The position numbers and the translations under genes were made by a program. From contig CADBWR010000005.1 of assembly GCA_902798425.1 (NCBI GenBank), positions 76,579 to 140,578 on the forward strand: a stretch of 64,000 nt of DNA. Direction: 5' to 3'. The notes below the pieces were generated by a model. It was not told the DNA's origin. It saw only the letters and a list, made by a program, of their open reading frames with translations, and made no database searches. Positions 1 through 64,000 of this stretch are shown here, piece by piece (position 1 is the stretch's first letter; every line of letters starts with the position of its first letter). This DNA comes from an uncultured Bacteroidales bacterium (lineage in GTDB: Bacteria > Bacteroidota > Bacteroidia > Bacteroidales > Bacteroidaceae).

Positions 1-358
1 CTTTACCAAATATCCATCCTGTAAAGTCTTTAACCTCAATGACTATCAGACCGGCATCGGTAGCAACCACGATATCTATCTGTGCAGTCTTATCATTACC
101 AGTATCTACCATTAAATCATGGTAGATGGCCGTTGGTTTGAAACCTGATGCAAGAAGGTTGGAAACCAAGTATCTTTCGCTTGGTGTTCCTCTGTCTGGG
201 GAGGTTATCATCTCATATAGTTCCGGCTTATTCCAGAAGGTATGCCAGGACAGTTCTTGCCCAACCTCTTCACACCTGGCATTGACAGTATAATACCGGT
301 AAATGAATACCAGTATCAGAACCACAATAAACAAGAATAATATGAAATCCGAAATCAT
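1..358 (-). CDS. NERD-domain protein, membrane-anchored, partial (3' end outside window)
   Basis: Translated from ATG at 358 and open to the window edge (119 residues seen). The first ~20 residues form one hydrophobic membrane segment. The following part reads like a NERD (nuclease-related) domain: a conserved region near residues 58-66 and an AQIDIVVAT stretch followed by IVIEVKDFTGWIFG, where the D and the ExK pair are the usual catalytic-fold residues. NERD proteins are nuclease-fold proteins of mostly unknown role, common on plasmids and mobile elements. It lies 9 bases after the GIY-YIG gene on the same strand, so the two are probably co-transcribed. Confidence 0.75.
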   Translation of the reverse strand, partial: MISDFILFLFIVVLILVFIYRYYTVNARCEEVGQELSWHTFWNKPELYEMITSPDRGTPSERYLVSNLLASGFKPTAIYHDLMVDTGNDKTAQIDIVVATDAGLIVIEVKDFTGWIFGK

Positions 359-367
359 ATCCGTCCT

Positions 368-1210
368 TTATAAATCTCGCTTATATTTCCAATAATATCC
401 ATAAGCGGACTTCTGTCTTCCCTTAAGGACATTCCTTACATTATCTGGCCTGACAACTCCGAAATGCTGGGCAATCTCATTGAAAGAGTAGAATGTAAGG
501 GCTACATTTCCTTCTTCGTCAATAGCGCAAATAGCATCCCTATCACGCACTTCTTCCAAAATTGCATCGGAGTTCTCTCTTACGAAATCGGCTATTTCAT
601 TATGAAGGGCTTCGTCTAATCTCCATTCCCATTCCTCAAAGGCTTCTTCCAGATTGAATATGTCCTCGTTGTAATCTTCCGTGTCGAGGGCCTTCAAATC
701 ATCCGGGTTAAAGGAGTCTGGAAGATTCCACATAAGATCTTTTTGAGCGAAATGTTCTTTCAGACAAACCTTTTCCTCTTCAGTCAAAGGGACCTTCGTG
801 TGCCATACTTTCTCGCTGATAGAACTATAAACGGCTAACCTTACCTGACGTAAGCTGTTGTATAGTTCCTGAAACCGTTCCTGCAGGATCCTTTCTGCTC
901 CAGCGCTTTCCGTTCCTCGAAACCTTCTGTTACATCCATATTTGGGATCATAGGCATGACTGTTGATGATATGATATGTTTCCAGTCGGTTTAGTTTTTC
1001 CACAAGGATATCGCTATCAGATTCCTCCACAGTCTCGATAATCTCATACTTGTATTCCAGGAACTTCTGGTATTCCTCCCAGAAGCCACTATTGCATGGT
1101 CCTGTCACAGGATCCAGATGTTCCCTGTGACGCAGTTCCGGATTGCGCCTGGTCTGACCTATATACACCTTACCATTAGGAAAGGTATATTTATATATTA
1201 CGCCCTTCAT
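368..1210 (-). CDS. GIY-YIG nuclease domain protein
   Basis: 280 residues. The N terminus carries the GIY-YIG nuclease core: GVIYKYT at residues 3-9 and KVYIGQT at 14-20, with arginines (R21, R22) after it. The C-terminal ~55 residues (from AICAIDEEGNVALTFYS to YYWKYK) look like the modular DNA-binding repeats found after homing and mobile-element GIY-YIG nucleases: an EIAQHFGV helix-turn-helix-like stretch, then NVRNVLKG. The middle is acidic. It sits between a lipoprotein gene and the NERD gene with 9-base gaps, so it is part of an accessory operon. Its DNA target cannot be read from the sequence. Confidence 0.75.
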   Translation of the reverse strand: MKGVIYKYTFPNGKVYIGQTRRNPELRHREHLDPVTGPCNSGFWEEYQKFLEYKYEIIETVEESDSDILVEKLNRLETYHIINSHAYDPKYGCNRRFRGTESAGAERILQERFQELYNSLRQVRLAVYSSISEKVWHTKVPLTEEEKVCLKEHFAQKDLMWNLPDSFNPDDLKALDTEDYNEDIFNLEEAFEEWEWRLDEALHNEIADFVRENSDAILEEVRDRDAICAIDEEGNVALTFYSFNEIAQHFGVVRPDNVRNVLKGRQKSAYGYYWKYKRDL

Positions 1211-1219
1211 AATAGGATG

Positions 1220-1885
1220 CTATTCGTCTCCGAAAATCTCTTTCAATTCGTCTTCAAACTCATATTTGAGGTCATCGATACCTGCAGACTGAATATCCTT
1301 CATGTCTTCTTCTGTGAAACGATGAGTAATCTCGGTCATATCTTTGTTCAGATAGAACAAAGCACCGCCCATCGTTTTCAATCCGCCTGCCGTTTCAGCC
1401 CGGTAACCGAGGGTAACAGCCCATCCCGTAAAGTCATGCTTGCCATTTTCGAAGCCAAGAATGAGTTGCTTGTTGTCTTTATATAACTGGATAATCTGAT
1501 CTTTGGCAGCAGCAGCTTTCCGTTGAGCTTTTTCCATTTCGACTTTGTATTTCTTATGCTGTTGTGCGGAATGAGCAGACTGATAGCCGTAAGACGGGGC
1601 GTAGATGGTCATAGATGACTCGGCCCTTTCAGCATCCTCCGAATAGTCCTTATATTCGTTGAACAGTTTGGCCACCTTCAGGGCAAACATAATAGCCTCT
1701 GGATTGTGCTGACTGTCACTAAAGCAACTGTCAAGCTGAATCTGAGCAAACTCATAACTCTCGGGCTTTATCAGATTGGCCTTAACTTCTGGCTCAATCA
1801 GTTCACGAGCCTTTTCCTCATTAGTCTTAACAGAGCATGATGCGAGAAGAATAATACATGCAGATAAAAAGAAATATTTCCTCAT
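1220..1885 (-). CDS. Hypothetical lipoprotein
   Basis: 221 residues. It starts with a lipoprotein signal (MRKYFFLSACIILLASC) whose LASC lipobox would place the lipidated cysteine at residue 17. The rest is charged. It has a likely coiled-coil segment around residues 105-135 (many K, E, A) and an acidic C terminus. I do not recognise the family. It lies 23 bases after the toxin gene and 9 bases before the GIY-YIG gene, all on the minus strand, so it is part of the cargo of the mobile element. Confidence 0.7.
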   Translation of the reverse strand: MRKYFFLSACIILLASCSVKTNEEKARELIEPEVKANLIKPESYEFAQIQLDSCFSDSQHNPEAIMFALKVAKLFNEYKDYSEDAERAESSMTIYAPSYGYQSAHSAQQHKKYKVEMEKAQRKAAAAKDQIIQLYKDNKQLILGFENGKHDFTGWAVTLGYRAETAGGLKTMGGALFYLNKDMTEITHRFTEEDMKDIQSAGIDDLKYEFEDELKEIFGDE

Positions 1886-1908
1886 AATTGATAATTTTTA
1901 ATTGTTTA

Positions 1909-2211
1909 TTAAGTATCGAGTCGTTTCAATTCTTTCTCCACTTTTTTAGTGTAGGCCTGTCCTCTTGACACGAGATAGCGGAAATAGACTTCATCATCGA
2001 CAATCTCAACGTGGAAGGTGAAGAATGCACGGTAACCACCGATACGGATGCGGTAAACCGTATGATAGCCGACAAGACGGGTGCAGTCGGTGATATCCTC
2101 TATTCCCTGAGCGGCCTTGACTTCCTTGATGACATCAAGAACACTGTCAAGCTGCTTGCCGGACAATTTGTCAACGGCCTTTTCAAAGCTCTTTGAATAT
2201 TTGACCTTCAT
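1909..2211 (-). CDS. RelE/ParE-family toxin
   Basis: 100 residues, the usual size of RelE/ParE toxins. The family pattern is visible: an N-terminal KSFEKAVDKL helix, a central TRLVGYHTVYRIRIGGYRAFF strand region (the typical YRIR-x-GxYR core), and a basic C terminus. Such toxins cleave mRNA at the ribosome or poison gyrase; which one cannot be told here. The start ATG overlaps the stop codon of the upstream antitoxin gene by four bases (ATGA at 2208-2211), the typical translational coupling of antitoxin-toxin operons. Confidence 0.88.
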   Translation of the reverse strand: MKVKYSKSFEKAVDKLSGKQLDSVLDVIKEVKAAQGIEDITDCTRLVGYHTVYRIRIGGYRAFFTFHVEIVDDEVYFRYLVSRGQAYTKKVEKELKRLDT

Positions 2212-2477
2212 AGACCATATTTCTTCTCAAAGGCTACTTGTTCTTCGTCACTGAGCATTTCCTGACCTTCTGGATCTGTCTGCTGCAGATACCTGAAAAT
2301 AGCAGCATCATCGTATGACTCGACCAGTTCATCAAGGCTGCTCTCAATGAAGTGCTTTAGGTTCGTTCCACGACTGGCTGCAATAACGGACAGACCACGA
2401 AATGTGTCTGGCTTGATGTCAATGACTTTACGGCGCATGGCCGGTTTGGATGTTGTCTTTCTTACTGTTGCTTCCAT
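2208..2477 (-). CDS. Antitoxin partner of the RelE/ParE toxin
   Basis: 89 residues from ATG at 2477. A longer reading upstream would begin inside the promoter, so 2477 is preferred: a clear promoter lies at 2497-2528 and predicts a leader of about 13 bases. The first half (residues ~15-50: RRKVIDIKPDTFRGLSVIAASRGTN..) resembles a ribbon-helix-helix DNA-binding domain. The acidic second half would wrap the toxin. Expected role: neutralise the toxin and repress the operon. Stop codon and toxin start overlap. Confidence 0.85.
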   Translation of the reverse strand: MEATVRKTTSKPAMRRKVIDIKPDTFRGLSVIAASRGTNLKHFIESSLDELVESYDDAAIFRYLQQTDPEGQEMLSDEEQVAFEKKYGL

Positions 2478-2496
2478 AATTCTCTGAATTTTGGGG

Positions 2497-2528
2497 CAAA
2501 TATACAAAATATATATGATATATACAAA
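2497..2528 (-). promoter_or_regulatory. Toxin-antitoxin operon promoter with AT palindrome
   Basis: On the minus strand there is TTTG at 2528-2525, a 20-base spacer and TATATTTG at 2504-2497, a full match to the Bacteroidetes promoter form. The spacer holds an alternating AT stretch (ATATATATGATATATAC region) that is nearly palindromic and could be the antitoxin operator. Confidence 0.75.
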
Positions 2529-2589
2529 CTTTACTGCAACTATTTTAAGTTGAAAAGAAAATTCCCCTCCAACTCGTGAAGGGGAACTG

Positions 2590-2700
2590 CCGGTTCCATG
2601 CTACTTTTGGTCGGCTTCTCCGAACAACGAGAACAATAGTGAAAACCTGAACTTCAATTCGAGCAACTGGAACTGGAACAACAACAAACGCACTATCTAT
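2590..2700 (+). other. Adenine-rich DGR template/variable-repeat-like segment
   Basis: Read on the plus strand in the frame with TGG at 2608-2610, this stretch gives FWSASPNNENNSENLNF followed by NSSNWNWNNNKR. It is packed with AAC/AAT codons. This is the look of the C-terminal lectin-fold end of a diversity-generating retroelement target or its template repeat. It is not part of a complete gene: a TGA lies in frame near 2552 and there is no start. A 7-bp stem (2562-2568 with 2580-2586) lies just before it. Its 3' part runs into the end of the convergent gene at 2693. No reverse transcriptase or Avd gene is seen in the window. Confidence 0.5.
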
Positions 2701-3010
2701 TTAAACGGTGTCGCATGGCTGAATCGACGCGCTCGACGGCAACAGCCTTAGAGTCTGTGCGGACATTATACGCATGAACCATGCGAAAAACGTTCATGGC
2801 AAAAATGAATATCGAAACACCAAAAACCAAGGCAAGGAAGGCCACCTTATGGGCTGTGGCATGACGATGGATAAATTCTCCGAGGGTAGCCAAACCCATG
2901 ATACGGGCAAATTTTTCACCCGCTGCTTTACAACGCTCATGGTGCTCTTTGTATCGAGGGTCATCCTTATCGGGAACAGGTTCACCTATAATCAACTTTT
3001 TCCAACTCAT
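2693..3010 (-). CDS. Small single-pass membrane protein, probable conjugation accessory
   Basis: 105 residues with one strong membrane helix at about residues 54-76 (KVAFLALVFGVSIFIFAMNVF) and charged flanks. It starts 25 bases after the TraJ-like gene ends, on the same strand. In Bacteroidetes conjugation operons a small membrane protein (TraL/DUF3989 type) follows TraJ and TraK. Size and position would fit, but I cannot claim sequence homology, and no TraK homologue lies between them. Its last codons overlap the adenine-rich segment on the other strand. Confidence 0.65.
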   Translation of the reverse strand: MSWKKLIIGEPVPDKDDPRYKEHHERCKAAGEKFARIMGLATLGEFIHRHATAHKVAFLALVFGVSIFIFAMNVFRMVHAYNVRTDSKAVAVERVDSAMRHRLNR

Positions 3011-3035
3011 AAATTTATGATATTAAATTCAATTA

Positions 3036-4148
3036 CTAAATCTTAAGCTTCCTTCCCATGCCTTCGGCAACACCCTCGCCGAAACTACGAGCAGAATAGG
3101 CAGTGTCACCTTCAGGAATCATCCATGCAGCCAAATCAGAAACAAGGTTCAGACACTTCAGGGAAACAACGCTGGCTGCTAACAGGTAGCCGCCAGTAAT
3201 GAAGGCGGTATGCAGATAACCGGTGAAGGTCTCTGGACTGGCCAGCAAGGCTGATAGCTCTTCATACTGGATGCTGATGACGATGTCGAACAACAGCAAT
3301 ACATAGAAGCCGACGAAGTATAACATGGCTCCATAGAAATGCACAGTCAGATATCGAGTTATCCATTTTGCCCATGCTCCCTCCCACTTCGGCAGTAAGG
3401 AGAAAGCCCACATAATGGGACCGAAAATAGTCAGCATACCCAACATAATCTGCTGGATGTAGATGGTGGCCCACCAGCCGACACGGAAAGTCACAAGGGC
3501 AATGAACATTACCAGCTTGTCGATCATGATGGTGATACCAGCAAAAGTGCTGATATCATTGAGTTTGGCAGACTGCTTGGACTCCTTCGAGACTTCCTCG
3601 GCATTGACGGCATCACCGACAGTAGTCTGTGTACCTTCGCTGTTGATGTTCTTAAAAGCCGCTTTCAGATCGCCATTGGCATCAAAGAAGGTTGTGTCAC
3701 GCTTGGCTATCAACGGCTTCAAATCCTCGAACTTCTCCTGAACCTGCATAGCTTCGGCTTCATACAGGTCATGGGTATAGCTACCGATGCAGTTAGGAAT
3801 ATATGCCAGGCAGTCGAGAACACCACCATCGGCATACCAGAAGAACATCACAAAAGCAACGCCAAGAACTCTCAGAATCTTCAAAGGGTCGAAAGACTCT
3901 CCCTTGACCATCATCTTATAAGCCTGACCGGCAGCCATAATGATGGCAAACAAAGCACCCAAGGCCATACACATCTGGAGAATCCACCAGAAAGGACCTT
4001 GCTCACCAATAAACGTCTCATCGGTCAGAAACTCATTGGTCTGGAAGATGACATCGTCAATCTGTTCCTCGAACAACTCCACGCCAATACTGTTGACAAA
4101 GCTTTCCGCACCTTCTGCAGCAAGAAATAAACTACTTATCAACCCCAT
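3036..4148 (-). CDS. TraJ-like conjugative transfer membrane protein
   Basis: 370 residues. Several membrane helices: about 55-75, 90-106, 205-225, 230-260, 275-300 and 318-340. The segment FGPIMWAFSLLPKWEGAWAKWITRYLTV is characteristic of Bacteroidetes TraJ, the VirB6/TrbL-like inner-membrane channel component of the type IV secretion apparatus. A soluble acidic domain lies between residues ~115 and 200. It follows the secreted TraI-like gene with a 13-base gap, matching traI-traJ order in Bacteroides conjugative transposons. No coupling protein, relaxase or TraG ATPase is in view; these may lie to the left. Confidence 0.75.
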   Translation of the reverse strand: MGLISSLFLAAEGAESFVNSIGVELFEEQIDDVIFQTNEFLTDETFIGEQGPFWWILQMCMALGALFAIIMAAGQAYKMMVKGESFDPLKILRVLGVAFVMFFWYADGGVLDCLAYIPNCIGSYTHDLYEAEAMQVQEKFEDLKPLIAKRDTTFFDANGDLKAAFKNINSEGTQTTVGDAVNAEEVSKESKQSAKLNDISTFAGITIMIDKLVMFIALVTFRVGWWATIYIQQIMLGMLTIFGPIMWAFSLLPKWEGAWAKWITRYLTVHFYGAMLYFVGFYVLLLFDIVISIQYEELSALLASPETFTGYLHTAFITGGYLLAASVVSLKCLNLVSDLAAWMIPEGDTAYSARSFGEGVAEGMGRKLKI

Positions 4149-4161
4149 ATATTATATATTT

Positions 4162-4890
4162 TTATTCTCCTATTCCATGAACACTGCCATTGGAGCCAGT
4201 CACCATGGACTTCTTCCAACGGGCGAAAGCCGACTTGACGGCATTCTTCGTATTGGCCTTGACAACAGGACTGCCCTCGGCCATGTCTTGGGTGGCTTTC
4301 AGACCTTGCCATTTGCATAACATCATGACAAGCTCATTATTGCGCTTAACCAGATCCTTGTAGATTAGCTGGTAAGCAGCCATACGCTTCATATTGGGAA
4401 GATAGGCATCACGGATAGCATTGACCGACTGTGACAGACAGTTATAGATCTCTTCCCAATAGCGCTTGTCGGCATAAGATCCACCTTTGGTGATAATTAG
4501 TCCGATATTCTTTTTGAATGCCTCCTGTTTTTTCGTGATCTTATCCTTCTCACTCAGCCAAGCGGCATCGAGGATACCACCCGTACGGTCGGCAATATTC
4601 ATAGCCTCTATCTTCGCGCGTCTGGTCAGTGAGGAGTCTATCTGCTCAGCATACCCTAACTCCTGATGGATGCTGTTATACATCCACCAACGGGCGGCAA
4701 GCTTGTTCTCTTTCTTGGCCCAGCTGGAATAATCTTTATGAAACCATTCATAATAAAAATCTGGAGACAGAGAACCAATACCTTCCTCGGCAACGGTATA
4801 TTGTCGCATAACAGCCCCGTCATGGTTGTATGTTTGTGCACCTATGGAGGTGCTGCAAAACAGAATCACAAAAACAATCTTTATTCTCAT
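4162..4890 (-). CDS. Secreted TraI-position protein of conjugation operon
   Basis: 242 residues with a cleavable signal peptide (MRIKIVFVILFCSTSIGAQ). The mature protein is helical and charged, without an enzyme motif I recognise. Proteins of this size and with a signal peptide stand directly before traJ in Bacteroidetes conjugative elements (TraI, DUF4141/DUF5045-like), so it is probably a periplasmic part of the transfer machine. The promoter is at 4919-4926. A sequence element shared with the DUF3853 gene lies 78 bases before the start codon. Confidence 0.65.
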   Translation of the reverse strand: MRIKIVFVILFCSTSIGAQTYNHDGAVMRQYTVAEEGIGSLSPDFYYEWFHKDYSSWAKKENKLAARWWMYNSIHQELGYAEQIDSSLTRRAKIEAMNIADRTGGILDAAWLSEKDKITKKQEAFKKNIGLIITKGGSYADKRYWEEIYNCLSQSVNAIRDAYLPNMKRMAAYQLIYKDLVKRNNELVMMLCKWQGLKATQDMAEGSPVVKANTKNAVKSAFARWKKSMVTGSNGSVHGIGE

Positions 4891-4918
4891 ATCGTTGCTA
4901 ATTTGTTGTTGTTTGGCA

Positions 4919-4926
4919 CAAAGTTA
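4919..4926 (-). promoter_or_regulatory. -7 box of the tra-like operon
   Basis: TAACTTTG on the minus strand, 29 bases before the start codon at 4890. A conserved upstream element lies at 4957-4991. Confidence 0.5.
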
Positions 4927-4956
4927 CATCATAATAAACAAACACGCGAAAATACG

Positions 4957-4991
4957 AGTTTCAAAGTCTTGAATTAACTATTTTAAGACCA
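4957..4991 (-). promoter_or_regulatory. Shared upstream element, copy 1
   Basis: A core of 22 identical bases at 4968-4989, beginning CTTGAATTAACTATTTTAAG on the plus strand, recurs at 9338-9359. In both places it lies 78 bases from the start codon of the downstream minus-strand gene and 42 bases from its -7 box. It contains a short inverted repeat (GTCTT...AAGAC in this copy). It is probably a binding site for a regulator of the element. Confidence 0.6.
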
Positions 4992-5135
4992 ATTTGAACA
5001 AAAAGAGCCACTTCCCATCATGGAAAGCAGCTCACGCCTGTGAAACTTACAAGGTGTTTTATATAATTAAATTATACATCTTAGGACATGCTGGATTATC
5101 GTTTTTACAAGCATAATTATAATACTTTGTTTTTT

Positions 5136-5462
5136 TTATAATACACTGTCGATGTCCTTCTTCTTTGTCTTGATAATGATCTTCTTTCCCCGTTTGGACT
5201 CATAGCTGGCGATAGTATTGCTGAAGGACTTCTCAATAACTTCACGAATACTAAAGTCTTCTTCACGGGCAATGAATCTGATCTTCTGAACAAGTTCTTC
5301 AGAACAGATAACGGTAAAGCGCACCCAGCTGCCGTCCAGATGGCCTGTGCCGGTTGCCTGGGAAACGTTTTGGTTATTTACATTGTTTCCTGTCTTCTCA
5401 ATGAAGGCTGTCTGTAAGTCAACGTCGTTAGCTGAGTTGACAAATCTTTTCTTTGTGGCCAT
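5136..5462 (-). CDS. Small DNA-binding partner of ParA
   Basis: 108 residues from ATG at 5462; a TTG two codons upstream is less likely. The basic N terminus is followed by a low-complexity N/Q segment and a domain (SWVRFTVICSEELVQKIRFIAREEDFSIREVIEKSF) that reads as a ribbon-helix-helix or DUF3408-type fold. The C terminus is lysine-rich. It starts 12 bases after the ParA gene, the usual place of the centromere-binding partner in Bacteroidetes mobile elements. Function in partition or in transfer control is inferred from position. Confidence 0.65.
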   Translation of the reverse strand: MATKKRFVNSANDVDLQTAFIEKTGNNVNNQNVSQATGTGHLDGSWVRFTVICSEELVQKIRFIAREEDFSIREVIEKSFSNTIASYESKRGKKIIIKTKKKDIDSVL

Positions 5463-5474
5463 ATTCAATTACAA

Positions 5475-6143
5475 TTAACGTTTAAAAATTTTCCAGATAG
5501 GCAAGGCAATAGGACGAAAAGCACCAGTAACATGCCTACGCTTATCCCAATCTAACAATTCAAGAGTAGAGTAACCATTGAGATGAGTTGTGAGCTTGAT
5601 GTCTGGTGTTATTGTACCCAACTTGCTAAGCGTGGCTTCTGCATCCTCACGGGCTTTTCTTACCTCACCTCGCTTCTCATAGATAGGAGAAACCTTATTA
5701 GGGACAAAGTACATTTTTGCAGAAAAATGCTCTTTGAACAGTTCAGCGAACATGATAGTTGCATCTACACTGTCAGCGTTCAGCTCGAACGGTATAACGG
5801 CGTAATCTGCCTCTTGATAAATGATGCTGAGCGCAGGGTCGTTTATGTTTCCTGGACAGTCTATGAGAAAGCAGCAGGGGATGGTTGAAATCGTATTCAT
5901 AATCGACTTCACCATATTGATGTCTGTCGTATTCAGAAAATCAACACTGTAGGGTACCCATTCATTTGGATGGGCTTTAAGTTCACGCTGACGGTGTCTT
6001 GATAGTGACTGCTGGATGTCGGCATCAATGACCTTTACTGGAATGCCTTTTTCCACAAAATACAAAGCTTGTGTGGCACAGAGCTGAGTCTTGCCCACAC
6101 CTCCCTTTTCTGAGCAGGTAATAACTTTAACACTTCGTTTCAT
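5475..6143 (-). CDS. ParA-family partition ATPase
   Basis: 222 residues. It has the deviant Walker A motif KGGVGKTQ at residues 13-20, VIDADIQQS (Walker A') near residue 40 and FLIDCPG (Walker B) near residue 92. This is a compact ParA/MinD-type ATPase without an N-terminal DNA-binding domain, as found on plasmids and conjugative transposons (TraA-like). It works with a small DNA-binding partner to segregate or position the element; the gene that follows is the likely partner. A hairpin at 6202-6236 separates it from dnaB. Confidence 0.88.
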   Translation of the reverse strand: MKRSVKVITCSEKGGVGKTQLCATQALYFVEKGIPVKVIDADIQQSLSRHRQRELKAHPNEWVPYSVDFLNTTDINMVKSIMNTISTIPCCFLIDCPGNINDPALSIIYQEADYAVIPFELNADSVDATIMFAELFKEHFSAKMYFVPNKVSPIYEKRGEVRKAREDAEATLSKLGTITPDIKLTTHLNGYSTLELLDWDKRRHVTGAFRPIALPIWKIFKR

Positions 6144-6201
6144 AATGTTCTATGTTTACTTGTTGTTATGTAATAATGTACACATTATATATAATAAGAT
6201 G

Positions 6202-6236
6202 CTCTCATGCCCACATCCTCAGATGTGAGATGAGAG
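6202..6236 (-). terminator. Hairpin between dnaB and parA
   Basis: An imperfect ~15-bp stem (CTCTCATctCACATC with GATGTGgGcATGAGAG, minus strand) around a 4-base loop. No long T run follows, so it may be a processing or attenuation structure and not a strong terminator. Confidence 0.45.
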
Positions 6237-6245
6237 TGTTATTGC

Positions 6246-7742
6246 TTAGAAGGGTGTCGGTTCACCTTCCTGATAGATGGTCTCATTGTCAGCAGGTTCT
6301 GCAGCAGGCTCCTGTGTTAACCGCTTGGGATGATTAAGATTGTTTTGTTCTGGATCCTCGAAGCGAGTAAACTCACCGCGAAAAGTCAACAACATGTCGC
6401 CTGTAGCACCCATACGCTGCTTAGCAATGATAATCTGCGCCATGCCGTGCAAGTCATTACCTATATCGTCCTGATATATGTGATAGTATTCAGGTCGATG
6501 CACAAACAGAACTAAATCTGCATCCTGTTCGATGGCTCCAGATTCCCGTAAGTCAGATAGTTGCGGACGCTTCCCTTCAAGGCCATCGCGGCTCTCGACT
6601 CCACGATTCAACTGACTCAGTGCTACAACGGGAAGATTCAATTCTTTGGCTAAACCTTTTAGCGAACGACTGATGATTGACACCTCTTCCTGACGTGATG
6701 AGGGATGTATGCCGTTGGCATTCATCAGCTGCAAATAATCGACAAAGATAATCTTAACTCCATGTTCACGCACCAATCTTCTGGCCTTGGTCCTCAGTTC
6801 CATAAGAGACAATCCAGGTGTGTCGTCAATATAAATGGGCGAATCTAAAAGAAGTGGAAGACTTTTGTCGTAATGTTCAAAGTCCGATGGCGACAGTTGT
6901 CCACCTACAATTTGAGAAAGCGTGATATTTGTTACATTTGATATGAGACGTTGGGCCAGCTGAACACGAGACATTTCAAGCGAGAAAAAAGCTGAGGGAA
7001 TGTTTCTGTCAACGGCCATATTTTTGAGAAGAGAAAGTGCAAAGGCTGTTTTACCCATTGAGGGACGACCAGCAATTATAATGAAATCGGATTCCTTCAA
7101 CCCATTAGTTATTTCGTCCAAACGCAAATACCCTGTCGATATTCCTGTCAGTTCCCCTTTATTCGAATAAGCCTTCATTAACTTGGCTTCGGCTTCTTTT
7201 ACGGCAACCATGACACCAACATAATCTTGTTTAATGTCACGCTTTGCGAGTTCGTAAACCGAAGCCTCTACATACTCCATTAAATCGTCAGAATCGGTAG
7301 TCTTGTCGAAAGCCTGAGTCTGCACATTACTGCTAAACGAGATAAGTTGGCGTAAAAGATACTTCTGCGCAATGATTCGCGCATGATACTCGATATTGGC
7401 TGACGAAGCCACTCGCGACGACAACTCCGTCACATAGCCTGGACCACCGACAGCTTCCAAATCGCCTTGCTTACCCAGCTGCTCTGTAACAGTCCATACG
7501 TCGACAGGCAACTCGTGCATCGACAGTTCCATAATGGCACGATACACTTTCTGGTTGCGAGGCTCATAGAAGCTTTCGGGTATGAGAAGACTTCCAACGT
7601 TCAAAATTGCATCTTTGTCAATCATAAGTGCTCCCAATACGGCACTTTCTATCTCCGGAGCCTGCGGCTGCACATGTGCATAGTTCGGGTCGATAGAATG
7701 CTGTTTACCTGTGTTTCGGTTGTTTTTCTTGTTGTATGTCAT
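6246..7742 (-). CDS. dnaB: Replicative DNA helicase DnaB (element-encoded)
   Basis: 498 residues, full length for DnaB. The N-terminal domain spans about residues 28-130 (ESAVLGALMID.., then ..VYRAIMEL). The RecA-like motor follows, with Walker A AGRPSMGKT at about residues 224-232, Walker B IIFVDYLQLM, and the LSQLNRGVESR and DLRESGAIEQDADLV segments. It unwinds DNA at the fork as a hexamer. A DnaB beside a Rep_3 initiator and ParA points to an element that encodes its own replisome loading; the chromosomal dnaB is expected elsewhere. Confidence in the family is very high; element ownership is inferred. Confidence 0.95.
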   Translation of the reverse strand: MTYNKKNNRNTGKQHSIDPNYAHVQPQAPEIESAVLGALMIDKDAILNVGSLLIPESFYEPRNQKVYRAIMELSMHELPVDVWTVTEQLGKQGDLEAVGGPGYVTELSSRVASSANIEYHARIIAQKYLLRQLISFSSNVQTQAFDKTTDSDDLMEYVEASVYELAKRDIKQDYVGVMVAVKEAEAKLMKAYSNKGELTGISTGYLRLDEITNGLKESDFIIIAGRPSMGKTAFALSLLKNMAVDRNIPSAFFSLEMSRVQLAQRLISNVTNITLSQIVGGQLSPSDFEHYDKSLPLLLDSPIYIDDTPGLSLMELRTKARRLVREHGVKIIFVDYLQLMNANGIHPSSRQEEVSIISRSLKGLAKELNLPVVALSQLNRGVESRDGLEGKRPQLSDLRESGAIEQDADLVLFVHRPEYYHIYQDDIGNDLHGMAQIIIAKQRMGATGDMLLTFRGEFTRFEDPEQNNLNHPKRLTQEPAAEPADNETIYQEGEPTPF

Positions 7743-7762
7743 GTTCTATAATTACATAATAG

Positions 7763-8869
7763 TTATAAATTTGCGTCAAATAAACTTGCTACATAACCAG
7801 CATCAATTGAGGTGGTCTTAGTAGATGATTGTTTTTTCTTTGCGTCGGATATCTCCGACTTTAGAGCGTTTATGACCCACCCTTTATCTTTGTTTCCAAA
7901 CCTCCGGCGGTTTTGTATGTCGCGTAGCTTATCAGGAAGATTTGGTATAAGTCTGGTGGCTTCCTGTAGCAACTCCTTATTGCATTGCACCTCTTTTAAC
8001 TCAAACTCCATTGTCTGAATCATATAATCAACTGCTTGTTTGTTAATCATACTGACAGAGGTCTGAGCCATCAAAGACTTCCTCTCCAAGTTCTCGTCGC
8101 GGAACTGAGGCTGTTTAACCGGAATAAAACGAAAAAGTTTCACGGGAGAATGCATGTTTCTCGGATTCTCTCTTATCTTCTCATATTTAAAAGTATAAGG
8201 ACATGATTCATTTAATGCTTTTTGAGCCGGCCTTAAAATACGTTCTTCCAAATGATCAATTCTGTCTTTCCCATCCTTGCGCTTGTAATCTTCTGCGGCG
8301 ATTCCCAGCCTTTCTTTGAGGTGTTCAATGGTTATATCTTGCGGATCCGATTTCTCCGAGATATACATGTAGAACCACATCGAATATACAGTTGGAAGCG
8401 TAAAAGCCTTTGACAACTCGCATTTCCTAATGCCGTGAGTAAGATTCAAAAGGACTTTCCAGAACTGGAGGTCTACTTTAAACTCCATCATTCCAGTTCG
8501 CTCGTATACGTGAGGCTTTTCGATGATACCGCAGGCACTCCAGACTTTTGTCTCATATTCATAGAATTCAATGGTTCTTTCTCGAAGATCTTTAAGGTCT
8601 TCTCGAATAGTCTTTAGAGAAAAATCTGAAAAATATACATCTGAAACAGGTATTTTAATGAGGACATCATCATTTTGATACTCAAGCTGCCTCAAGTTAT
8701 CCATAATTTTTAACCCTTTCAATTCTGCCTGGCAGAATTCGAGAATGCGAAGAATAAGGCGCATCTGGTGGATAGTCAGAGTTGACTTATGCCGAGCCCA
8801 CACCAACAGCCAAGATATGGTTATATCCTGGTTTTTGCACAATATGATGGTCTTTTTTTTCTTCGACAT
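7763..8869 (-). CDS. Rep_3-type replication initiator
   Basis: 368 residues. The layout matches RepB/Rep_3 initiators of Bacteroidetes plasmids. The N-terminal winged-helix region (..ISWLLVWARHKSTLTIHQMRLILRILEF) is followed by a second one (..SKAFTLPTVYSMWFYMYISE, then ITIEHLKERLGI, and a basic KYEKIRENPRNM stretch). The C-terminal ~90 residues are helical and charged. Such proteins bind iterons and melt the origin. The gene lies 20 bases before dnaB, so initiator and helicase are made together. Candidate iterons are at 10196-10286. Confidence 0.82.
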   Translation of the reverse strand: MSKKKKTIILCKNQDITISWLLVWARHKSTLTIHQMRLILRILEFCQAELKGLKIMDNLRQLEYQNDDVLIKIPVSDVYFSDFSLKTIREDLKDLRERTIEFYEYETKVWSACGIIEKPHVYERTGMMEFKVDLQFWKVLLNLTHGIRKCELSKAFTLPTVYSMWFYMYISEKSDPQDITIEHLKERLGIAAEDYKRKDGKDRIDHLEERILRPAQKALNESCPYTFKYEKIRENPRNMHSPVKLFRFIPVKQPQFRDENLERKSLMAQTSVSMINKQAVDYMIQTMEFELKEVQCNKELLQEATRLIPNLPDKLRDIQNRRRFGNKDKGWVINALKSEISDAKKKQSSTKTTSIDAGYVASLFDANL

Positions 8870-8897
8870 AGTATTATGGTAGCGAATTAGCTATAAC

Positions 8898-9260
8898 TTA
8901 TAAATCTTTAATACTATCAACAGTCTTGCTCTCCTCGAAGAGTTTAAGCGCGAGGTCAACATCAACGAGGATCACGCGGCCTTGCTGGTGAACAGCAGGC
9001 TTAATGATGGTTTCCTTCAACTTGTGGGCTGTTGGATAACTACAATTGAAGATCCTCTTGATGCCAGCTATACCATGCTCATAGCGCTTAGCTTTCTTCT
9101 CTTCAATCTGAACTTGCTTATCGAGAATGTCAATAAGCGGCTTCGGAAACAAGGCAGTCTTCATGTGCTCTGTCAGATGCTCTGTCAGATGCTCCTCCAA
9201 CTGTCCAAGGGTCATCATGGCGATGGGGGTGTCCTTTGTTATCTGCTGTAGTGACTCCAT
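8898..9260 (-). CDS. DUF3853-type excisionase-like protein
   Basis: 120 residues from ATG at 9260. The promoter box lies at 9289-9296, inside any longer reading. The C-terminal half (KRYEHGIAGIKRIFNC, then SYPTAHKLKETIIKPAV, then GRVILVDVDLALKLFE) is the DUF3853 pattern: a winged-helix, excisionase-like DNA-binding fold common in Bacteroides mobile elements. A 12-bp in-frame duplication gives LTEHLTEH near residue 25. It is first in the rep-dnaB cluster, suggesting a regulatory role. Confidence 0.78.
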   Translation of the reverse strand: MESLQQITKDTPIAMMTLGQLEEHLTEHLTEHMKTALFPKPLIDILDKQVQIEEKKAKRYEHGIAGIKRIFNCSYPTAHKLKETIIKPAVHQQGRVILVDVDLALKLFEESKTVDSIKDL

Positions 9261-9288
9261 TTTACTATATATTAAATTATGTATGCCG

Positions 9289-9296
9289 CAAAGTTC
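9289..9296 (-). promoter_or_regulatory. -7 box of the DUF3853-rep-dnaB operon
   Basis: GAACTTTG on the minus strand, one base off TAnnTTTG, 29 bases before the start codon, the same distance as at the tra-like operon. The shared upstream element is at 9327-9361. Confidence 0.4.
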
Positions 9297-9326
9297 GATA
9301 TTATCTATCAATTTCTCGAAAAATTG

Positions 9327-9361
9327 AGTTTAAATCTCTTGAATTAACTATTTTAAGACTA
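9327..9361 (-). promoter_or_regulatory. Shared upstream element, copy 2
   Basis: The same 22-base core as at 4968-4989, here at 9338-9359, again 78 bases before a start codon and 42 bases from the -7 box. The flanking GAGTTT is also kept. Confidence 0.6.
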
Positions 9362-9404
9362 AAACCATCGTAAAATCGTTAATTCAATAGATTTACAAAA
9401 CCAG

Positions 9405-9848
9405 TCATTGCGGCTCAGATGTGTACTCTATCTCCTTGGTTTCTTCAATGAGAGTACGTAGTGATTCCATGGCATCAGAAACATAGTGGAGAAGATAAAC
9501 ATCAACACCTGAACCATCCAAATCCAACATTTTTACAAGTTCGCCGAGAACTACACTAAGCTTCTCGTTATTCTTCTGGAATGTTTCATGGTTGGATTTC
9601 AGGTAGTTCAGGACTGCTGCGTCTCTGCTGCTGACAATTTCGTTGTCACTATTATTCGATGATATCCCGTCAAGAAGTTCAGATGCCTGGCGCATCTCCT
9701 GTGAGGCATTCTTTATCGTTGCTATGACTGATTGCTTTTCTGGGAAAACAACACTGTCACCATCCACTTTTGAGATAGAAGACTCTAACTCTACAGCGTA
9801 ACTCTTCAGGGAGTTGGCCTTGTTTTGTAATTTTACTAACTTTTTCAT
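9405..9848 (-). CDS. Hypothetical coiled-coil protein with structured leader
   Basis: 147 residues from ATG at 9848. An upstream reading would run through an inverted repeat and is rejected. The protein is helical, with likely coiled coils at residues 1-30 and 45-70, no membrane segment and no motif I recognise. It is the first gene after a promoter at 10116-10147 and a ~260-base leader whose inverted repeat ends 5 bases from the start codon. Expression is therefore probably controlled at the RNA level. Function unknown. Confidence 0.6.
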   Translation of the reverse strand: MKKLVKLQNKANSLKSYAVELESSISKVDGDSVVFPEKQSVIATIKNASQEMRQASELLDGISSNNSDNEIVSSRDAAVLNYLKSNHETFQKNNEKLSVVLGELVKMLDLDGSGVDVYLLHYVSDAMESLRTLIEETKEIEYTSEPQ

Positions 9849-9853
9849 AATTG

Positions 9854-9931
9854 CTACATCTGTTAAGCTGCCAGTTCCGCTGGCACGGTGACAGAGAAAC
9901 GGCTGCACATCCCGTTGCTTAACAGATGTAG
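9854..9931 (-). promoter_or_regulatory. 15-bp inverted repeat covering the start region
   Basis: CTACATCTGTTAAGC at 9854-9868 and its exact complement at 9917-9931. A smaller hairpin (TGCCAG...CTGGCA, 9869-9885) sits inside. On the minus-strand RNA the distal arm ends 5 bases before the ATG at 9848, so pairing would hide the ribosome-binding region. A third, 12-base copy of the arm is at 10099-10110. Confidence 0.65.
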
Positions 9932-9982
9932 TCTTCTCCGGAGAGCAGATTGATCTACGAGATGGCAGCCGTTATATGTTGG

Positions 9983-10036
9983 CTATACCAATATACCCAC
10001 AATGTGACGAGTTGACACTCGCTGGCTGTTGGCCAT
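9983..10036 (-). CDS. Possible 17-residue leader peptide
   Basis: ATG at 10036 to TAG at 9983 encodes MANSQRVSTRHIVGILV. It lies inside the long leader between the repeat copies and just after a T-rich stretch (10037-10042). A position between alternative hairpins is typical of attenuation leader peptides. No ribosome-binding site is evident, so this is only a suggestion. Confidence 0.3.
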   Translation of the reverse strand: MANSQRVSTRHIVGILV

Positions 10037-10115
10037 GAAAAAAGCCCGAGCCTAAGGCTGAGCAGTTGCGGTTGCTCTGACCGGATAGAAGGAACTATCA
10101 TCTGTTAAGCGTTGG

Positions 10116-10147
10116 CAAAGGTAAGAATATTTTTCGAAACCGCCAAA
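10116..10147 (-). promoter_or_regulatory. Promoter of the structured leader
   Basis: Minus strand: TTTG at 10147-10144, a 20-base spacer, TACCTTTG at 10123-10116. Transcription would begin near 10110, exactly where the first repeat copy (GCTTAACAGATG) starts. Confidence 0.75.
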
Positions 10148-10195
10148 CATTTATTAAAAAAACTTTCGATTTTCTTGCCCACATTACTTTTTACT

Positions 10196-10286
10196 ATGTG
10201 GGTTAAAAGGTTAAATGTGTGGGTAAGAAAAAACTTCATAAAGGTTAAATATGTGGGTTAAAAGGTTAAATGTGTGGGTAAGAAAA
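10196..10286. repeat. Iteron-like direct repeats, candidate replication origin
   Basis: A 36-base sequence at 10196-10231 is repeated exactly at 10251-10286. The unit AAGGTTAAATrTGTGGGT occurs at 10207, 10241 and 10262, the last two exactly 21 bases apart, and an inverted CCCACAT lies at 10178-10184. Directly repeated sites of about 20 bases near a Rep_3 initiator are the usual form of a plasmid origin. The distance to the rep gene is about 1.3 kb. Confidence 0.55.
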
Positions 10287-10734
10287 TTCAGAAACATTAT
10301 TATGTATAGGTGATTCGCCGAATGCGGTATTAAGTAATTAGCAGACCTTACTTATAATAGCAGGTAAGGTGTTTACTGGGGTTTTCTCAAAGTCGCCTTC
10401 GAAGCGAAAAAGCAAGTATCCCCCCTTTATGGGGGTAGGGGGCGTTAACCTTGAAACAAACTTTCCTGCGCGTTAATTTTTGTATTTTATCGTAAAAATA
10501 TATTTAAATCTATCAGTAAGTCAACCCAAAGGGGCATAGCGGAATGATGGTGCTGGAACAATGGCGTGACCATGGAATAATGCCAGGTAAAAAAATAATG
10601 CACTATGATGGTGCAATTTTGATAATCCGTGTTGGATCTAAGACTGTGTAACTGCAGTTCTCGTGTGGTTCCAGTAGTTCGAAAAATAAGGTTTATTGGC
10701 GAAAACTGCGTGTTGTTCTGCGTGTTAAAACAAG
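10287..10734. other. Non-coding end of the mobile element
   Basis: No gene is visible in about 450 bases. It holds a 7-bp inverted repeat (ACCTTAC...GTAAGGT, about 10345-10372), a G/C hairpin (CCCCCC TTTAT GGGGG, about 10420-10435) and AT-rich sequence around 10480-10510. These may include a transfer origin or recombinase sites, but I see no diagnostic core. Confidence 0.4.
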
Positions 10735-10759
10735 AAAACCGCCCTAAATAGGCGGTTTT
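10735..10759. terminator. Bidirectional terminator after the tRNA cluster
   Basis: Perfect 9-bp stem AAAACCGCC / GGCGGTTTT with a 7-base loop and A/T tails on both sides. It ends the tRNA transcript on the minus strand. Confidence 0.85.
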
Positions 10760-10762
10760 AAG

Positions 10763-10834
10763 TAGTCGATAGGGGAATCGAACCCCTATGCCAAGATTGA
10801 GAATCTTGTATCCTAACCATTAGATGAATCGACC
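10763..10834 (-). tRNA. tRNA-Glu (anticodon CTC)
   Basis: 72 bases. Anticodon stem CAAGA/TCTTG with loop TTCTCAA. T arm AGGGG/CCCCT with TTCGATT. The acceptor stem pairs except for a G-T at the first position. Its 3' end faces the mobile element, so it could be the integration site. Confidence 0.85.
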
Positions 10835-10868
10835 AGTTAGGTGCTCTCGCAGAGAAATCCCCTCGGTG

Positions 10869-10955
10869 CGGAAGGAGGGGGATTCGAACCCCCGGTACGG
10901 GAACCCGTACGGCAGTTTAGCAAACTGCTGGTTTCAGCCACTCACAGATGTCTCA
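10869..10955 (-). tRNA. Degenerate tRNA-Ser (anticodon GCT), acceptor stem does not pair
   Basis: The anticodon arm GCAGT/ACTGC with loop TTGCTAA, a long variable arm (TACGGG...CCCGTA) and T arm GGGGG/CCCCC are intact and typical of tRNA-Ser. The 3' acceptor strand is TCCTTCC plus G. The expected partner GGAAGGA is missing: the seven bases in that place are TGAGACA, and the D stem has a mismatch. It may be a pseudogene or a recombined gene. A good promoter (10994-11025) still lies in front of it. Confidence 0.6.
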
Positions 10956-10993
10956 GCTGCAAACCGTTGGGGTTATCTCCTTGATTGCGGGTG

Positions 10994-11025
10994 CAAAGGT
11001 ACGTACTTTTTTTGAACCTTGCAAA
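10994..11025 (-). promoter_or_regulatory. Promoter of the tRNA-Ser/tRNA-Glu unit
   Basis: Minus strand: TTTG at 11025-11022, 20-base spacer, TACCTTTG at 11001-10994. Confidence 0.75.
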
Positions 11026-11095
11026 TTTTTATGAGACTTTTTTCACTTTCTTGTTAACTTTTCTATTTTCACACCTTTTTTCGGTGATTTAGGAG

Positions 11096-11168
11096 AGCGG
11101 ATTACGGGACTCGAACCCGCGACCCTCGGCTTGGGAAGCCAATGCTCTACCAACTGAGCTAAATCCGC
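11096..11168 (-). tRNA. tRNA-Gly (anticodon CCC)
   Basis: 73 bases with acceptor GCGGATT/AATCCGC, anticodon loop TTCCCAA in stem TTGGC/GCCGA, and T loop TTCGAGT. All arms pair. Confidence 0.93.
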
Positions 11169-11234
11169 AGTATCCATTTTTATAGAAAAAAACATGGAGT
11201 CAGAACGTTTGTATTCTGACTCCAGTGTAAAGTG

Positions 11235-11307
<73 letters not shown>

Positions 11308-11342
11308 AACCTTTCAAAGATCTATTTGCTCAAAAGCGAGTG

Positions 11343-11387
11343 CAAAGGTAATACTTTAAATTGACAATTGAGAATGGAGGATTGAGA
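11343..11387 (-). promoter_or_regulatory. tRNA-Thr/Gly promoter with heptamer array in place of -33 box
   Basis: TACCTTTG at 11350-11343 on the minus strand, preceded after exactly 9 bases by four heptamers at 11360-11387 (ATTGACA, ATTGAGA, ATGGAGG, ATTGAGA on the plus strand). No TTTG box is present. Confidence 0.65.
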
Positions 11388-11427
11388 ATTAATTCCCGAT
11401 TAACATTTTTTAGCCTTGAAGGAGATG

Positions 11428-14283
11428 TCATAGTTTTTCTTTCAGGAATTTTCCTGTCAAACTCTGTGGGCATGACGCAATTTCTTCAGGTGTACCGGTA
11501 GCAACGACATTGCCACCCCGATCACCTCCTTCTGGCCCCATATCGATGACGTGGTCAGCACATTTGATGACATCCATATTGTGCTCGATGACCAGAATGG
11601 TATGGCCACGCTCGATGAGTGCGTTGAAAGCCTGCAGTAGACGATTGATGTCGTGGAAATGCAGTCCGGTGGTAGGCTCGTCAAAAATAAAGAGGGAGGG
11701 TTCCTGTTTTTCCTGCCCAATGAAGTAAGCCAGTTTGACGCGTTGGTTTTCACCACCAGAGAGGGTTGATGAATTCTGACCGAGTTTGATATATCCCAAT
11801 CCGACATCTTCAAGCGGCTTCAGACGACTGACGATGGTACGGCAAATCGCGGTATTGTCTGCCGCAAAGAAACTAATAGCCTCTGAAATTGTCATGTTGA
11901 GCACATCATCAATATTCTTTTCACGATAGCGTACGTCGAGGATATCATGCTTAAAGCGATGCCCATGACATGCCTCACATTCAAGAACAAGGTCGGCCAT
12001 GAACTGCATCTCGACAGTTATTACACCAGCGCCCTTACATTCATCGCAACGTCCACCATCGGCATTGAATGAGAAATACTGTGCACTAAAGCCCATCTGC
12101 TGCGCCAATGGCTGGTCGGAAAAAAGGTCGCGTATGGCATCGTAGGCCTTGACATAGGTAGCCGGATTGGAACGTGTGGACTTGCCGATAGGATTCTGGT
12201 CGACAAACTCCACATGGCTGATGGCTTGATAGTCGCCCTCCAGTCCGCTGTATTCTCCTGGTGCATCGCACACCTCGCCGAGATGTCGCTTGAGGGCAGG
12301 GTAGAGGATGCCCTTGACGAGACTTGACTTACCACTACCCGAGACACCTGTTACAACGGCCATTACATTGAGTGGGAAATCAACAGTAACGCCTTTAAGA
12401 TTATTCATGCGTGCTGACTTGACTGTAATCTTACGATTCCAGGGGCGACGACCTTTAGGCAGAGCTATCTCGTCCTGGTGGGTAAGATAGCGTAGTGTGT
12501 GACTTTTTTCGGCAGCTGGTGACAGGTGAATAGCAGATGAAACATCGGGTATAGGACCTGCATACATAATTTTTCCACCCAGACGGCCCGCATCGGGACC
12601 TACATCTATGAGGTAATCGGCTGCACGCATAATCTCTTCGTCGTGCTCTACAATGACGACGGTATTTCCGAGGTCGCGCAATTCCTTGAGGACTTTCAGT
12701 AACCTGTCTGTATCACGCTGATGGAGTCCGATGCTGGGCTCATCGAGAATATAGAGTGAGCCAACAAGCGAAGAACCTAACGATGTAGTCAGATTGATAC
12801 GCTGACTCTCACCGCCAGAGAGCGTATTTGACATACGGTTCAGCGTGAGATAGCCCAATCCGACGTCGAGCATAAACTGCAGACGAGTATTGATTTCAGT
12901 AAGCAGCCGCTGACCAATCTGTTGTTCTTGTTCAGTAAGCTCCAATCGTTCAAACCACTCTTTCAGACGGACAATAGGCATTTCTACCAAATCAGAGATG
13001 CTGCGGCCGCCAATCTTTACGTAGTTGGCTTCTGGCTTGAGACGTGTTCCGTGGCATTTGGGACAAGTTGTCTTGCCCCGATAGCGGGATAACATGACGC
13101 GGTACTGAATTTTGTACTGGTTCTCCTTGACCATCTGGAAGAAATCATCGATGGATACACGTTCATACTTCGGGCGATGCTTATCAGAAGGTAGTCCGTG
13201 CCACAGCATGTCTTTCTGTTTCTGTGTCAGATTATAGTATGGCTCGAAAATGGGGAAGCCGACTCCGTCAGCATCGCAGTTTTCTTTTTCTGCTGCACGT
13301 CGGCAGAACTCTTCTTTCCACATGCCCATTTTTTCTCCATGCCAGCATACTACGCAACCATCGTAGACAGACAACGAGGGATTTGGGATGACAAGGTGCT
13401 CGTCTATGCCGATAATCTTGCCGAAGCCTTGACATTCCGTACATGCTCCAATCGGTGAATTGAAGGAGAAGAGGTTGTCTGTAGGCTCCTCAAAAGTAAT
13501 GCCATCGGCCTCAAAACGTACTGAGAAGTCATAGCAGATATTGGAAGGAAGAAACATCAGTCGGCATTCACCGTGGCCTTCATAGAAAGCTGTTTCAGCA
13601 GAGTCTACTAGGCGTGAGATAGCATCTTTGGCATCATCGACAGAGAGCCGGTCGACAACAAGATAAGGAGCCTCCCCATTCCCCTCCGAAGGGAGGGGTG
13701 ACTGAGAGGAGAGGAAGTCGTCAATGCGTATGATGTTGCCACCATAGGTCATACGTATATATCCATTTTGCAGATATACCTTGAGTTGTTGCTCCAGCGT
13801 GCGATTCTCTGACAGATGGATGGGTGCCATAATGACAAATTTCGTGCCTGAGGCATACTGACGGGTACATGCGATGATGTCCTCGGTGGAATGTTTCTTG
13901 ACCTCCTGACCACTGACGGGCGAATAGGTCCGACCAATGCGGGCATAGAGCAGACGCAGATATTCGTATATCTCGGTAGTCGTGCCAACGGTGGAACGCG
14001 GATTGCGCGAGATAACTTTCTGTTCAATGGCGATAGCGGGTGGAATGCCCTTGATAAAGTCGCACTCGGGTTTGTTCATGCGACCCAAAAACTGGCGTGC
14101 ATAAGACGACAGACTTTCCACATAGCGGCGTTGTCCCTCAGCATAGAGGGTGTCAAATGCAAGCGACGACTTACCACTGCCAGACACACCGGCAATAACA
14201 ACCAGTTTGTTGCGTGGTATCTTAACGTCTACATCTTTCAGATTGTTAACGCGTGCTCCTTTAATCTCTATGTAGTCAGTCAT
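11428..14283 (-). CDS. uvrA: Excinuclease ABC subunit A
   Basis: 951 residues from ATG at 14283; the GTG two codons earlier is less likely. It recognises DNA damage in nucleotide excision repair as a dimer with UvrB. Two ABC modules are visible: Walker A GVSGSGKSSLAFDTLY near residue 35 and GVSGSGKSSLVKGILY near 640, and signatures LSGGESQRI and LSGGENQRVKLA. Zinc-finger cysteines lie in CTECQGFG, CPKCHGTR and the CDECKGAG/CEACHGH region. Length fits bacterial UvrA. It is the last gene of the minus-strand run and begins 34 bases after lysA. Confidence 0.97.
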   Translation of the reverse strand: MTDYIEIKGARVNNLKDVDVKIPRNKLVVIAGVSGSGKSSLAFDTLYAEGQRRYVESLSSYARQFLGRMNKPECDFIKGIPPAIAIEQKVISRNPRSTVGTTTEIYEYLRLLYARIGRTYSPVSGQEVKKHSTEDIIACTRQYASGTKFVIMAPIHLSENRTLEQQLKVYLQNGYIRMTYGGNIIRIDDFLSSQSPLPSEGNGEAPYLVVDRLSVDDAKDAISRLVDSAETAFYEGHGECRLMFLPSNICYDFSVRFEADGITFEEPTDNLFSFNSPIGACTECQGFGKIIGIDEHLVIPNPSLSVYDGCVVCWHGEKMGMWKEEFCRRAAEKENCDADGVGFPIFEPYYNLTQKQKDMLWHGLPSDKHRPKYERVSIDDFFQMVKENQYKIQYRVMLSRYRGKTTCPKCHGTRLKPEANYVKIGGRSISDLVEMPIVRLKEWFERLELTEQEQQIGQRLLTEINTRLQFMLDVGLGYLTLNRMSNTLSGGESQRINLTTSLGSSLVGSLYILDEPSIGLHQRDTDRLLKVLKELRDLGNTVVIVEHDEEIMRAADYLIDVGPDAGRLGGKIMYAGPIPDVSSAIHLSPAAEKSHTLRYLTHQDEIALPKGRRPWNRKITVKSARMNNLKGVTVDFPLNVMAVVTGVSGSGKSSLVKGILYPALKRHLGEVCDAPGEYSGLEGDYQAISHVEFVDQNPIGKSTRSNPATYVKAYDAIRDLFSDQPLAQQMGFSAQYFSFNADGGRCDECKGAGVITVEMQFMADLVLECEACHGHRFKHDILDVRYREKNIDDVLNMTISEAISFFAADNTAICRTIVSRLKPLEDVGLGYIKLGQNSSTLSGGENQRVKLAYFIGQEKQEPSLFIFDEPTTGLHFHDINRLLQAFNALIERGHTILVIEHNMDVIKCADHVIDMGPEGGDRGGNVVATGTPEEIASCPQSLTGKFLKEKL

Positions 14284-14316
14284 CTTCACCCTTTGTCTCC
14301 TTCTATCTTTTTTTCC

Positions 14317-15474
14317 TTAAAACTCTTCACTTGTATAGCCTACAGGCAACTGACGACAGTTGTATTGCGAAGCCATAATCTCGCCATAAGCTCCTGCAGA
14401 ACGGATAGCCAGCAGGTCGCCACGATGTGCACGGTTAATATCTATTTGCTTAGCAAAGACATCAGTAGACTCACAGATGGGGCCAACAACATCATAGGCT
14501 TCCATAGGCTCTTCACTGGAAAGGTTCTCAATCTTGTGGTAAGCCTGATAGAGGGCGGGGCGGATGAGGTCGGTAAAGCCAGCATCAACAATGCAGAACT
14601 TCTTAACGTGCCCTTCTTTTATATATAAGGTACGCGTGATGAGCGAGCCACACTGAGCTACTACAGCACGTCCCAACTCGAAATGCAAGGTTTGACCGTT
14701 GCGCAATTTTAACTTCTTTGCATACGTATCGAAATAGGCTTTGAAGTCTGGAATGGGTACACGGTTGGGATGCTGGTAGTCAATACCCAAGCCACCACCC
14801 ACGTTGATATGCTCTACGCTTATGCGGTGGCGCTCCAATTCGTTCTGCAGTTCGTTGACACGATTGCAAAGAGCTTCAAAATCACCCATGTCGAGTATCT
14901 GACTACCAATATGGAAGTGTAAGCCTACCACCTTGACGTTCTTCATCTGCGAGGCTTTTTCAATGACGGTCAGCATGTCGCGCATATCGATACCAAACTT
15001 GTTCTCGGCAAGTCCAGTGGTGATATTAGCATGAGTATGAGCCCCCACATTAGGATTCAGACGGAAAGCTACACGAGCCACCTTGTCCTTGGCAGCAGCC
15101 AATTGGTTGATTACCTCCAACTCGGGGATGCTCTCCACGTTGAAACAGAAAATGTCGTTGTCAAGACCGAGATTAATTTCCCAGTCGCTCTTGCCAACAC
15201 CGGCATAGACAATCTTCTGTTTAGGAAAACCTGCCTTGATACAAGTCTCTATCTCGCCACCACTGACACAGTCAGCGCCTAATCCAGCCTCGCGGATAAT
15301 TTTCAGTACTTTGGGGTTGGCATTAGCCTTAACGGCATAGTGCACGCAAAAGCCCTCATGTTTGCTTACCTCTTGAGTGATGGCGCGAAGCGTCTGGCGA
15401 AGCAGTTCCACATCGTAATAGTAGAAGGGCGTCTGTATGCGTTCCAGTTTTTCTAAAGGAAATATTCCTTTCAT
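14317..15474 (-). CDS. lysA: Diaminopimelate decarboxylase
   Basis: 385 residues. It makes L-lysine from meso-diaminopimelate with pyridoxal phosphate. The PLP lysine is K49 in HYAVKANANP. The glycine-rich phosphate site HINVGGGLGIDY and the C-terminal ICESTDVFAK, with the catalytic cysteine, are present. It follows the aspartokinase gene by 30 bases, so first and last steps of lysine synthesis are made together. It is somewhat shorter than the ~415-residue form, as is common in Bacteroidetes. Confidence 0.95.
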   Translation of the reverse strand: MKGIFPLEKLERIQTPFYYYDVELLRQTLRAITQEVSKHEGFCVHYAVKANANPKVLKIIREAGLGADCVSGGEIETCIKAGFPKQKIVYAGVGKSDWEINLGLDNDIFCFNVESIPELEVINQLAAAKDKVARVAFRLNPNVGAHTHANITTGLAENKFGIDMRDMLTVIEKASQMKNVKVVGLHFHIGSQILDMGDFEALCNRVNELQNELERHRISVEHINVGGGLGIDYQHPNRVPIPDFKAYFDTYAKKLKLRNGQTLHFELGRAVVAQCGSLITRTLYIKEGHVKKFCIVDAGFTDLIRPALYQAYHKIENLSSEEPMEAYDVVGPICESTDVFAKQIDINRAHRGDLLAIRSAGAYGEIMASQYNCRQLPVGYTSEEF

Positions 15475-15504
15475 AGTGATTTGTCTTTGTGTCGGAAAAA
15501 CAAT

Positions 15505-16824
15505 TTATTTGTTGAACAACTCATTGCTAAGAGCCTGCAGTGCACGCTTTTTGTCTTCCTCTTTGATGAGAAAAGAGATGTTGTAGTTACTACCGCCATA
15601 GGATATCATACGTACAGGAATATTCTTCATGGCTTCCAGAACCTGTGTTTCAAATCCGATGTTTGACCAATCCAGGTCACCTACAACGCAGACAACACAC
15701 ATGCCTGTGTCAACAGTTACGGTACCATATTTCTTCAGTTCGTCAACAATCTCACCTAAGTGGGCAGAGTTGTCTATAGACATAGAAACGCCTACCTCAG
15801 AGGTGCATACCATATCGATAGGTGTCTGGTAGGACTCGAAAATTTCGAAGACCTTACGCAGGAAACCTGTGGCCAGCAACATGCGACTTGACTTAATCTT
15901 GATGGCAATGATATTGTCCTTGGCAGCTACTGCCTTGATCTTGCCGTACTCCGTCTTGTTAGAGATAGTCGTACCCTCGGCTTCGGGCTGCATGGTGTTG
16001 AGCAGACGAACAGGAATGCCAGCATACTTAGCGGGTTGTACACAGGTGGGATGCAAAATCTTAGCGCCGAAGTAGGCCAGCTCAGCAGCCTCCTCAAAGT
16101 GCAGCTGGTGTACAGGCTCGGTCTTGTCAACAACGCGGGGATCGTTGTTGTGCATGCCGTCAATGTCTGTCCAAATCTGAATTTCCTCGGCATTAATAGC
16201 TGCACCAATCAGTGATGCAGTATAGTCGGAACCACCACGCTGCAGGTTGTCTATCTCACCATAGGCATTGCGACAGATGAAGCCTTGCGTGATATATACC
16301 TGGTTACCTTCGTTCTTCTCCATGATGGCAGCAAGCTTCTCCTTAATATATACGGGATCGGGTTCAGAGTTCTTGTCTGTACGCATAAAGTCGAGCGCGT
16401 TCAGCAAGACGGCCTTGATGCCTTGTTCCTGCATATAGTTGACAACCATGTTTGTCGACATCATCTCGCCCTGTGCCACGATGCTCTTCTCTTCAAAAGA
16501 GGTGAACAGTTCCTTGGTGAATGAGCGCAGATAATTCATCTCTGAAATCAAGAACTCACGGGTCTGTTCTTTCGTCGCATCCTTGGTGTACAACTCGTCG
16601 ACATGCTTCATGTATTTACGCTCCAACTGGTTGATAACCTCGTTAGCGCCCTCGGGATTCTTCTTGTACAGATAGTCAGAAATCTCCACGAGCGAATTAG
16701 TTGTTCCAGACATTGCCGAAAGAACGACGAAAACGGGTTCTCCAGACTTGGTTACTAAATTGGTTACCTCTTTCATGCGGTCCGGTGTACCAACCGACGT
16801 ACCGCCAAACTTCATTACTTTCAT
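15505..16824 (-). CDS. lysC: Aspartate kinase
   Basis: 439 residues from ATG at 16824. An in-frame extension would read through a heptamer repeat and into ftsE and is rejected. It phosphorylates aspartate at the head of the lysine, threonine and methionine pathway. KFGGTSVG is at residues 4-11. The kinase domain extends to about 290, with QRGGSDYTASLIGAAI and WTDIDGMHNNDPR, followed by paired ACT domains for feedback control. It is monofunctional (no homoserine dehydrogenase part). Confidence 0.95.
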   Translation of the reverse strand: MKVMKFGGTSVGTPDRMKEVTNLVTKSGEPVFVVLSAMSGTTNSLVEISDYLYKKNPEGANEVINQLERKYMKHVDELYTKDATKEQTREFLISEMNYLRSFTKELFTSFEEKSIVAQGEMMSTNMVVNYMQEQGIKAVLLNALDFMRTDKNSEPDPVYIKEKLAAIMEKNEGNQVYITQGFICRNAYGEIDNLQRGGSDYTASLIGAAINAEEIQIWTDIDGMHNNDPRVVDKTEPVHQLHFEEAAELAYFGAKILHPTCVQPAKYAGIPVRLLNTMQPEAEGTTISNKTEYGKIKAVAAKDNIIAIKIKSSRMLLATGFLRKVFEIFESYQTPIDMVCTSEVGVSMSIDNSAHLGEIVDELKKYGTVTVDTGMCVVCVVGDLDWSNIGFETQVLEAMKNIPVRMISYGGSNYNISFLIKEEDKKRALQALSNELFNK

Positions 16825-16844
16825 TGTATCTTTGTTTTTAATTC

Positions 16845-16872
16845 TTAACTCATCACTCTTAACTCTTAACTC
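16845..16872. repeat. Four tandem heptamers between ftsE and lysC
   Basis: TTAACTC, ATCACTC, TTAACTC, TTAACTC on the plus strand. This is the same four-by-seven layout seen at three promoters, but here no TAnnTTTG box is found at the 9-base position. Confidence 0.75.
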
Positions 16873-17629
16873 ATATCGAGAGGTCTTCGCGAGCACTGTA
16901 GTCAACAGTTATCGTCTCGTTTGACTCTTCATCTTCGTAGAGTGCCATTGTGTTGTAGGTCTCTGTGATATCTTCCAAACGGCCGTCAATGCAGCGATAT
17001 ACAATACCCGGATACTCGTTGAGCAATGAAATGTTGTGGGTTGTCATTATAACCGCAGTACCTGTCTGTGTCACCTGACGAAGCAACTGTATGATACTTG
17101 CTGCTGTTTCTGGATCAAGATTGCCGGTTGGTTCGTCGGCAACAATGAGTTTGGGACGATTTAATATGGCACGAGCTATAGCGATGCGCTGCTGTTCGCC
17201 ACCAGAGAGTTCGTGGGGATAACGGTCGATAAACTCCACCATATCCACATCTTCCAGCACGTCATGGATTCGTTCGTCAATCTCATCTTTTTTCTTCCAA
17301 CCAGTAGCCTGCAGTACAAATCTGAGATTCTCATAGACGGTACGATCGCCCAACAACTGGAAATCCTGAAAGATAATACCCATTTGACGTCGTAGTGCAG
17401 GAATGTATTTTTTCTTCAGTTCACGCAAGTCGTGGTTGAGAACAAAGGCATTGTCAGCATTCTCTACATCCATTTCAAAATAGATGGTTTTCAACAGTGA
17501 ACTCTTACCAGAGCCCACCCGTCCTATGACATAGATGAATTCGCCCTCATCAACATGGAAGTCAACATCATGTAGCACGGGAGCACCATCCTTATGGTAT
17601 ATGTCTACCTTCTTGTAATCTATCAGCAT
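16871..17629 (-). CDS. ftsE: FtsE-like cell-division ABC ATPase
   Basis: 252 residues. It has Walker [13 protein letters not shown] near residue 36, Q-loop [15 protein letters not shown], signature [15 protein letters not shown] and Walker [14 protein letters not shown]. The overall reading matches FtsE, which with FtsX controls septal peptidoglycan hydrolases. ftsX is not adjacent. The C terminus is extended by ~25 residues beyond the core. It sits between hisIE and lysC on the same strand; the link with amino-acid genes is positional only. Confidence 0.88.
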
Positions 17630-17677
17630 CTTTATGTTTGGCTATTTGATAATTATCTATTTTTGACAATATGCAGC

Positions 17678-18325
17678 TTATTTCATTTTACCTGCTGCTT
17701 TGGCTTCACGGCGCTGCTTGTCCCAATTGGGATCGTGGCGTTTGTGCAGTTCTTCGGCAACATCCTCGATACGCAAACCTTTGTGGGCCAGCAGTACGAT
17801 GAGGTGATAGAGCAAATCGCTGGCCTCATAGACCAGGTGTTCGTCAGTACCATTGGTTGCCTCGATGACTGTCTCAAGTGCTTCTTCACCTACTTTCTGG
17901 GCAATCTTGTTGACACCTTTGGTGAAAAGACTGGTGGTGTACGACCCCTCAGGCATCTCCTGCTTGCGCCTGTCGATGAACGTCTGCAGTTCAGAGAGGA
18001 AGAGTAGGGGATTGCCCTCGTTCTCCTCGCCCCAACAGGTGTCAGTACCGGTATGACAGGTGGGACCGACGGGATTGACGCGAACCAGCAAGGTATCGTT
18101 GTCGCAGTCAATCTTCATATCAACGAGATTCAGAAAGTGACCGCTGGTCTCTCCCTTCGTCCATAGTGTGTTACGTGTACGACTCCAAAAGGTAACATGC
18201 TTTGTGGCAATAGTCTTCTCATAGGCTTCCTCATTCATGAAACCCAACATCAACACATTTTTTGTCGTTGCATCCTGTATGATGGCAGGCACAAGGCCGC
18301 CCATTTTCTCAAAATCGATAGTCAT
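17678..18325 (-). CDS. hisI: Histidine biosynthesis bifunctional protein HisIE
   Basis: 215 residues. The N-terminal part (1-~105) is phosphoribosyl-AMP cyclohydrolase, with [17 protein letters not shown] and the metal-site [11 protein letters not shown]. The C-terminal part (~115-215) is phosphoribosyl-ATP pyrophosphatase, with [13 protein letters not shown] and the [14 protein letters not shown] helix. Together these are steps 2 and 3 of histidine synthesis. Its start overlaps the hisF stop by four bases, so the two are coupled. Confidence 0.96.
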
Positions 18326-19080
18326 AGTCTAACGTTTATTCCTTCGTTGTGTAAGAATTGTTTTAATTCTGGTATGGGTATCTCGCCAAAGTGGAACACA
18401 GAGGCCGCCAATGCGGCATCGGCATGCCCTTCCGTAAACACATCGCGGAAGTGCTCCTTCTTACCTGCACCACCACTGGCGATAATGGGAATGGACAGCG
18501 TGTCGGCCAACTCGCGCAGGGCCTCGTTGGCATAGCCGTTCTTTGTTCCATCGTGGTTCATTGAGGTAAACAATATCTCTCCGGCACCACGTTCCTGGGC
18601 TTCACGGGCCCACTCGAAAAGACCTCGTTCTGTGCGTTCGCGACCCCCCTTCAGGTAGCAGTGCCAGCCATCTTCATCCAAACGGGCGTCAATGGCGACA
18701 ACACATACCTGACTACCAAAACGGTTGGTAATCTCGTCGATGAGTTCGGGGCGACGGATGGCAGCAGAATTAATGCTCACCTTGTCTGCTCCAGCATAAA
18801 GCAGTCGCTCTACATCCTTCAACTCGTTGATGCCTCCACCAACGGTAAACGGAATATTCAGTGTCTGAGCTACCTTTGTTACCATCTCGGTAAATGTCTT
18901 ACGACCTTCAAACGAGGCGGTGATATCCAGGAAGCACAACTCATCGGCTCCCTGATCAGAATATGCCTTACCTAGCTCTACAGGGTCTCCGGCACTACGC
19001 AGATTCACGAAGTTGATGCCTTTAACGGTCTCACCGTCCTTGACGTCCAGACAGGGTATTATGCGTTTTGCCAGTCCCAT
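18322..19080 (-). CDS. hisF: Imidazole glycerol phosphate synthase, cyclase subunit
   Basis: 252 residues, a TIM barrel. The catalytic aspartates are D11 in IPCLDVKDG and the one in VVAIDARLD. Phosphate-binding loops FTVGGGI and IIASGGAGK are present. It works with HisH to make imidazole glycerol phosphate and AICAR. It overlaps hisA by 22 bases and hisIE by 4. Confidence 0.97.
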
Positions 19081-19781
19081 AGTTCTTGTAGATTAATTTT
19101 ACCTTCATAAATGGCTTTACCGAAGACAACGGCAGGAATGCCGGCGGCATCCAAAGCCTTGATATCGTCGATTGACGACACACCACCACTGGCTATCAGA
19201 TGCAGCTGCGGATAGGTCTCCATTACCTTTTTATAGAGGTCGATAGCTGGCCCAGCCAGCGTACCGTCTTTTGAGATTTCTGTACAGAGAACGTTTCTCA
19301 CGCCTGCATCAATATATTTTTTGAGGAAAGGTAGGAGGTCTTCACTTGAATCCTCTTTCCAGCCATTAATGCTGATGCGTCCGTTGCGAACGTCTGCCCC
19401 AAGGATAATACGCTCAGAACCATATTTGTCGAGCCATCCTAAGAAGCGGTCGGGCTCTGTGACGGCAATACTGCCGATGGTAACCATCGAAGCTCCATGA
19501 TTAAAGGCTATCTCAATGTCATCGTCGGTCTTGATGCCACCACCAAAGTCTACTGTCAGCCTCGTCTCTGCCGTTAACTGGCTAAGAACGTCGCTGTTGA
19601 CAATATGCTTCGATTTGGCACCATCAAGGTCCACCACATGTAACCGCTGATAACCGATACGCTCAAATTCAAGAGCCATGTCCAACGGACTTCCATAGAC
19701 CGTCTTCTGGTCGTAATCACCTTTGGTCAAGCGCACACACTGACCATTGATGATGTCTATTGCGGGAATCAGTTCTATCAT
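19059..19781 (-). CDS. hisA: ProFAR isomerase
   Basis: 240 residues, a TIM barrel related to HisF. It starts with [22 protein letters not shown], where the first catalytic aspartate is in PAID. The second lies in ILGADVRNG. Phosphate loops TVDFGGGI and IASGGVSS are present. It isomerises ProFAR to PRFAR. It is overlapped at both ends by hisH (4 bases) and hisF (22 bases). Confidence 0.96.
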
Positions 19782-20368
19782 AGCTCTAAGAAGTTTTTAA
19801 TGATACGTTCACCTACCTTGCCACTCTTTTCGGGGTGAAACTGGCAGGTATAGAAGTTGTCCTTATGCATGGATGCAGAGTAGGGAAGAATATAGTCTGC
19901 AGTGGCAATAGTATGCTCACAGACGGGTACATAGTAGCTGTGGACGAAGTAGACGTAGGGATTATCTCCCAGTCCTTCCATTAATGGTGATTGGGGGAGG
20001 CTCAGCTTGTTCCAACCCATACAGGGCACCTTGTCTTCGTGTTTCTTGGGCTGGAAACGCTTGACATCTGCATTAAAGATACCAATACAGTCTACATCGC
20101 CTTCTTCAGAATGTTTACAGAGGAGCTGCTGACCTACACAAATACCAAAGACTGGCTGCTTGAGGTCGCGAATAACTTCGTCAAGCCTGCGAGCCTTCAG
20201 ATATTCCATGGCTTCTGCTGCATGTCCCTGACCAGGAAACATGACGCGGTCTGCCTTCTGCAACTGTTCTGCATCGTCTGTCAGTAGGGGTTCAATACCC
20301 ATTCTGCGAAGGGCATTCACCACACTATAGATGTTTCCTGCGTTATATTTAACGATAGCTACATTCAT
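19778..20368 (-). CDS. hisH: Imidazole glycerol phosphate synthase, glutaminase subunit
   Basis: 196 residues, class I glutamine amidotransferase. The nucleophile is the cysteine in FGICVGQQLL, and the histidine and glutamate of the triad are in CQFHPEKS. It feeds ammonia to HisF. It is first in the hisH-A-F-IE block; hisG, hisD, hisC and hisB are not in this window. Confidence 0.96.
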   Translation of the reverse strand: MNVAIVKYNAGNIYSVVNALRRMGIEPLLTDDAEQLQKADRVMFPGQGHAAEAMEYLKARRLDEVIRDLKQPVFGICVGQQLLCKHSEEGDVDCIGIFNADVKRFQPKKHEDKVPCMGWNKLSLPQSPLMEGLGDNPYVYFVHSYYVPVCEHTIATADYILPYSASMHKDNFYTCQFHPEKSGKVGERIIKNFLEL

Positions 20369-20374
20369 AATTAA

Positions 20375-20401
20375 GCATTAAGAATTATGCATTAAGAATT
20401 A
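20375..20401. repeat. Duplicated 14-mer between purU and hisH
   Basis: GCATTAAGAATTAT at 20375-20388 is followed directly by a copy at 20389-20401. It fits the 7-base periodicity of the other arrays (2 x 14 = 4 x 7). Confidence 0.6.
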
Positions 20402-21262
20402 ACTAAAGATAATCGTTTTGTTCTTGAAAGTCAGAATCTTACGTTGAATATGCTTCGATACGGCATGCGACAGTACAATTTTCTCCAAATCCTTGCCTTT
20501 CAGTACAAGACTTTCCGGAGTGTCCTTGTGGGTGATTCGTGTCACGTCCTGTTCGATGATGGGACCAGCGTCCAACTCAGCTGTAACATAGTGGCTGGTT
20601 GCTCCGATAATCTTCACACCGCGTTCCCAAGCTTGATGATAGGGCTTGGCACCCACAAATGCGGGCAGGAACGAGTGGTGGATATTGATGATGTGGTTGG
20701 GATAGGCTGCAATCATCTCGTCGGAGATAATCTGCATATAACGGGCCAGTACGATAAAGGTAATATTCTCCTTACGTAATAGTTCCATTTCTTCAGCCTC
20801 CACTTCAGCTTTGTTAGAATGGTCTTTCTTGATACTCCAGACATAGTATGGAATACCAAACTGATCAGCAACATATCGCAAATCTTCGTGGTTAGAGATA
20901 ATGCATGGTATATCGATGTCCCATTCGCCGGCTTTCCAACGGGCCAGCAGGTCGTATAGACAATGACTCATTTTGCTGACAAAAATGGCCATTCGAGGGC
21001 GCTTATCACTAAAATACAGTTTGCACGTCATCTGGTAGCGTTGAGAATACAGCGTATTGATGTATTCCTGGATTTTTTCACGTGGAATCAAGAAATTCTC
21101 CAATTCCCATTCAATACGCATGAAAAACATACCATCTTGTTTGTCGACATATTGGTCAAGGTAGACAATGTTTCCTTGGTTGTCTGTGATAAATCTTGTT
21201 ACCTCTGAAATAATGCCTTGTTGGTCAGGACAGTGCAAAAGCAGAATCGCTGTGGGTTTCAT
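20399..21262 (-). CDS. purU: Formyltetrahydrofolate deformylase
   Basis: 287 residues. The N-terminal ACT domain (CPDQQGIISEVTRFI) spans about residues 1-80. The C-terminal formyl-transferase fold follows, with the N-H-D catalytic set in NIHHSFLPAF and ..SHYVTAELDAGPIIEQD. It hydrolyses 10-formyl-THF to formate and THF, balancing one-carbon units. It ends 31 bases before hisH. HisF produces AICAR, whose recycling uses 10-formyl-THF, so the neighbourhood makes sense. Confidence 0.94.
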   Translation of the reverse strand: MKPTAILLLHCPDQQGIISEVTRFITDNQGNIVYLDQYVDKQDGMFFMRIEWELENFLIPREKIQEYINTLYSQRYQMTCKLYFSDKRPRMAIFVSKMSHCLYDLLARWKAGEWDIDIPCIISNHEDLRYVADQFGIPYYVWSIKKDHSNKAEVEAEEMELLRKENITFIVLARYMQIISDEMIAAYPNHIINIHHSFLPAFVGAKPYHQAWERGVKIIGATSHYVTAELDAGPIIEQDVTRITHKDTPESLVLKGKDLEKIVLSHAVSKHIQRKILTFKNKTIIFS

Positions 21263-21460
21263 TCTTTTATATTTTCTGTATTGTTATTCGTTAATTATTG
21301 ATGCAGTTATACACCTTATTAATAATAGGCTGCAAAAATACAAAATAAATCTGATACCACCAAAAAATCTCTATATTCTTTTCCATTTAAAAATATAACA
21401 AGAATACGCATTATGATAAATAGAGTATTTGTAAGAAGAAATAGGTACCTATTATATTCA

Positions 21461-22078
21461 TTACTCTGGATTGAGTTTGGGAAGTGCTAAATGGTAACGA
21501 ACAGCCAGAAATCTCATCAGGCAAGTAACTGCAAAAGAAGAAATAACAGTTACTTCAATAGGAATTTGCAAATAATCTAAGAACCAATAAGTTATTCCTC
21601 CTAATAATGTTGCCATAGCATAGATTTCTCGTTGAAAAATTACGGGCTCGTTATTTAGTAGTACATCGCGAATTACGCCACCAGCAGAACCTGTTATACA
21701 GCCCATAATGATCGCTACCCAATACGGTTGACCGAAAACGAGAGATTTTTGTATTCCTGCTATTGTAAAAAGTGCCAACCCCAGCGTATCAAAGACAAAC
21801 CACGTATTTCTGAGACCTTCCATGTATTTTGCGAAAATAATCACAAAGACCAGTGCAAGAGCTGTACAAATCATGTAGATAGGATTTGTCATCCAGAATG
21901 GCGTTGTGCCAAGCATCACATCGCGGATAGTTCCGCCACCAATAGCGACTGCAATACCACAGACATAGCCGCCAAACCAGTCGAAATGCTTGGCGGCAGC
22001 ATGTCTGATACCGGATATTGCAAAGGCAAAAGTACCTAAAAACTCGATAATCTGCTGTACAATCTCTTCGTATTCCAT
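21461..22078 (-). CDS. Trimeric intracellular cation channel family (UPF0126) protein
   Basis: 205 residues with about seven membrane helices and the two internally repeated glycine-rich motifs of the family: AIGGGTIRDVMLG and GSAGGVIRDVLL. Prokaryotic TRIC proteins form trimers conducting monovalent cations; some annotations call them glycine transporters. Physiological role here is unknown. Single gene, followed by rarA upstream on the same strand (29-base gap). Confidence 0.9.
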   Translation of the reverse strand: MEYEEIVQQIIEFLGTFAFAISGIRHAAAKHFDWFGGYVCGIAVAIGGGTIRDVMLGTTPFWMTNPIYMICTALALVFVIIFAKYMEGLRNTWFVFDTLGLALFTIAGIQKSLVFGQPYWVAIIMGCITGSAGGVIRDVLLNNEPVIFQREIYAMATLLGGITYWFLDYLQIPIEVTVISSFAVTCLMRFLAVRYHLALPKLNPE

Positions 22079-22107
22079 ATTCTATTTATCATAACACGCA
22101 ACAGGTG

Positions 22108-23409
22108 CTATTTCTCGTATCTTTTGCCCCAATAGTTGACCATGCGCTCATACAGTTTCTCTTCTGCTGGAGAATGCTGAGCATGCCACAGACGCTCGTT
22201 CTGCAGCGCATCAGGCATATATTGCTGCGGTGTAAAATGTCCCTGGAAATCGTGCGGATACTTATATCCGTCGCTATAGCCAAGGTCTTTCATCAGTTTT
22301 GTAGGAGCATTTCGCAGATGCAGCGGAACGGGTTGATTGCCCGTTTCTCGCACCAAGCCCAATGCGGTGTCGATGCCCAAGTATGCAGAATTGCTCTTGG
22401 GCGATGTGGCCAGATATACACAACACTCGGCCAAGGCGATTCTGGCTTCAGGCCAGCCAATCTTCATAACTGTATCGAAGGCGGCATTAGCCAACAACAG
22501 TGCGTTGGGATTGGCCAAACCGATGTCTTCTGATGCAGAAATCACCATTCGGCGGGCAATAAACTGAGGGTCTTCCCCACCCTCTATCATGCGGGCCATC
22601 CAATAGAGTGCTGCATCAGGATCGCTGCCACGTATAGACTTAATAAATGCAGAGATGATATCGTAGTGCATCTCACCATCCTTGTCGTATGCCAGCGGAT
22701 TCTGCTGTAAGCAATTAACCACCATTTCATCGGTGATGGTAATGGGGATATTGCCGGTACCACCAGCGTCAGCAGTATTACTATAGCTTTCAACTACCAA
22801 CTCCAAGATGTTCAGTAGCTTACGTGCATCACCACCGCTATATCTTAACATTGCGGAAGTCTCGTTCAATTCGATGTTTTTCTCACGCAATACCACATCC
22901 TTGGTGATGGCTCTATGGAGCAGTTCCTCCAGGTCTTGCTTTTCCAGCGATTTCAACACATACAGTTGGCAGCGTGACAATAACGGCCGAATCACCTCGA
23001 ATGACGGATTCTCCGTGGTAGCGCCAATCAGTGTTACGATGCCTTTTTCGACAGCTCCCAGCAGTGAGTCTTGCTGCGACTTCGAGAAACGGTGTATCTC
23101 GTCAATAAATAAAATAGGAGAAGCTTCGTTGAAGAATCGTCCCTTTTGTGCCCGCTCTATCACATCGCGCACATCCTTCACGCCACTGGTCACGGCTGAA
23201 AGGGTGTAGAAAGGAGTTTCCAACTTGTTGGCGATGATTTGAGCCAGTGTGGTTTTACCCACTCCTGGCGGTCCCCACAGGATAAACGACGAGATGCGTC
23301 CTGCGTCAATCATCTTGCGCAGTACGGCCCCCTCTCCTACCAGATGTCGCTGTCCGATATAGTCGTCCAACGTGCGGGGTCTAAGTCTCTCAGCTAATGG
23401 TTCTGCCAT
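22108..23409 (-). CDS. rarA: Replication-associated recombination protein A
   Basis: 433 residues from ATG at 23409; a longer reading has no domain sense and crosses the divergent promoter. An AAA+ ATPase of the RarA/MgsA/WRNIP1 family: it begins PLAERLRPRTLDDYIGQ, has Walker A GPPGVGKTTLAQ near residue 47 and DEIHRFSKSQQD, and carries the C-terminal tetramer domain (YKYPHDFQGHF). It acts at stalled forks. A -7-like box TATTTTTG is at 23426-23419, giving a very short leader. Confidence 0.95.
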   Translation of the reverse strand: MAEPLAERLRPRTLDDYIGQRHLVGEGAVLRKMIDAGRISSFILWGPPGVGKTTLAQIIANKLETPFYTLSAVTSGVKDVRDVIERAQKGRFFNEASPILFIDEIHRFSKSQQDSLLGAVEKGIVTLIGATTENPSFEVIRPLLSRCQLYVLKSLEKQDLEELLHRAITKDVVLREKNIELNETSAMLRYSGGDARKLLNILELVVESYSNTADAGGTGNIPITITDEMVVNCLQQNPLAYDKDGEMHYDIISAFIKSIRGSDPDAALYWMARMIEGGEDPQFIARRMVISASEDIGLANPNALLLANAAFDTVMKIGWPEARIALAECCVYLATSPKSNSAYLGIDTALGLVRETGNQPVPLHLRNAPTKLMKDLGYSDGYKYPHDFQGHFTPQQYMPDALQNERLWHAQHSPAEEKLYERMVNYWGKRYEK

Positions 23410-23445
23410 AATCGACTGCAAAAATACAAAAAATCTGCGAAAAAA

Positions 23446-23477
23446 CTTGTAAAAAGCAAATAAAGTATGTACATTTG
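23446..23477 (+). promoter_or_regulatory. Promoter of the acidic protein gene
   Basis: CTTG at 23446-23449 (one base from TTTG), 20-base spacer, TACATTTG at 23470-23477. Confidence 0.6.
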
Positions 23478-23509
23478 CAGAGAAAATATCAAAAACACTA
23501 TTTTTTAAC

Positions 23510-24328
23510 ATGAAAGAAGAGAACAAGAACAAAGCACTTAGCTTAAAGACATTGACCAAAAGTTCTGTATGGGACGTCCAAGAGAATGACATTTTCCGTA
23601 TGCTTGATGCTGCAGACAAAGACGGCGAACTAAAGGAGAACTTGCGTCATATTGCCGATATTATTCGCAGTGCGTTTATGATTGAGGAAATCAAGGATGA
23701 TGACAAGCTCTTGCAAGAGAAATATACCAAACAGGGTTATAAGGTAGGAACCATCAAGGTGGGCGACGACGCCAAACTGCAGTGGGCCATCAAGAAACGT
23801 CCTATCACCCGTGTCACAGACCTTACCTATGAGAATATCCGTCATATCACGGCAGCCAAACTGCTTGAGGTAATTGACCGCAACTTCGGTGGCGGCTGGG
23901 ATTCACTGTCACAGTCTATCCAGGACATCATTGAGAGTGGCTTCGATATCTCTACCACTACCCTTCCCAAGGACCGTCTGCACAAGAAGGGCGGCATGTA
24001 CGAGAAGAAGGTGGCCGATGGCTATGAAGTGCTGGAGGTTGCCAAGGGCACATGGGTAGAGGCCATCTTTGCTAAGCTGAAGCCTGAGACCATCAAGCCT
24101 CGCATGAAGTTTGACGATGCCAGTTCTTTTGGCGATGGCGACGAGGACGACGATGCAGATGTGGAGATCATCGACGATTACAACAAGCCCGACGAGGACG
24201 ATGTGGAGCTGGAAGAACCCGATGATGACGATATCAACGAGAACAACTATCGCACGACGTTTGATTTGGGCGATGGCGACGAAGATGAAGACGCTGAGAG
24301 TCTCTCTGACTATATCGCTGACGAGTAA
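23510..24328 (+). CDS. Conserved protein with long acidic tail
   Basis: 272 residues. The first ~200 residues are folded-looking, with alternating charge and a repeated-looking basic stretch (LHKKGGMYEKKVADGYEVLEVAKGTW). The last ~70 residues are almost purely acidic (runs of D and E such as GDEDDDADVEIIDD). I do not recognise the family. Acidic tails of this type occur on proteins that bind nucleic acids, chaperones or basic partners. It has its own promoter, divergent from rarA, and precedes hppA by 51 bases. Confidence 0.75.
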   Translation: MKEENKNKALSLKTLTKSSVWDVQENDIFRMLDAADKDGELKENLRHIADIIRSAFMIEEIKDDDKLLQEKYTKQGYKVGTIKVGDDAKLQWAIKKRPITRVTDLTYENIRHITAAKLLEVIDRNFGGGWDSLSQSIQDIIESGFDISTTTLPKDRLHKKGGMYEKKVADGYEVLEVAKGTWVEAIFAKLKPETIKPRMKFDDASSFGDGDEDDDADVEIIDDYNKPDEDDVELEEPDDDDINENNYRTTFDLGDGDEDEDAESLSDYIADE

Positions 24329-24379
24329 GGTTCTCACCCCTTACCACTAACCTCTAATAACCTTTAAACCTAAATATTT

Positions 24380-26566
24380 ATGATTATTCCTACCGTATTC
24401 TGGCTTGTGCCCATAGCATCCATCGTTGCTTTGGGCATGGCCTTTTTCTTCTTCCGTCAGATGATGGCAGAAGATGAGGGTACACCACGCATGCGTGAGA
24501 TTGCCCTCTACGTGAGAAAGGGTGCTATGGCCTACCTTAAACAACAGTATAAGGTGGTTGGCATCGTGTTTGTAATCCTCTGCGCCCTGTTTGCCTTCAT
24601 GGCTTACGGTCTGAACGTGCAGAATCCCTGGGTGCCCTTCGCCTTCCTAACGGGTGGTTTCTTCTCAGGCTTGGCAGGTTTCTTCGGTATGAAGACAGCC
24701 ACCTACGCTTCTGCCCGTACGGCTAATGCTGCCCGTAAGAGTCTGAATGCCGGTCTGAAGGTAGCCTTCCGTTCCGGTGCCGTCATGGGTCTCACCGTGG
24801 TGGGCCTTGGCTTGCTCGACATCGCCATCTGGTTTGTCGTGCTGAACTACTTCGATCAGGACGGACTCATCTCCATCACCACCACCATGCTGACCTTCGG
24901 TATGGGTGCTTCTACGCAGGCGCTGTTTGCTCGTGTGGGCGGTGGTATCTACACCAAGGCTGCTGACGTGGGTGCCGACATCGTAGGTAAAGTCGAGGCC
25001 GACATTCCTGAGGACGACCCACGCAATCCTGCTACTATTGCCGATAACGTTGGTGACAACGTGGGCGACGTGGCTGGTATGGGTGCCGACCTCTACGAGT
25101 CGTACTGCGGCTCTGTGCTCTCTACTGCCGCCCTGGGTGCTGCTGCCTTTGCTGCTGCTGGTCTCGACATCCAGCTCAAGGCCGTCATCGCTCCTATGCT
25201 TATCGCTGCCGTAGGTGTCTTCCTGTCGCTCTTCGGCATTTTCCTGGTTCGTACTAAGGAGGGCGCCACCATGCGCGACCTGCTGAAGTCACTGTCTTTG
25301 GGTACCAACGTCAGTGCCGTACTCATAGCCGTTGCCACCTTCGCCATTCTCTACCTGCTGGGCATCGAGAACTGGCTCTGGCTCTCTTGTTCTGTCATCA
25401 CGGGTCTTGTCGCTGGTGTCATCATCGGACAGGCTACCGAGTACTACACCTCTCACTCCTACAAGCCCACCCAGAAAATCTCTGAGGCTGGTCTCACGGG
25501 TTCTGCTACCGTTATTATAAAAGGTATAGGAACAGGTATGATTTCTACCTGCATCCCCGTTATCACTATCGGCGTAGCTATTATTCTCAGCTTCGGCTTT
25601 GCCAACGGTTTCGATCTCTCCATGTCCAGCGAGAGTCTGGCCAACGGACTCTATGGCATTGGTATCGCTGCTGTGGGTATGCTCTCTACGCTGGGCATCA
25701 CGCTGGCTACCGACGCCTACGGACCCATTGCCGACAATGCCGGTGGTAATGCCGAGATGTCTGAACTGGGCGAAGAGGTTCGTCATCGCACCGATGCCCT
25801 CGATGCCTTGGGCAACACCACCGCCGCTACGGGTAAGGGCTTTGCCATTGGTTCTGCAGCCCTCACGGCTCTCGCTCTCCTCGCCTCTTACATCGAGGAG
25901 ATCAAGATTGCCATGGAGCGTGCTGGTGTCATGATGGAGAATGTCAAGGGCGAGGTCATCAGCGCCTCTGCTGCCACCATCCCCGACTTCATGAACTTCT
26001 TCCAGGTCAACCTCATGAATCCTAAGGTGCTTGTGGGTGCCTTCATCGGAGGCATGGCGTCCTTCCTCTTCTGTGGTCTCACCATGGAGGCTGTTGGTCG
26101 TGCTGCTCAGAAGATGGTGGAAGAGGTTCGTCGTCAGTTCCGCGAGATTGCCGGCATCCTTGAGGGTACAGGCACTCCCGACTACGGCTCTTGCGTAGAG
26201 ATCTCTACACGTGCTGCTCAGCACGAGATGATCTTCCCATCACTCCTCGCCATCGCCATCCCCATCGTCGTAGGTTGCGTCTTGGGCGTTGCTGGCGTCC
26301 TGGGCCTGCTCGTTGGCGGACTCACCTGTGGCTTCACCCTCGCCGTCTTCATGGCCAATGCCGGAGGAGCGTGGGATAATGCCAAGAAGATGGTCGAGGA
26401 AGGCAACTTTGGTGGCAAGGGCTCCTTCGCACACAAGGCTACCATCGTGGGCGACACCGTTGGTGATCCCTTCAAAGACACCTCTGGTCCATCCCTCAAC
26501 ATCCTCATCAAGCTGATGTCTATGGTGAGCATTGTGATGGCAGGACTCACCGTTCTGTTCATCTAA
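24380..26566 (+). CDS. hppA: Membrane-bound K+-dependent pyrophosphatase (ion pump)
   Basis: 728 residues with ~16 membrane helices. It couples pyrophosphate hydrolysis to Na+ and/or H+ export. The active-site signatures are complete: DNVGDNVGDVAGMGADLYES near residue 217, EYYTSHSY, and the C-terminal DTVGDPFKDTSGPSLN. GNTTAATGKG has alanine where K+-independent enzymes have lysine, which places it in the K+-dependent class. Whether it pumps Na+, H+ or both cannot be read. A strong terminator follows at 26586. Confidence 0.96.
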   Translation: MIIPTVFWLVPIASIVALGMAFFFFRQMMAEDEGTPRMREIALYVRKGAMAYLKQQYKVVGIVFVILCALFAFMAYGLNVQNPWVPFAFLTGGFFSGLAGFFGMKTATYASARTANAARKSLNAGLKVAFRSGAVMGLTVVGLGLLDIAIWFVVLNYFDQDGLISITTTMLTFGMGASTQALFARVGGGIYTKAADVGADIVGKVEADIPEDDPRNPATIADNVGDNVGDVAGMGADLYESYCGSVLSTAALGAAAFAAAGLDIQLKAVIAPMLIAAVGVFLSLFGIFLVRTKEGATMRDLLKSLSLGTNVSAVLIAVATFAILYLLGIENWLWLSCSVITGLVAGVIIGQATEYYTSHSYKPTQKISEAGLTGSATVIIKGIGTGMISTCIPVITIGVAIILSFGFANGFDLSMSSESLANGLYGIGIAAVGMLSTLGITLATDAYGPIADNAGGNAEMSELGEEVRHRTDALDALGNTTAATGKGFAIGSAALTALALLASYIEEIKIAMERAGVMMENVKGEVISASAATIPDFMNFFQVNLMNPKVLVGAFIGGMASFLFCGLTMEAVGRAAQKMVEEVRRQFREIAGILEGTGTPDYGSCVEISTRAAQHEMIFPSLLAIAIPIVVGCVLGVAGVLGLLVGGLTCGFTLAVFMANAGGAWDNAKKMVEEGNFGGKGSFAHKATIVGDTVGDPFKDTSGPSLNILIKLMSMVSIVMAGLTVLFI

Positions 26567-26585
26567 CGCTCTCCTATTCCACCAT

Positions 26586-26620
26586 AAAAAGGCTCGTTTC
26601 TTCGGAATTCGAGCCTTTTT
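26586..26620. terminator. Terminator after hppA
   Basis: AAAAAGGCTCG and CGAGCCTTTTT form an 11-bp stem (G-C core GGCTCG/CGAGCC) ending in a T run. Confidence 0.85.
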
Positions 26621-26651
26621 CTATCTTTTTTCAAAAAAAGTGCAGAAAATA

Positions 26652-26683
26652 TTTGGTAGATTAAAAAATACTCCGTACCTTTG
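26652..26683 (+). promoter_or_regulatory. tRNA-Lys promoter
   Basis: TTTG at 26652-26655, 20-base spacer, TACCTTTG at 26676-26683. Confidence 0.8.
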
Positions 26684-26704
26684 CACCCGCAATCGAAAAA
26701 CGAT

Positions 26705-26777
26705 GCACCCGTAGCTCAGTTGGTAGAGCACCTGACTCTTAATCAGGGTGTCCAGGGTTCGAGCCCCTGCGGGTGTA
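26705..26777 (+). tRNA. tRNA-Lys (anticodon CTT)
   Basis: 73 bases; anticodon stem CCTGA/TCAGG with loop CTCTTAA, T arm CAGGG/CCCTG; acceptor GCACCCG/CGGGTGT with a G-T first pair. Confidence 0.92.
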
Positions 26778-26790
26778 CAAAGCAAAGAGA

Positions 26791-26818
26791 AAAGCGAACA
26801 ATTAAGTTCGCTTTTTTT
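26791..26818 (+). terminator. Terminator after tRNA-Lys
   Basis: AAAGCGAAC / GTTCGCTTT stem with 6-base loop, then TTTTG. Confidence 0.8.
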
Positions 26819-26833
26819 GTTTAATGATATTGC

Positions 26834-27619
26834 TCATACGAAGCCTTTCACTATTGAAGTAAGGCGCTGAAGGTTTTCCGGATTGTTAGCAGCCAGAACG
26901 CCGGAGGGTGACGTATAGTCCAACGGCGTGCCTTCACGGCTGCAGCATACACCACCTGCTTCTTGCAGAATCAATGAGGCAGCAGCAAAATCCCATGGAG
27001 AAAGGAGATATTCGAAATACAGTTCACATCGTCCCATAGCTAGATAGCACAGTTCAGGGGCTGCAGCGCCAAAGCGGCGGATGTCATTACACTGCATAAA
27101 GGCCTTGTGGATGATTCGCGAGCAGACCTCAGCATACTCCTTGTGATAGACAGGAAGGGCTGTACAAAGCACTGCGTTCTCGAACGGACGCTCACTGATA
27201 TGAATCTGTTTCCTGCCCTTGTCGCTTTTAGGATGATCTAAGAAAGCACCCTTTCCACGTTCTGCCGTGAAGAGTTCGTCAGTACGGGGCAGATAGACTG
27301 CTGCCATTTCCATTGTCCCTTGATGCCATAGTCCCACACATATAGCACATTCACGAATGCCTCGGCTATAGTTGGCAGTACCATCTATGGGGTCTATGAT
27401 CCACAGATAATCGTGCGACAGGTCGTGTATGTCCTCTTCCTCACAGAGAAACCCACAGCCAGGTATCAATCGGCTAAGTTGCTGACAGAGAAAATCCTGT
27501 ACTGCTATATCAGACGATGTCACGATATTGGCAACTCCTTCTTTCTGTGAAATGCTGAAATCTTCCGTCTGCATCAGCTGCGATGCTTCAAGAACAATAT
27601 TTACAAGTAAATCTAACAT
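26834..27619 (-). CDS. Inositol monophosphatase family phosphatase
   Basis: 261 residues. The metal-binding signatures are clear: CEEED near residue 60, WIIDPIDGTANYSRGI near residue 73, and PWDFAAASLILQEAGG in the C-terminal half. The family includes SuhB (inositol-1-phosphatase, ribosome assembly factor) and CysQ (PAP phosphatase). The overall reading is closer to SuhB-type, but substrate is not decidable. Monocistronic; its upstream region leads into the repeat-rich stretch 27.7-28.5 kb. Confidence 0.88.
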   Translation of the reverse strand: MLDLLVNIVLEASQLMQTEDFSISQKEGVANIVTSSDIAVQDFLCQQLSRLIPGCGFLCEEEDIHDLSHDYLWIIDPIDGTANYSRGIRECAICVGLWHQGTMEMAAVYLPRTDELFTAERGKGAFLDHPKSDKGRKQIHISERPFENAVLCTALPVYHKEYAEVCSRIIHKAFMQCNDIRRFGAAAPELCYLAMGRCELYFEYLLSPWDFAAASLILQEAGGVCCSREGTPLDYTSPSGVLAANNPENLQRLTSIVKGFV

Positions 27620-27853
27620 ATTCTTTTAATAGTGTCTGTATTCGCTTGCAAAGATAAATACTTTTCTCAAGAAAAAGAATACTAAAGCGACATTTTTTTT
27701 GAATTCAGCTCCCTGTTTCACATGGGTACATCGACCTTTGGTTCAACTCCCGTCAGTCCATAGAGATGATATACGATGCAGCTAATATCGGATTCAAAGC
27801 GAATCACGAGAACCGTCCCGACTCTTCAAAAAAAACGAGTTCAAGACTGTCAC

Positions 27854-27888
27854 ACTGACAAAACGCCGATGTACAAAGGGTTTGCAGT
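27854..27888 (+). repeat. Stem-loop with conserved loop, copy 1
   Basis: Stem ACTGACAAA with TTTGCAGT (one bulge) around a loop containing CGATGTACAAAGGG (27867-27880). The same 14-base loop recurs at 28269-28282 inside a different stem. Confidence 0.55.
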
Positions 27889-27940
27889 CTGTTCAGAGAC
27901 TGTCAAGACTGACAAGAGACTGACAACATTTGCTCCAGAA

Positions 27941-28039
27941 ATCAGCTGTATTTTTGCACGTATTAGCTGTACCGCCGCGCATATCAGCTGTATCTGTGCA
28001 CGTATTAGCTGTAGAAACAACAAATTCTCTAGAGAATTT
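27941..28039. repeat. 21-bp tandem array ending in an 18-bp palindrome
   Basis: AGCTGTA occurs at 27944, 27965, 27986 and 28007, exactly 21 bases apart. Units alternate between ATCAGCTGTAttttTGCACGT-like and ATTAGCTGTA-like forms. The array ends at the perfect palindrome AAATTCTCTAGAGAATTT (28022-28039), followed by an inverted TACAGCT at 28048. The same building blocks recur at 56.6 kb. Confidence 0.8.
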
Positions 28040-28252
28040 CAGTCGTATACAGCTGATATCGCAGAAACACATCAACCAATAAACAGGTAGTCCCTGACGT
28101 TCCGTCCCTTGATTCAAAAAAACATGTGTTACACCTAACACCCTGTACTACTGAGCGTTACGTGTGACTGTGACAGCATTTTTCTTAATTATTTCTCTTT
28201 TATGCACTTCATTGAGTCGGTTAAATGAACGATAATAGTTGAGCAAACATTT

Positions 28253-28295
28253 AACATGCCTCAAACCACGATGTACAAAGGGCTTGAGGCATGTT
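28253..28295 (+). repeat. Stem-loop with conserved loop, copy 2
   Basis: Perfect 12-bp stem AACATGCCTCAA / TTGAGGCATGTT around a loop containing CGATGTACAAAGGG (28269-28282). The loop is identical to copy 1 while the stem sequence is unrelated. Confidence 0.65.
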
Positions 28296-28394
28296 ATGTT
28301 AATAGGTTAATAGATTTTGCGAATTTCCTTTTTCTGACAGAACAGATCAGACTGTCCCTTGATTCATTTTTAGTCAATACTGAAATGGAGCCTT

Positions 28395-28419
28395 ATCTCA
28401 TCACAATTTGTGATGAGAT
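28395..28419. repeat. Perfect 25-bp palindrome
   Basis: ATCTCATCACAA, one central T, then the exact complement. No T run follows and no gene is adjacent. It could be an operator or a hairpin at the end of an unannotated transcript. Confidence 0.6.
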
Positions 28420-28472
28420 CAAGAATGAAACGCCCCATGTTATATAGTATTTTCATAAAAAATGTTCTTTTA

Positions 28473-28503
28473 TTTGTTTATTCACATAAAAGTTGTATCT
28501 TTG
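28473..28503 (+). promoter_or_regulatory. Promoter of the tiny RNA
   Basis: TTTG at 28473-28476, 19-base spacer, TATCTTTG at 28496-28503, a full consensus match on the plus strand. Confidence 0.75.
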
Positions 28504-28509
28504 CACCAA

Positions 28510-28562
28510 CAAGCTTACCCCGCTTCCCGTAGAACAGCGCGCATAGGGTGAGCCTTTTTTAT
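28510..28562 (+). ncRNA. Candidate ~50-nt RNA, promoter directly followed by terminator hairpin
   Basis: The predicted start lies about 7 bases after the -7 box. GCTTACCC (28513-28520) pairs with GGGTGAGC (28546-28553), an inner CGC/GCG pairing extends the fold, and a T run starts at 28555. There is no open reading frame. The convergent gene ends at 28583. No known family is recognised. Confidence 0.4.
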
Positions 28563-28582
28563 TATTACGACGAGATTAATTA

Positions 28583-29659
28583 TCATCCTACCTTATATCT
28601 AAATAGAGTATCTTCTTTCAATTCTGGCCTATTAGTTACTTTTCTAACGTAGTCATCTATTAAGTGGCGCCAGTCGTTGGGTTTCATGCCAATATAACGT
28701 TCTGTGAACATACCAACACATACTGATGTAATATTCTTCATCATAGTACCACCATCCATTTCCATCATATTGTGTACCAATCTGCGAACATCTGCATCAT
28801 CATTGACGCCTCTTAACATATTATTGTCGGACTGAAACCATATAGTATCCGCTTTCTTTCTCCGTTTTGACTTTACTTCGACATCAACATCTTGCTTAGC
28901 TATAATGTCCTTTAGCTCTTCAATCGTATATGGAGGATTCTTTCTGTGCAACATATAGTGGCAATTTGGACAAACTGGCGCCAAGTCTGTGTCCACATTC
29001 AATTCATATTCCTGACCAATAGTAGAGATTGGTGTCAGATGATGAACATGAATAAAACCTCTGCCAATTTCACCATAAGTTGACTCAAAATCACGTCCAC
29101 ATACCAGGCAATGATAGCCTTTCTTTGCTACGCACTCCTTTCGAGCCTTTTGGTTACGCTCGTACTTGTTGGCTTTCACGGTAATCAATGCACCTTCATA
29201 CAACTTCTCGTCACCCTCAGGATAATCGACATCATACACATCTTCATTTACCACTTGATGGGGATGTAGTAAGTAGTCAAGAAGAGTCACATCCTTTATC
29301 TCTCTAACACTTCGAGGAATACCTTGATAACCATGTTCTTGAAGATTATGGAGTGAGAGTACATCGTCAGTATATTCCTCCACGAGTTTTAGCCTCGCAT
29401 AGAAAGAAATGAAACCACTATAGTATAGTTCCTTGTCCGTCCAGTAAGGTTCCTGTTCCATCGCCTCCTCGAATATCATCTTTGCCTTCACCACCTCCAT
29501 CCTGTAATGGATGCGCTTCTCAGGAACAGTCTTATAAATGAATACGATGTCACCTTCTGACAACTTATCTGTTCTCCAGTCCACCAAACCATCTTGTGCC
29601 TTTATAGCATCACCGATTCGGAAGGTACTGTCGTTGCTTGGAACTATCCAGTATTTCAT
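28583..29659 (-). CDS. EVE-HNH restriction endonuclease, modification-dependent type
   Basis: 358 residues. The N-terminal ~120 residues begin MKYWIVPSND and read as an EVE/PUA-like domain (..KLSEGDIVFIYKTVP, then IHYRMEVVKAKMIF), a reader of modified bases. Residues ~190-245 form an HNH nuclease: CLVCGRDF, FIHVHHLTPIS, LAPVCPNCHYMLHR, with zinc cysteines and the catalytic HH. A ~100-residue C-terminal helical part is of unknown role. EVE-HNH proteins cut DNA carrying modified cytosines. It follows type III Mod by 5 bases, forming one operon; its target here is inferred. Confidence 0.8.
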   Translation of the reverse strand: MKYWIVPSNDSTFRIGDAIKAQDGLVDWRTDKLSEGDIVFIYKTVPEKRIHYRMEVVKAKMIFEEAMEQEPYWTDKELYYSGFISFYARLKLVEEYTDDVLSLHNLQEHGYQGIPRSVREIKDVTLLDYLLHPHQVVNEDVYDVDYPEGDEKLYEGALITVKANKYERNQKARKECVAKKGYHCLVCGRDFESTYGEIGRGFIHVHHLTPISTIGQEYELNVDTDLAPVCPNCHYMLHRKNPPYTIEELKDIIAKQDVDVEVKSKRRKKADTIWFQSDNNMLRGVNDDADVRRLVHNMMEMDGGTMMKNITSVCVGMFTERYIGMKPNDWRHLIDDYVRKVTNRPELKEDTLFRYKVG

Positions 29660-29664
29660 ATCAA

Positions 29665-32262
29665 CTACATTTCAAGTACCTTTGTTGATTCTTCGCCAAA
29701 CTGAGAGACTACACGCACAGCAATCTTCTTGCCCTGCTCGTATGGGATTGGTTCGCTCTTGAAGTCATAGAGCGTATCCCATATCTCATCGTTGAACTCC
29801 AGACGCAGGGTGCGCTCAGCCTTTTTCTTGGCAAGGTCTTTGGCAACCGTATCGAGACCCTTGCGCCAGGCTGCGAAGTCTTTCTTGTCGCCACCACAGA
29901 AGTGAATACTACGTACCTTGAAGAGACCACCCGTATAGTTGTCGTCCATCTCCCAATAGGCGATGTCGTTCACATTACGGGCCTTCACCTCATCCTGTAT
30001 GGGGTCGTACATATCCATACCGTTAATCTCTACATGACATTTGCCGTCGCCGTCATTTACCAAACTGATGTCTGGCTCACCGATGATGATGAACGAGCCA
30101 GCTTTCTTGTCTTTCTTCAGCAGACCGTCTTGCAGCAAATCGTCGCTCATACGAACCTTCGACACTTGGAACGTACCAAAGTTATAGTCTTTGTTCTCTC
30201 CACTCTCAATGCTGTCCTCAAACGAGAATCCAAGAATCACGAGCCAGTTCGATTCGTCCAGATGCTGACGGAAAGCACGAACGGCTTCATTCACGGCATG
30301 CTTGCTGACTGTTCCAAACTTGGGACCAATCATAAAGAACACACAATGTTCCGTTCCGTCCTCCTGTTTATAATAGCCCTTGGCATTCAGATAAGGCTCA
30401 TCCATATGTTCCATCGAGTGCATCACGGCTTGTTGCTGCTTCACACCATTACGAATACCGTTAGCCTTCAGGTTGTTGAAGATGCGCTCCGTAAAGGCTG
30501 CATATTCGTCATAGTCGTTTTGCTTGTCATTCAAGCTCTCAGGCGAACTGACTTCAAGGCTCTGCAAGGTCTCTACTGTAAACGGACCACTAACACGAAT
30601 ACGCTTCTTATCCTCCTCTGGCTGGTCGTAAAGGGTTTCTTCATCAAAAGGAAGGTCATTAGCCAAAGCCTTCAAGGTGATATGTGGCACCTTTTTGTAG
30701 ATAAAGCCTCTACGGATATTAGGATTCTCGCTATCATCGTGAGTTTTATAATATGGGAAGAGTGCTGTTGTCAGTCGCTTCTTAGCGATATTTAACGCAA
30801 TACGACTCGTATCTATGGTTATCCATCTGCGTCCCCATTGCTCAGCTACATAGGCTGTGGTTCCGCTACCGCATGTTGGATCAAGAACGAGGTCGCCAGG
30901 ATCTGTTGTCATTAAAAGACAGCGCTGAATAGGAATAAGTGCAGTTTGACAGACATAAATTATATCTTTTGCACCTGCAGTGTCATCCCATAGATTATTG
31001 ATTGTCTGTACAGGAAAATCATCAAAATATCTCACATATGCAGGTACTCCATCTTCTGGTGCAACGATCCTATTTTTACGAATCAGCGTTTCTATGCCTG
31101 CTTTATTGGTTTTCCAACTGTACTTACGACTCTTATAAGTTATCCCATTTAGTTCAATATCAAAAAAGCAGGAAGGAGTATACCCAGATGACAATAGATT
31201 ATCAAGACGATAAGGTCTTGCTCCTTTTGGTAAAGTTGAAGGATTAGCTGCTTCTGATTTAGTCATTGGTCTTCTTTCTCCATTCTGAAGTTCAACCATT
31301 CTATACATTCCTCCCTCTCCCAAAGGCTTAGACTCGAATAGTTGACGGTACTTAATGTTCTCAACATCTTTTGCATACCACACAATATAGTCTGATATTC
31401 CTGGTAAACCCGATGCGCCTAAAGGTGAGGTCTTTTTAAAGGTGATCAAAGCAAAGAAATTCTCACTACCAAAAACCTCATCCATGATATTTCGTACCAG
31501 ATGAAGGTTTTCGTCAGATATTTGCATAAAGATTGAACCACTCTCTGTCAGCAATTCTCTAGCCATTACCAATCTGTCCCTAAGATAAGAAAGATAGCTA
31601 TGAATGCCAAACTCCCACGTATCACGGAAAGCCTTAATCATTTCTGGCTCACCTGTGATATTTGAGTCGTTATCTTTGACATCACGACTATTCAGTTTCA
31701 TCTGCCAGTTGGATGCATACTTAATTCCATACGGAGGATCAAAGTAGATGCATTGCACCTGACCTTTCATGCCCTCACGATTCAACAAGGAATTCATCAC
31801 CAACAAACTGTCTCCTTGAATCAATCGGTTCTGCCAGTTGTCGCTATGCTTGTAGTATCCAGCCAAACGCTCTAACTCATCTTCATTTGAGTCTTGCAAA
31901 TCGCCAAAGAAGTCGAGCTGTAACTTTGCACTCTCGCTCTTATGTTCATGCAGTTCATAAAGACTGTCGATGATGGCTTCCGGGCGGATGTCCTCATGCT
32001 TATACAGGCTTCGGATGTCTGTACGCAACTGGGGCATATAGTCAGGATTGTCCTCATCGTCGTTCTTATACTTGTTAAGCCAATAGAGTTCCGGATCTCT
32101 ACCACGCTGGAACTCATGACGGAAGATGTCGTATTCACTCTGTTCTGGCATGCCACTAATAGCCATCTGTTCCTCTCCCTGATGGGCACTATCAGGAATG
32201 GCAACACGCTTATCCTCGTGCTTGATGCTTGAAACGGGTCTGTTCTTGTCGACTTTGTTCAT
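29665..32262 (-). CDS. Type III restriction-modification methyltransferase (Mod)
   Basis: 865 residues, an adenine N6-methyltransferase of the beta class. DPPYGIKY (motif IV) near residue 175 precedes DPTCGSGTTAYVAEQWGRRW (motif I) near 470, with the target-recognition region between. A long C-terminal part (~550-865) is typical of Mod proteins that pair with a Res helicase. It modifies host DNA and supplies specificity to the Res complex. Res is upstream at 33-36 kb on the same strand, but an opposite-strand gene pair separates them. No simple repeat suggesting phase variation is seen. Confidence 0.9.
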   Translation of the reverse strand: MNKVDKNRPVSSIKHEDKRVAIPDSAHQGEEQMAISGMPEQSEYDIFRHEFQRGRDPELYWLNKYKNDDEDNPDYMPQLRTDIRSLYKHEDIRPEAIIDSLYELHEHKSESAKLQLDFFGDLQDSNEDELERLAGYYKHSDNWQNRLIQGDSLLVMNSLLNREGMKGQVQCIYFDPPYGIKYASNWQMKLNSRDVKDNDSNITGEPEMIKAFRDTWEFGIHSYLSYLRDRLVMARELLTESGSIFMQISDENLHLVRNIMDEVFGSENFFALITFKKTSPLGASGLPGISDYIVWYAKDVENIKYRQLFESKPLGEGGMYRMVELQNGERRPMTKSEAANPSTLPKGARPYRLDNLLSSGYTPSCFFDIELNGITYKSRKYSWKTNKAGIETLIRKNRIVAPEDGVPAYVRYFDDFPVQTINNLWDDTAGAKDIIYVCQTALIPIQRCLLMTTDPGDLVLDPTCGSGTTAYVAEQWGRRWITIDTSRIALNIAKKRLTTALFPYYKTHDDSENPNIRRGFIYKKVPHITLKALANDLPFDEETLYDQPEEDKKRIRVSGPFTVETLQSLEVSSPESLNDKQNDYDEYAAFTERIFNNLKANGIRNGVKQQQAVMHSMEHMDEPYLNAKGYYKQEDGTEHCVFFMIGPKFGTVSKHAVNEAVRAFRQHLDESNWLVILGFSFEDSIESGENKDYNFGTFQVSKVRMSDDLLQDGLLKKDKKAGSFIIIGEPDISLVNDGDGKCHVEINGMDMYDPIQDEVKARNVNDIAYWEMDDNYTGGLFKVRSIHFCGGDKKDFAAWRKGLDTVAKDLAKKKAERTLRLEFNDEIWDTLYDFKSEPIPYEQGKKIAVRVVSQFGEESTKVLEM

Positions 32263-32310
32263 TTTATCTCGTTTTTATTTGTTTATTCGGAAATAATGTT
32301 TAACTTTGCA

Positions 32311-32318
32311 GCAGAAAT
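32311..32318 (+). promoter_or_regulatory. -7 box before the DUF6169 pair
   Basis: TAACTTTG, 17 bases before the ATG at 32335. No TTTG at the expected -33 distance. Confidence 0.45.
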
Positions 32319-32334
32319 CAAATGGATTGCCATT

Positions 32335-32469
32335 ATGGATATTAAGAAAATCACACACGAAGAGGCATTGCGTCGATGGAAGCATTCGCTTGAAATCAAA
32401 CGCGAATGGGAACGTAAAGTTGCTGAGCGCTGGGCTAATGAAGACCAGCAGAAAATAGCTTTGGTATGA
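32335..32469 (+). CDS. 44-residue protein coupled to the DUF6169 gene
   Basis: ATG at 32335 encodes a charged helical peptide (MDIKKITHEEALRRWKHSLE and on, ending QQKIALV). Its TGA overlaps the ATG of the next gene by four bases. A promoter box lies just upstream, and an earlier in-frame ATG near 32297 precedes that box. The overlap and the strand make a two-gene unit likely. Small helical partner or antitoxin-like role is a guess. Confidence 0.6.
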   Translation: MDIKKITHEEALRRWKHSLEIKREWERKVAERWANEDQQKIALV

Positions 32470-32873
32470 TAAAGATTACTCTTGAAGATATCAATCGGAA
32501 GTCGCCATACGAGATTACTCTCAACAATGGCGACTTTGATTTTACCAGCGAGGACACTCATTCTGGATACGATGCACATGTAAAGGATGCTTTGATCGCC
32601 ATCATAGAACAATTCTTTGCTGAGAACGCTAATGTCTTGCTGTATATTTGCGACACCAGTGATGGACGTGAAGAGAAGCGCAACCGATTGTTCGTTAGAT
32701 GGTTTGAAGAGTTTGCAACCCCTAATCGCTTCACGCTGGAAACAGCAAATGCTACCGTTGATGGGCAAGGTTTCTATGCTGCGATTATAGTAGAGAACAC
32801 AAACCCCATGCTCGAAGCTATTGTTAGTGACTTCAAGCAAACGGCAGAATCGCTCACAGGCGAAAAGCCATAG
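32466..32873 (+). CDS. DUF6169 family protein
   Basis: 135 residues, soluble. The pattern VKDALIAIIEQFF, then NVLLYICDTSDGREEKRNRLFVRWF is that of the Bacteroidetes family DUF6169, which has no assigned function. It forms an overlapping pair with the 44-residue gene. The pair runs against mod and res and lies between them, splitting a type III system. This could be a recent insertion, an accessory defence unit or a toxin-antitoxin-like pair; the sequence does not decide. Confidence 0.7.
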   Translation: MIKITLEDINRKSPYEITLNNGDFDFTSEDTHSGYDAHVKDALIAIIEQFFAENANVLLYICDTSDGREEKRNRLFVRWFEEFATPNRFTLETANATVDGQGFYAAIIVENTNPMLEAIVSDFKQTAESLTGEKP

Positions 32874-32884
32874 ACCATATTCAA

Positions 32885-33343
32885 TTATAGTTTTTTGATC
32901 CATTGATTAATTACCTTCTCTAATTGGTCAATGTCTCTTACTTCCAGCAAGTCCCAAGTGCCGTATGTCTTGAGGTTGTTGGCAGCAGGAATCCAATAGT
33001 CTTTCAGATAGTGGCGCTTAGCTTCTTTGTTGCCAGACTTGTCGCTGTCGAAGTCTTCACACTCTACTATCAGGTTTATTCCCTTGACACGAACAATGAA
33101 TGTTGGCTGATATTCCTTATTCTCATCACCAACGGTATATGGGATTCGGAAGCCAAGGTAGGTATTCTTTACCCAACACTCTACACATTCCATCGCGTCG
33201 AGCGTCTTGGCTGCAATCTGCTGCCAGCTATTGTCTTCGGCTATCACATAGTTTACATGACTCTTCTGTGTTGGCCAGACCGTTTTGTTCGTGGGGCGAT
33301 ACACATGGATGGTACTGCCTTCTGGGTTGTAGTAGTTGAGCAC
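32885..33343 (-). CDS. C-terminal part of type III Res, separated by frameshift
   Basis: Read from GTG at 33343 (152 residues), but the frame is open upstream to about 33352, where it joins the preceding Res gene if one base is added. The content (VKNTYLGFRIPYTVG, then FIVRVKGINLIVECEDFDSDK) is the endonuclease-like end of Res proteins, with a D...ExE/K-type core. It should be one protein with the 864-residue gene. Independent translation from the GTG is possible but unproven. Confidence 0.6.
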   Translation of the reverse strand: MLNYYNPEGSTIHVYRPTNKTVWPTQKSHVNYVIAEDNSWQQIAAKTLDAMECVECWVKNTYLGFRIPYTVGDENKEYQPTFIVRVKGINLIVECEDFDSDKSGNKEAKRHYLKDYWIPAANNLKTYGTWDLLEVRDIDQLEKVINQWIKKL

Positions 33344-35847
33344 AGCTGAAATCTCTTCGTGATGTTGTCAAGCACAGCCTTATAGTTCCAGAGCATCACC
33401 AAACGTTTCTGTTCTGTGCTCCCATCGCCACCAACAATCTCCAGTTGCTCATTATACCATGTCTCTACAATCTGCTTGATGTCAGGGAACTTCTGGAACT
33501 GCTGACCATGTTCACGACTGGTATAGTATTCGCGAATCATCAGATGGGCAAAGTAATAAATCACCTCATTGTCGCGCAATTCCAAATAGTCCGTCTTCAA
33601 CATCTTCTGGTCACCATTAACAATGGTTTCCAAAACAGTCTCAGTAGGAATCTTGTTGAAGTCGAGTTTGAATTTGGGCAGATCTGTGAAGTTTGCTGTT
33701 AGAGCACCCTCGATATTGTCTGAACGATAACCAGTAATGACAGGAAATCGAATCTCCATAGCCTTGCGTTCAGGTAAGGCACGAATGACAGCCTTGGGCT
33801 TTTGTGGTTTTGTCACCACCGTCTGTCCACCCTTGAAGGTGTTGAATGGCACACCAATAATACGGGCGTATTCTGGTGGGAACTTGTAGGTGACGTTCTC
33901 TGGGTTATATCTCTTCAGGTCTTTGCGGTCAATCTCGCGACCTAATTTGTCGTATGGAATCAAATCGTAACTCTGACGACGCAAGGCACGACCCACCACC
34001 TGTTCGCATAGCAGCTGGCTGCCAAAGGCACGGATGCCGCAGACATGGGTCACTGTATTGGCGTCCCAACCTTCCGTCAGCATCGATACGCTGACCACAC
34101 ATTTGATGTCGCCACCCAACTTGCCAGGCTTGCCAACGGTATTCACCACTTCTCGCAGGATATCTGCATCCGTCAAATTATCGGCTGAGCCAGCACCATG
34201 CTGATTGGCATATTCGTGACGGAATTCCTCAATCTCGTTGGCGTATGCTTTCTTGAATGCCTCATCAATACGTGTTGACGCTTCATCAAGTGCAGAAGAG
34301 TCTATCAGCAAAGTAGGGAACTTCTCTTTTGGCAATCCCATGCCATCGTAATTGGAGAATACATCAAACCTACCTTTGCGATAGCGAGGTTCACCATCTT
34401 CATTGACGCCATCCTGATAGCCGGCAATATCACGATAGACCTCATGCGAAACGGTTGTATTATTGCAGACCACTATCAATACAGGCGGAGCCGTATAGAG
34501 TGTACCCATTGCTTCGTATGCCTGACGCAGACCTCTGTCGTAGTCCTCATAGTCTTTCACGAATTGCTCTAAGGCGGTGTTCAGAAGCGTTGGCAGGTTA
34601 GGTGCTTGAACAGCCAGAGCAGAAGATTCTACGTTATCTTCTTTGTCTTTTTTCTTCTGAGCACGAATACCTCGTTTAGGCAGTTTGTCTTTGATGCATT
34701 CGTAGATATTACGAAGTTTGGGTTCATCCAAGTCGGTCGTATTGTCATAGGCAGGCAGATAGGGAATCTTTACCAATCCGCTTTCAATAGCATCCACCAG
34801 TCCGAAATCGCTCACCACCCAAGGGAATAAGGAGCCTTTGAGATAATAAGGTGTAGCAGAGAGATCATAGACCTGTTGGAGTTTATAACCCAAGAGTTTC
34901 ATCTGGCGCAGACCTTCATACCACACCATAGCGGCCTCGTTCTCCTGTTTTAGGTCACTCTTTTCGTCATCGGTCAGACTCTTGTCCTTGTTTTGTCTGG
35001 GCAGATAGCAATGGTGAGCCTCATCGTTGATAACAACAATACGCTTGCCTTTCACACCTTTCTCCAAGATACGACTCAGCATCACACTGTAGTCTTCTTT
35101 GTCTTTTTGAGTTACCAACTCTCCATCTACCCATTTTTGCTTGCCGTCAAGAGGCGAAGCATGCTTGCCAGAAAACACACGAGGCAGGAATTGCTGGTAA
35201 TTGACAATGGTGATGCTGGCATTCAGTCCACCCAGTTCTTTTTCGAATTGAGGTGGTATCAGTCCACGCTGATGGTAGTAGTCTGTTCGCTCAAAGTTGT
35301 TGCTGCGCTGGCTATAGTCAAGTTGAAGTACGCTCAATCTGTCCCTAATGGTAATACCTGGCGCACAAAGCAGGAAATGGTCCGCATAGTGGGTATCCAT
35401 CGGATTGGCTCGCTTATTCAGGTAGTTATAGAGAATCAGCATCGCCATCACCACCGTTTTACCTGTACCCGTAGCCATTTTAAAGGCTGTACGAGGCAGC
35501 ACATAGGCATCGTCTGTTGAAACAGTATGCCTGCGTTCGCCCAACAGATTCAAGATGTAGTTACCTGTATTGGGGTCGCGCTCTGCTATCTCGTTCAGCC
35601 AGACTGCTGTTTCCACAGCCTCGCGCTGGCAGAAGAATAAACGCAGGTTTGCTCTGCGTTCTTTATTATTGAACCAAAAATCAAGCAATTCTTTGGTGAT
35701 ACGAGAGGCTTTTTGGTAGCCACCCTCGCGCCATGCTTTTACCTCTTTACGGATGCCATTGATAAATTCAGCATTGGGATCAACCGAGATAAAGTCTTCT
35801 TGCGAGAAGAAAGTCTTATCCCCTCGTTTCTTTGGCACGATATTCAC
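33253..35847 (-). CDS. Type III restriction subunit Res (helicase part), frameshifted at the end
   Basis: 864 residues as read; GTG start at 35847, since no in-frame ATG lies between it and an upstream stop. It is an SF2 helicase: Walker A KMATGTGKTVVMAMLI near residue 122, DEAHH box VVINDEAHHCY, and motif VI QVVGRALRRQSY near 650. The last ~32 residues after NITKR make no sense for the family. The true continuation lies in the frame of the 32885-33343 reading, so a one-base loss around 33349-33354 splits the nuclease domain off. If real, restriction activity is lost. Confidence 0.85.
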   Translation of the reverse strand: MNIVPKKRGDKTFFSQEDFISVDPNAEFINGIRKEVKAWREGGYQKASRITKELLDFWFNNKERRANLRLFFCQREAVETAVWLNEIAERDPNTGNYILNLLGERRHTVSTDDAYVLPRTAFKMATGTGKTVVMAMLILYNYLNKRANPMDTHYADHFLLCAPGITIRDRLSVLQLDYSQRSNNFERTDYYHQRGLIPPQFEKELGGLNASITIVNYQQFLPRVFSGKHASPLDGKQKWVDGELVTQKDKEDYSVMLSRILEKGVKGKRIVVINDEAHHCYLPRQNKDKSLTDDEKSDLKQENEAAMVWYEGLRQMKLLGYKLQQVYDLSATPYYLKGSLFPWVVSDFGLVDAIESGLVKIPYLPAYDNTTDLDEPKLRNIYECIKDKLPKRGIRAQKKKDKEDNVESSALAVQAPNLPTLLNTALEQFVKDYEDYDRGLRQAYEAMGTLYTAPPVLIVVCNNTTVSHEVYRDIAGYQDGVNEDGEPRYRKGRFDVFSNYDGMGLPKEKFPTLLIDSSALDEASTRIDEAFKKAYANEIEEFRHEYANQHGAGSADNLTDADILREVVNTVGKPGKLGGDIKCVVSVSMLTEGWDANTVTHVCGIRAFGSQLLCEQVVGRALRRQSYDLIPYDKLGREIDRKDLKRYNPENVTYKFPPEYARIIGVPFNTFKGGQTVVTKPQKPKAVIRALPERKAMEIRFPVITGYRSDNIEGALTANFTDLPKFKLDFNKIPTETVLETIVNGDQKMLKTDYLELRDNEVIYYFAHLMIREYYTSREHGQQFQKFPDIKQIVETWYNEQLEIVGGDGSTEQKRLVMLWNYKAVLDNITKRFQLCSTTTTQKAVPSMCIAPRTKRSGQHRRVM

Positions 35848-36171
35848 GTCATAGCCGAATGGTCGTCGTCTTGCATAAGCGTATCATCGTTTATGCGCTG
35901 CTCTCTAAAAAACAAAAGCAAGACCAAACACAAAAGAAACGTGGACAATTACTCATCCACATTCCAGGTGCTTGGTCATACCCTCAAAGAAAACAAGTAA
36001 CGTCCACGTATAACGCGAACGTCTGCATGTTTGTCTTTGACTCCTTTTGCGACCAAGCTTTGGAATGTCTTATAAACAGCAAACGCTATTGTTCAACCCA
36101 CTAAAATCATACCGCCACCCTGCACTCAGGGACACATACCGTAGTAGGGCCGTTTACGGCCATTGGCTGTA
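35848..36171. other. Leader region of res, no gene seen
   Basis: About 320 bases between the start of res and the promoter at 36180-36235. It contains an imperfect 14-bp inverted repeat (ACGTGGAC.. near 35939 with ..GTCCACGT near 36009) and a GGCCGT/ACGGCC hairpin near 36150. Open frames on the plus strand here have no coding character. Confidence 0.4.
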
Positions 36172-36179
36172 CTTGAATG

Positions 36180-36235
36180 CAAAGATAGTACAAATCGAGC
36201 GAAATGCAAAATAAATTGCGATTTATTTTGCATTT
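36180..36235 (-). promoter_or_regulatory. res promoter with -33 box inside a 15-bp hairpin
   Basis: Minus strand: TATCTTTG at 36187-36180, preceded after 19 bases by TTTG in the right arm of a perfect inverted repeat (AAATGCAAAATAAAT, 36202-36216, with 36221-36235). The following CGCTC is shared with the promoters of valS and the DMP19 gene. Confidence 0.65.
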
Positions 36236-36321
36236 CTGATAATCTCTACGTGTATCTGTCTGCGGCCAAGCCTAGATGTACAAGTTCGGGTCAACATCTA
36301 TACTGTAAGGTAAGGATGTTA

Positions 36322-36372
36322 CTTAAAAAGATATAAAAACGATGGTGTTTTCCATCTGTTTTCGTACCTTTG
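36322..36372 (+). promoter_or_regulatory. Promoter of the GlsB-type gene with shared 26-bp box
   Basis: CTTAAAAAGAtATAAAAACG plus ATGGTG (36322-36347), 17-base gap, TACCTTTG at 36365-36372. The box and the gap are repeated before the gene at 44225. Confidence 0.65.
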
Positions 36373-36413
36373 CATAAGATAGACAAAAGTTTAAGGAGTA
36401 AAATTGTAAAGTC

Positions 36414-36677
36414 ATGTTAGAACACATCGTAGAATTCACGGCTTGGCCGATACTGACAGGCATTTTGATAGGCTATGTAGCCAACCGCATTATGAGCGGT
36501 GAAGGCAAAGGTTGTTGCATGAACCTCCTGATAGGTATCATTGGCAGCTACGCAGGTACATTCATCAGCCACCTGCTGAACATAGAACTTTTTGGTAAGG
36601 GCTACCTCACCAACTTCGTGTTCTGTGTTGTAGGTGCAGTCACCGTGCTCTGGATTTGGAAAAAACTGTTTGATTGA
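36414..36677 (+). CDS. GlsB/YeaQ/YmgE-type stress membrane protein
   Basis: 87 residues, three membrane helices with the glycine pattern of the transglycosylase-associated family: GILIGYVANRIM, MNLLIGIIGSYAGTFI, and VFCVVGAVTVLWIWKKLF. Family members are induced by acid or envelope stress, with no known enzyme activity. Its promoter carries a box shared with the gene at 44225, suggesting common regulation. The LUD gene follows after 58 bases. Confidence 0.85.
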   Translation: MLEHIVEFTAWPILTGILIGYVANRIMSGEGKGCCMNLLIGIIGSYAGTFISHLLNIELFGKGYLTNFVFCVVGAVTVLWIWKKLFD

Positions 36678-36735
36678 CGATGAATACCATCGACACGACA
36701 ATCATGTGCTCGCACTTGCATAAATAAGCATTAAT

Positions 36736-37371
36736 ATGACACCACAGGAAGAAAGAAATGAGCAGTTGGCTCAGACCATTATCAAGAACCTGAAGCGCCG
36801 ACATATGGATGGCTTCTATTGCGCCACGGCAGAAGAGGCCGTGAAGAAAGTGTCGGAACTCATTGCAGACGGAAGCAGTGTCACATGGGGCGGTACGATG
36901 ACAGTCCGCGATATGGGTATTCCTCAGTACCTTAAAGACCGTGGCACACTCCAGTTGCTTGATCGAGACCTCGCAGCAACACCTGAGGAAACGCAAGCGA
37001 TATATCTCAAGGCGTTCTCTTCCGACGTTTATCTTTCCAGTGCCAATGCCATTTCTGAGGACGGTGTCATCGTGAACATCGATGGCAATGGAAACCGTGT
37101 TGCAGCCATCACCTGGGGACCTAAGAAGGTCATCTTCATCGTTGGCATGAATAAGGTGGCTCAGAATGTAGAGGCAGCACTTGCCAGGGCACGCAGCACG
37201 GCAGCGCCCATCAACGCGGCGCGCTTCGACATTAAGACTCCCTGCAAGACTGATGGTGTGTGCCATAACTGCAATTCGCCCCAGTCTATCTGCAACTACG
37301 TTCACTTCCTCAGAAACTCCCCACAAGGACGGCATGTCGTGGTGTTGGTGGGTGAAAACCTAGGATACTAA
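36736..37371 (+). CDS. LUD-domain (LutC/YkgG-like) protein
   Basis: 211 residues. It carries the LUD fold signature: ATAEEAVKKVSELI, then SVTWGGTMTVRDMGI, YLSSANAISEDGVIVNIDGNGNR and VIFIVGMNKV. A late cysteine cluster (CKTDGVCHNC..SICNYV) could bind metal. LutC-type proteins take part in L-lactate oxidation with LutA and LutB, which are not present, so a stand-alone role is likely. The family is clear; the substrate is unknown. Confidence 0.87.
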   Translation: MTPQEERNEQLAQTIIKNLKRRHMDGFYCATAEEAVKKVSELIADGSSVTWGGTMTVRDMGIPQYLKDRGTLQLLDRDLAATPEETQAIYLKAFSSDVYLSSANAISEDGVIVNIDGNGNRVAAITWGPKKVIFIVGMNKVAQNVEAALARARSTAAPINAARFDIKTPCKTDGVCHNCNSPQSICNYVHFLRNSPQGRHVVVLVGENLGY

Positions 37372-37436
37372 AGGCTTGGAAACTTCCCCAAACGACAGGA
37401 TAAGATGAAACAGATAAGAGACAAGGAGTTTTGGAG

Positions 37437-38189
37437 GTGAGACTAACGTATATTTTTCATAGTGGCTTTGTATTGGAGACTAAGGAATCCATCCTAATAT
37501 TTGATTATTGGATGGATTTGAATGGTGTCGTGCCACTGTTTCTGAAGAAAGACAAGCCCATCTATGTATTTTCCAGTCACTTCCACGAAGACCACTTCAA
37601 TAGTGCCATCTTCGAATGGAGAAAACTGCATGATAAAATCACCTATATACTATCCAAGGATATATATAAGCATCGGAGAGCTCAGAGCGAAGATGCCGAC
37701 GTATGGTTGGCCAAGGGCGGCACATGGTCAGACGGCACTGTATCTGTTTGGGCATTAGGCAGCACAGACAGCGGTGTGTCGTGGATTGTAGAGACAGAAG
37801 GTAAACGTATCTTCCATGCCGGTGACTTGAACAACTGGTATGCGCGATTTCTGCCAGAAGCCGTACCTGGTGAGACTATCTATAGTGAGGAATTCGATGA
37901 AGAGATAGACCCGATTGCCCATGAGAAACAATACCTTGGCGAGTTGAAGGATATTCGCAAGATTGCCGGTAGCTTCGACGTCGTGATGTTTCCTGTTGAC
38001 GGTCGTATCGGCAATGGTTATACTCTCGGAGGGCGACAGTTCATTGAGCGCTTCAAGGTCGGCCTTTTTGTACCCATGCACTTCGTGGCCAGCGGTTTTG
38101 AGTCAGCTTGGCGTATGAAGGAGTTCACGGAAGAAAAAGGAATCCCCTTCTGGGAAATTAGCAGAGAAGGAGAAGCTATTGAAATCTGA
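37437..38189 (+). CDS. MBL-fold metal-dependent hydrolase
   Basis: 250 residues if read from GTG at 37437, which follows an AAGGAG-like stretch; TTG at 37431 is the alternative. The metallo-beta-lactamase metal motif is SSHFHEDHF near residue 46, with FHAGDLNNW near 125 and MHFVASGFES near the end. It resembles the UlaG-like branch acting on small phosphodiester or lactone substrates. Follows the LUD gene by 65 bases on the same strand. Confidence 0.85.
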   Translation: MRLTYIFHSGFVLETKESILIFDYWMDLNGVVPLFLKKDKPIYVFSSHFHEDHFNSAIFEWRKLHDKITYILSKDIYKHRRAQSEDADVWLAKGGTWSDGTVSVWALGSTDSGVSWIVETEGKRIFHAGDLNNWYARFLPEAVPGETIYSEEFDEEIDPIAHEKQYLGELKDIRKIAGSFDVVMFPVDGRIGNGYTLGGRQFIERFKVGLFVPMHFVASGFESAWRMKEFTEEKGIPFWEISREGEAIEI

Positions 38190-38259
38190 GTGAAACTACC
38201 AGTGGCACTGCTGTTGTAATTTGAAGCTTTTCAGTGATTGCATTGATAAGAAAAGTCAC

Positions 38260-38967
38260 TTATAATTTCAAGTATCTCCAGATGCACTTTGGTATTCTAC
38301 GCCAAAGGGCAGTTAAGATGCGATATTTCCAATCGATGATGCGAACATGCTGTTTTCTATTGATGGCATGGACTATCTCTCTGGCCACTGCCTCTGGTTT
38401 CAGCATCATCGGGTATTTGAAATTGCCGTTAAGCAGGGCTGTATCAACAAATCCTGGGCGAATATCCGTGAAACAGATGTTCAAGCCGCGAGCGTTTGCC
38501 TGTTGCTCGAGTGCCTGCAGATAAACGTTCTGCAACGCCTTTGTGGCCGAATACGACGGTGCAGGACCCAATCCCTTGGTACCGGCGATGGACGATATGG
38601 CAGCAATATGGCCATGACCTTGTTGTGCAAAGTATCGGTATGCTTCACCTATCATCCTTGTAAAGCCAACAGCATTGGTTTCGACGGTAGCCAGTTCGAT
38701 GTCCTCCTTCAACTCTCGGTTCTGCTTGCCGATGCCCGAAGCATAAAAGAAGAGGTCCATACCTCCTACCCTTTCTATCAAGTGTTGCAACTGCTGTGTA
38801 GCCTCTGGTTTAGTCACGTCAATCTGTTCTGTCTCAACGTCCCCAATGGTCTTCAGCAGGTCAATCCTTCGGGCAGCGACACCCACTTTCCAACCCTGTT
38901 TCAACAGCAGTCGAGCCACCTCCATGCCGATGCCCGACGAAGCACCAACGACGATTGCTTTTTTCAT
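38260..38967 (-). CDS. Short-chain dehydrogenase/reductase
   Basis: 235 residues from ATG at 38967, which overlaps the stop of the upstream gene (ATGA). Rossmann motif GASSGIG at residues 8-14; catalytic Ser in AISSIAG and YSATK pair. C-terminal basic tail KYRILTALWRRIPKCIWRYL may contact the membrane. It is an NAD(P)-dependent oxidoreductase of unknown substrate. A 50-base relic resembling its 3' end lies at 56553-56598. Confidence 0.9.
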   Translation of the reverse strand: MKKAIVVGASSGIGMEVARLLLKQGWKVGVAARRIDLLKTIGDVETEQIDVTKPEATQQLQHLIERVGGMDLFFYASGIGKQNRELKEDIELATVETNAVGFTRMIGEAYRYFAQQGHGHIAAISSIAGTKGLGPAPSYSATKALQNVYLQALEQQANARGLNICFTDIRPGFVDTALLNGNFKYPMMLKPEAVAREIVHAINRKQHVRIIDWKYRILTALWRRIPKCIWRYLKL

Positions 38968-39746
38968 TCCTTCAAATTGTTTTCCCATTCTTGATGGAGT
39001 CTGTTCCATTTCTCGCTGTGGGCACCCAAAGCACCAATCTGGCGAGGGTGTGCTAACGGAAGAACCTTTATTTTCCGATTGTCGATGGTGACATCGGTAG
39101 CTGTTCCATAGCCATATAAGTCAACATATTCCTGCAGGGATGTATATGGAACGTCAGCCACCTCATTCAGGAACTGAGCAATGGGAATGTCACCGAGAAG
39201 TACCAGCAGCTCTGCTAGGGATTCTTTCAACTCAACAAGAATCTCTTCGCATCGCTTTGCATCACAGAAGACAGTGGGGCGCTCAGGGATAGTGACTTTA
39301 TTCAGACCGTACAGCTCAATCAGTGGATTGTAGCGTTTGGTAATAACCTTGACTTGACCAGAGTTAAGACGTGTCTCAGGAAGAAGGTCGCAAAGCCATG
39401 CATCTTTCCTTGTGTACCCTAAAGTACCAAGGATATGCTCGTCGAGGACTTTTGCAGAAGGGCCATTGAGATGACTGCCTGCAGGTTCAAGAGTGCCAAC
39501 TTCTTTTGGAATGGCAATCTTAGAAATAATCTCTTTTGCTTCATCGACATTGCCGTCCCAAAAGATTCTGGGCTCACTTGCCACAGCCATAGCTGGACAG
39601 ATAGTCTTTCCGTCTTTCTTCCAACGGGCATGAACGGCACTGGCATAAACGCCAAGAACGAATACTTTCTTGGGAGTTCTGTCCTGCTGAACAAGCGGAC
39701 GAACAATTTGGCCAAATGGGAATTTTTTAATCATACCTACAGGCAT
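38964..39746 (-). CDS. Uracil-DNA-glycosylase-superfamily-like protein
   Basis: 260 residues; a start at the methionine in GMIKKFPF (about 39734) is also possible. KKVFVLGVYASAVHARW near the N terminus and KVLPLAHPRQIGALGAHSEKWNRLHQEW near the C terminus resemble the two active-site strands of the uracil-DNA glycosylase superfamily (VLGxxPG-like and HPR/S-like). The catalytic residues are not certain, and the middle is unlike classical Udg. A base-excision role is therefore a hypothesis. It is translationally coupled to the SDR gene. Confidence 0.55.
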   Translation of the reverse strand: MPVGMIKKFPFGQIVRPLVQQDRTPKKVFVLGVYASAVHARWKKDGKTICPAMAVASEPRIFWDGNVDEAKEIISKIAIPKEVGTLEPAGSHLNGPSAKVLDEHILGTLGYTRKDAWLCDLLPETRLNSGQVKVITKRYNPLIELYGLNKVTIPERPTVFCDAKRCEEILVELKESLAELLVLLGDIPIAQFLNEVADVPYTSLQEYVDLYGYGTATDVTIDNRKIKVLPLAHPRQIGALGAHSEKWNRLHQEWENNLKE

Positions 39747-40858
39747 TGTGCCTTCTTTTTTATTATTTCAAACTCATTAAATGTTAGGTCTTTCTTTATT
39801 AATATAGCATATAATTCATTTGAAAGCGACACTTTTTCTGGATTGTAGGGATTCATGTAATTCTGTGGGTTACACTTTTCTAATAAACTCTGTAGTTCAT
39901 TCTTATCAATTCGCGAAATATTTAACTCATTTTCTATCCTAAGTTCTAAAGATTCTAATGTTTTAGAGTCATCTGGGCTGACTTTCATTAATAACGAATA
40001 TATTTCATTTGCCTTATCAACTTTATCTTTTTGATATGGATTCATAAAATTCGCTGGGTTGCTTTTCTTTTTTAACTTATATAGTTTGGAATTCTTTAAT
40101 TCTCTTCTTTTATCTGTCCAATCTATTATTCGAAGTATAGATGTAACAAAAAGAATTGCGGCAAATATCACCCAGGATGCATTTGTTATGTTTTCTTTTG
40201 TTTCTATATAATCATATTTGAATTTTGGTGTAATTTTATTAGTACACTTTCCATCAATTATAACTCTAAAATAATCTACATCTATAGAATTTCCAAAGAA
40301 ATCATCACAATTAACTTTATTATATTGATATATACTATTATCTTTTATCGAATTTGAAATATCCTCCCATAGCTTAATGTTCTCATCAGTTGTTACGTTC
40401 TTACCTTTAATATTTGATTTACAATATGAACTATAAGCTTCTGAAAGACAGCGGATAAGTTCTTCTCCAGAATTAATTCTTTGTTTTGAAAGGATATATG
40501 TAGGGTAAATAAGGAAAGAAAGAACATCTCCATCCTCTTCTACCTGAGTCTGGAAAATCACCCATGCCCATTCAGACAATTCATATTTATATGGATAATT
40601 AGAAGATGAATAACTGTTATCGTTTAGTTTAAATGTTGCCTTAAAATGGGAATCATACATATGTAGGCTCTCTCTATGTATATAAGCCCTATCCTCTAAC
40701 GATTCACAATCGTTATAATTACCTGGAGGAGCAACAGAAGAAACTGCTTCCAAAGCACTTTTGTAGTGTGAGTTTTCATATATCGAAAAGATAGAAGCTT
40801 CTATTATTCCAAAAATTAGAACTGATAGACAAATAAATATATAATTTTTTTTGTTCAT
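39737..40858 (-). CDS. Membrane protein with internal NPxNYMNPY repeat
   Basis: 373 residues, AT-rich compared with its neighbours. One membrane helix is at the N terminus (residues 5-25) and one at about 230-248, with a ~200-residue extracytoplasmic part between them. The cytoplasmic tail holds two related ~50-residue units: KKSNPANFMNPYQKDKVDKA and EKCNPQNYMNPYNPEKVSLS, each followed by NE(I/L)Y and a helix. I do not recognise the family. The end overlaps the next gene by 10 bases. Composition suggests recent transfer. Confidence 0.6.
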   Translation of the reverse strand: MNKKNYIFICLSVLIFGIIEASIFSIYENSHYKSALEAVSSVAPPGNYNDCESLEDRAYIHRESLHMYDSHFKATFKLNDNSYSSSNYPYKYELSEWAWVIFQTQVEEDGDVLSFLIYPTYILSKQRINSGEELIRCLSEAYSSYCKSNIKGKNVTTDENIKLWEDISNSIKDNSIYQYNKVNCDDFFGNSIDVDYFRVIIDGKCTNKITPKFKYDYIETKENITNASWVIFAAILFVTSILRIIDWTDKRRELKNSKLYKLKKKSNPANFMNPYQKDKVDKANEIYSLLMKVSPDDSKTLESLELRIENELNISRIDKNELQSLLEKCNPQNYMNPYNPEKVSLSNELYAILIKKDLTFNEFEIIKKKAQCL

Positions 40859-40877
40859 AACAACGTCTTATTTCATT

Positions 40878-41108
40878 TTATTTTCTAGGAGCATCGTAAT
40901 AGTCTCGTGTTGGACCATGATCATTGTCAGCGCATGATTTCATCATCCCAATAAATCCAATTATTGTTATAGCAATAGTCAATATGATTGAAGTCATACC
41001 GCAGCCAAAGCCATCTTTGTCAACTTTTTCTTCAAACTGACCTAAAACCCATCCCAATATAGGCCACCCGAATAATAATAATAAAAGTGCAATAATTCCT
41101 ATCAACAT
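40878..41108 (-). CDS. Small two-helix membrane protein
   Basis: 76 residues from ATG at 41108. A promoter-like TATCTTTG at 41132-41125 lies inside the longer reading, so the nearer ATG is preferred. Two membrane segments (LIGIIALLLLLFGWPILGWVL and TSIILTIAITIIGFIGMM) are linked by an acidic stretch. AT-rich like the following gene, 19 bases away, and probably co-transcribed with it. Function unknown. Confidence 0.6.
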   Translation of the reverse strand: MLIGIIALLLLLFGWPILGWVLGQFEEKVDKDGFGCGMTSIILTIAITIIGFIGMMKSCADNDHGPTRDYYDAPRK

Positions 41109-41188
41109 AGCATCATATTTTTTGCAAAGATACTGAAAAAATGCCATATTCGAGTGAATACGGTATAAGATTTGGGATTATTTATGAT

Positions 41189-41565
41189 TCAGAACCAGTA
41201 ACCGCCTGAATTTTTCTTGTTCTCGAAGACTTTCGGGGTGTATAGAGCTGCCACAGGGGAACTATGCCAGGCGGGGAATACCTCCTCGTGTTCACGGATG
41301 ATGTTGACCAGGTCGTAATAACATTGGGGATGGACTTGAAGATCAGTCAAGAGCTGAAGTTCGTAGGTGCCTCCGCCTGAAGATATTCCCTAAATTCTCT
41401 GATAGGCCAACCTTTCGTCACCCGTCAGCAGGTAGATAATACCGCAATAGGATTTAGAATTACTCTTCGCGATATCCAGTATGTCGCCAGGCTGGCAGTC
41501 GTTGCCTGCTGCAAGCCCCTCAGGAGCAGAGCCATGAGGGCGAATAGTCTCAAAAACTTTTTCAT
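41189..41565 (-). pseudogene. Broken secreted-protein gene containing a duplicated segment
   Basis: ATG at 41565 begins a signal-like peptide (MKKFLRLFALMALLL), but the frame stops after 46 codons. A second frame ending at 41189 reads as the end of a protein (SGGGTYELQLLTDLQVHPQ and on, to ENKKNSGGYWF). Between them lies a ~115-base copy of the region at 43247-43357, which contains the 3' end of the XRE regulator gene. The insertion or recombination has destroyed the gene. Confidence 0.55.
41386..41500 (-). repeat. ~115-bp direct duplication, copy 1
   Basis: Nearly identical to 43247-43357 in the same orientation (from CCCTAAATTCTCTGATAGGC through GTCGCCAGGCTGGCAG), with two small differences. 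It carries a CQPGDIL coding relic of the XRE gene end. Confidence 0.8.
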
Positions 41566-41579
41566 TGTAGATAGAATTT

Positions 41580-41628
41580 AGTGATTACTTCCCGAATGGT
41601 CGGGTTACCATCGGAAAAAGTAATCACT
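41580..41628. repeat. 11-bp inverted repeat with nested hairpin
   Basis: AGTGATTACTT (41580-41590) pairs with 41618-41628; inside, CCGAATGG and CCATCGG form a second stem. It lies between the pseudogene start and the 78-residue gene and may act as a terminator-like structure. Confidence 0.5.
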
Positions 41629-41698
41629 GTCGTTCAACTTTGCCAAGACAAAAAAGCGCCCCTTGTTAGAGACGCCTTGTTATCGTGAACGAATGTTC

Positions 41699-41935
41699 CT
41701 ACAAATAGAAAGTGAACTTCGAGCCCTTACTACCGACACCTTCATGGTCAGCGGGGAGGGAGAACTGGCAACAGAGGTCGCTGGCCTGTTTATCGTCAAG
41801 TGTGACGGATAGCTCCAGCTCGATGGCCATGCGTCGGTCGTTATATCTGAGGTCCCAGATACATTCTCCCAAAACGGCGTTCACTACCGTTCGGATCTCG
41901 TCCTGCGTGCGCCAGATGGAGTCGTAGTCAGTCAT
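41699..41935 (-). CDS. Hypothetical 78-residue protein
   Basis: Small, mixed charge, no signal peptide or membrane segment. It starts MTDYDSIWRTQDEIRTVVNA. Its ATG overlaps the stop codon of the acetyltransferase gene by four bases, which supports real translation. Family not recognised. Confidence 0.55.
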   Translation of the reverse strand: MTDYDSIWRTQDEIRTVVNAVLGECIWDLRYNDRRMAIELELSVTLDDKQASDLCCQFSLPADHEGVGSKGSKFTFYL

Positions 41936-42486
41936 ACTTTTTTGATTACCTTGCAGGGATTACCAACCGCAACAGTATTCGATGGGATATCCTTTACCAC
42001 CACCGAGCCTGCGCCAATGCTCACATTATCCCCGATTGTAACTCCTGGGAGAATGGTGACGCTGCCGCCAATCCACACATTATTTCCTATGGTGACAGGC
42101 TTTGCCCATTCTTGCCGGCTGTTGCGCTCAATCGGGTCAGTACTATGGCAAGCAGTATAGATACTGACATTTGGACCGATGAAGCAGTCGTCGCCAATGG
42201 TGACGCGTGCTTCGTCAAGAACTGTAAAATTGAAATTGGCAAAGAAGCGTTTTCCGATGCTTATCTGCTTACCATAGTCGCAACGGAACGGCTGGTTGAT
42301 AAGATAATTATCATCAGCCACGTGGCCGAACAACTCTTTGATGATTTCCTTCATCCTCTTGGTCTCAGATGGCCGGAGCGAGTTATACTCAAAGATCTTT
42401 TCCCTTGTTGCGGTTAATTCTTCCAACACCTCTTGGTCAACCGCAGAATAAATCTCACCTGCAAGCATCTTTTCTTTCTCTGTCAT
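41932..42486 (-). CDS. Maltose/galactoside-type sugar O-acetyltransferase
   Basis: 184 residues. A left-handed beta helix of hexapeptide repeats runs from about residue 70 to 180 (ITIGDDCFIGPNVSIYTACH, VTIGNNVWIGGSVTI, VTIGDNVSIGAGSVV). The catalytic histidine is in YTACHST, and the N-terminal EKMLAGEIYSAVD stretch is typical of Maa/LacA enzymes. It transfers acetyl from acetyl-CoA to sugar hydroxyls, probably for detoxification or envelope sugars. Flanked by small genes on the same strand. Confidence 0.93.
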   Translation of the reverse strand: MTEKEKMLAGEIYSAVDQEVLEELTATREKIFEYNSLRPSETKRMKEIIKELFGHVADDNYLINQPFRCDYGKQISIGKRFFANFNFTVLDEARVTIGDDCFIGPNVSIYTACHSTDPIERNSRQEWAKPVTIGNNVWIGGSVTILPGVTIGDNVSIGAGSVVVKDIPSNTVAVGNPCKVIKKV

Positions 42487-42488
42487 AT

Positions 42489-42830
42489 CTATCGTATTAT
42501 TTTTGCTTTCTGAAGATTGTCGAAGTCGTCCCAGAAGTCTTCTTGTTCCTCGTCGGTGAAACCGTCGTTCTCTAGTTCTTTCAAGATGGCATCCAGCAAC
42601 TGCGTTTTGGAAATGTTCAGGTTTGGGTCAACATCGATGGGATATGTGAGTATGTCACCCAACGAGCCCACGTGACAATTGGTAATGGCAATCTCGCCAC
42701 TATCAGAGAGAGCCACCCGAATACGGTGATTCATCCCATATTCGGGCTTGGTCTGGCTGAGCTGCATAAATAGCGGGGATTCGCTATATTGCTCAGAGTT
42801 GGCGGATTGTATTAAATCTTTTAGCGTCAT
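42489..42830 (-). CDS. Hypothetical 113-residue acidic protein
   Basis: Soluble and acidic. The C-terminal helix is strongly charged (LENDGFTDEEQEDFWDDFDNL). It begins MTLKDLIQSANSEQYSESPL and contains two short beta-like strands (HRIRVALSDSGEIAITN). No recognised domain. It lies 2 bases before the acetyltransferase start and is probably first gene of that operon, divergent from the zinc-ribbon gene. Confidence 0.6.
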   Translation of the reverse strand: MTLKDLIQSANSEQYSESPLFMQLSQTKPEYGMNHRIRVALSDSGEIAITNCHVGSLGDILTYPIDVDPNLNISKTQLLDAILKELENDGFTDEEQEDFWDDFDNLQKAKIIR

Positions 42831-42915
42831 TTTCTTGTAATTTCGCTACAAAAGTACAAAAAATCGGGCAGAATTATGTATTTTTGCCCCAACAAAACCG
42901 ATTTTAAGTAAATAA

Positions 42916-43209
42916 ATGGCTTGGAAACTCAAATATCGCTGCAGCCAGTGTGGCTATGAAGCTGAGGTGTACGAAGGCCGTGGGCTCTTCCGCCAGGAGA
43001 TACGTGCCGTGTCGTGTCCCGATTGCAAGAGCATCCAGAACATCGTGGTGGGTGGCATTATAGCCGACGTGGCGCCCTCGTATAGAAGCGAGGTGGGACG
43101 ACTGTGCTTGCAATGCGGCAGCGATAACATCCGACTATGGGACGGGCACACCTGTCCCAAATGCCAGGGTAAGATGGAGGTGACTGGCGATAAAGAGTTT
43201 TGGACCTGA
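42916..43209 (+). CDS. Zinc-ribbon protein with four CxxC pairs
   Basis: 97 residues. CxxC pairs at C9/C12, C34/C37, C64/C67 and C80/C83 predict two zinc ribbons. The first surrounds an aromatic-charged hairpin (YEAEVYEGRGLF). No catalytic motif. Such proteins are often nucleic-acid or protein adaptors. A -7 box TATTTTTG lies near 42880. Downstream begins the duplicated segment, copy 2. Confidence 0.75.
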   Translation: MAWKLKYRCSQCGYEAEVYEGRGLFRQEIRAVSCPDCKSIQNIVVGGIIADVAPSYRSEVGRLCLQCGSDNIRLWDGHTCPKCQGKMEVTGDKEFWT

Positions 43210-43246
43210 GACAAGAATGCTCATCAAGAGAGCCTGATGGTCTTTC

Positions 43247-43357
43247 CCTAAATTCTCTGATAGGCCAACCTTTCGTCACCCGTCAGCAGGTAGATAATAC
43301 CGCAATAGGATTTAGAATTACTCTTCACGATATTCCAGTATGTCGCCAGGCTGGCAG
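43247..43357 (-). repeat. ~115-bp direct duplication, copy 2
   Basis: It covers the 3' end of the XRE gene and its downstream region. It is probably the source of copy 1 at 41386-41500, since only here is it joined to a complete gene. Confidence 0.8.
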
Positions 43358-43527
43358 CCCAGTTCGCGGCAGATAGCCTCGAGTGTAGAGAAGCGTACGG
43401 CCTTGGCTTTGCCAGTCTTTAGTATTGAGAGATTTGCAAGGGTCAGACCCACTCGCTCGGCCAACTCGCTAAGCGACATCTTGCGCTTGGCCATCTCTAC
43501 ATCCAGGTTTACTACAATCTGTCCCAT
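43318..43527 (-). CDS. XRE-family (YozG-like) transcriptional regulator
   Basis: 69 residues, nearly all one helix-turn-helix of the Cro/CI type (KMSLSELAERVGLTLANLSI then AICRELGCQPGDILEYREE). Minimal regulators of this type are usually paired with a DUF2975 membrane protein, as here (9 bases after it). Candidate operators TTTATCGTTTTT lie at 44023-44034 and as a perfect palindrome at 44096-44121. Confidence 0.9.
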   Translation of the reverse strand: MGQIVVNLDVEMAKRKMSLSELAERVGLTLANLSILKTGKAKAVRFSTLEAICRELGCQPGDILEYREE

Positions 43528-43536
43528 AGGCTATTG

Positions 43537-44019
43537 TTAAATGGTAAGTTCCTGCTCTTGCTTAAGCTTCAAGGTGTCCTTGATGAACTTGGGCATAAAG
43601 AAGAAAGAGAGGATAATAAAGAATGCGGGGACTCCGAAAATATCTCTTGCCAGCGAGGGTAGCTTATACTTATGGTCACCGATGTGATAATAAACGTATT
43701 CGAACACCTCTCCTGCTGCTATAAAATGTGCCAGTATAGCTACGGCCGAGATGTAAAACAGCCAAAGACTCCACTTGGAGTACTGCTTACTGCTGTAAGT
43801 ACGATAATACATGATACCATACAAAATGAAAAAGATAGTCTGACTATTATGCACGAACAGACGGCTAAGGTGACAACAATAGTCGTAGCTGGTGGCAGCA
43901 TTACTCATACCATTAATCTCACGCACATATATCCATGCAATGTAAGCCAAGACAGCACCCAAGACAATGGTTCCAGCCAAATTCTTTTTTACCCATTTGA
44001 AAATACTTGTTTTACTCAT
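43537..44019 (-). CDS. DUF2975-type membrane protein
   Basis: 160 residues with four membrane helices (about 14-32, 55-72, 83-103, 128-148). The context, next to a YozG-like regulator and in the same operon, is the usual one for DUF2975. The family has no established function; a sensor or modulator of the small regulator is possible. Its leader carries an operator half-site. Confidence 0.8.
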   Translation of the reverse strand: MSKTSIFKWVKKNLAGTIVLGAVLAYIAWIYVREINGMSNAATSYDYCCHLSRLFVHNSQTIFFILYGIMYYRTYSSKQYSKWSLWLFYISAVAILAHFIAAGEVFEYVYYHIGDHKYKLPSLARDIFGVPAFFIILSFFFMPKFIKDTLKLKQEQELTI

Positions 44020-44022
44020 AAC

Positions 44023-44121
44023 TTTATCGTTTTTGTTGACTAATTTATCGATATTCGATATGCAAAAGTATATATATTCCTAATACCAACCAAATAAAAA
44101 CGATAAAAGTTTATCGTTTTT
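44023..44121. promoter_or_regulatory. Operator cluster of the XRE/DUF2975 operon
   Basis: TTTATCGTTTTT at 44023-44034; a perfect 12-bp inverted repeat of the same sequence at 44096-44121 (2-base loop); TACTTTTG as -7 box between them on the minus strand (about 44062-44069) beside ATCGATATTCGATAT. The half-site also resembles the AAAAACGAT part of the box at 44161-44169. Confidence 0.6.
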
Positions 44122-44147
44122 CGATATATTTAACATTTAAGTACTAT

Positions 44148-44198
44148 CTTAAAAAGACATAAAAACGATGGTGGTTTGCTCGTTAATTCTTACCTTTG
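44148..44198 (+). promoter_or_regulatory. Promoter of the 177-residue gene with shared 26-bp box
   Basis: CTTAAAAAGAcATAAAAACG plus ATGGTG (44148-44173), 17-base gap, TACCTTTG at 44191-44198. Box and spacing equal those at 36322-36372; only one base differs in 26. Confidence 0.65.
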
Positions 44199-44224
44199 CA
44201 CAAGTAATATAGCAAAGGAAGAGT

Positions 44225-44758
44225 ATGACAGAGCAATTTGAAAACCAGTTGCATCAGGACCTGCACCAGTTCCTTCTTTTCATGAAGGAAGTGGACGAGC
44301 GTATGCCTGAGTGTCCCGATGTCGAGGATAAATGGGAAGCCATTGCCAAGGCCTATATACCCGATGGCATCAGGGAGTTTCAGGACTTCCCGTCGGCATC
44401 CCTTGGTTGGATGATGTACATTGGTATGGCCGTTGCCAAGATGTGGGACACGGATTGGGATATTTATTCCAAGGTGGCTGACCTTTATGTATATATGCGC
44501 GACAAGCGCGGTTACGACTCTATGGATGAATACATCCGTGAGGAGGTGCTTCTGCTCCAGGGTGCAGACTATGCCATGCTGGAGAAGTTGACAGGCGAAT
44601 GTGCCTCCCGCGTCTATAATGCGTTGATGCACCAGCATCTGGAGCCTGGCACAAAGGAGGCTTTCAACAGCTATGTAGCCTGCCTGCACCAGCTATATCT
44701 GTTCGGTGCCGCCATACAGCTGAAGCGAATGGGTTATCGCATGACACAAATGAATTGA
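44225..44758 (+). CDS. Conserved hypothetical protein
   Basis: 177 residues, soluble, helical, rich in aromatic residues (LGWMMYIGMAVAKMWDTDWDIY). No signal peptide. I do not recognise the family by name; it resembles small cytosolic Bacteroidetes proteins without known role. The promoter carries the box shared with the GlsB-type gene, so it may belong to the same stress response. The GNAT gene follows after 47 bases. Confidence 0.65.
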   Translation: MTEQFENQLHQDLHQFLLFMKEVDERMPECPDVEDKWEAIAKAYIPDGIREFQDFPSASLGWMMYIGMAVAKMWDTDWDIYSKVADLYVYMRDKRGYDSMDEYIREEVLLLQGADYAMLEKLTGECASRVYNALMHQHLEPGTKEAFNSYVACLHQLYLFGAAIQLKRMGYRMTQMN

Positions 44759-44805
44759 CAAAAGATAAACAGACTATAACTGCCCAACAAAGAATTTGTG
44801 ATATC

Positions 44806-45267
44806 ATGGTAAGGAAAGCAGAAAAAAGAGACCTTCAGACTATCGTAGCGCTGTTGCATCAAGTTGACATGGTGCATCATGTGATACGCCCCGATTTATT
44901 CAAACCCTACACCACCAAGTATAATGAGCAGGAGCTTGAAGTTCTGCTCGACGACGACAGCAAGCCCATCTTTGTCTATGACGACGGGAAGGTGTTGGGC
45001 CATGCTTTCTGTCAGGTTACTGAGGTAAAGGACGATAAGTTGCTCCACGACATCAAGACCCTGTATATTGATGACATCTGCGTGGATGAAGAAGCACGGG
45101 GAAAACACGTCGGTAAGGCGTTGTACGAATACGTCCGCGACTATGCGAAGTCCATAGGCTGTAACAACATAACCCTGAACGTGTGGGAAGGTAACGAACC
45201 TGCCCTGCATTTCTATCGCAACATGGGAATGCAAGTGCAGAAAACAACTATGGAGGTCATATTATAG
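44806..45267 (+). CDS. GNAT family N-acetyltransferase
   Basis: 153 residues from ATG at 44806; an in-frame TTG at 44755 is possible but overlaps the previous gene. The acetyl-CoA site is DDICVDEEARGKHVGKALYEYV (R/Q-x-x-G-x-G/A type), followed by NITLNVWEGNEPALHFYRNMGM, the typical C-terminal strand-helix of GNATs. Substrate unknown. Confidence 0.9.
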   Translation: MVRKAEKRDLQTIVALLHQVDMVHHVIRPDLFKPYTTKYNEQELEVLLDDDSKPIFVYDDGKVLGHAFCQVTEVKDDKLLHDIKTLYIDDICVDEEARGKHVGKALYEYVRDYAKSIGCNNITLNVWEGNEPALHFYRNMGMQVQKTTMEVIL

Positions 45268-45310
45268 AAGGTCACCAAAAGAGTCACATCCCTGACATTC
45301 TTATAGTAAC

Positions 45311-46399
45311 CTAAGCTTCTGGCCACGGCTCGAACTCCAATTCAAGTTCTACCCAACGGGGATCATCGTGAACGGTAGAAACTTTTTGGTTAGCCACTCC
45401 CAACCCCAGCAGACGGATGGGATGCGAATGATATTCTACGTCGGCCATCAGTTGTTTGGCCAGCGGCAGAATCTCGTCTTTCGTTCGGAGTATATGGTCG
45501 ACCGTTATGCTGCGCGTGATTTGCTGGAAATCTAAGAATTTTACCTTCAGCGTCAATGTACGTCCTTCAAAGTCCGTCTTCTCAATGCGGCGTACCAGTT
45601 CCAGAACAGTGTTATACAGATGAATGGTGACAGCAGCGTTGTCGTAGATGTCCTTTTCAAAGGTCTGTTCACAACTGACAGATTTGCGCTCCCATTCAGA
45701 AATGACGGGACGCTCGTCAATGCCGTTGGCAAAGTCGTGGAACACGCTGCCCATCTTACCAAATTCCTGCGTCAAGCGAGTCAATGACACCTTTCTCAAG
45801 TCAGCTCCAGTAAAGATTCCCATGCGGTGCATCTTCTCTGCCGTCTTGTTGCCAATACCCCAAATCTTTTCCACCTTCAGCTGAGCGATGAAGTCCAATG
45901 CCCGGTCGGGATGGATAACAGTCAATCCATCCGGTTTACGCCAGTCGGATGCTATCTTTGCCAGAAACTTGCAGTAACTTACTCCCGCAGAAGCCGTCAG
46001 TCCAGTGGTCTCCAATATGCGCTGCTTGATTTCCCGTGCAATCTCAACACCCAGTTTCATACTTTTCTTATTCTCCGTCACGTCCAGGAACGCCTCGTCA
46101 AGAGAGATAGGCTCTATCAAGTCCGTATAGTCGTGAAAGATTTCGTGCAACTGCGCAGACACCTCCTTATACCGCTGGAAATGCGGCTCTACGATGATAA
46201 GCTGCGGACAGAGACGTTTGGCCACCTGTATGGACTGTGCAGAATGAACACCAAAACGACGTGCCTCATAGCTTGCCGTAGACACCACGCCACGCTCTGC
46301 GTCGTGTCCTACAGCTATCGGTTTACCTTTCAGTTCTGGATTGTCACGCTGTTCTACAGCTGCAAAGAACTGGTCCATGTCCACATGAATAATCTTCAT
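45311..46399 (-). CDS. dinB: DNA polymerase IV
   Basis: 362 residues, Y-family translesion polymerase. Catalytic carboxylates are in IIHVDMDQFFAAVE (D7, D9 region) and SLDEAFLDVT near residue 105; helix-hairpin-helix KIWGIGNKTAEKM near 180; C-terminal little-finger domain. Length matches DinB. A C-terminal clamp-binding peptide is not obvious. Single gene, 22 bases after the esterase gene region on the same strand in reverse order. Confidence 0.95.
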   Translation of the reverse strand: MKIIHVDMDQFFAAVEQRDNPELKGKPIAVGHDAERGVVSTASYEARRFGVHSAQSIQVAKRLCPQLIIVEPHFQRYKEVSAQLHEIFHDYTDLIEPISLDEAFLDVTENKKSMKLGVEIAREIKQRILETTGLTASAGVSYCKFLAKIASDWRKPDGLTVIHPDRALDFIAQLKVEKIWGIGNKTAEKMHRMGIFTGADLRKVSLTRLTQEFGKMGSVFHDFANGIDERPVISEWERKSVSCEQTFEKDIYDNAAVTIHLYNTVLELVRRIEKTDFEGRTLTLKVKFLDFQQITRSITVDHILRTKDEILPLAKQLMADVEYHSHPIRLLGLGVANQKVSTVHDDPRWVELELEFEPWPEA

Positions 46400-46421
46400 T
46401 GCAGCAAAGGTGCAAAATAGA

Positions 46422-47228
46422 TTATTTACTTTCTGTTAAGCGCTTGATGTGCTGTTTCAGGATGTAATATGCGGGTTGAGCCATTGCGCCATGGTCGTAG
46501 CCCTGCATTTCGTAAAGCGTTACATCTTTGTGGCCCACCAGTTTCAGCATACGCCAGAAGTAAGCCTGTTCTTCGTAGCGGCCGTAGAGTTCCATTTCCC
46601 TATCTCCAGAAATTATTACGATAGGGGGAGCATCAGGACGAACATAAGTCAGCGGAGCATACTTGTCAATGGTGGGTTGCAGGGGTGCTATGCCTTGCTC
46701 TCTGCGCACATTGTAGTGCGTGATACACTGTCCGCTAAAGGGTACGAGTGCTGCCAGCGAATCGGCATCGACACCATATTTGGAAAGCCAATGCTTGTCG
46801 AGTCCTATCATATCGAGCAAATAGCCGCCAGCAGAGTGGCCTGCAAGAAATATCTTGCGATGGCTGCCGCCGTATTTCTCAATGTTCTTATAGGTCCATG
46901 CCACAGCTGCTGCCACATCGTCAAGAATGTCGTCGATATGCGCCTTGGGCAACAGACGGTAGTTGGCTGCCACAACAACTAATCCACTATTCCTCAGCTG
47001 TGGGTCAATGTGCTTGCTGCCGCCCTCTATACCGCCGCCATGAAACCATACCACTACTGGGGCGTTTTGTTTGTCGGTAGGATAATAGACGTCCAGTTTA
47101 CAGCGCTCCTTGGCATAGGCATCCGTCGACTGTTTGTAGGAGATGTCGTTGATTTGCTGATATTGCGCATGGGCAACACCTGTGCAGAGCACAAATAGTG
47201 AAACGAAAAAAGAAGTTTTTACATTCAT
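46422..47228 (-). CDS. Secreted alpha/beta hydrolase (HSL-type esterase)
   Basis: 268 residues with signal peptide MNVKTSFFVSLFVLCTGVAHAQ. The oxyanion motif VVVWFHGGGIEGG is near residue 58, the nucleophile elbow FLAGHSAGGYL near 125, and the last His is in GYDHGAM. This is the hormone-sensitive-lipase-like or carboxylesterase group, often acting on esterified carbohydrates. Substrate unknown. It precedes the tRNA-Arg terminator. Confidence 0.9.
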   Translation of the reverse strand: MNVKTSFFVSLFVLCTGVAHAQYQQINDISYKQSTDAYAKERCKLDVYYPTDKQNAPVVVWFHGGGIEGGSKHIDPQLRNSGLVVVAANYRLLPKAHIDDILDDVAAAVAWTYKNIEKYGGSHRKIFLAGHSAGGYLLDMIGLDKHWLSKYGVDADSLAALVPFSGQCITHYNVRREQGIAPLQPTIDKYAPLTYVRPDAPPIVIISGDREMELYGRYEEQAYFWRMLKLVGHKDVTLYEMQGYDHGAMAQPAYYILKQHIKRLTESK

Positions 47229-47272
47229 AAGTCTTGTAAGTTAGTATTGATATGTTATAAACTGTTATTATG

Positions 47273-47315
47273 CAAAAAAGAACGCAAGTTCTTGTATTTT
47301 CAAGTGCTTGCGTTC
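47273..47315 (-). terminator. Terminator after tRNA-Arg
   Basis: On the minus strand GAACGCAAG and CTTGCGTTC close a long interrupted stem, followed by TTTTTT. Confidence 0.8.
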
Positions 47316-47324
47316 CTTTCCTTG

Positions 47325-47398
47325 TGATTCCGGCGGGATTCAAACCCACAACCTTCTGATCCGTAGTCAGATGCTCTATTCAGTTGAGCTACGGAACC
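47325..47398 (-). tRNA. tRNA-Arg (anticodon ACG)
   Basis: 74 bases; acceptor GGTTCCG/CGGAATC (with one G-T-type pair), anticodon stem TCTGA/TCAGA, loop CTACGGA. Confidence 0.92.
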
Positions 47399-47462
47399 TC
47401 CTTGGCTCCTCTTTACTCGACTTGCAGTGTTACTGCAGCGGTCGATTTCTGATTTGCGGGTG

Positions 47463-47494
47463 CAAAGGTACGGACTTTTTATGTAACTACCAAA
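47463..47494 (-). promoter_or_regulatory. tRNA-Arg promoter
   Basis: Minus strand: TTTG at 47494-47491, 20-base spacer, TACCTTTG at 47470-47463. Confidence 0.8.
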
Positions 47495-47574
47495 CTTTTT
47501 CGCACTTTTTTTTGAAAAACTTTCTTTTTTGTGCTTTTGTGCGATTTTGTTGGGTGTTTTAAAGAATTATTTCG

Positions 47575-47582
47575 TACCTTTG
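47575..47582 (+). promoter_or_regulatory. -7 box of the susC/susD operon
   Basis: TACCTTTG, 21 bases before the ATG at 47604. A TTTG lies 25 bases upstream, longer than usual. Confidence 0.5.
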
Positions 47583-47603
47583 TGAATACAAAATCTGAGA
47601 TTT

Positions 47604-50264
47604 ATGCGAACACTACTAACCATTCTTGTGTCGTGTGCCCTACTCCACTCTGCTGCCCAGGCCCCCAAAGACTCTACATTGATATCTATTGGCTATGGTA
47701 AAAGCTCGCAGATGATGCTAACCGGGGCCATTGACCAGTTGTCAGAGAGTCAGATGAAAAAGGGACTCATTCTGAATACCCTTGATGTGCTGAATGGCCA
47801 GGCAGCCGGTGTACAAGTTCAGACTGGTGCTAACCAAGAAGCAGCCCTGTCGGCCGTGCGCGTCCGTGGTACGACCTCGCTAACGGGTGGCAACGATCCA
47901 TTGGTAATTATCGATGGAGTACATTGCGACATTATAGCCTTGTCAAGTATCTATCCCTTGGATATTGAGAGTTTCACCATTCTGAAAGATGCTTCCGAGA
48001 CAGCGCAGTATGGTAGCCGCGGAGCTGCCGGTGTTATTATGGTACGCACCAAACGCGGCAGTGAGGGAAAGTTCCACATAGCTTATAATGGCAATATCGG
48101 TTTTGAAAGTGTCTACAAGAACCTCAACATGCTTGATGCCGCAGGTTTCCGCCAGGCAGCAGCAAAGATGGGCGTTAGCTATATTGACAAAGGCTATGAC
48201 ACCGATTTCACCAAGGTCCCTATTCGTACGGGCTATGTCCACAATCATCATATCGCTTTTGGCGGCGGTTCGGAAATAGCCAACTACCGTGCATCCATAG
48301 GCATCATGAATCATCAGACCGTTATACGCAACAATAGTACACGCAACTATTTTGCCAAGCTCGACTTGACGCAGTATGCCTTCGACAAGCATCTGAAGGT
48401 CAGTCTGGGTATGATTGGTTCGCTGCTTAAGAACGAGAACATTGCTAAGGGACAGGAACTGGCCTACTCTGCCGCCACCTTCAACCCCACCTTCCCTGAA
48501 GGACGTAATGCGATGGGAACATACGACAATGTTCCTGAAGCATTGTGGATTAAGAATCCGTCGTCTTTGCTTGATATCAAGGACGACGACAACAATGCCC
48601 ACTTCAATTTCCACTTAAAGACAACCATTGACTTGGGCCGCGGACTCACTTTGACCGGTTTTGGCTCTTATTCCTATAATAATATACATGGCGGTCACTA
48701 CTACCCCACCTATGTCGTCGGCAAGGGCGAAGCATACAGGGTGGACAGTAAGAGCGAGGAGTTGATGGGCAACCTGTCGATAGACTGGAAAAAGACTTTC
48801 GGTTCACATTATATTGAACTCCTTGGCCTCGTTGAGTATAAAGAGAACAGAATCAAAGAGTTCCACACGACAGTAACCGGTTTCTCCAGCGATGCTTTCC
48901 AATATAACAATCTGTCGGCTGGCGCCTCACGTCCATGGGACGGAACTGGTTCCAGCTATATCGACGCCCATACAGAGTCTTTCCTGCTGCGTGCCCAGTA
49001 CTCCTATCAGAAGCGATACACCCTGTCGGTCAATATGCGTGCCGACGCTTCTTCCAAGGTTGGTCGCAACAACCGCTGGGGCTATTTCCCCTCCATCAGT
49101 GCTGCATGGGTGGTCAGCGAAGAGTCTTTCCTGAAGCACCAGCAGTGGCTCAACAAGTTAAAAGTGCGCATAGGCTACGGACGCAGTGGTAGCTTGGGCG
49201 GCATCGGATCCTACATGTCTCACGAACTCTATCAGCCCAACGGCATAGGCATCATTGGCGGCGCTGTGGGTACCACCCTGGGTATTATCCGCAATGCCAA
49301 TCCCGACTTGCGTTGGGAGATTAAGCGGACTTTCAATGTCGGTATTGATATGGCCTTCTGGAACAACCGCATTGCACTGACTGCAGATTTTTACACCTCG
49401 CGCACCAGTGACATGCTGTACAATTATGATGTTCCAGTGCCGCCTTTTGCCTACAACAGGCTGTTGGCCAATATGGGCGAGATGCGCAACCACGGTTTTG
49501 AGTTAGGTTTTGGCATTACCGTGTTGAAAACCAGCGACATGGACCTCAGCTTTAATATGAACTGGAGCTTTGAGCGCAACGAACTCGTCACTCTGAACGG
49601 AGACTATAATGGACAATATCTCACTGCCCCTGCTGTTAAGGGCATCAGCAGTATCTACGGTGCTGGCTACCATGGTGGCAGCGATGTCTGTTACCAGATT
49701 GTAGGCCAGCCGTTAGGCGTGTTCTTATTGCCTCACTTCACGGGCTTCTCCACCGCTGCTGACGGCACCCGCCGCTATGAGGTTACCAAAGAGAAGTATA
49801 TCTGTGGCCAGGCCACTCCCAAAGCCACAATGGGTTCCAATATCGCATTCAGCTACAAGAATTGGGACATTAGCATACAGATGAATGGCGCCTTCGGTCA
49901 CAAGATATTCAATGGTACGGCACTGACCTATATGAATATGGGTTCGCTGCCCAGCTACAACGTGATGGCAGGTGCTCCCGACATGAATATCAAGGACTAT
50001 ACCATCAGCGACTACTGGCTGGAGAATGGCGACTACCTGAACATTGACTATATTACCGTTGGTTGGGATGTCCCCATCCATTCCAAGTATATCCAGCATC
50101 TGCGTCTGTCGTGCTCTGTCAACAACGTAGCAACCATCACCAACTATTCAGGGCTGACCCCCATGATCAACTCCAGTGCTGTCAACAACACGCTGGGACT
50201 TGACGACAAGCGTAACTATCCCGTCTACCGTTCTTATTCACTGGGCATCAATATTCAATTTTGA
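47604..50264 (+). CDS. SusC/RagA-family TonB-dependent outer-membrane transporter
   Basis: 886 residues, short for the family because the usual N-terminal carboxypeptidase-like domain is absent. After the signal peptide (ending AAQA) the plug begins almost at once: VLNGQAAGVQVQTGANQEAA, VRVRGTTSLTGGNDPLVIIDGV, ILKDASETAQYGSRGAAGVI. The barrel follows, ending in an aromatic strand (SLGINIQF). It imports large ligands, usually glycans or peptides, with SusD. No glycosidase neighbours, so ligand unknown. susD starts 9 bases later. Confidence 0.95.
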   Translation: MRTLLTILVSCALLHSAAQAPKDSTLISIGYGKSSQMMLTGAIDQLSESQMKKGLILNTLDVLNGQAAGVQVQTGANQEAALSAVRVRGTTSLTGGNDPLVIIDGVHCDIIALSSIYPLDIESFTILKDASETAQYGSRGAAGVIMVRTKRGSEGKFHIAYNGNIGFESVYKNLNMLDAAGFRQAAAKMGVSYIDKGYDTDFTKVPIRTGYVHNHHIAFGGGSEIANYRASIGIMNHQTVIRNNSTRNYFAKLDLTQYAFDKHLKVSLGMIGSLLKNENIAKGQELAYSAATFNPTFPEGRNAMGTYDNVPEALWIKNPSSLLDIKDDDNNAHFNFHLKTTIDLGRGLTLTGFGSYSYNNIHGGHYYPTYVVGKGEAYRVDSKSEELMGNLSIDWKKTFGSHYIELLGLVEYKENRIKEFHTTVTGFSSDAFQYNNLSAGASRPWDGTGSSYIDAHTESFLLRAQYSYQKRYTLSVNMRADASSKVGRNNRWGYFPSISAAWVVSEESFLKHQQWLNKLKVRIGYGRSGSLGGIGSYMSHELYQPNGIGIIGGAVGTTLGIIRNANPDLRWEIKRTFNVGIDMAFWNNRIALTADFYTSRTSDMLYNYDVPVPPFAYNRLLANMGEMRNHGFELGFGITVLKTSDMDLSFNMNWSFERNELVTLNGDYNGQYLTAPAVKGISSIYGAGYHGGSDVCYQIVGQPLGVFLLPHFTGFSTAADGTRRYEVTKEKYICGQATPKATMGSNIAFSYKNWDISIQMNGAFGHKIFNGTALTYMNMGSLPSYNVMAGAPDMNIKDYTISDYWLENGDYLNIDYITVGWDVPIHSKYIQHLRLSCSVNNVATITNYSGLTPMINSSAVNNTLGLDDKRNYPVYRSYSLGINIQF

Positions 50265-50273
50265 CACACGACT

Positions 50274-51809
50274 ATGAAGAATCTATCCTATATCCTGCTG
50301 GCTCTGCTGTTTACTTCCTGTTCTATGGAAGAAGATCCTCGTGACCAGATACCTGAAGAGGAGATTTACACATCGGCTACAGACCTCTACCGCAACACCA
50401 TTGCAACGCTGTACACCTATGTCGGCGGTGCAGCCGACGGACAAGGGCTGCAAGGCACCTGTCGCGGAGTCTGGGACTTGCAAACCCTTTCCTCTGACGA
50501 GGCGATTGTCCCCACGCGAGGTATTGACTGGTACGATGGTGGGCTGTGGCAGTCGTTTTACAAGCATAGCTGGAATGACGGCAACGAGATTGTTTCTAAT
50601 TCATGGTACTATCTTTATAAAGTTATCACCCTCTGCAACCGTTCACTCGAGACGCTGAAACGCAACAAGGCATTGGCGGGCGACTACTATAACGAATGGC
50701 ACTATGAAATCCGTGCGCTTCGTGCCATGTACTATTGGTACCTCATCGACCTCTTTGGCGATGTTCCCTTGGTGACCTCTACCAACATCTCTATGAACGA
50801 TGTCACACGCGAGAGTCGCAGCAATGTCTTCAAATTCTGTGAAGACGAGTTGAAGGCAGCATTGATTGAAGTCAAATCAACTGCCAGCAACCACATTGGC
50901 GAGTACTACGGACGCATCACCAAGGAAGTCGTCCTCTTCGTGCTGGCCAAACTGATGCTCAATGCCGAAGTGTATACAGGTACGCCCCGTTGGGAAGATT
51001 GTGTGTCCTACTGTGAGCAAAATCACAGGCATCAGTTGGCAACGTATTATTCAAATAATTTTATTATCCATAACGAGAATTCGCCCGAAAACATCTTTGT
51101 CATCCCATTAGACAAAGACCTGATATCCAACCAACAGTGGAATATTCGCCGCTCCCTGCACTACCGCCATGCTGAAGCATGGGGACTTATCGGCGAGAAT
51201 GGCTTCAGTGCTACCCACCGAGTGCTCGATGTCAATGGCTATGATACGGCTGGCAAACAAGATACTCGTTTCTACACCAACTACTACTACGGTACGGTCT
51301 ATGGCCCCAATGGTCAACCCGTTTTGGATCGTCATGGCAATCCGCTGACCTACCGTCCCCGCGAAGTGAAGTTGGACCTTAGTGACTCGCCTTATCTTGA
51401 GACTGCCGGTGCCCGTATGTTCAAGTACTACATCGACCCCAACTCCTACAAGGGGGGTGTATTGGTCGACAACGATATTGTGCTGTTCCGCTATGCTGAC
51501 GTCTTGCTGATGTGGGCAGAGGCCATGCTCCGCTTAGGACGGGATGGTCACATCTATTACGACCGTGTGCGTGAACGTGCATCCATGGAAAAACGTCCTT
51601 ACACCCTCGACAATCTGTACGACGAACGTATGATAGAGCTTGCCTGGGAAGGGTGGCGACGTCAGGACATGATACGCTTTGGACGCTACAAGTCGCTGTA
51701 TGAAGGTCCCGATGCCGTAGATGAAAGCGATGGCCATACCACCATCTTCCCAATTCCCAGCAAAGTGCGTACGCTGAATCCGAAGATTACGCAGAATCTC
51801 GGCTATTAA
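50274..51809 (+). CDS. SusD/RagB-family nutrient-binding lipoprotein
   Basis: 511 residues with lipoprotein signal MKNLSYILLALLFTSC; the acidic SMEED after the cysteine fits the Bacteroidetes surface-export signal. Typical SusD features follow: ALRAMYYWYLIDLFGDVPLVT near residue 145, and a C-terminal DERMIELAWEGWRRQDMIRFG then IPSKVRTLNPKITQN. It forms the lid over the SusC barrel. Its last 23 bases overlap the end of the convergent BrkB-type gene. Confidence 0.95.
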   Translation: MKNLSYILLALLFTSCSMEEDPRDQIPEEEIYTSATDLYRNTIATLYTYVGGAADGQGLQGTCRGVWDLQTLSSDEAIVPTRGIDWYDGGLWQSFYKHSWNDGNEIVSNSWYYLYKVITLCNRSLETLKRNKALAGDYYNEWHYEIRALRAMYYWYLIDLFGDVPLVTSTNISMNDVTRESRSNVFKFCEDELKAALIEVKSTASNHIGEYYGRITKEVVLFVLAKLMLNAEVYTGTPRWEDCVSYCEQNHRHQLATYYSNNFIIHNENSPENIFVIPLDKDLISNQQWNIRRSLHYRHAEAWGLIGENGFSATHRVLDVNGYDTAGKQDTRFYTNYYYGTVYGPNGQPVLDRHGNPLTYRPREVKLDLSDSPYLETAGARMFKYYIDPNSYKGGVLVDNDIVLFRYADVLLMWAEAMLRLGRDGHIYYDRVRERASMEKRPYTLDNLYDERMIELAWEGWRRQDMIRFGRYKSLYEGPDAVDESDGHTTIFPIPSKVRTLNPKITQNLGY

Positions 51810-53142
51810 ACAAGTCTTGCATCTGTATCTGACGCGCGTCACGCAGATAGGTGCTGCGCAGCTCCATAGCCTTGCCCCACTTGTCAGTGAACAACTTGCT
51901 GACATCGAGGTCAATCTTCCACGAGCCATTCGACTCCAAGCGGTCTACCATCGTGCCCACGGTCAGATTCTTGATGTCCTCGGCAGGCATGAAGCGCGAT
52001 GTCTCTCCCTTCTCGTCGCCCGTTATCTCTATGACCAGTCCGGCGGAAATCTGCTCATACAGCAAGTCGTTGACAATACGGATGGGAATGGTTGTCTCTC
52101 TGGTCAGCTCCAGGGCAGTCAGTGGACGCTGCCCCTTGCTAAAACGCTGACAGATGCGACTCAGCAGCAGTGCGTTGAGCAGTATCTTGTAACGATGGCT
52201 TATCTCGCCCGTATTGGCATCGTAGTCGTAGTAGTCCAGATTTTGGTTGGTATAGCATAGCTCGGCACCAAACAGACAGATGGTCCACGAAATCTGCAGC
52301 CATAGCATAAACAGCGGTAGGGCGGCAAACGAACCGTAGATGGCGTTATAGCTGGAGAGAAATATCTGTGAATGGATGTAGAATATCTGCAGTCCCTGCA
52401 TGGCAAAACCGGCTAAGATACCGGGTACCAGAGCGCTGAGGGGCTTCACATGCGTGTTGGGCATGAAGATGTAAAGGGCTATAAACATACCCGACATCAG
52501 CAGGTAAGGTATCAAGTCTATCAGAAAGCGGATGGTTGGTCCCAGCAGCAGAAAGTCCGGCATTGAGTCAGCTATCGTAGCCATAAAGATAGATAGACCC
52601 GACATAATAACAAGAATAATGGGCAAGAGGAAGAACATGGCCAGATAGTCCGTAAACGTACGGAAAATGGAGCGTGGTTTCTTGACCTGCCATATCTCGT
52701 TGAAAGCATCCTCAATATTGCTCACCAGCATGAGCACCGTGTAGAGCATGAAGACAAGGCCGATACCTAAGAATACGCCACTCTTGGTATGCACCAGATA
52801 GCTGTTGACAAAGCCGATGATAACCTCTGCCACTTGGGGCTGCGACTCAAAGGCATCGCGAAACCACACCTCGATATATTTGCTGTAGCCAAACCCCCGT
52901 GCTATGGCAAAGACCACGGCCGTAATGGGTACGATGGCAAGCATGGTGGAATATGTCAGTGCCGAGGCTTTCTGCAGCACTCCTTTCGTGGTAAAGAAAC
53001 GGATGGCCAGCAAGAGTTTCTTGGCTATTTCCAGAAAGAGATATTTGATGGGTGATACCTCGTCGGAACTGATTCGCCAGATGTCGGTCTGAAAGAAACG
53101 AATGGTACGCTGTAGATTGATTTTAGGCATAGACATGTTCAT
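51787..53142 (-). CDS. YihY/BrkB-family membrane protein
   Basis: 451 residues. Six membrane helices in the first ~310 residues carry the family signatures: SALTYSTMLAIVPITAVVFAI near residue 63, YNAIYGSFAALPLFMLWLQISW near 265. A cytosolic C-terminal part (~320-451) resembles a winged-helix segment (ALELTRETTIPIRIVNDLLYEQ). Old annotations call such proteins ribonuclease BN, which is not supported. Function unknown. Starts three bases before the rnpB tail region. Confidence 0.9.
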   Translation of the reverse strand: MNMSMPKINLQRTIRFFQTDIWRISSDEVSPIKYLFLEIAKKLLLAIRFFTTKGVLQKASALTYSTMLAIVPITAVVFAIARGFGYSKYIEVWFRDAFESQPQVAEVIIGFVNSYLVHTKSGVFLGIGLVFMLYTVLMLVSNIEDAFNEIWQVKKPRSIFRTFTDYLAMFFLLPIILVIMSGLSIFMATIADSMPDFLLLGPTIRFLIDLIPYLLMSGMFIALYIFMPNTHVKPLSALVPGILAGFAMQGLQIFYIHSQIFLSSYNAIYGSFAALPLFMLWLQISWTICLFGAELCYTNQNLDYYDYDANTGEISHRYKILLNALLLSRICQRFSKGQRPLTALELTRETTIPIRIVNDLLYEQISAGLVIEITGDEKGETSRFMPAEDIKNLTVGTMVDRLESNGSWKIDLDVSKLFTDKWGKAMELRSTYLRDARQIQMQDLFNSRDSA

Positions 53143-53154
53143 TAAAAAAAAGAA

Positions 53155-53520
53155 AAAAGCACTGCCTCTGTAAGCCGGGTTCTGTACCTCTTACGAGGTG
53201 TCTGCCATTTATCTACTCCGTAGGTTGCCCTACGGCTCAAGCATTCTACCCTCCATCGTTGCTTACGCATCGGACGGACAGCCCTCAAACGATGGTATAC
53301 GCGAACTTGCAGCCTCCAGATGGAACAGCTCGACGATCACCCGCCGACTGGTGGTCTCTTACACCACCTTCTCACCCTTACCCCGTAGGGCGGTCATTCT
53401 CTTCTCCCATATCCAGCTGTCGCCAACTGCTGGCACTTTCACCAGTGGAGTGTCCTGTGCTGCCCGGACTTTCCTCTCGCGCTCCAATGAGCACCAGCGA
53501 CAGACCGAGACACTGCTTTC
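53155..53520 (-). ncRNA. rnpB: RNase P RNA, class A
   Basis: On the minus strand the conserved core GAGGAAAGTCCGGGC lies near the 5' end and ACAGAACCCGGCTTA near the 3' end, which pair into the P4 region. Between them are typical stems (GCCAGCAGTTGGC.. and CCGTAGGGCAACCTACGG). A T run ends the gene. It is the catalytic RNA that matures tRNA 5' ends. Ends are estimated to within about 5 bases. Confidence 0.95.
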
Positions 53521-53526
53521 AGCGTG

Positions 53527-53571
53527 CAAAGGTAACACTTTTAATGAAGAATGAAGAATGAAGAATGAAGA
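53527..53571 (-). promoter_or_regulatory. rnpB promoter with heptamer array in place of -33 box
   Basis: TACCTTTG at 53534-53527; exactly 9 bases upstream begins a perfect array of four ATGAAGA heptamers (53544-53571; TCTTCAT in transcription direction). Confidence 0.75.
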
Positions 53572-53592
53572 ATTTTCTTTGAGGCAGCAAAT

Positions 53593-53637
53593 TTTTCACT
53601 TTTCACTTTTCACTTTTCACTTTTTTTCGTACCTTTG
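53593..53637 (+). promoter_or_regulatory. Upstream valS promoter with heptamer array in place of -33 box
   Basis: Four perfect TTTTCAC heptamers (53593-53620), 9 bases, TACCTTTG at 53630-53637. Confidence 0.75.
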
Positions 53638-53641
53638 AACT

Positions 53642-53735
53642 ACGTTCGAAAGTTCTCAAAGAGTGTGGCTTCGCATTCTCCCGTTCGGAAAAACCAAAAA
53701 AAGTTTGGTTTTTCGCTCACTTATTCGTACCTTTG
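53642..53735 (+). promoter_or_regulatory. Second valS promoter, -33 box inside a hairpin
   Basis: TACCTTTG at 53728-53735; TTTG at 53704-53707 after a 20-base spacer, forming the right arm of AAAAACCAAA/TTTGGTTTTT. The spacer contains CGCTCACTTATTCG; CCCGTTCGGAAAA and TTCGAAAGT lie upstream. All of these recur before the DMP19 gene at 63.2 kb. Confidence 0.7.
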
Positions 53736-53757
53736 CAGCTGTTTTATAAATAGGTAT

Positions 53758-56466
53758 ATGGAATTAGCAAGTAAATATGACCCAAAAGAGGTCGAAGGAA
53801 AGTGGTACCAGTACTGGCTGGATCACAAATTGTTTAGTTCAAAGCCCGATGGCCGTGAACCTTACACTATCGTTATCCCACCGCCCAATGTGACGGGTGT
53901 GCTGCACATGGGCCACATGCTCAACAACACCATTCAGGACATCTTGGTGCGTCGTGCCCGCATGGAGGGCAAGAATGCCTGCTGGGTGCCTGGCACCGAC
54001 CACGCCTCTATCGCTACTGAGGCTAAGGTGGTGAAGAAGCTCGCTGAGCAGGGCATCAAGAAGCGCGACCTGACACGCGACGAGTTCTTGAAGCACGCCT
54101 GGGACTGGACGGACGAGCATGGTGGCATCATCCTGAAGCAGTTGCGCCGTCTGGGTGCCAGCTGCGACTGGGACCGTACGGCTTTCACCATGGACGAGAA
54201 GCGTTCGAAGAGTGTTATCAAGGTCTTTGTAGACCTCTATAACAAGGGACTCATCTACCGTGGTCTGCGCATGGTCAACTGGGACCCCAAGGCACTGACC
54301 GCGCTGTCTACCGAAGAGGTTATCTATCGTGAGGAGCAGAGCCATCTGTTCCATCTGAAATACTATGTCGACGGACTGACTGCACTCGACAACGAGGAGG
54401 CGCTGAAGGCTGAGGGCAACATCATCCACAAGGACGAGAAGGGCTACTACGCCGTTGTTGCCACCACCCGTCCTGAGACCATCATGGGTGATACCGCCAT
54501 GTGTATCAACCCTAAGGACCCCAAGAACCAGTGGCTGAAGGGCCGCAAGGTAATAGTTCCGCTGGTGGGGCGCGTCATTCCCGTCATCGAGGACCGCTAT
54601 GTGGACATCGAGTTTGGTACGGGTTGCTTGAAGGTGACTCCTGCTCACGACACCAATGACTACATGCTGGGTAAGACGCACAACCTGGAAACCATCGACA
54701 TCTTCAATGCCGATGGTACCATCTCTGAGCAGTCACCCCTCTATGTCGGCATGGACCGCATGGACTGCCGCAAGCAGATTGCCAAAGACCTGCAGACTGC
54801 CGGTCTGATGGAGAAGATTGAGGACTACGTCAACAAGGTGGGCTATTCGGAGCGTAACCCAGACACCGCCATCGAGCCCCGTCTCTCGCTGCAGTGGTTC
54901 CTGAAGATGCAGCACTTTGCTGACATCGCACTGCCTCCCGTGCTCAATGGTGAGCTGAAGTTCTATCCGCAGAAGTATGTCAACACCTATAAGAACTGGT
55001 TGGAGAACATCCAGGACTGGTGTATCTCGCGTCAGTTGTGGTGGGGCCATCGCATTCCCGCCTACTACTACAACGAGAACGACGACTACGTAGTTGCCGA
55101 GACTCGTGAGGAGGCATTGAAGTTGGCTCAGCAGAAGAATCCTGCCGTCACCGATGCTGACCTCCGTCAGGACGAAGATGCCCTCGACACGTGGTTCTCA
55201 TCGTGGCTGTGGCCTATCTCGCTGTTCGACGGCATCAACAATCCTGGCAATGAGGAAATCAAGTACTACTACCCCACTGCCGACTTGGTAACGGGTCCGG
55301 ATATCATCTTCTTCTGGGTAGCCCGCATGATAATGGCCGGCTACGAGTATATCGGCGACATGCCTTTCAAGAACGTCTACTTCACCGGTATCGTGCGCGA
55401 CAAACTGGGTCGTAAGATGTCGAAGTCATTAGGTAACAGTCCTGACCCCATCGAACTTATCGAGAAGTTTGGTGCCGACGGTGTGCGTATGGGTATGATG
55501 CTTTCTGCTCCTGCAGGCAACGATATCCTCTTCGATGAGGCACTCTGCGAACAGGGCCGTAACTTCAACAACAAGATATGGAATGCTTTCCGCCTGGTCA
55601 AAGGTTGGAAGGTTGCCGACATCGAACAGTCAGAAGCCGGCAAGATTGCTACCAAGTGGTTCGAAGCTAAACTGAAGCAGACCAATGCCGAGGTCGACGA
55701 CCTCTTCAAGAAGTACCGCATCTCTGAGGCCCTGATGGCTGTCTATAAGCTCTTCTGGGACGAGTTCTCCAGCTGGTACTTGGAGATGGTGAAACCCGCC
55801 TACATCAATGGCGAGGCTCAGCCCATCGACAAGCAGACCTACGACAAGACCTTGGAGTTCTTCGAGATTCTGCTGAAGATGCTGCACCCCTTCATGCCGT
55901 TCATCACAGAGGAGCTGTGGCAGCACCTCTACGACCGCAAAGATGGCGAGAGCATCATGAGTGTCAGCCTGAAACTTGCCGCTCCTACTGCTGCTGACGA
56001 CGAGTTGGCTGCTAAGATAGAGAGCGTGAAGCAGATTGTTTCTGGTGTCCGCATGGTACGCAGTCAGAAGAACATTGCTCCTAAGGAGGCGCTGTCTCTA
56101 CAGGCCGTTGGTCAGAACCGCTACGAGGCCTTCAACGCTGTTATCCAAAAGATGGCTAACGTCAGTGCTATTGAGGTGGTTTCCGAGAAGGATGCTACGT
56201 CCAGTGCCTTTATGATTGGCACAGACGAGTATGCCGTACCTCTGGGCAACATGATTGATGTTGATGCCGAGATTGAGAAGATGGAGGCACAGCTGCAGCA
56301 CTTGGAAGGTTTCTTGGCAGGTGTGAAGAAGAAGCTCTCCAACGAGCGCTTCGTGCAGAATGCTCCCGAGCAAATCGTTGCTATGGAGCGTAAGAAGCAG
56401 AGCGACTCTGAGGAGAAGATTGCAGCCCTCAAGGAGTCCATCGCTGCACTGAAAGCACAGAAGTAA
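53758..56466 (+). CDS. valS: Valyl-tRNA synthetase
   Basis: 902 residues from ATG at 53758; an upstream in-frame extension runs through the promoter and is rejected. Class I synthetase: HIGH-type motif [13 protein letters not shown] near residue 43, KMSKS in [14 protein letters not shown] near 550, editing domain between ([17 protein letters not shown], then ..[15 protein letters not shown]). The C-terminal coiled-coil arm ([16 protein letters not shown]) clamps tRNA-Val. Two promoters precede it. A hairpin at 56489 follows. Confidence 0.97.
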
Positions 56467-56488
56467 TATTTTTATCTAACCTCATATT

Positions 56489-56519
56489 CAAGCCCTGGCG
56501 CCAACAACGCCGGGGCTTG
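56489..56519 (+). terminator. Hairpin after valS
   Basis: CAAGCCCTGGCG and CGCCGGGGCTTG form a 12-bp stem with a 7-base loop. The T run is weak. Confidence 0.65.
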
Positions 56520-56552
56520 TTAGTTTCTGAAGGCCCTTATAGCTTTAGCTCT

Positions 56553-56598
56553 CTCCAGATGCACTTGGGTACCAAAGGGCTGTTAGAATGCGGTATTA
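56553..56598 (-). pseudogene. Relic of an SDR gene 3' end
   Basis: Matches 38276-38328, the last codons of the SDR gene, apart from a 7-base gap and a few changes. Both give YRILTALW and PKCIWR-like peptides in two frames on the minus strand. No further gene remains upstream. Confidence 0.5.
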
Positions 56599-56720
56599 TT
56601 ATACAGCTAATAACGATAAAATTCTCTAGAGAATTTTTGTGAAATACAGCTAATAACGACAAAATTCTCTAGAGAATTTATGCGAAATACAGCTAATACA
56701 GTTTCGTATCAGCTATATAC
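56599..56720. repeat. TACAGCT / AAATTCTCTAGAGAATTT repeat array
   Basis: TACAGCTAATA at 56602, 56645 and 56688, exactly 43 bases apart. Between them are two copies of the palindrome AAATTCTCTAGAGAATTT (56619-56636, 20 bp with flanks; 56662-56679). The same units form the array at 27.94-28.05 kb. No gene lies inside. Confidence 0.8.
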
Positions 56721-56746
56721 AGAGTGCTCTAATCATCTTTTCCATC

Positions 56747-57391
56747 TTAGCGGAGGAAGGGATTGTATTTCAGCTCGTCGGCAATGGTTGTCTGTGGTCC
56801 GTGACCGGGATAGACGACAGTATCGGCAGGCAGCGTCTTGGCAATAGTCGTCAGACTCTGCTGCATCTGCTGCCAAGAACCTTCGGGGAAATCTGTGCGA
56901 CCAATGCTCATGCGGAACAGCGTGTCGCCAGAGAAGACGGTGTCCTCCTCTTGAACATAGAAGAGGCAGGAGCCGTGGCTGTGACCTGGTGTCTGCAGCA
57001 CTTGCAGGGTATGGTGGCCGAAAGTGATGCGGTCGCCATTGGTGAGCAGCTTACCGATAGGTGGCTGGTCGTCGCTAATCTGCATGCCGAAGAGGGTTGA
57101 AGCCTGCTCTGGCAAGTGCTCTACGAGCGACTGGTCTTCAGCGCAGATCTCTACCTTCAGCGCATATTCCTCGAAGAGATGGGCATTGCCGAAGTTGTGG
57201 TCCAGGTGGCCGTGAGTAGCCAACAGGTGGACAGGAGATAGCTGATTGTCACGTAGGTAGTTGTCGATGGCTTGACATTCCGCGTCATAATAGGCACCAC
57301 AGTCGATGATAACGCACTCCTTACTGTCGTCGCTTACTACGTAGCAGTTCTCTTGCAACGGATTAACCTGGAAAGACTTTACGTTGAGCAT
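56747..57391 (-). CDS. MBL-fold hydrolase, glyoxalase II-like
   Basis: 214 residues from ATG at 57391. The zinc motif is LLATHGHLDHNFG near residue 58 (THxHxDH), with TPGHSHGSC, VFSGDTLF and YPGHGPQT further on. Length and motifs fit the small hydroxyacylglutathione hydrolase-like group (YcbL type). Substrate not known; in Bacteroidetes without glutathione a different thioester is likely. Last gene of the smpB-metH run. Confidence 0.9.
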   Translation of the reverse strand: MLNVKSFQVNPLQENCYVVSDDSKECVIIDCGAYYDAECQAIDNYLRDNQLSPVHLLATHGHLDHNFGNAHLFEEYALKVEICAEDQSLVEHLPEQASTLFGMQISDDQPPIGKLLTNGDRITFGHHTLQVLQTPGHSHGSCLFYVQEEDTVFSGDTLFRMSIGRTDFPEGSWQQMQQSLTTIAKTLPADTVVYPGHGPQTTIADELKYNPFLR

Positions 57392-57403
57392 AAACAATAA
57401 ACG

Positions 57404-58861
57404 TTAGTACTTGATCTTTTTCTTCACCATGCTACTCTCGTTCTGTACGCGGTCAAGGGCAGTGACAACGTAGGTGTGGCGCGTCTTGCGAGACTGGTCG
57501 GGCAGTTCGTAATGAGTATTTGTTGTGATGGCGACAATCTTTGACGGGTCGTCCAGATTCACTTTCTCACCCTTGTCAAAACGGTAGACAACATACTTCT
57601 TGGCCTCGTCGTGCCATTTCTTTGCCTTAGGCGGTGCCCAGCAGAGCACACGCTGACCATCAACATCTATCTCCTTGAGTTTCTTTACCTTGCCAGGAGC
57701 CTCCTTGTCCATCCAGGGCGTGTGGGGCTGCAGAGCAGGATAGCGCCAGTAGTTCGTGCGCAACTGAGTGCCATAGCCACCCACATTGTCAACGGCTGCT
57801 TTGGCATACCACAAAACGATACCCTGAACATGGTCCATCTCCTGATGAAGAGCCATCTTAGCAGATTGCTGCTTGAATTTTGCCGTGCGTTCTACATCCT
57901 CACCGATATACAGGTTGGTGTTGTGGCAGTTGTCGTTCCACCAATGTATCAGCTCGTCATAGTCGGCAGCCTTATTGCCTATCTCCCAATACAGCTGGGG
58001 CACGCAGTAGTCCATCCAGCGGTTCTCGTCCCACAGCAGGATATCGGCATAGAGCTGGTCGTAGTTCTGCAAGCCATTGGTGCGACTGCCTCGGGGATCA
58101 CTCTTCTGATTGCGATAGATGCCAAAGGGTGAGATGCCAATCTTCACCCATGGTTTCGTAGCACGTATTGTCTCTGCCAGCTGCTGTACAAAAAGGTCAA
58201 CATTGTGTCTGCGCCAGTCGCCAATATCGGTATAGCCCTCAGCGTTGGCCTCAAAGTCCTTGACATCGGGAATCTCTATGCCCGGTGTGGGGTACGGATA
58301 GAAATAGTCGTCCATGTGCAGACCGTCGACATCGTAGCGCTCGACGATATCCATGACAACTGCACAGATGTAGTCGCGATTCTCTCTGAGCGCAGGGTTC
58401 AACAGCGTAAGACCATCGTATTCGAAGCAGCGCTCAGGGTGTCGGCTTACGATGTGACCGGCACTATTCTTATGTGCTACCTTCGTCTTGGCACGATAAG
58501 GGTTAATCCATGCATGCAGCTCCATGTCGCGCTGGTGGCACTGGTCAATCATCCAAGCCAGCGGGTCCCAATAAGGATCGGGAGCCTTGCCCTGCTCTCC
58601 CGTCAAATAGTAGCTCCAGGGCTCCAGCTGACTCTCATAGAGCGCGTCGCACTCGGGGCGCACCTGGAAGATGATGGCATTGCAGCCATCTTTCTTCAGT
58701 TCGTCCAACTGGTAGCTCAGCGTCTTCTGCATCTCCTGTGTAGGCAGACCCTTAAACTGTCCATTGACACACTGTATCCATGCTCCACGGAATTGGCGTT
58801 TTTGCTGTGCTTGCAGGGTCAGGCTAAGGAACAGCAAGAAAAGAAATAGGTTTTTTCTCAT
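57404..58861 (-). CDS. GHL10-family glycoside hydrolase-like protein
   Basis: 485 residues with signal peptide ending LQAQ. The TIM-barrel GHL10 (DUF187) core runs from RGAWIQCVNGQFKG near residue 25 through HAWINPYRAKTK, VDGLHMDDYFYPYP near 180, KIGISPFG and QLYWEIGNKAADYDELIHWW. The last ~90 residues look like a fibronectin-III-type domain (VVYRFDKGE.., THTYVVTALDRVQNES). Such enzymes may act on peptidoglycan-like or secondary-wall glycans. Coupled by ATGA overlap to the HAD gene. Confidence 0.88.
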   Translation of the reverse strand: MRKNLFLFLLFLSLTLQAQQKRQFRGAWIQCVNGQFKGLPTQEMQKTLSYQLDELKKDGCNAIIFQVRPECDALYESQLEPWSYYLTGEQGKAPDPYWDPLAWMIDQCHQRDMELHAWINPYRAKTKVAHKNSAGHIVSRHPERCFEYDGLTLLNPALRENRDYICAVVMDIVERYDVDGLHMDDYFYPYPTPGIEIPDVKDFEANAEGYTDIGDWRRHNVDLFVQQLAETIRATKPWVKIGISPFGIYRNQKSDPRGSRTNGLQNYDQLYADILLWDENRWMDYCVPQLYWEIGNKAADYDELIHWWNDNCHNTNLYIGEDVERTAKFKQQSAKMALHQEMDHVQGIVLWYAKAAVDNVGGYGTQLRTNYWRYPALQPHTPWMDKEAPGKVKKLKEIDVDGQRVLCWAPPKAKKWHDEAKKYVVYRFDKGEKVNLDDPSKIVAITTNTHYELPDQSRKTRHTYVVTALDRVQNESSMVKKKIKY

Positions 58862-59490
58862 GATTCCTGTTTTATGTATTCATAGATTTTCTGAGTCCAG
58901 TCGGAACCATTCTCAGGACAGAATGTCCGCATACCCAGCTGACTGGCTACCATCACGTTGCGAGGACCGTCATCAACGAACAGCGTATTTGACGCAAAGG
59001 ACTTCTCCTGGCGCAGCACCTCACGGAATATCATCTCCGAGGGTTTCATCATCTTCAGCTGATAGCTCAGATAGCAGGCATCAAAATAGTAAGACAGTGG
59101 GTGGCCGTGACCGTCGAAGTCTGTGCTCTCTGCCCACTGCATCATAAAGGGATTGGTGTTGGACAGCAGCACTATGCGGTAGCCCTTCTGGCGCAACTGC
59201 TGTAAGGCTGCCAGATTGCGCTGCGGCACTTCTTTGGCATAGCCCTGCCAAGCGTAGGCACACTGCTCCATGGTGGCTTCGTAGCCCACCAGCATGGAGA
59301 ACTCACGACGGAAGTCTTCTGCTGTAATCAGCCCTTCTTCCAACTGTCCGAAGATGCCACTCTGCTGGTAGGGGTCCAGGCGTTGCTCAGCATCAGCCAG
59401 TCCCAAGTCCTTGAAACGCTGGATGGCCTGCGACTGGTCCAGCGTAATTACTACGCCCCCCAGGTCAAATATGATTGTCTTTATTTCCAT
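58858..59490 (-). CDS. HAD-family hydrolase (HAD-IA)
   Basis: 210 residues from ATG at 59490. Motif I is [13 protein letters not shown], where the second aspartate of DxD is replaced by G, as in the YihX-like group. Motif II LLSNTNP, motif III K in MMKPSEMIF, motif [11 protein letters not shown]. Helical cap between motifs I and II. A small phosphatase, substrate unknown. Its start overlaps the metH end by about 10 bases. Confidence 0.9.
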
Positions 59491-62195
59491 ATATTCTCTT
59501 TCCAATAATTCGGTTTGTTCTTACGGGCTTCCTCTAGCGACAGCAACTCTTGCTGTTGCTGCTGGTAGTTGTCGCGCAGCTGTTCGTATTTGCTTTCCAA
59601 CTCCTGCTCGATCTGCTGTTCTTGTTCACGATTCATCAAACGCGCTGCCACCAGTGCATTCTGCGAGGCATCCTTCATCCACAATACGGGACCGCCATAG
59701 ACGGGTGCTATCTTCAGCGCTACGTGCAACTCGCTGGTCGTAGCGCCGCCAATCATAATAGGTATGTCCAGTCCGGCACGCTGCATCTCGTGTGCCACAT
59801 TGACCATTTCCTCCAGACTGGGTGTGATGAGTCCGGACAAGCCTATCATGTCCACCTGTTCTTCGATGGCCTTGCGCACAATCTGTTCGGCGGGTACCAT
59901 GACACCCATGTCAATAACCTCGTAGTTATTGCAAGTCATGATGACGCCAACAATATTCTTCCCGATATCGTGGACGTCGCCCTTGACAGTAGCCAACAGT
60001 ATCTTACCGGCCTTCTCCTGCTGTGACTCGCCGCGCTGCGCCTCGATGTAAGGCTGCAGGATAGCGACAGCCTGCTTCATGGTGCGTGCTGTCTTCACTA
60101 CCTGAGGAAGAAACATTTTGCCTGCGCCAAAGAGCTCGCCGACCTGATTCATACCAGCCATCAGTGGGCCTTCGATAATTTGTACAGCCTTGGGATATTT
60201 CTTCAGCGCCTCCTCCAAGTCGTCTTTCAGGTGGTCGCCTACGCCTTTGACAAGTGCCTGTTGTAAACGCTCGTCAACAGACTCAGGACGTTGCTCTTGT
60301 TGGCTAGCGGGCGCTGATGTAGGGTTTTCCGTTGCTTTCGCGGCAGCTAGTTCAGCAGCAAGGGCAATGAGCCGTTCGCTGGCATCTTTGCGCCTGTAAA
60401 GGATGACGTCCTCAATGATTTCCAACTGATCGGCGGGAATATCGCTGTAAAGAACTTTAGTTGCAGGATTAACGATGCCAAAGTCCATTCCAGCCTGTAT
60501 GGCGTGATAGAGGAATACGGCATGCATGGCCTCGCGGATGTAGTTGTTGCCTCGGAAGGAGAACGACAGATTACTGACGCCACCACTGACATGCGCTCCT
60601 GGCAGGTGCTCCTTGATCCACGCGGTGGCACGGATGAAGTCGGCTGCGTAGGAATCGTGCTCCTCCATACCTGTGGCAACAGCGAGTATGTTAGGGTCGA
60701 AGATAATATCTAACGGATTAATTCCAACCTTTTGGGTAAGAATATTATATGCACGCTGAGCAATCTCGATGCGGCGCTCGTAGCTGGTAGCCTGTCCTTG
60801 TTCATCGAAGCACATCACTACGACGGCAGCGCCATAGCGCTTGATGTCTTCTGCATGGCGGATGAACACCTCTTCGCCTTCTTTCAGTGAGATGCTGTTG
60901 ACGATGCCCTTTCCCTGCAGACACTTCAGACCGGCAACAATCACGTTCCAATCAGACGAGTCAATCATAACGGGAACGGAGGCGATGTCGGGTTCTGCAG
61001 CGATGGTGTTGAGAAAATTCACCATCTCGGATTTAGCATCCAGCAGTCCGTCGTCCATATTCACATCGATGACTAGTGCTCCGTCAGCCACCTGTTTGCG
61101 GGCGATACTGATAGCCTCGTCGTATTGTTTCTCCTGTATAAGACGCAGGAATTTCCGAGAGCCAGCCACATTGCAGCGTTCACCCACATTGACAAAGTGA
61201 ACCTCGGGGGTAACATCTAGCATTTCCAATCCGCTGAGCCACATGGTGTCCGGTTTTCCTTGAGGCTGAGGCGGTGTCTTTCCCTCTACCAGCGGTCCAT
61301 AGGCCGCAATAAACGTGTCGTCTGTACCGCAACAGCCGCCAACGATGTTGACGAGTCCCTCGTCAATCATCTGACCTATCTTCGGAGCCATCGTCTCTGA
61401 CGTCTCGTCATAGAGTCCCATTGCATTGGGAAGACCAGCATTGGGATAGGCGCTAATGTAATATGGAGCCTTGCGAGCCAACTGGCGCAGGAAAGGCAGC
61501 ATTTGGGTGCCACCAAAGGAGCAGTTCAGACCGACGGAGAATATCGGGTAGCTGCTGATGCTAGCCAAGAAGGCGTCCAGCGTCTGTCCGCTGAGTGTAC
61601 GACCGGCAAGATCGCTGACGGTTGCGCTCAGCATGATGGGCACCTCCCTACCCCTTTGGCGCATGGCTGTCAGGGAAGCATCAATAGCCACCTTCGCATT
61701 CAGCGTGTCGAAGATGGTCTCTATCAACAGCGCATCCACGCCACCTTCCAACAGAGCGTCGGCCTGTTCCAGATAAGCATCGAACAGCGTGTCGTAGGTC
61801 AGTTCGCGAAGTGCGGGATTGCTCACGTCGGGCGACATAGAGCAGGTCTTGTTCGTAGGCCCCATACTGCCCGCCACATAGCGGGGCTTGCCGTCCGTCG
61901 AGAACTCGTCGGCACACTGGCGTGCCATCCGGGCACCCAGCAGTGCCATCTCGCGAGCCTTGTCTTCCAAATGGTAGTCGGCCTGGGAGATGCGCTGTGC
62001 ATTAAAAGTGTTGGTCGTGATGATATCCGCACCAGCCCGTAGGTATTTGCGGTGGATATCCAGTATTATTTCAGAGCGTGTCAGGTTCAGTTCGTCAGAA
62101 TTGCCCGTCTTGCCCAGCACGCGCCCTATCATAGTACCCATAGCACCATCCAATATCAGCACGCGCTCGTTTATAGTCTCATTTAGTTTCTTCAT
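59481..62195 (-). CDS. metH: Cobalamin-dependent methionine synthase lacking the activation domain
   Basis: 904 residues. The homocysteine-binding barrel (1-~320) carries zinc cysteines in GLNCSFG and GGCCGTDD. The folate barrel (~325-610) begins [14 protein letters not shown]. The cobalamin module (~650-895) carries [13 protein letters not shown], with the axial histidine of DxHxxG, and IMIGGATTS. The protein stops right after it; the ~330-residue AdoMet-binding reactivation domain of long MetH is missing and not found downstream. Reactivation must be done by a separate protein. It starts 19 bases after smpB. Confidence 0.95.
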
Positions 62196-62213
62196 CGGTT
62201 CCTTCTTAATAGC

Positions 62214-62696
62214 TTACTTATACGCCTTCATCGCCCTGTCCATCTCGCGGCGGTCCTCCTTCTCCTTTAGCGTCTGACGCTTGTCGAACTCCTTCTTACC
62301 CTTACACAGCGCAAGGTCCATCTTTGCTCGACCTTTCTCGTCGATGAACACCAGTAGGGGGACGATGGTGTAACCGGTCTGTTTCGTGGCTGACGCCAAC
62401 TTGGCTATCTCGCGTTTGGTCAACAGCAGTTTCCGGTCACGTTTCATCTCGTGATTGTTATACGAGCCGTAAAAGTAAGGCGAGATATTCATACCCTTCA
62501 CCCAGAGTTCGCCATTGATGATAACGCAATAGGTGTCAACGAGACTCGCCTTGCCCAGTCGGATACTCTTGATTTCCGTACCCGTCAACACAATGCCTGC
62601 CGTATACTCCTCGATGAAGAAGTATTCGAAAGAGGCTTTCTTGTTCTTAATCTGTACAGGACTCTTTTTCCTTATCTGCTCTTGTTCCTTATTCAT
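62214..62696 (-). CDS. smpB: SsrA-binding protein SmpB
   Basis: 160 residues. It binds tmRNA and brings it to stalled ribosomes. Family stretches: [26 protein letters not shown] near residue 22, [13 protein letters not shown], and the C-terminal [20 protein letters not shown], whose basic tail enters the mRNA channel. ssrA itself is not in the window. First gene of the smpB-metH-HAD-GHL10-MBL run. Confidence 0.96.
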
Positions 62697-62727
62697 CTGA
62701 ATGCACGTTTGTCAATGCATAATATAC

Positions 62728-63234
62728 TCATTCTTTGACGGCAGCAAAGCGCTCGATATGTTCGTCCACGTAACGCGCGATAGCTTCCATCCATTCTTCT
62801 TCACGCTCTACGAAAGTATCATCCATATCGTCGAATTCAGGATACTGCTCGAACAATGCCATAAACTCCTCGTCTGTGCAGTCACGCTCCAGTGGTTCGT
62901 GGTATTTTGTGTACAGCGAGTGCGCATCGTAGACCAATTTCGACAAGTCGCGCAGGCCCCACAGTTTCAGGGCTTTAGCAAACGGATTCTTGAAGATGAA
63001 GGCACCATAGCCATTGTGGATCAGCTGTACAAAACCGCCATCCATCACTTCTTCGTGCAGCACATCCCATGCCAACAGGGTAATCTGATCGCTGTTCAGT
63101 TCTCCAAGCGTTTCCGCCGTCAACTGTCCACCGATAGCCTCCTTAATAGCACTGACAAAAGCGCCCACAAAAGCATCCATTCCTTCGCCAGCGGCTTTGC
63201 GCAGCATAGCATCGTTTATCGTCACTTCTTTCAT
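62728..63234 (-). CDS. DMP19 (DUF4375) family protein
   Basis: 168 residues from ATG at 63234. The region LTAETLGELNSDQITLLAWDVLHEEVMDGGFVQLIHNGYG is the DMP19 signature. One DMP19 protein is known as a DNA-mimic regulator, but function is not general. The protein is acidic (DDMDDTFVEREEEW). It has its own promoter (63243-63275), in which the -33 box sits in a hairpin. Confidence 0.8.
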   Translation of the reverse strand: MKEVTINDAMLRKAAGEGMDAFVGAFVSAIKEAIGGQLTAETLGELNSDQITLLAWDVLHEEVMDGGFVQLIHNGYGAFIFKNPFAKALKLWGLRDLSKLVYDAHSLYTKYHEPLERDCTDEEFMALFEQYPEFDDMDDTFVEREEEWMEAIARYVDEHIERFAAVKE

Positions 63235-63242
63235 ATGGGCTA

Positions 63243-63314
63243 CAAAGGTACGAATAAGTGAGCGAAAATGCAAATTTATTTGCGATTTTCCGAACGGGAA
63301 TACTTTCGAAACGT
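63243..63314 (-). promoter_or_regulatory. DMP19 gene promoter, -33 box inside a hairpin
   Basis: Minus strand: TACCTTTG at 63250-63243, 20-base spacer with CGCTCACTTATTCG, TTTG in the arm of GCAAATAAATTTGC, then CCCGTTCGGAAAA and TTTCGAAAGT. Same module as the second valS promoter, with a different stem sequence. Confidence 0.7.
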
Positions 63315-63333
63315 TGCTTCAGAGGAACTTTCG

Positions 63334-64000
63334 TTACTTGGAACCGATGTACAGACAAATCATTCCGAGGAGCACCAGAGCCAGGTCGAAAGCCTTCGCC
63401 TTGAGGTTTTTCTCGTGGAAGAAGGCAGCACCAAAGAGGAAACTGACGACAACAGAACCGCGGCGCACCATGGAGACGATGGAAATCATCGCATCGGGGA
63501 GTGACAAGGAATAGAAATACACGAAGTCGGCGGTAGACAGGAAGATGCTGACGCCAATGATGGACCAGTGCCAATGGAAGGGTGTCGTCTCATTGTGTTT
63601 AGGCCACCATAGCAGAAGGAGCATGGCAAGCATCATGAAACACTGGTAGATGTTGTACCACGACTGGACAAGCATGCGGTCGAGACCTACTCCACCCGAC
63701 TCGACGGGCGCCATGAGATACTTGTCGTAGAGTCCGCTGATGGCTCCCAGTACGGCAGCGCCGACAATCATCCATATCCAATGGTCGTGCTTGAAGTCGA
63801 TACCTTCCTTCTTGCCACTGCGGCTCAGCATGAAGAACGACAGCACGGCGAGCAGGACACCCAGCCACTGCCATAGATTCAGCCGCTCGCCAAAGACGAG
63901 CAAGGCACCCACAAGGACCATAACGGGGCGTGTTGCATTGATGGGACCGACAATAGTGAGCGGCAGGTGCTTCATGCCGAAATAGCCGAGCACCCAACTG
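63334..64000 (-). CDS. EamA/DMT-family transporter, partial (5' end outside window)
   Basis: About 222 residues seen, open to the right edge. Membrane helices alternate with short loops. The EamA pattern is visible in PLTIVGPINATRPVMVLVGALLVFGERLN (end of the first half) and SIVSMVRRGSVVVSFLFGAAFFHEKNLKAKAFDLALVLLGM (end of the second half). Drug/metabolite exporters of this type move small molecules; substrate unknown. Confidence 0.88.
   Translation of the reverse strand, partial: SWVLGYFGMKHLPLTIVGPINATRPVMVLVGALLVFGERLNLWQWLGVLLAVLSFFMLSRSGKKEGIDFKHDHWIWMIVGAAVLGAISGLYDKYLMAPVESGGVGLDRMLVQSWYNIYQCFMMLAMLLLLWWPKHNETTPFHWHWSIIGVSIFLSTADFVYFYSLSLPDAMISIVSMVRRGSVVVSFLFGAAFFHEKNLKAKAFDLALVLLGMICLYIGSK

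Follow-up and report, generated by a model that had tools for sequence, protein, structure and literature searches.

Heptad-array promoters, almost always without a −33 box, in a gut bacterium resembling Prevotella and in many related bacteria

Promoters recognized by the Bacteroidetes sigma factor consist of a −33 TTTG and a −7 TAnnTTTG. In the window, i.e. the whole 64,000-nucleotide stretch of DNA analysed here, three −7 boxes (those of tRNA-Thr/Gly and rnpB, and a box upstream of valS) are preceded by tandem 7-bp units, which raises the question of what such arrays do in the upstream half of a promoter. Coordinates and letters verified four 7-bp units before TACCTTTG at all three boxes (Table 1), and TTTG at a spacer of 18-21 is absent from all three. 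The tRNA-Thr/Gly array has 17 of 21 period-7 matches, and its units are ∼80% alike. The sequence-only reading had the units ending exactly 9 bases before the −7 box. As cut there, they do end 9 bases before TA at all three boxes, but the figure varies with how the units are cut; the property common to array promoters is that a T recurs every 7 bases when counting upstream from the T of TA. At valS, the claim of an array box without TTTG stands, but a second, canonical promoter lies 98 bp downstream of the array box, between it and the ATG. This rules out the array as the sole valS promoter, and the array marks an additional upstream box. Two more arrays noticed in the window, at 16845-16872 and (as 2 x 14) 20375-20401, are indeed present; neither is a −33 replacement.

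Table 1. Array promoters, further arrays and associated genes of the window
Feature	Position	Strand	Details
tRNA-Gly(ccc)	11095-11168	-	ARAGORN, Rfam
tRNA-Thr(cgt)	11234-11307	-	ARAGORN, Rfam
−7 box TACCTTTG of tRNA-Thr(cgt)/tRNA-Gly(ccc)	11343-11350	-	
Imperfect 4 x 7 array, tRNA-Thr/Gly promoter	11360-11387	-	TCTCAAT/CCTCCAT/TCTCAAT/TGTCAAT in transcription sense
Heptad array, leader class	16838-16878	.	Purine-rich when read in gene sense; 18 nt separate its end from the ATG of a - strand ORF
Heptad/14-mer array	20369-20402	.	Short gap between two - strand ORFs, immediately before ATG
rnpB (RNase P RNA class A)	53155-53516	-	Rfam RF00010, 200.4 bits
−7 box TACCTTTG of rnpB	53527-53534	-	
Perfect 4 x TCTTCAT array, rnpB promoter	53544-53571	-	Unit in transcription sense
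Dispersed-repeat segment	53574-53748	+	95.5% identity over 176 aligned columns to pre-yidC stretch, same genome
Perfect 4 x TTTTCAC array, upstream valS box	53593-53620	+	Left flank GGCAGCAAAT
Upstream valS −7 box TACCTTTG	53630-53637	+	9 bases past array; no TTTG
Canonical valS promoter TTTG-N20-TACCTTTG	53704-53735	+	TTTG 53704-53707, TACCTTTG 53728-53735
valS	53758-56466	+	ATG at 53758; NF004349/TIGR00422

Heptad arrays are abundant beyond these promoters. At a threshold of at least 17 of 21 period-7 matches, a 464-kb sample contained 55 arrays vs 0 in random sequence with the same dinucleotide frequencies (one per stretch), and the commonest period among 4 to 21 was 7, with the multiples 14 and 21 next. 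Contiguous 7-bp units occurring beyond chance identify the arrays as heptanucleotide simple sequence repeats, a class described in bacterial genomes by Mrazek et al. 2007 (per PMC4679880) and exemplified by TAACTGA of Beggiatoaceae, for which PMC4679880 suggests a translational role. The likeness extends to contiguous 7-bp units in few copies, often intergenic and many right before start codons; the difference is that here each genome has many heptads, a subset of which is register-locked to a −7 box and replaces a promoter element. On the pyrimidine-rich strand, just a minority of arrays stand at boxes, namely 15 of 93 in genome G000, 17 of 48 in G007 and 4 of 47 in G022. Irrespective of boxes, 64/93, 33/48 and only 14/47, respectively, lie outside crude ORF calls.

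The geometry seen in the window recurs outside it. A search of 24 genomes with the pattern CACTTTTCAC-N0-30-TAnnTTTG, with overlapping matches merged by hand, returned 32 distinct boxes from 4 of the genomes. The spacing from the last TCAC/TCAT to the box was 9 in 22 cases, 10 in eight, 8 in one and 22 in one, so that in 30 of 32 cases 9 or 10 bases separate the end of these TTTTCAC-type arrays from TAnnTTTG; the antisense-box control for this pattern gave 8 matches. Among same-genus genomes, two box-linked heptad patterns were found in 65/150 and 55/299, with backwards controls of 1 and 7. These whole-genome counts against controls bear out a genome-wide enrichment of fixed array-to-box spacing, on which the sequence-only reading depended.

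With the T of TA as position 0, 69 of 71 array promoters have T at −14, −21, −28 and −35 while the heptad varies, and heptads as dissimilar as TTTTCAC, TTATGAA and CTCCTAA share this register. T occupies phase 0 in 24 of 26 heptad classes, a figure reached by 0 of 100,000 random-phase draws; the classes are mostly one-base variants of one another, so we rejected their independence, and this relatedness weakens the register statistics. Heptads more than one base apart have a phase-0 T in 11 of 13 cases (p = 0.010), and those more than two bases apart in 4 of 5 (p = 0.58). A prediction fixed beforehand for a different heptad was borne out in further genomes, where 53 of 59 boxes carry T at −14 against an expected 3/7 (p = 5e-14, a value that is too small because the boxes may share ancestry); the register rule was violated at 6 of 66 near boxes. 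The CTCAATT heptad avoids gaps of 0-5 and 9-11 to the box. Beyond about −44 to +9, the sequence, judged by eye, is mostly unrelated from promoter to promoter.

Absence of the −33 element accompanies the arrays. TTTG (N17-22) is found in 2 of 71 array promoters vs 119 of 280 array-free promoters (p = 2e-12), and with identical ORF-linked selection on both sides in 1/19 vs 119/280. Where present in array-free promoters, TTTG mostly stands at N19-20; both TTTG-positive array promoters have it at spacer 18, none at about 19-21. Exact TTTG is missing from 161 of the 280 array-free promoters too, and the −33 box may thus be dispensable. Orthologous promoters sharpen the comparison: across five of them, nTTG at −33 (N18-21) occurs in 46 of 56 array-free vs 0 of 11 array-bearing cases. 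By gene, the array-free and array-bearing counts are 19/19 vs 0/2 for nusB, 9/10 vs 0/3 for pckA and 3/6 vs 0/2 for yidC (p = 1.2e-5 for these three together), 11/13 vs 0/1 for tRNA-Thr orthologues with a box, and 4/8 vs 0/3 for rnpB. An array and a −33 element never occur together in the orthologous promoters examined. At rnpB and pckA, the heptad is different in every array-bearing species, whereas both nusB arrays are of one type, yet non-identical. Pattern counts, the TTTG contrast and the orthologous promoters all support the original suggestion that arrays stand in place of the −33 box. The trait, array promoters almost always without a −33 box, is common to this Prevotella-like gut bacterium and many related bacteria.

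How could an array substitute for TTTG? On balance, we consider it probable from sequence comparison that in these housekeeping promoters, of the sigma-ABfr type, the tandem array provides the upstream half by means of T-blocks that recur every seven bases. This half would consist of about four AT-rich heptads, the perfect arrays of the window occupying −37 to −10. Array-free promoters would offer two T-rich blocks about seven bases apart, the first within the spacer (−16 to −14), the second formed by the T's of TTTG (−24 to −21); their base profile has T at 0.59-0.60 from −16 to −14 and at 0.54-0.67 from −24 to −22. An in-register array would repeat such a block at −16/−14, −23/−21, −30/−28 and −37/−35, and RNA polymerase could therefore contact it equivalently even though the G of TTTG is missing. 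At position −21, arrays have T and canonical promoters mostly have G; the match is thus to the T-blocks and not to TTTG. Compared with a sigma-ABfr promoter, these promoters have the same −7 box TAnnTTTG and the same placement shortly before genes, and differ in that TTTG is nearly absent, with about four fixed-register heptads in its place. Slippage is a published idea on the origin of heptad repeats. The arrays would be drawn from the large genomic stock of such repeats, probably with copying between loci, and those in register would be retained at promoters, with other arrays remaining in gene gaps and leaders.

A simpler account holds that the −33 box is weakly needed, so that arrays invade as tolerated filler, with loose T-richness alone under selection and the arrays having no specific role. 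The abundance of arrays elsewhere, the 161 of 280 array-free promoters without exact TTTG, a copy number that is not promoter-specific and the weaker register argument once related heptads are merged all agree with it. It would not lead one to expect a single register in 69 of 71 promoters and in other genomes, the gaps avoided by CTCAATT, or a nusB −33 element retained in 19 of 19 array-free species, and we regard it as unlikely. We give distinctly less credence to a putative lineage-specific protein that would bind side-by-side heptads and recruit RNA polymerase, by analogy with SARPs. SARP-type regulators in Streptomyces do have operators made of direct heptameric repeats within the promoter region (PMC5930380), and the fixed distance to the −7 box and the relatedness of most heptads would suit such a protein. 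Against this, TTTTCAC, TTATGAA and CTCCTAA differ yet share one register, and the genes named downstream are mixed housekeeping genes. SARP operators are moreover spaced, with an 11-bp period and one consensus, whereas the units here are contiguous with a 7-bp period, placing adjacent sites on different helix faces, and fall into 26 mostly related classes.

Porphyromonas gingivalis belongs to the order Bacteroidales, as does this bacterium. Its BrickBuilt element (PMC4596501) is a repeat-bearing MITE with promoter activity, and the likeness to the arrays is a tandem repeat that lies, together with promoter elements, in an intergenic unit found dispersed through the genome; it differs in its inverted-repeat ends and its 23-nt repeat, the units here being of 7 nt. 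An array and its box could similarly have spread as one cassette by transposition or ectopic gene conversion, the geometry then reflecting common descent. The valS segment that matches the region upstream of yidC (Table 1) fits this, as does the constant flank GCGNNAGCAAAT, which is found on a subset of arrays both with and without a box, so that part of the likeness between arrays is copying. As the explanation of the geometry, however, a cassette is very improbable: one register is kept despite different heptads, the arrays of orthologous rnpB, pckA and nusB are not the same between species, and the promoters are mostly unrelated outside the array and box.

The genes behind the array promoters are varied. 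An ORF call lies within 300 nt of 53 of the 71 array boxes, 14-65 nt away in 42 of these 53, and some of the remaining 18 boxes precede rnpB and tRNA genes. The description 'translation-related genes' proved too narrow, since the genes behind such promoters include pckA, pta, nagB and NAD kinase (this genome) as well as purB, pyrE and fba (G007); this mixed housekeeping list rules out a translation regulon.

Returning to T-blocks as the upstream half, little is known about how the unusual Bacteroidetes sigma reads this half, and a −33 motif proved hard to detect genome-wide (PMC7366714). Orthologous genes with either a −33 box or an in-register repeat offer a natural experiment, and the array promoters predict which upstream positions polymerase would require, namely T's from −14 to −16 and from −21 to −23. 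They suggest that a regulatory element was taken over by repeats several times within a single genus. Among the literature matches listed, none described heptad arrays in place of a −33 box, with preprints and most subscription papers outside the scope. A broader proposal, which we hold to be slightly less likely than not, is that in Prevotella and its kin simple-sequence repeats are a general and recurrent route to housekeeping promoters: the −33 box may be replaced by any heptad whose T's are in register, with the heptad turning over between species and only the register conserved. If true, the promoter code would be the phase of a repeat and not a consensus box.

Copy number carries no comparable signal. 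By strict count, box arrays in G007 have three copies in one case, four in 11 and five in one, and those in G000 three in five, four in nine and five in four. Although 3-5 copies are thus usual at boxes, arrays elsewhere also peak at 3-4 copies (Mann-Whitney p = 0.70, 34 vs 107 arrays), and we rejected copy number as promoter-specific. The idea that four copies are special to promoters accordingly falls, and tuning of expression by slippage in copy number is left unsupported, orthologous promoters also differing in repeat sequence. Arrays with at least 6 units number 0 of 34 at promoters vs 10 of 107 elsewhere, which is suggestive only. Finally, a mini-hairpin flank, GCGNNAGC, stands to the left of 4/93, 7/48 and 5/47 arrays in three genomes; it was rejected as a general array component and is a rare flank that marks a subfamily.

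The arrays of tandem 7-bp units (heptads) and −7 boxes (TAnnTTTG) that the sequence-only reading had described at the tRNA-Thr/Gly, rnpB, and valS promoters were confirmed by a check of coordinates and letters. The host genome (G000) comprises 3.12 Mb in 68 contigs, and its closest listed ValS relative belongs to the uncultured Prevotellaceae isolate RUG443 (94% identity), where RUG presumably stands for rumen genomes. Because the other tRNA boxes in the window use TTTG-N20, the tRNA-Thr/Gly array is an exception among the window's tRNA promoters. At valS, a canonical promoter (−33 TTTG and −7 box) is present 3' of the array box. In stretch L110, taken from before valS, a long hairpin could form just 5' of a valS −7 box between two arrays that face each other (first GGAGTTA-type, then CTCCTAA-type).

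The fixed distance from array to box that had been claimed also held: 4 of 24 genomes have TTTTCAC-type arrays before a box, 32 distinct boxes in all, with spacings of 9 (22 boxes), 10 (8), 8 (1), and 22 bases (1), a count that omits a second, overlapping box at G000:C31:31795. The wider pattern TCAYTYTTCAY-N0-30-TAnnTTTG has 30 matches in the window's genome (several per locus, a few at other spacings) versus 0 when read backwards. TTCAYTYTTCAYT-N8,9-TAnnTTTG occurs in 65 of 150 genus genomes (control, 1), and CTCAATTCTCAATT-N0-20-TAnnTTTG in 55 of 299 (control, 7).

Replacement of the −33 box by the array is well supported. TTTG at N17-22 was found in 2/71 array promoters versus 119/280 array-free promoters, the latter, unlike the former, being selected by a following ORF; with this selection applied to both groups, the figures are 1/19 and 119/280. 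The 71 array promoters (at least 17/21 matches, after removal of two boxes inside arrays and of score-16 rows) include both directions of divergent pairs and a few doubtful boxes. Orthologous promoters provide a stronger test, since the gene is held constant. For nusB (21 genomes), CTTG or TTTG lies at N19-20 in 19/19 array-free promoters and in 0/2 array-bearing ones (G000 and a second genome, G007). For pckA, nTTG is present in 9/10 array-free (7 TTTG, 2 GTTG) versus 0/3 array-bearing cases, and for yidC in 3/6 versus 0/2, the six including the proximal promoter of G000, whose upstream array box falls outside the stretch used. Left out of these comparisons were genomes with no box in 160 bp, no recognised start, or a locus cut by a contig end. 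TTTG at N19-21 precedes tRNA-Thr(cgt) in 11/13 array-free cases, one with a borderline period-7 score of 14, versus 0/1 array-bearing; three more genomes have no box, and two more distant boxes are uncounted. Among 11 probe-recognised rnpB loci, a −33 element is found in 4/8 array-free versus 0/3 array-bearing ones. Summed as gene-by-genome cases, the five promoters give 46/56 versus 0/11. The heptads in the array-bearing species are TCTTCAT, TTTTCAC, and ATTATGA-like at rnpB, and TTCTCAA, CTTTTCT-like, and AATTCAC (some two and a half copies) at pckA; both nusB arrays are of the TTCAC type, with differing units.

In array-free promoters of G000, G007, and a third genome, G022, T accounts for 0.59–0.60 at each of −16, −15, and −14 (counted from the T of TA as 0), and for 0.54–0.67 at −24 to −22, followed by G at −21 or −20. 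The distance of seven to eight bases between these two T-rich blocks means that a single heptad repeat in register provides both of them. Judging from base composition, polymerase may contact the T-blocks of the array in place of the canonical ones. These array-free promoters, TTTG-bearing or not, commonly carry a T-block at −16 to −14 with C or G next to it at −13, a possible spacer element that has gone unrecognised.

The register of the heptads is consistent with such contacts. T is the majority base at −14/−21/−28/−35 in 69/71 array promoters and, with one representative each, in 24/26 heptad classes; none of 100,000 random-phase draws was as good, a figure that overstates the case because most classes are one base apart. 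Among heptads more than one base apart the register holds in 11/13 (p = 0.010), and among those more than two bases apart in 4/5 (p = 0.58). For the CTCAATT heptad, T at −14 was predicted in writing before the search output was seen, and was found in 60/66 boxes within 13 bases (53/59 in genomes outside the derivation set, although some named loci of that set may be from the same genomes, and the boxes may share ancestry). The gaps were 8 (39), 6 (18), 7 (6), 13 (2), and 12 bases (1), and none of these 66 boxes had a gap of 0–5 or 9–11; beyond 13 bases, T was at −14 in 17/21.

Copying between loci would also make arrays alike. A valS-region segment that contains the array matches the yidC upstream stretch of the same genome at 95.5% identity over 176 columns, so some of this region has probably been copied from one locus to another; the match suggests ectopic copying of a promoter region. 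Part of the likeness between arrays is due to copying, since a subset shares, 5' on the pyrimidine strand, a GCGNNAGCAAAT flank that resembles the d(GCGNNAGC) mini-hairpin motif; some of these arrays have a −7 box and others do not. Copying, a copy number that is not promoter-specific, the weaker statistics with merged heptads, and evidence taken from sequence leave the T-block mechanism with, at best, slightly better than an even chance. A dispersed repeat of ∼100 bp in the window's genome contains two −7 boxes, which enclose TTTGGTTTTTCGCTCACTTATTCG and a short inverted repeat.

Locations of promoter boxes, repeats, and arrays (L, individual stretches; C, contigs)
Feature	Location	Remark
TTTG-N20 box	window 26676	tRNA-Lys promoter
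TTTG-N20 box	window 47470	tRNA-Arg promoter
TTTG-N20 box	window 11001	167 bp upstream of tRNA-Glu
valS/yidC matching segments	window 53574-53748; L134:1501-1676	
∼100-bp repeat	window 53630-53737; window 63239-63299 (-); G000:C42, C20, C6, C8, C31, C10	whole or partial copies
∼100-bp repeat	L030, L074	diverged-looking forms
GCGNNAGCAAAT-flanked arrays	L012:5470; L011:17746; L022 (-) 8218; L209:17216; L222 (-) 2108	
Start-codon-adjacent arrays	window 16838-16878; L006, L009, L016, L019, L021, others	
43-bp tandem repeat	window 56601-56698	2.3 copies, 94% matches, 3' of valS

Period-7 arrays (at least 17/21 matches) number 55 in 464 kb of the window's genome versus 0 in random sequence matched for dinucleotide composition, and 93 in a larger sample of 845,545 bases. 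By a crude ORF method, 29 of the 93 are inside ORF calls; 27 are purine-rich in the gene sense and no more than 20 nt from a start codon, 5 are equally close in the pyrimidine-rich sense, and 32 are elsewhere. Four copies, put forward as a promoter feature, proved typical of arrays anywhere. On the pyrimidine-rich strand, TAnnTTTG follows within 40 bp in 15/93 (G000), 17/48 (G007), and 4/47 (G022) arrays, and on the opposite strand in 6/93, 3/48, and 0/47, frequencies biased by the choice of G007 and some G000 and G022 stretches at earlier match sites; whole-genome pattern counts are free of this bias. In 400 kb of G016 (same genus, single contig), arrays are roughly a quarter as frequent, with no example upstream of a box. 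A larger class of heptad arrays, mostly purine-rich in the gene sense, occupies gene gaps directly 5' of start codons in the window's genome and elsewhere, and gives the impression of serving as leader DNA that is unstructured; many arrays are followed by ATG within a few nt.

The genes behind array boxes are general housekeeping genes: nusB, yidC, pckA, pta, L28, nagB, a TrpB-like gene, truA, and NAD kinase in the window's genome, and pyrE, purB, S15, fba, and a YicC-family gene in G007. Twenty proteins (valS included) of 53 ORFs were run, two having no family match and three matches below cut-offs only; all genes named here exceed a curated family cut-off.
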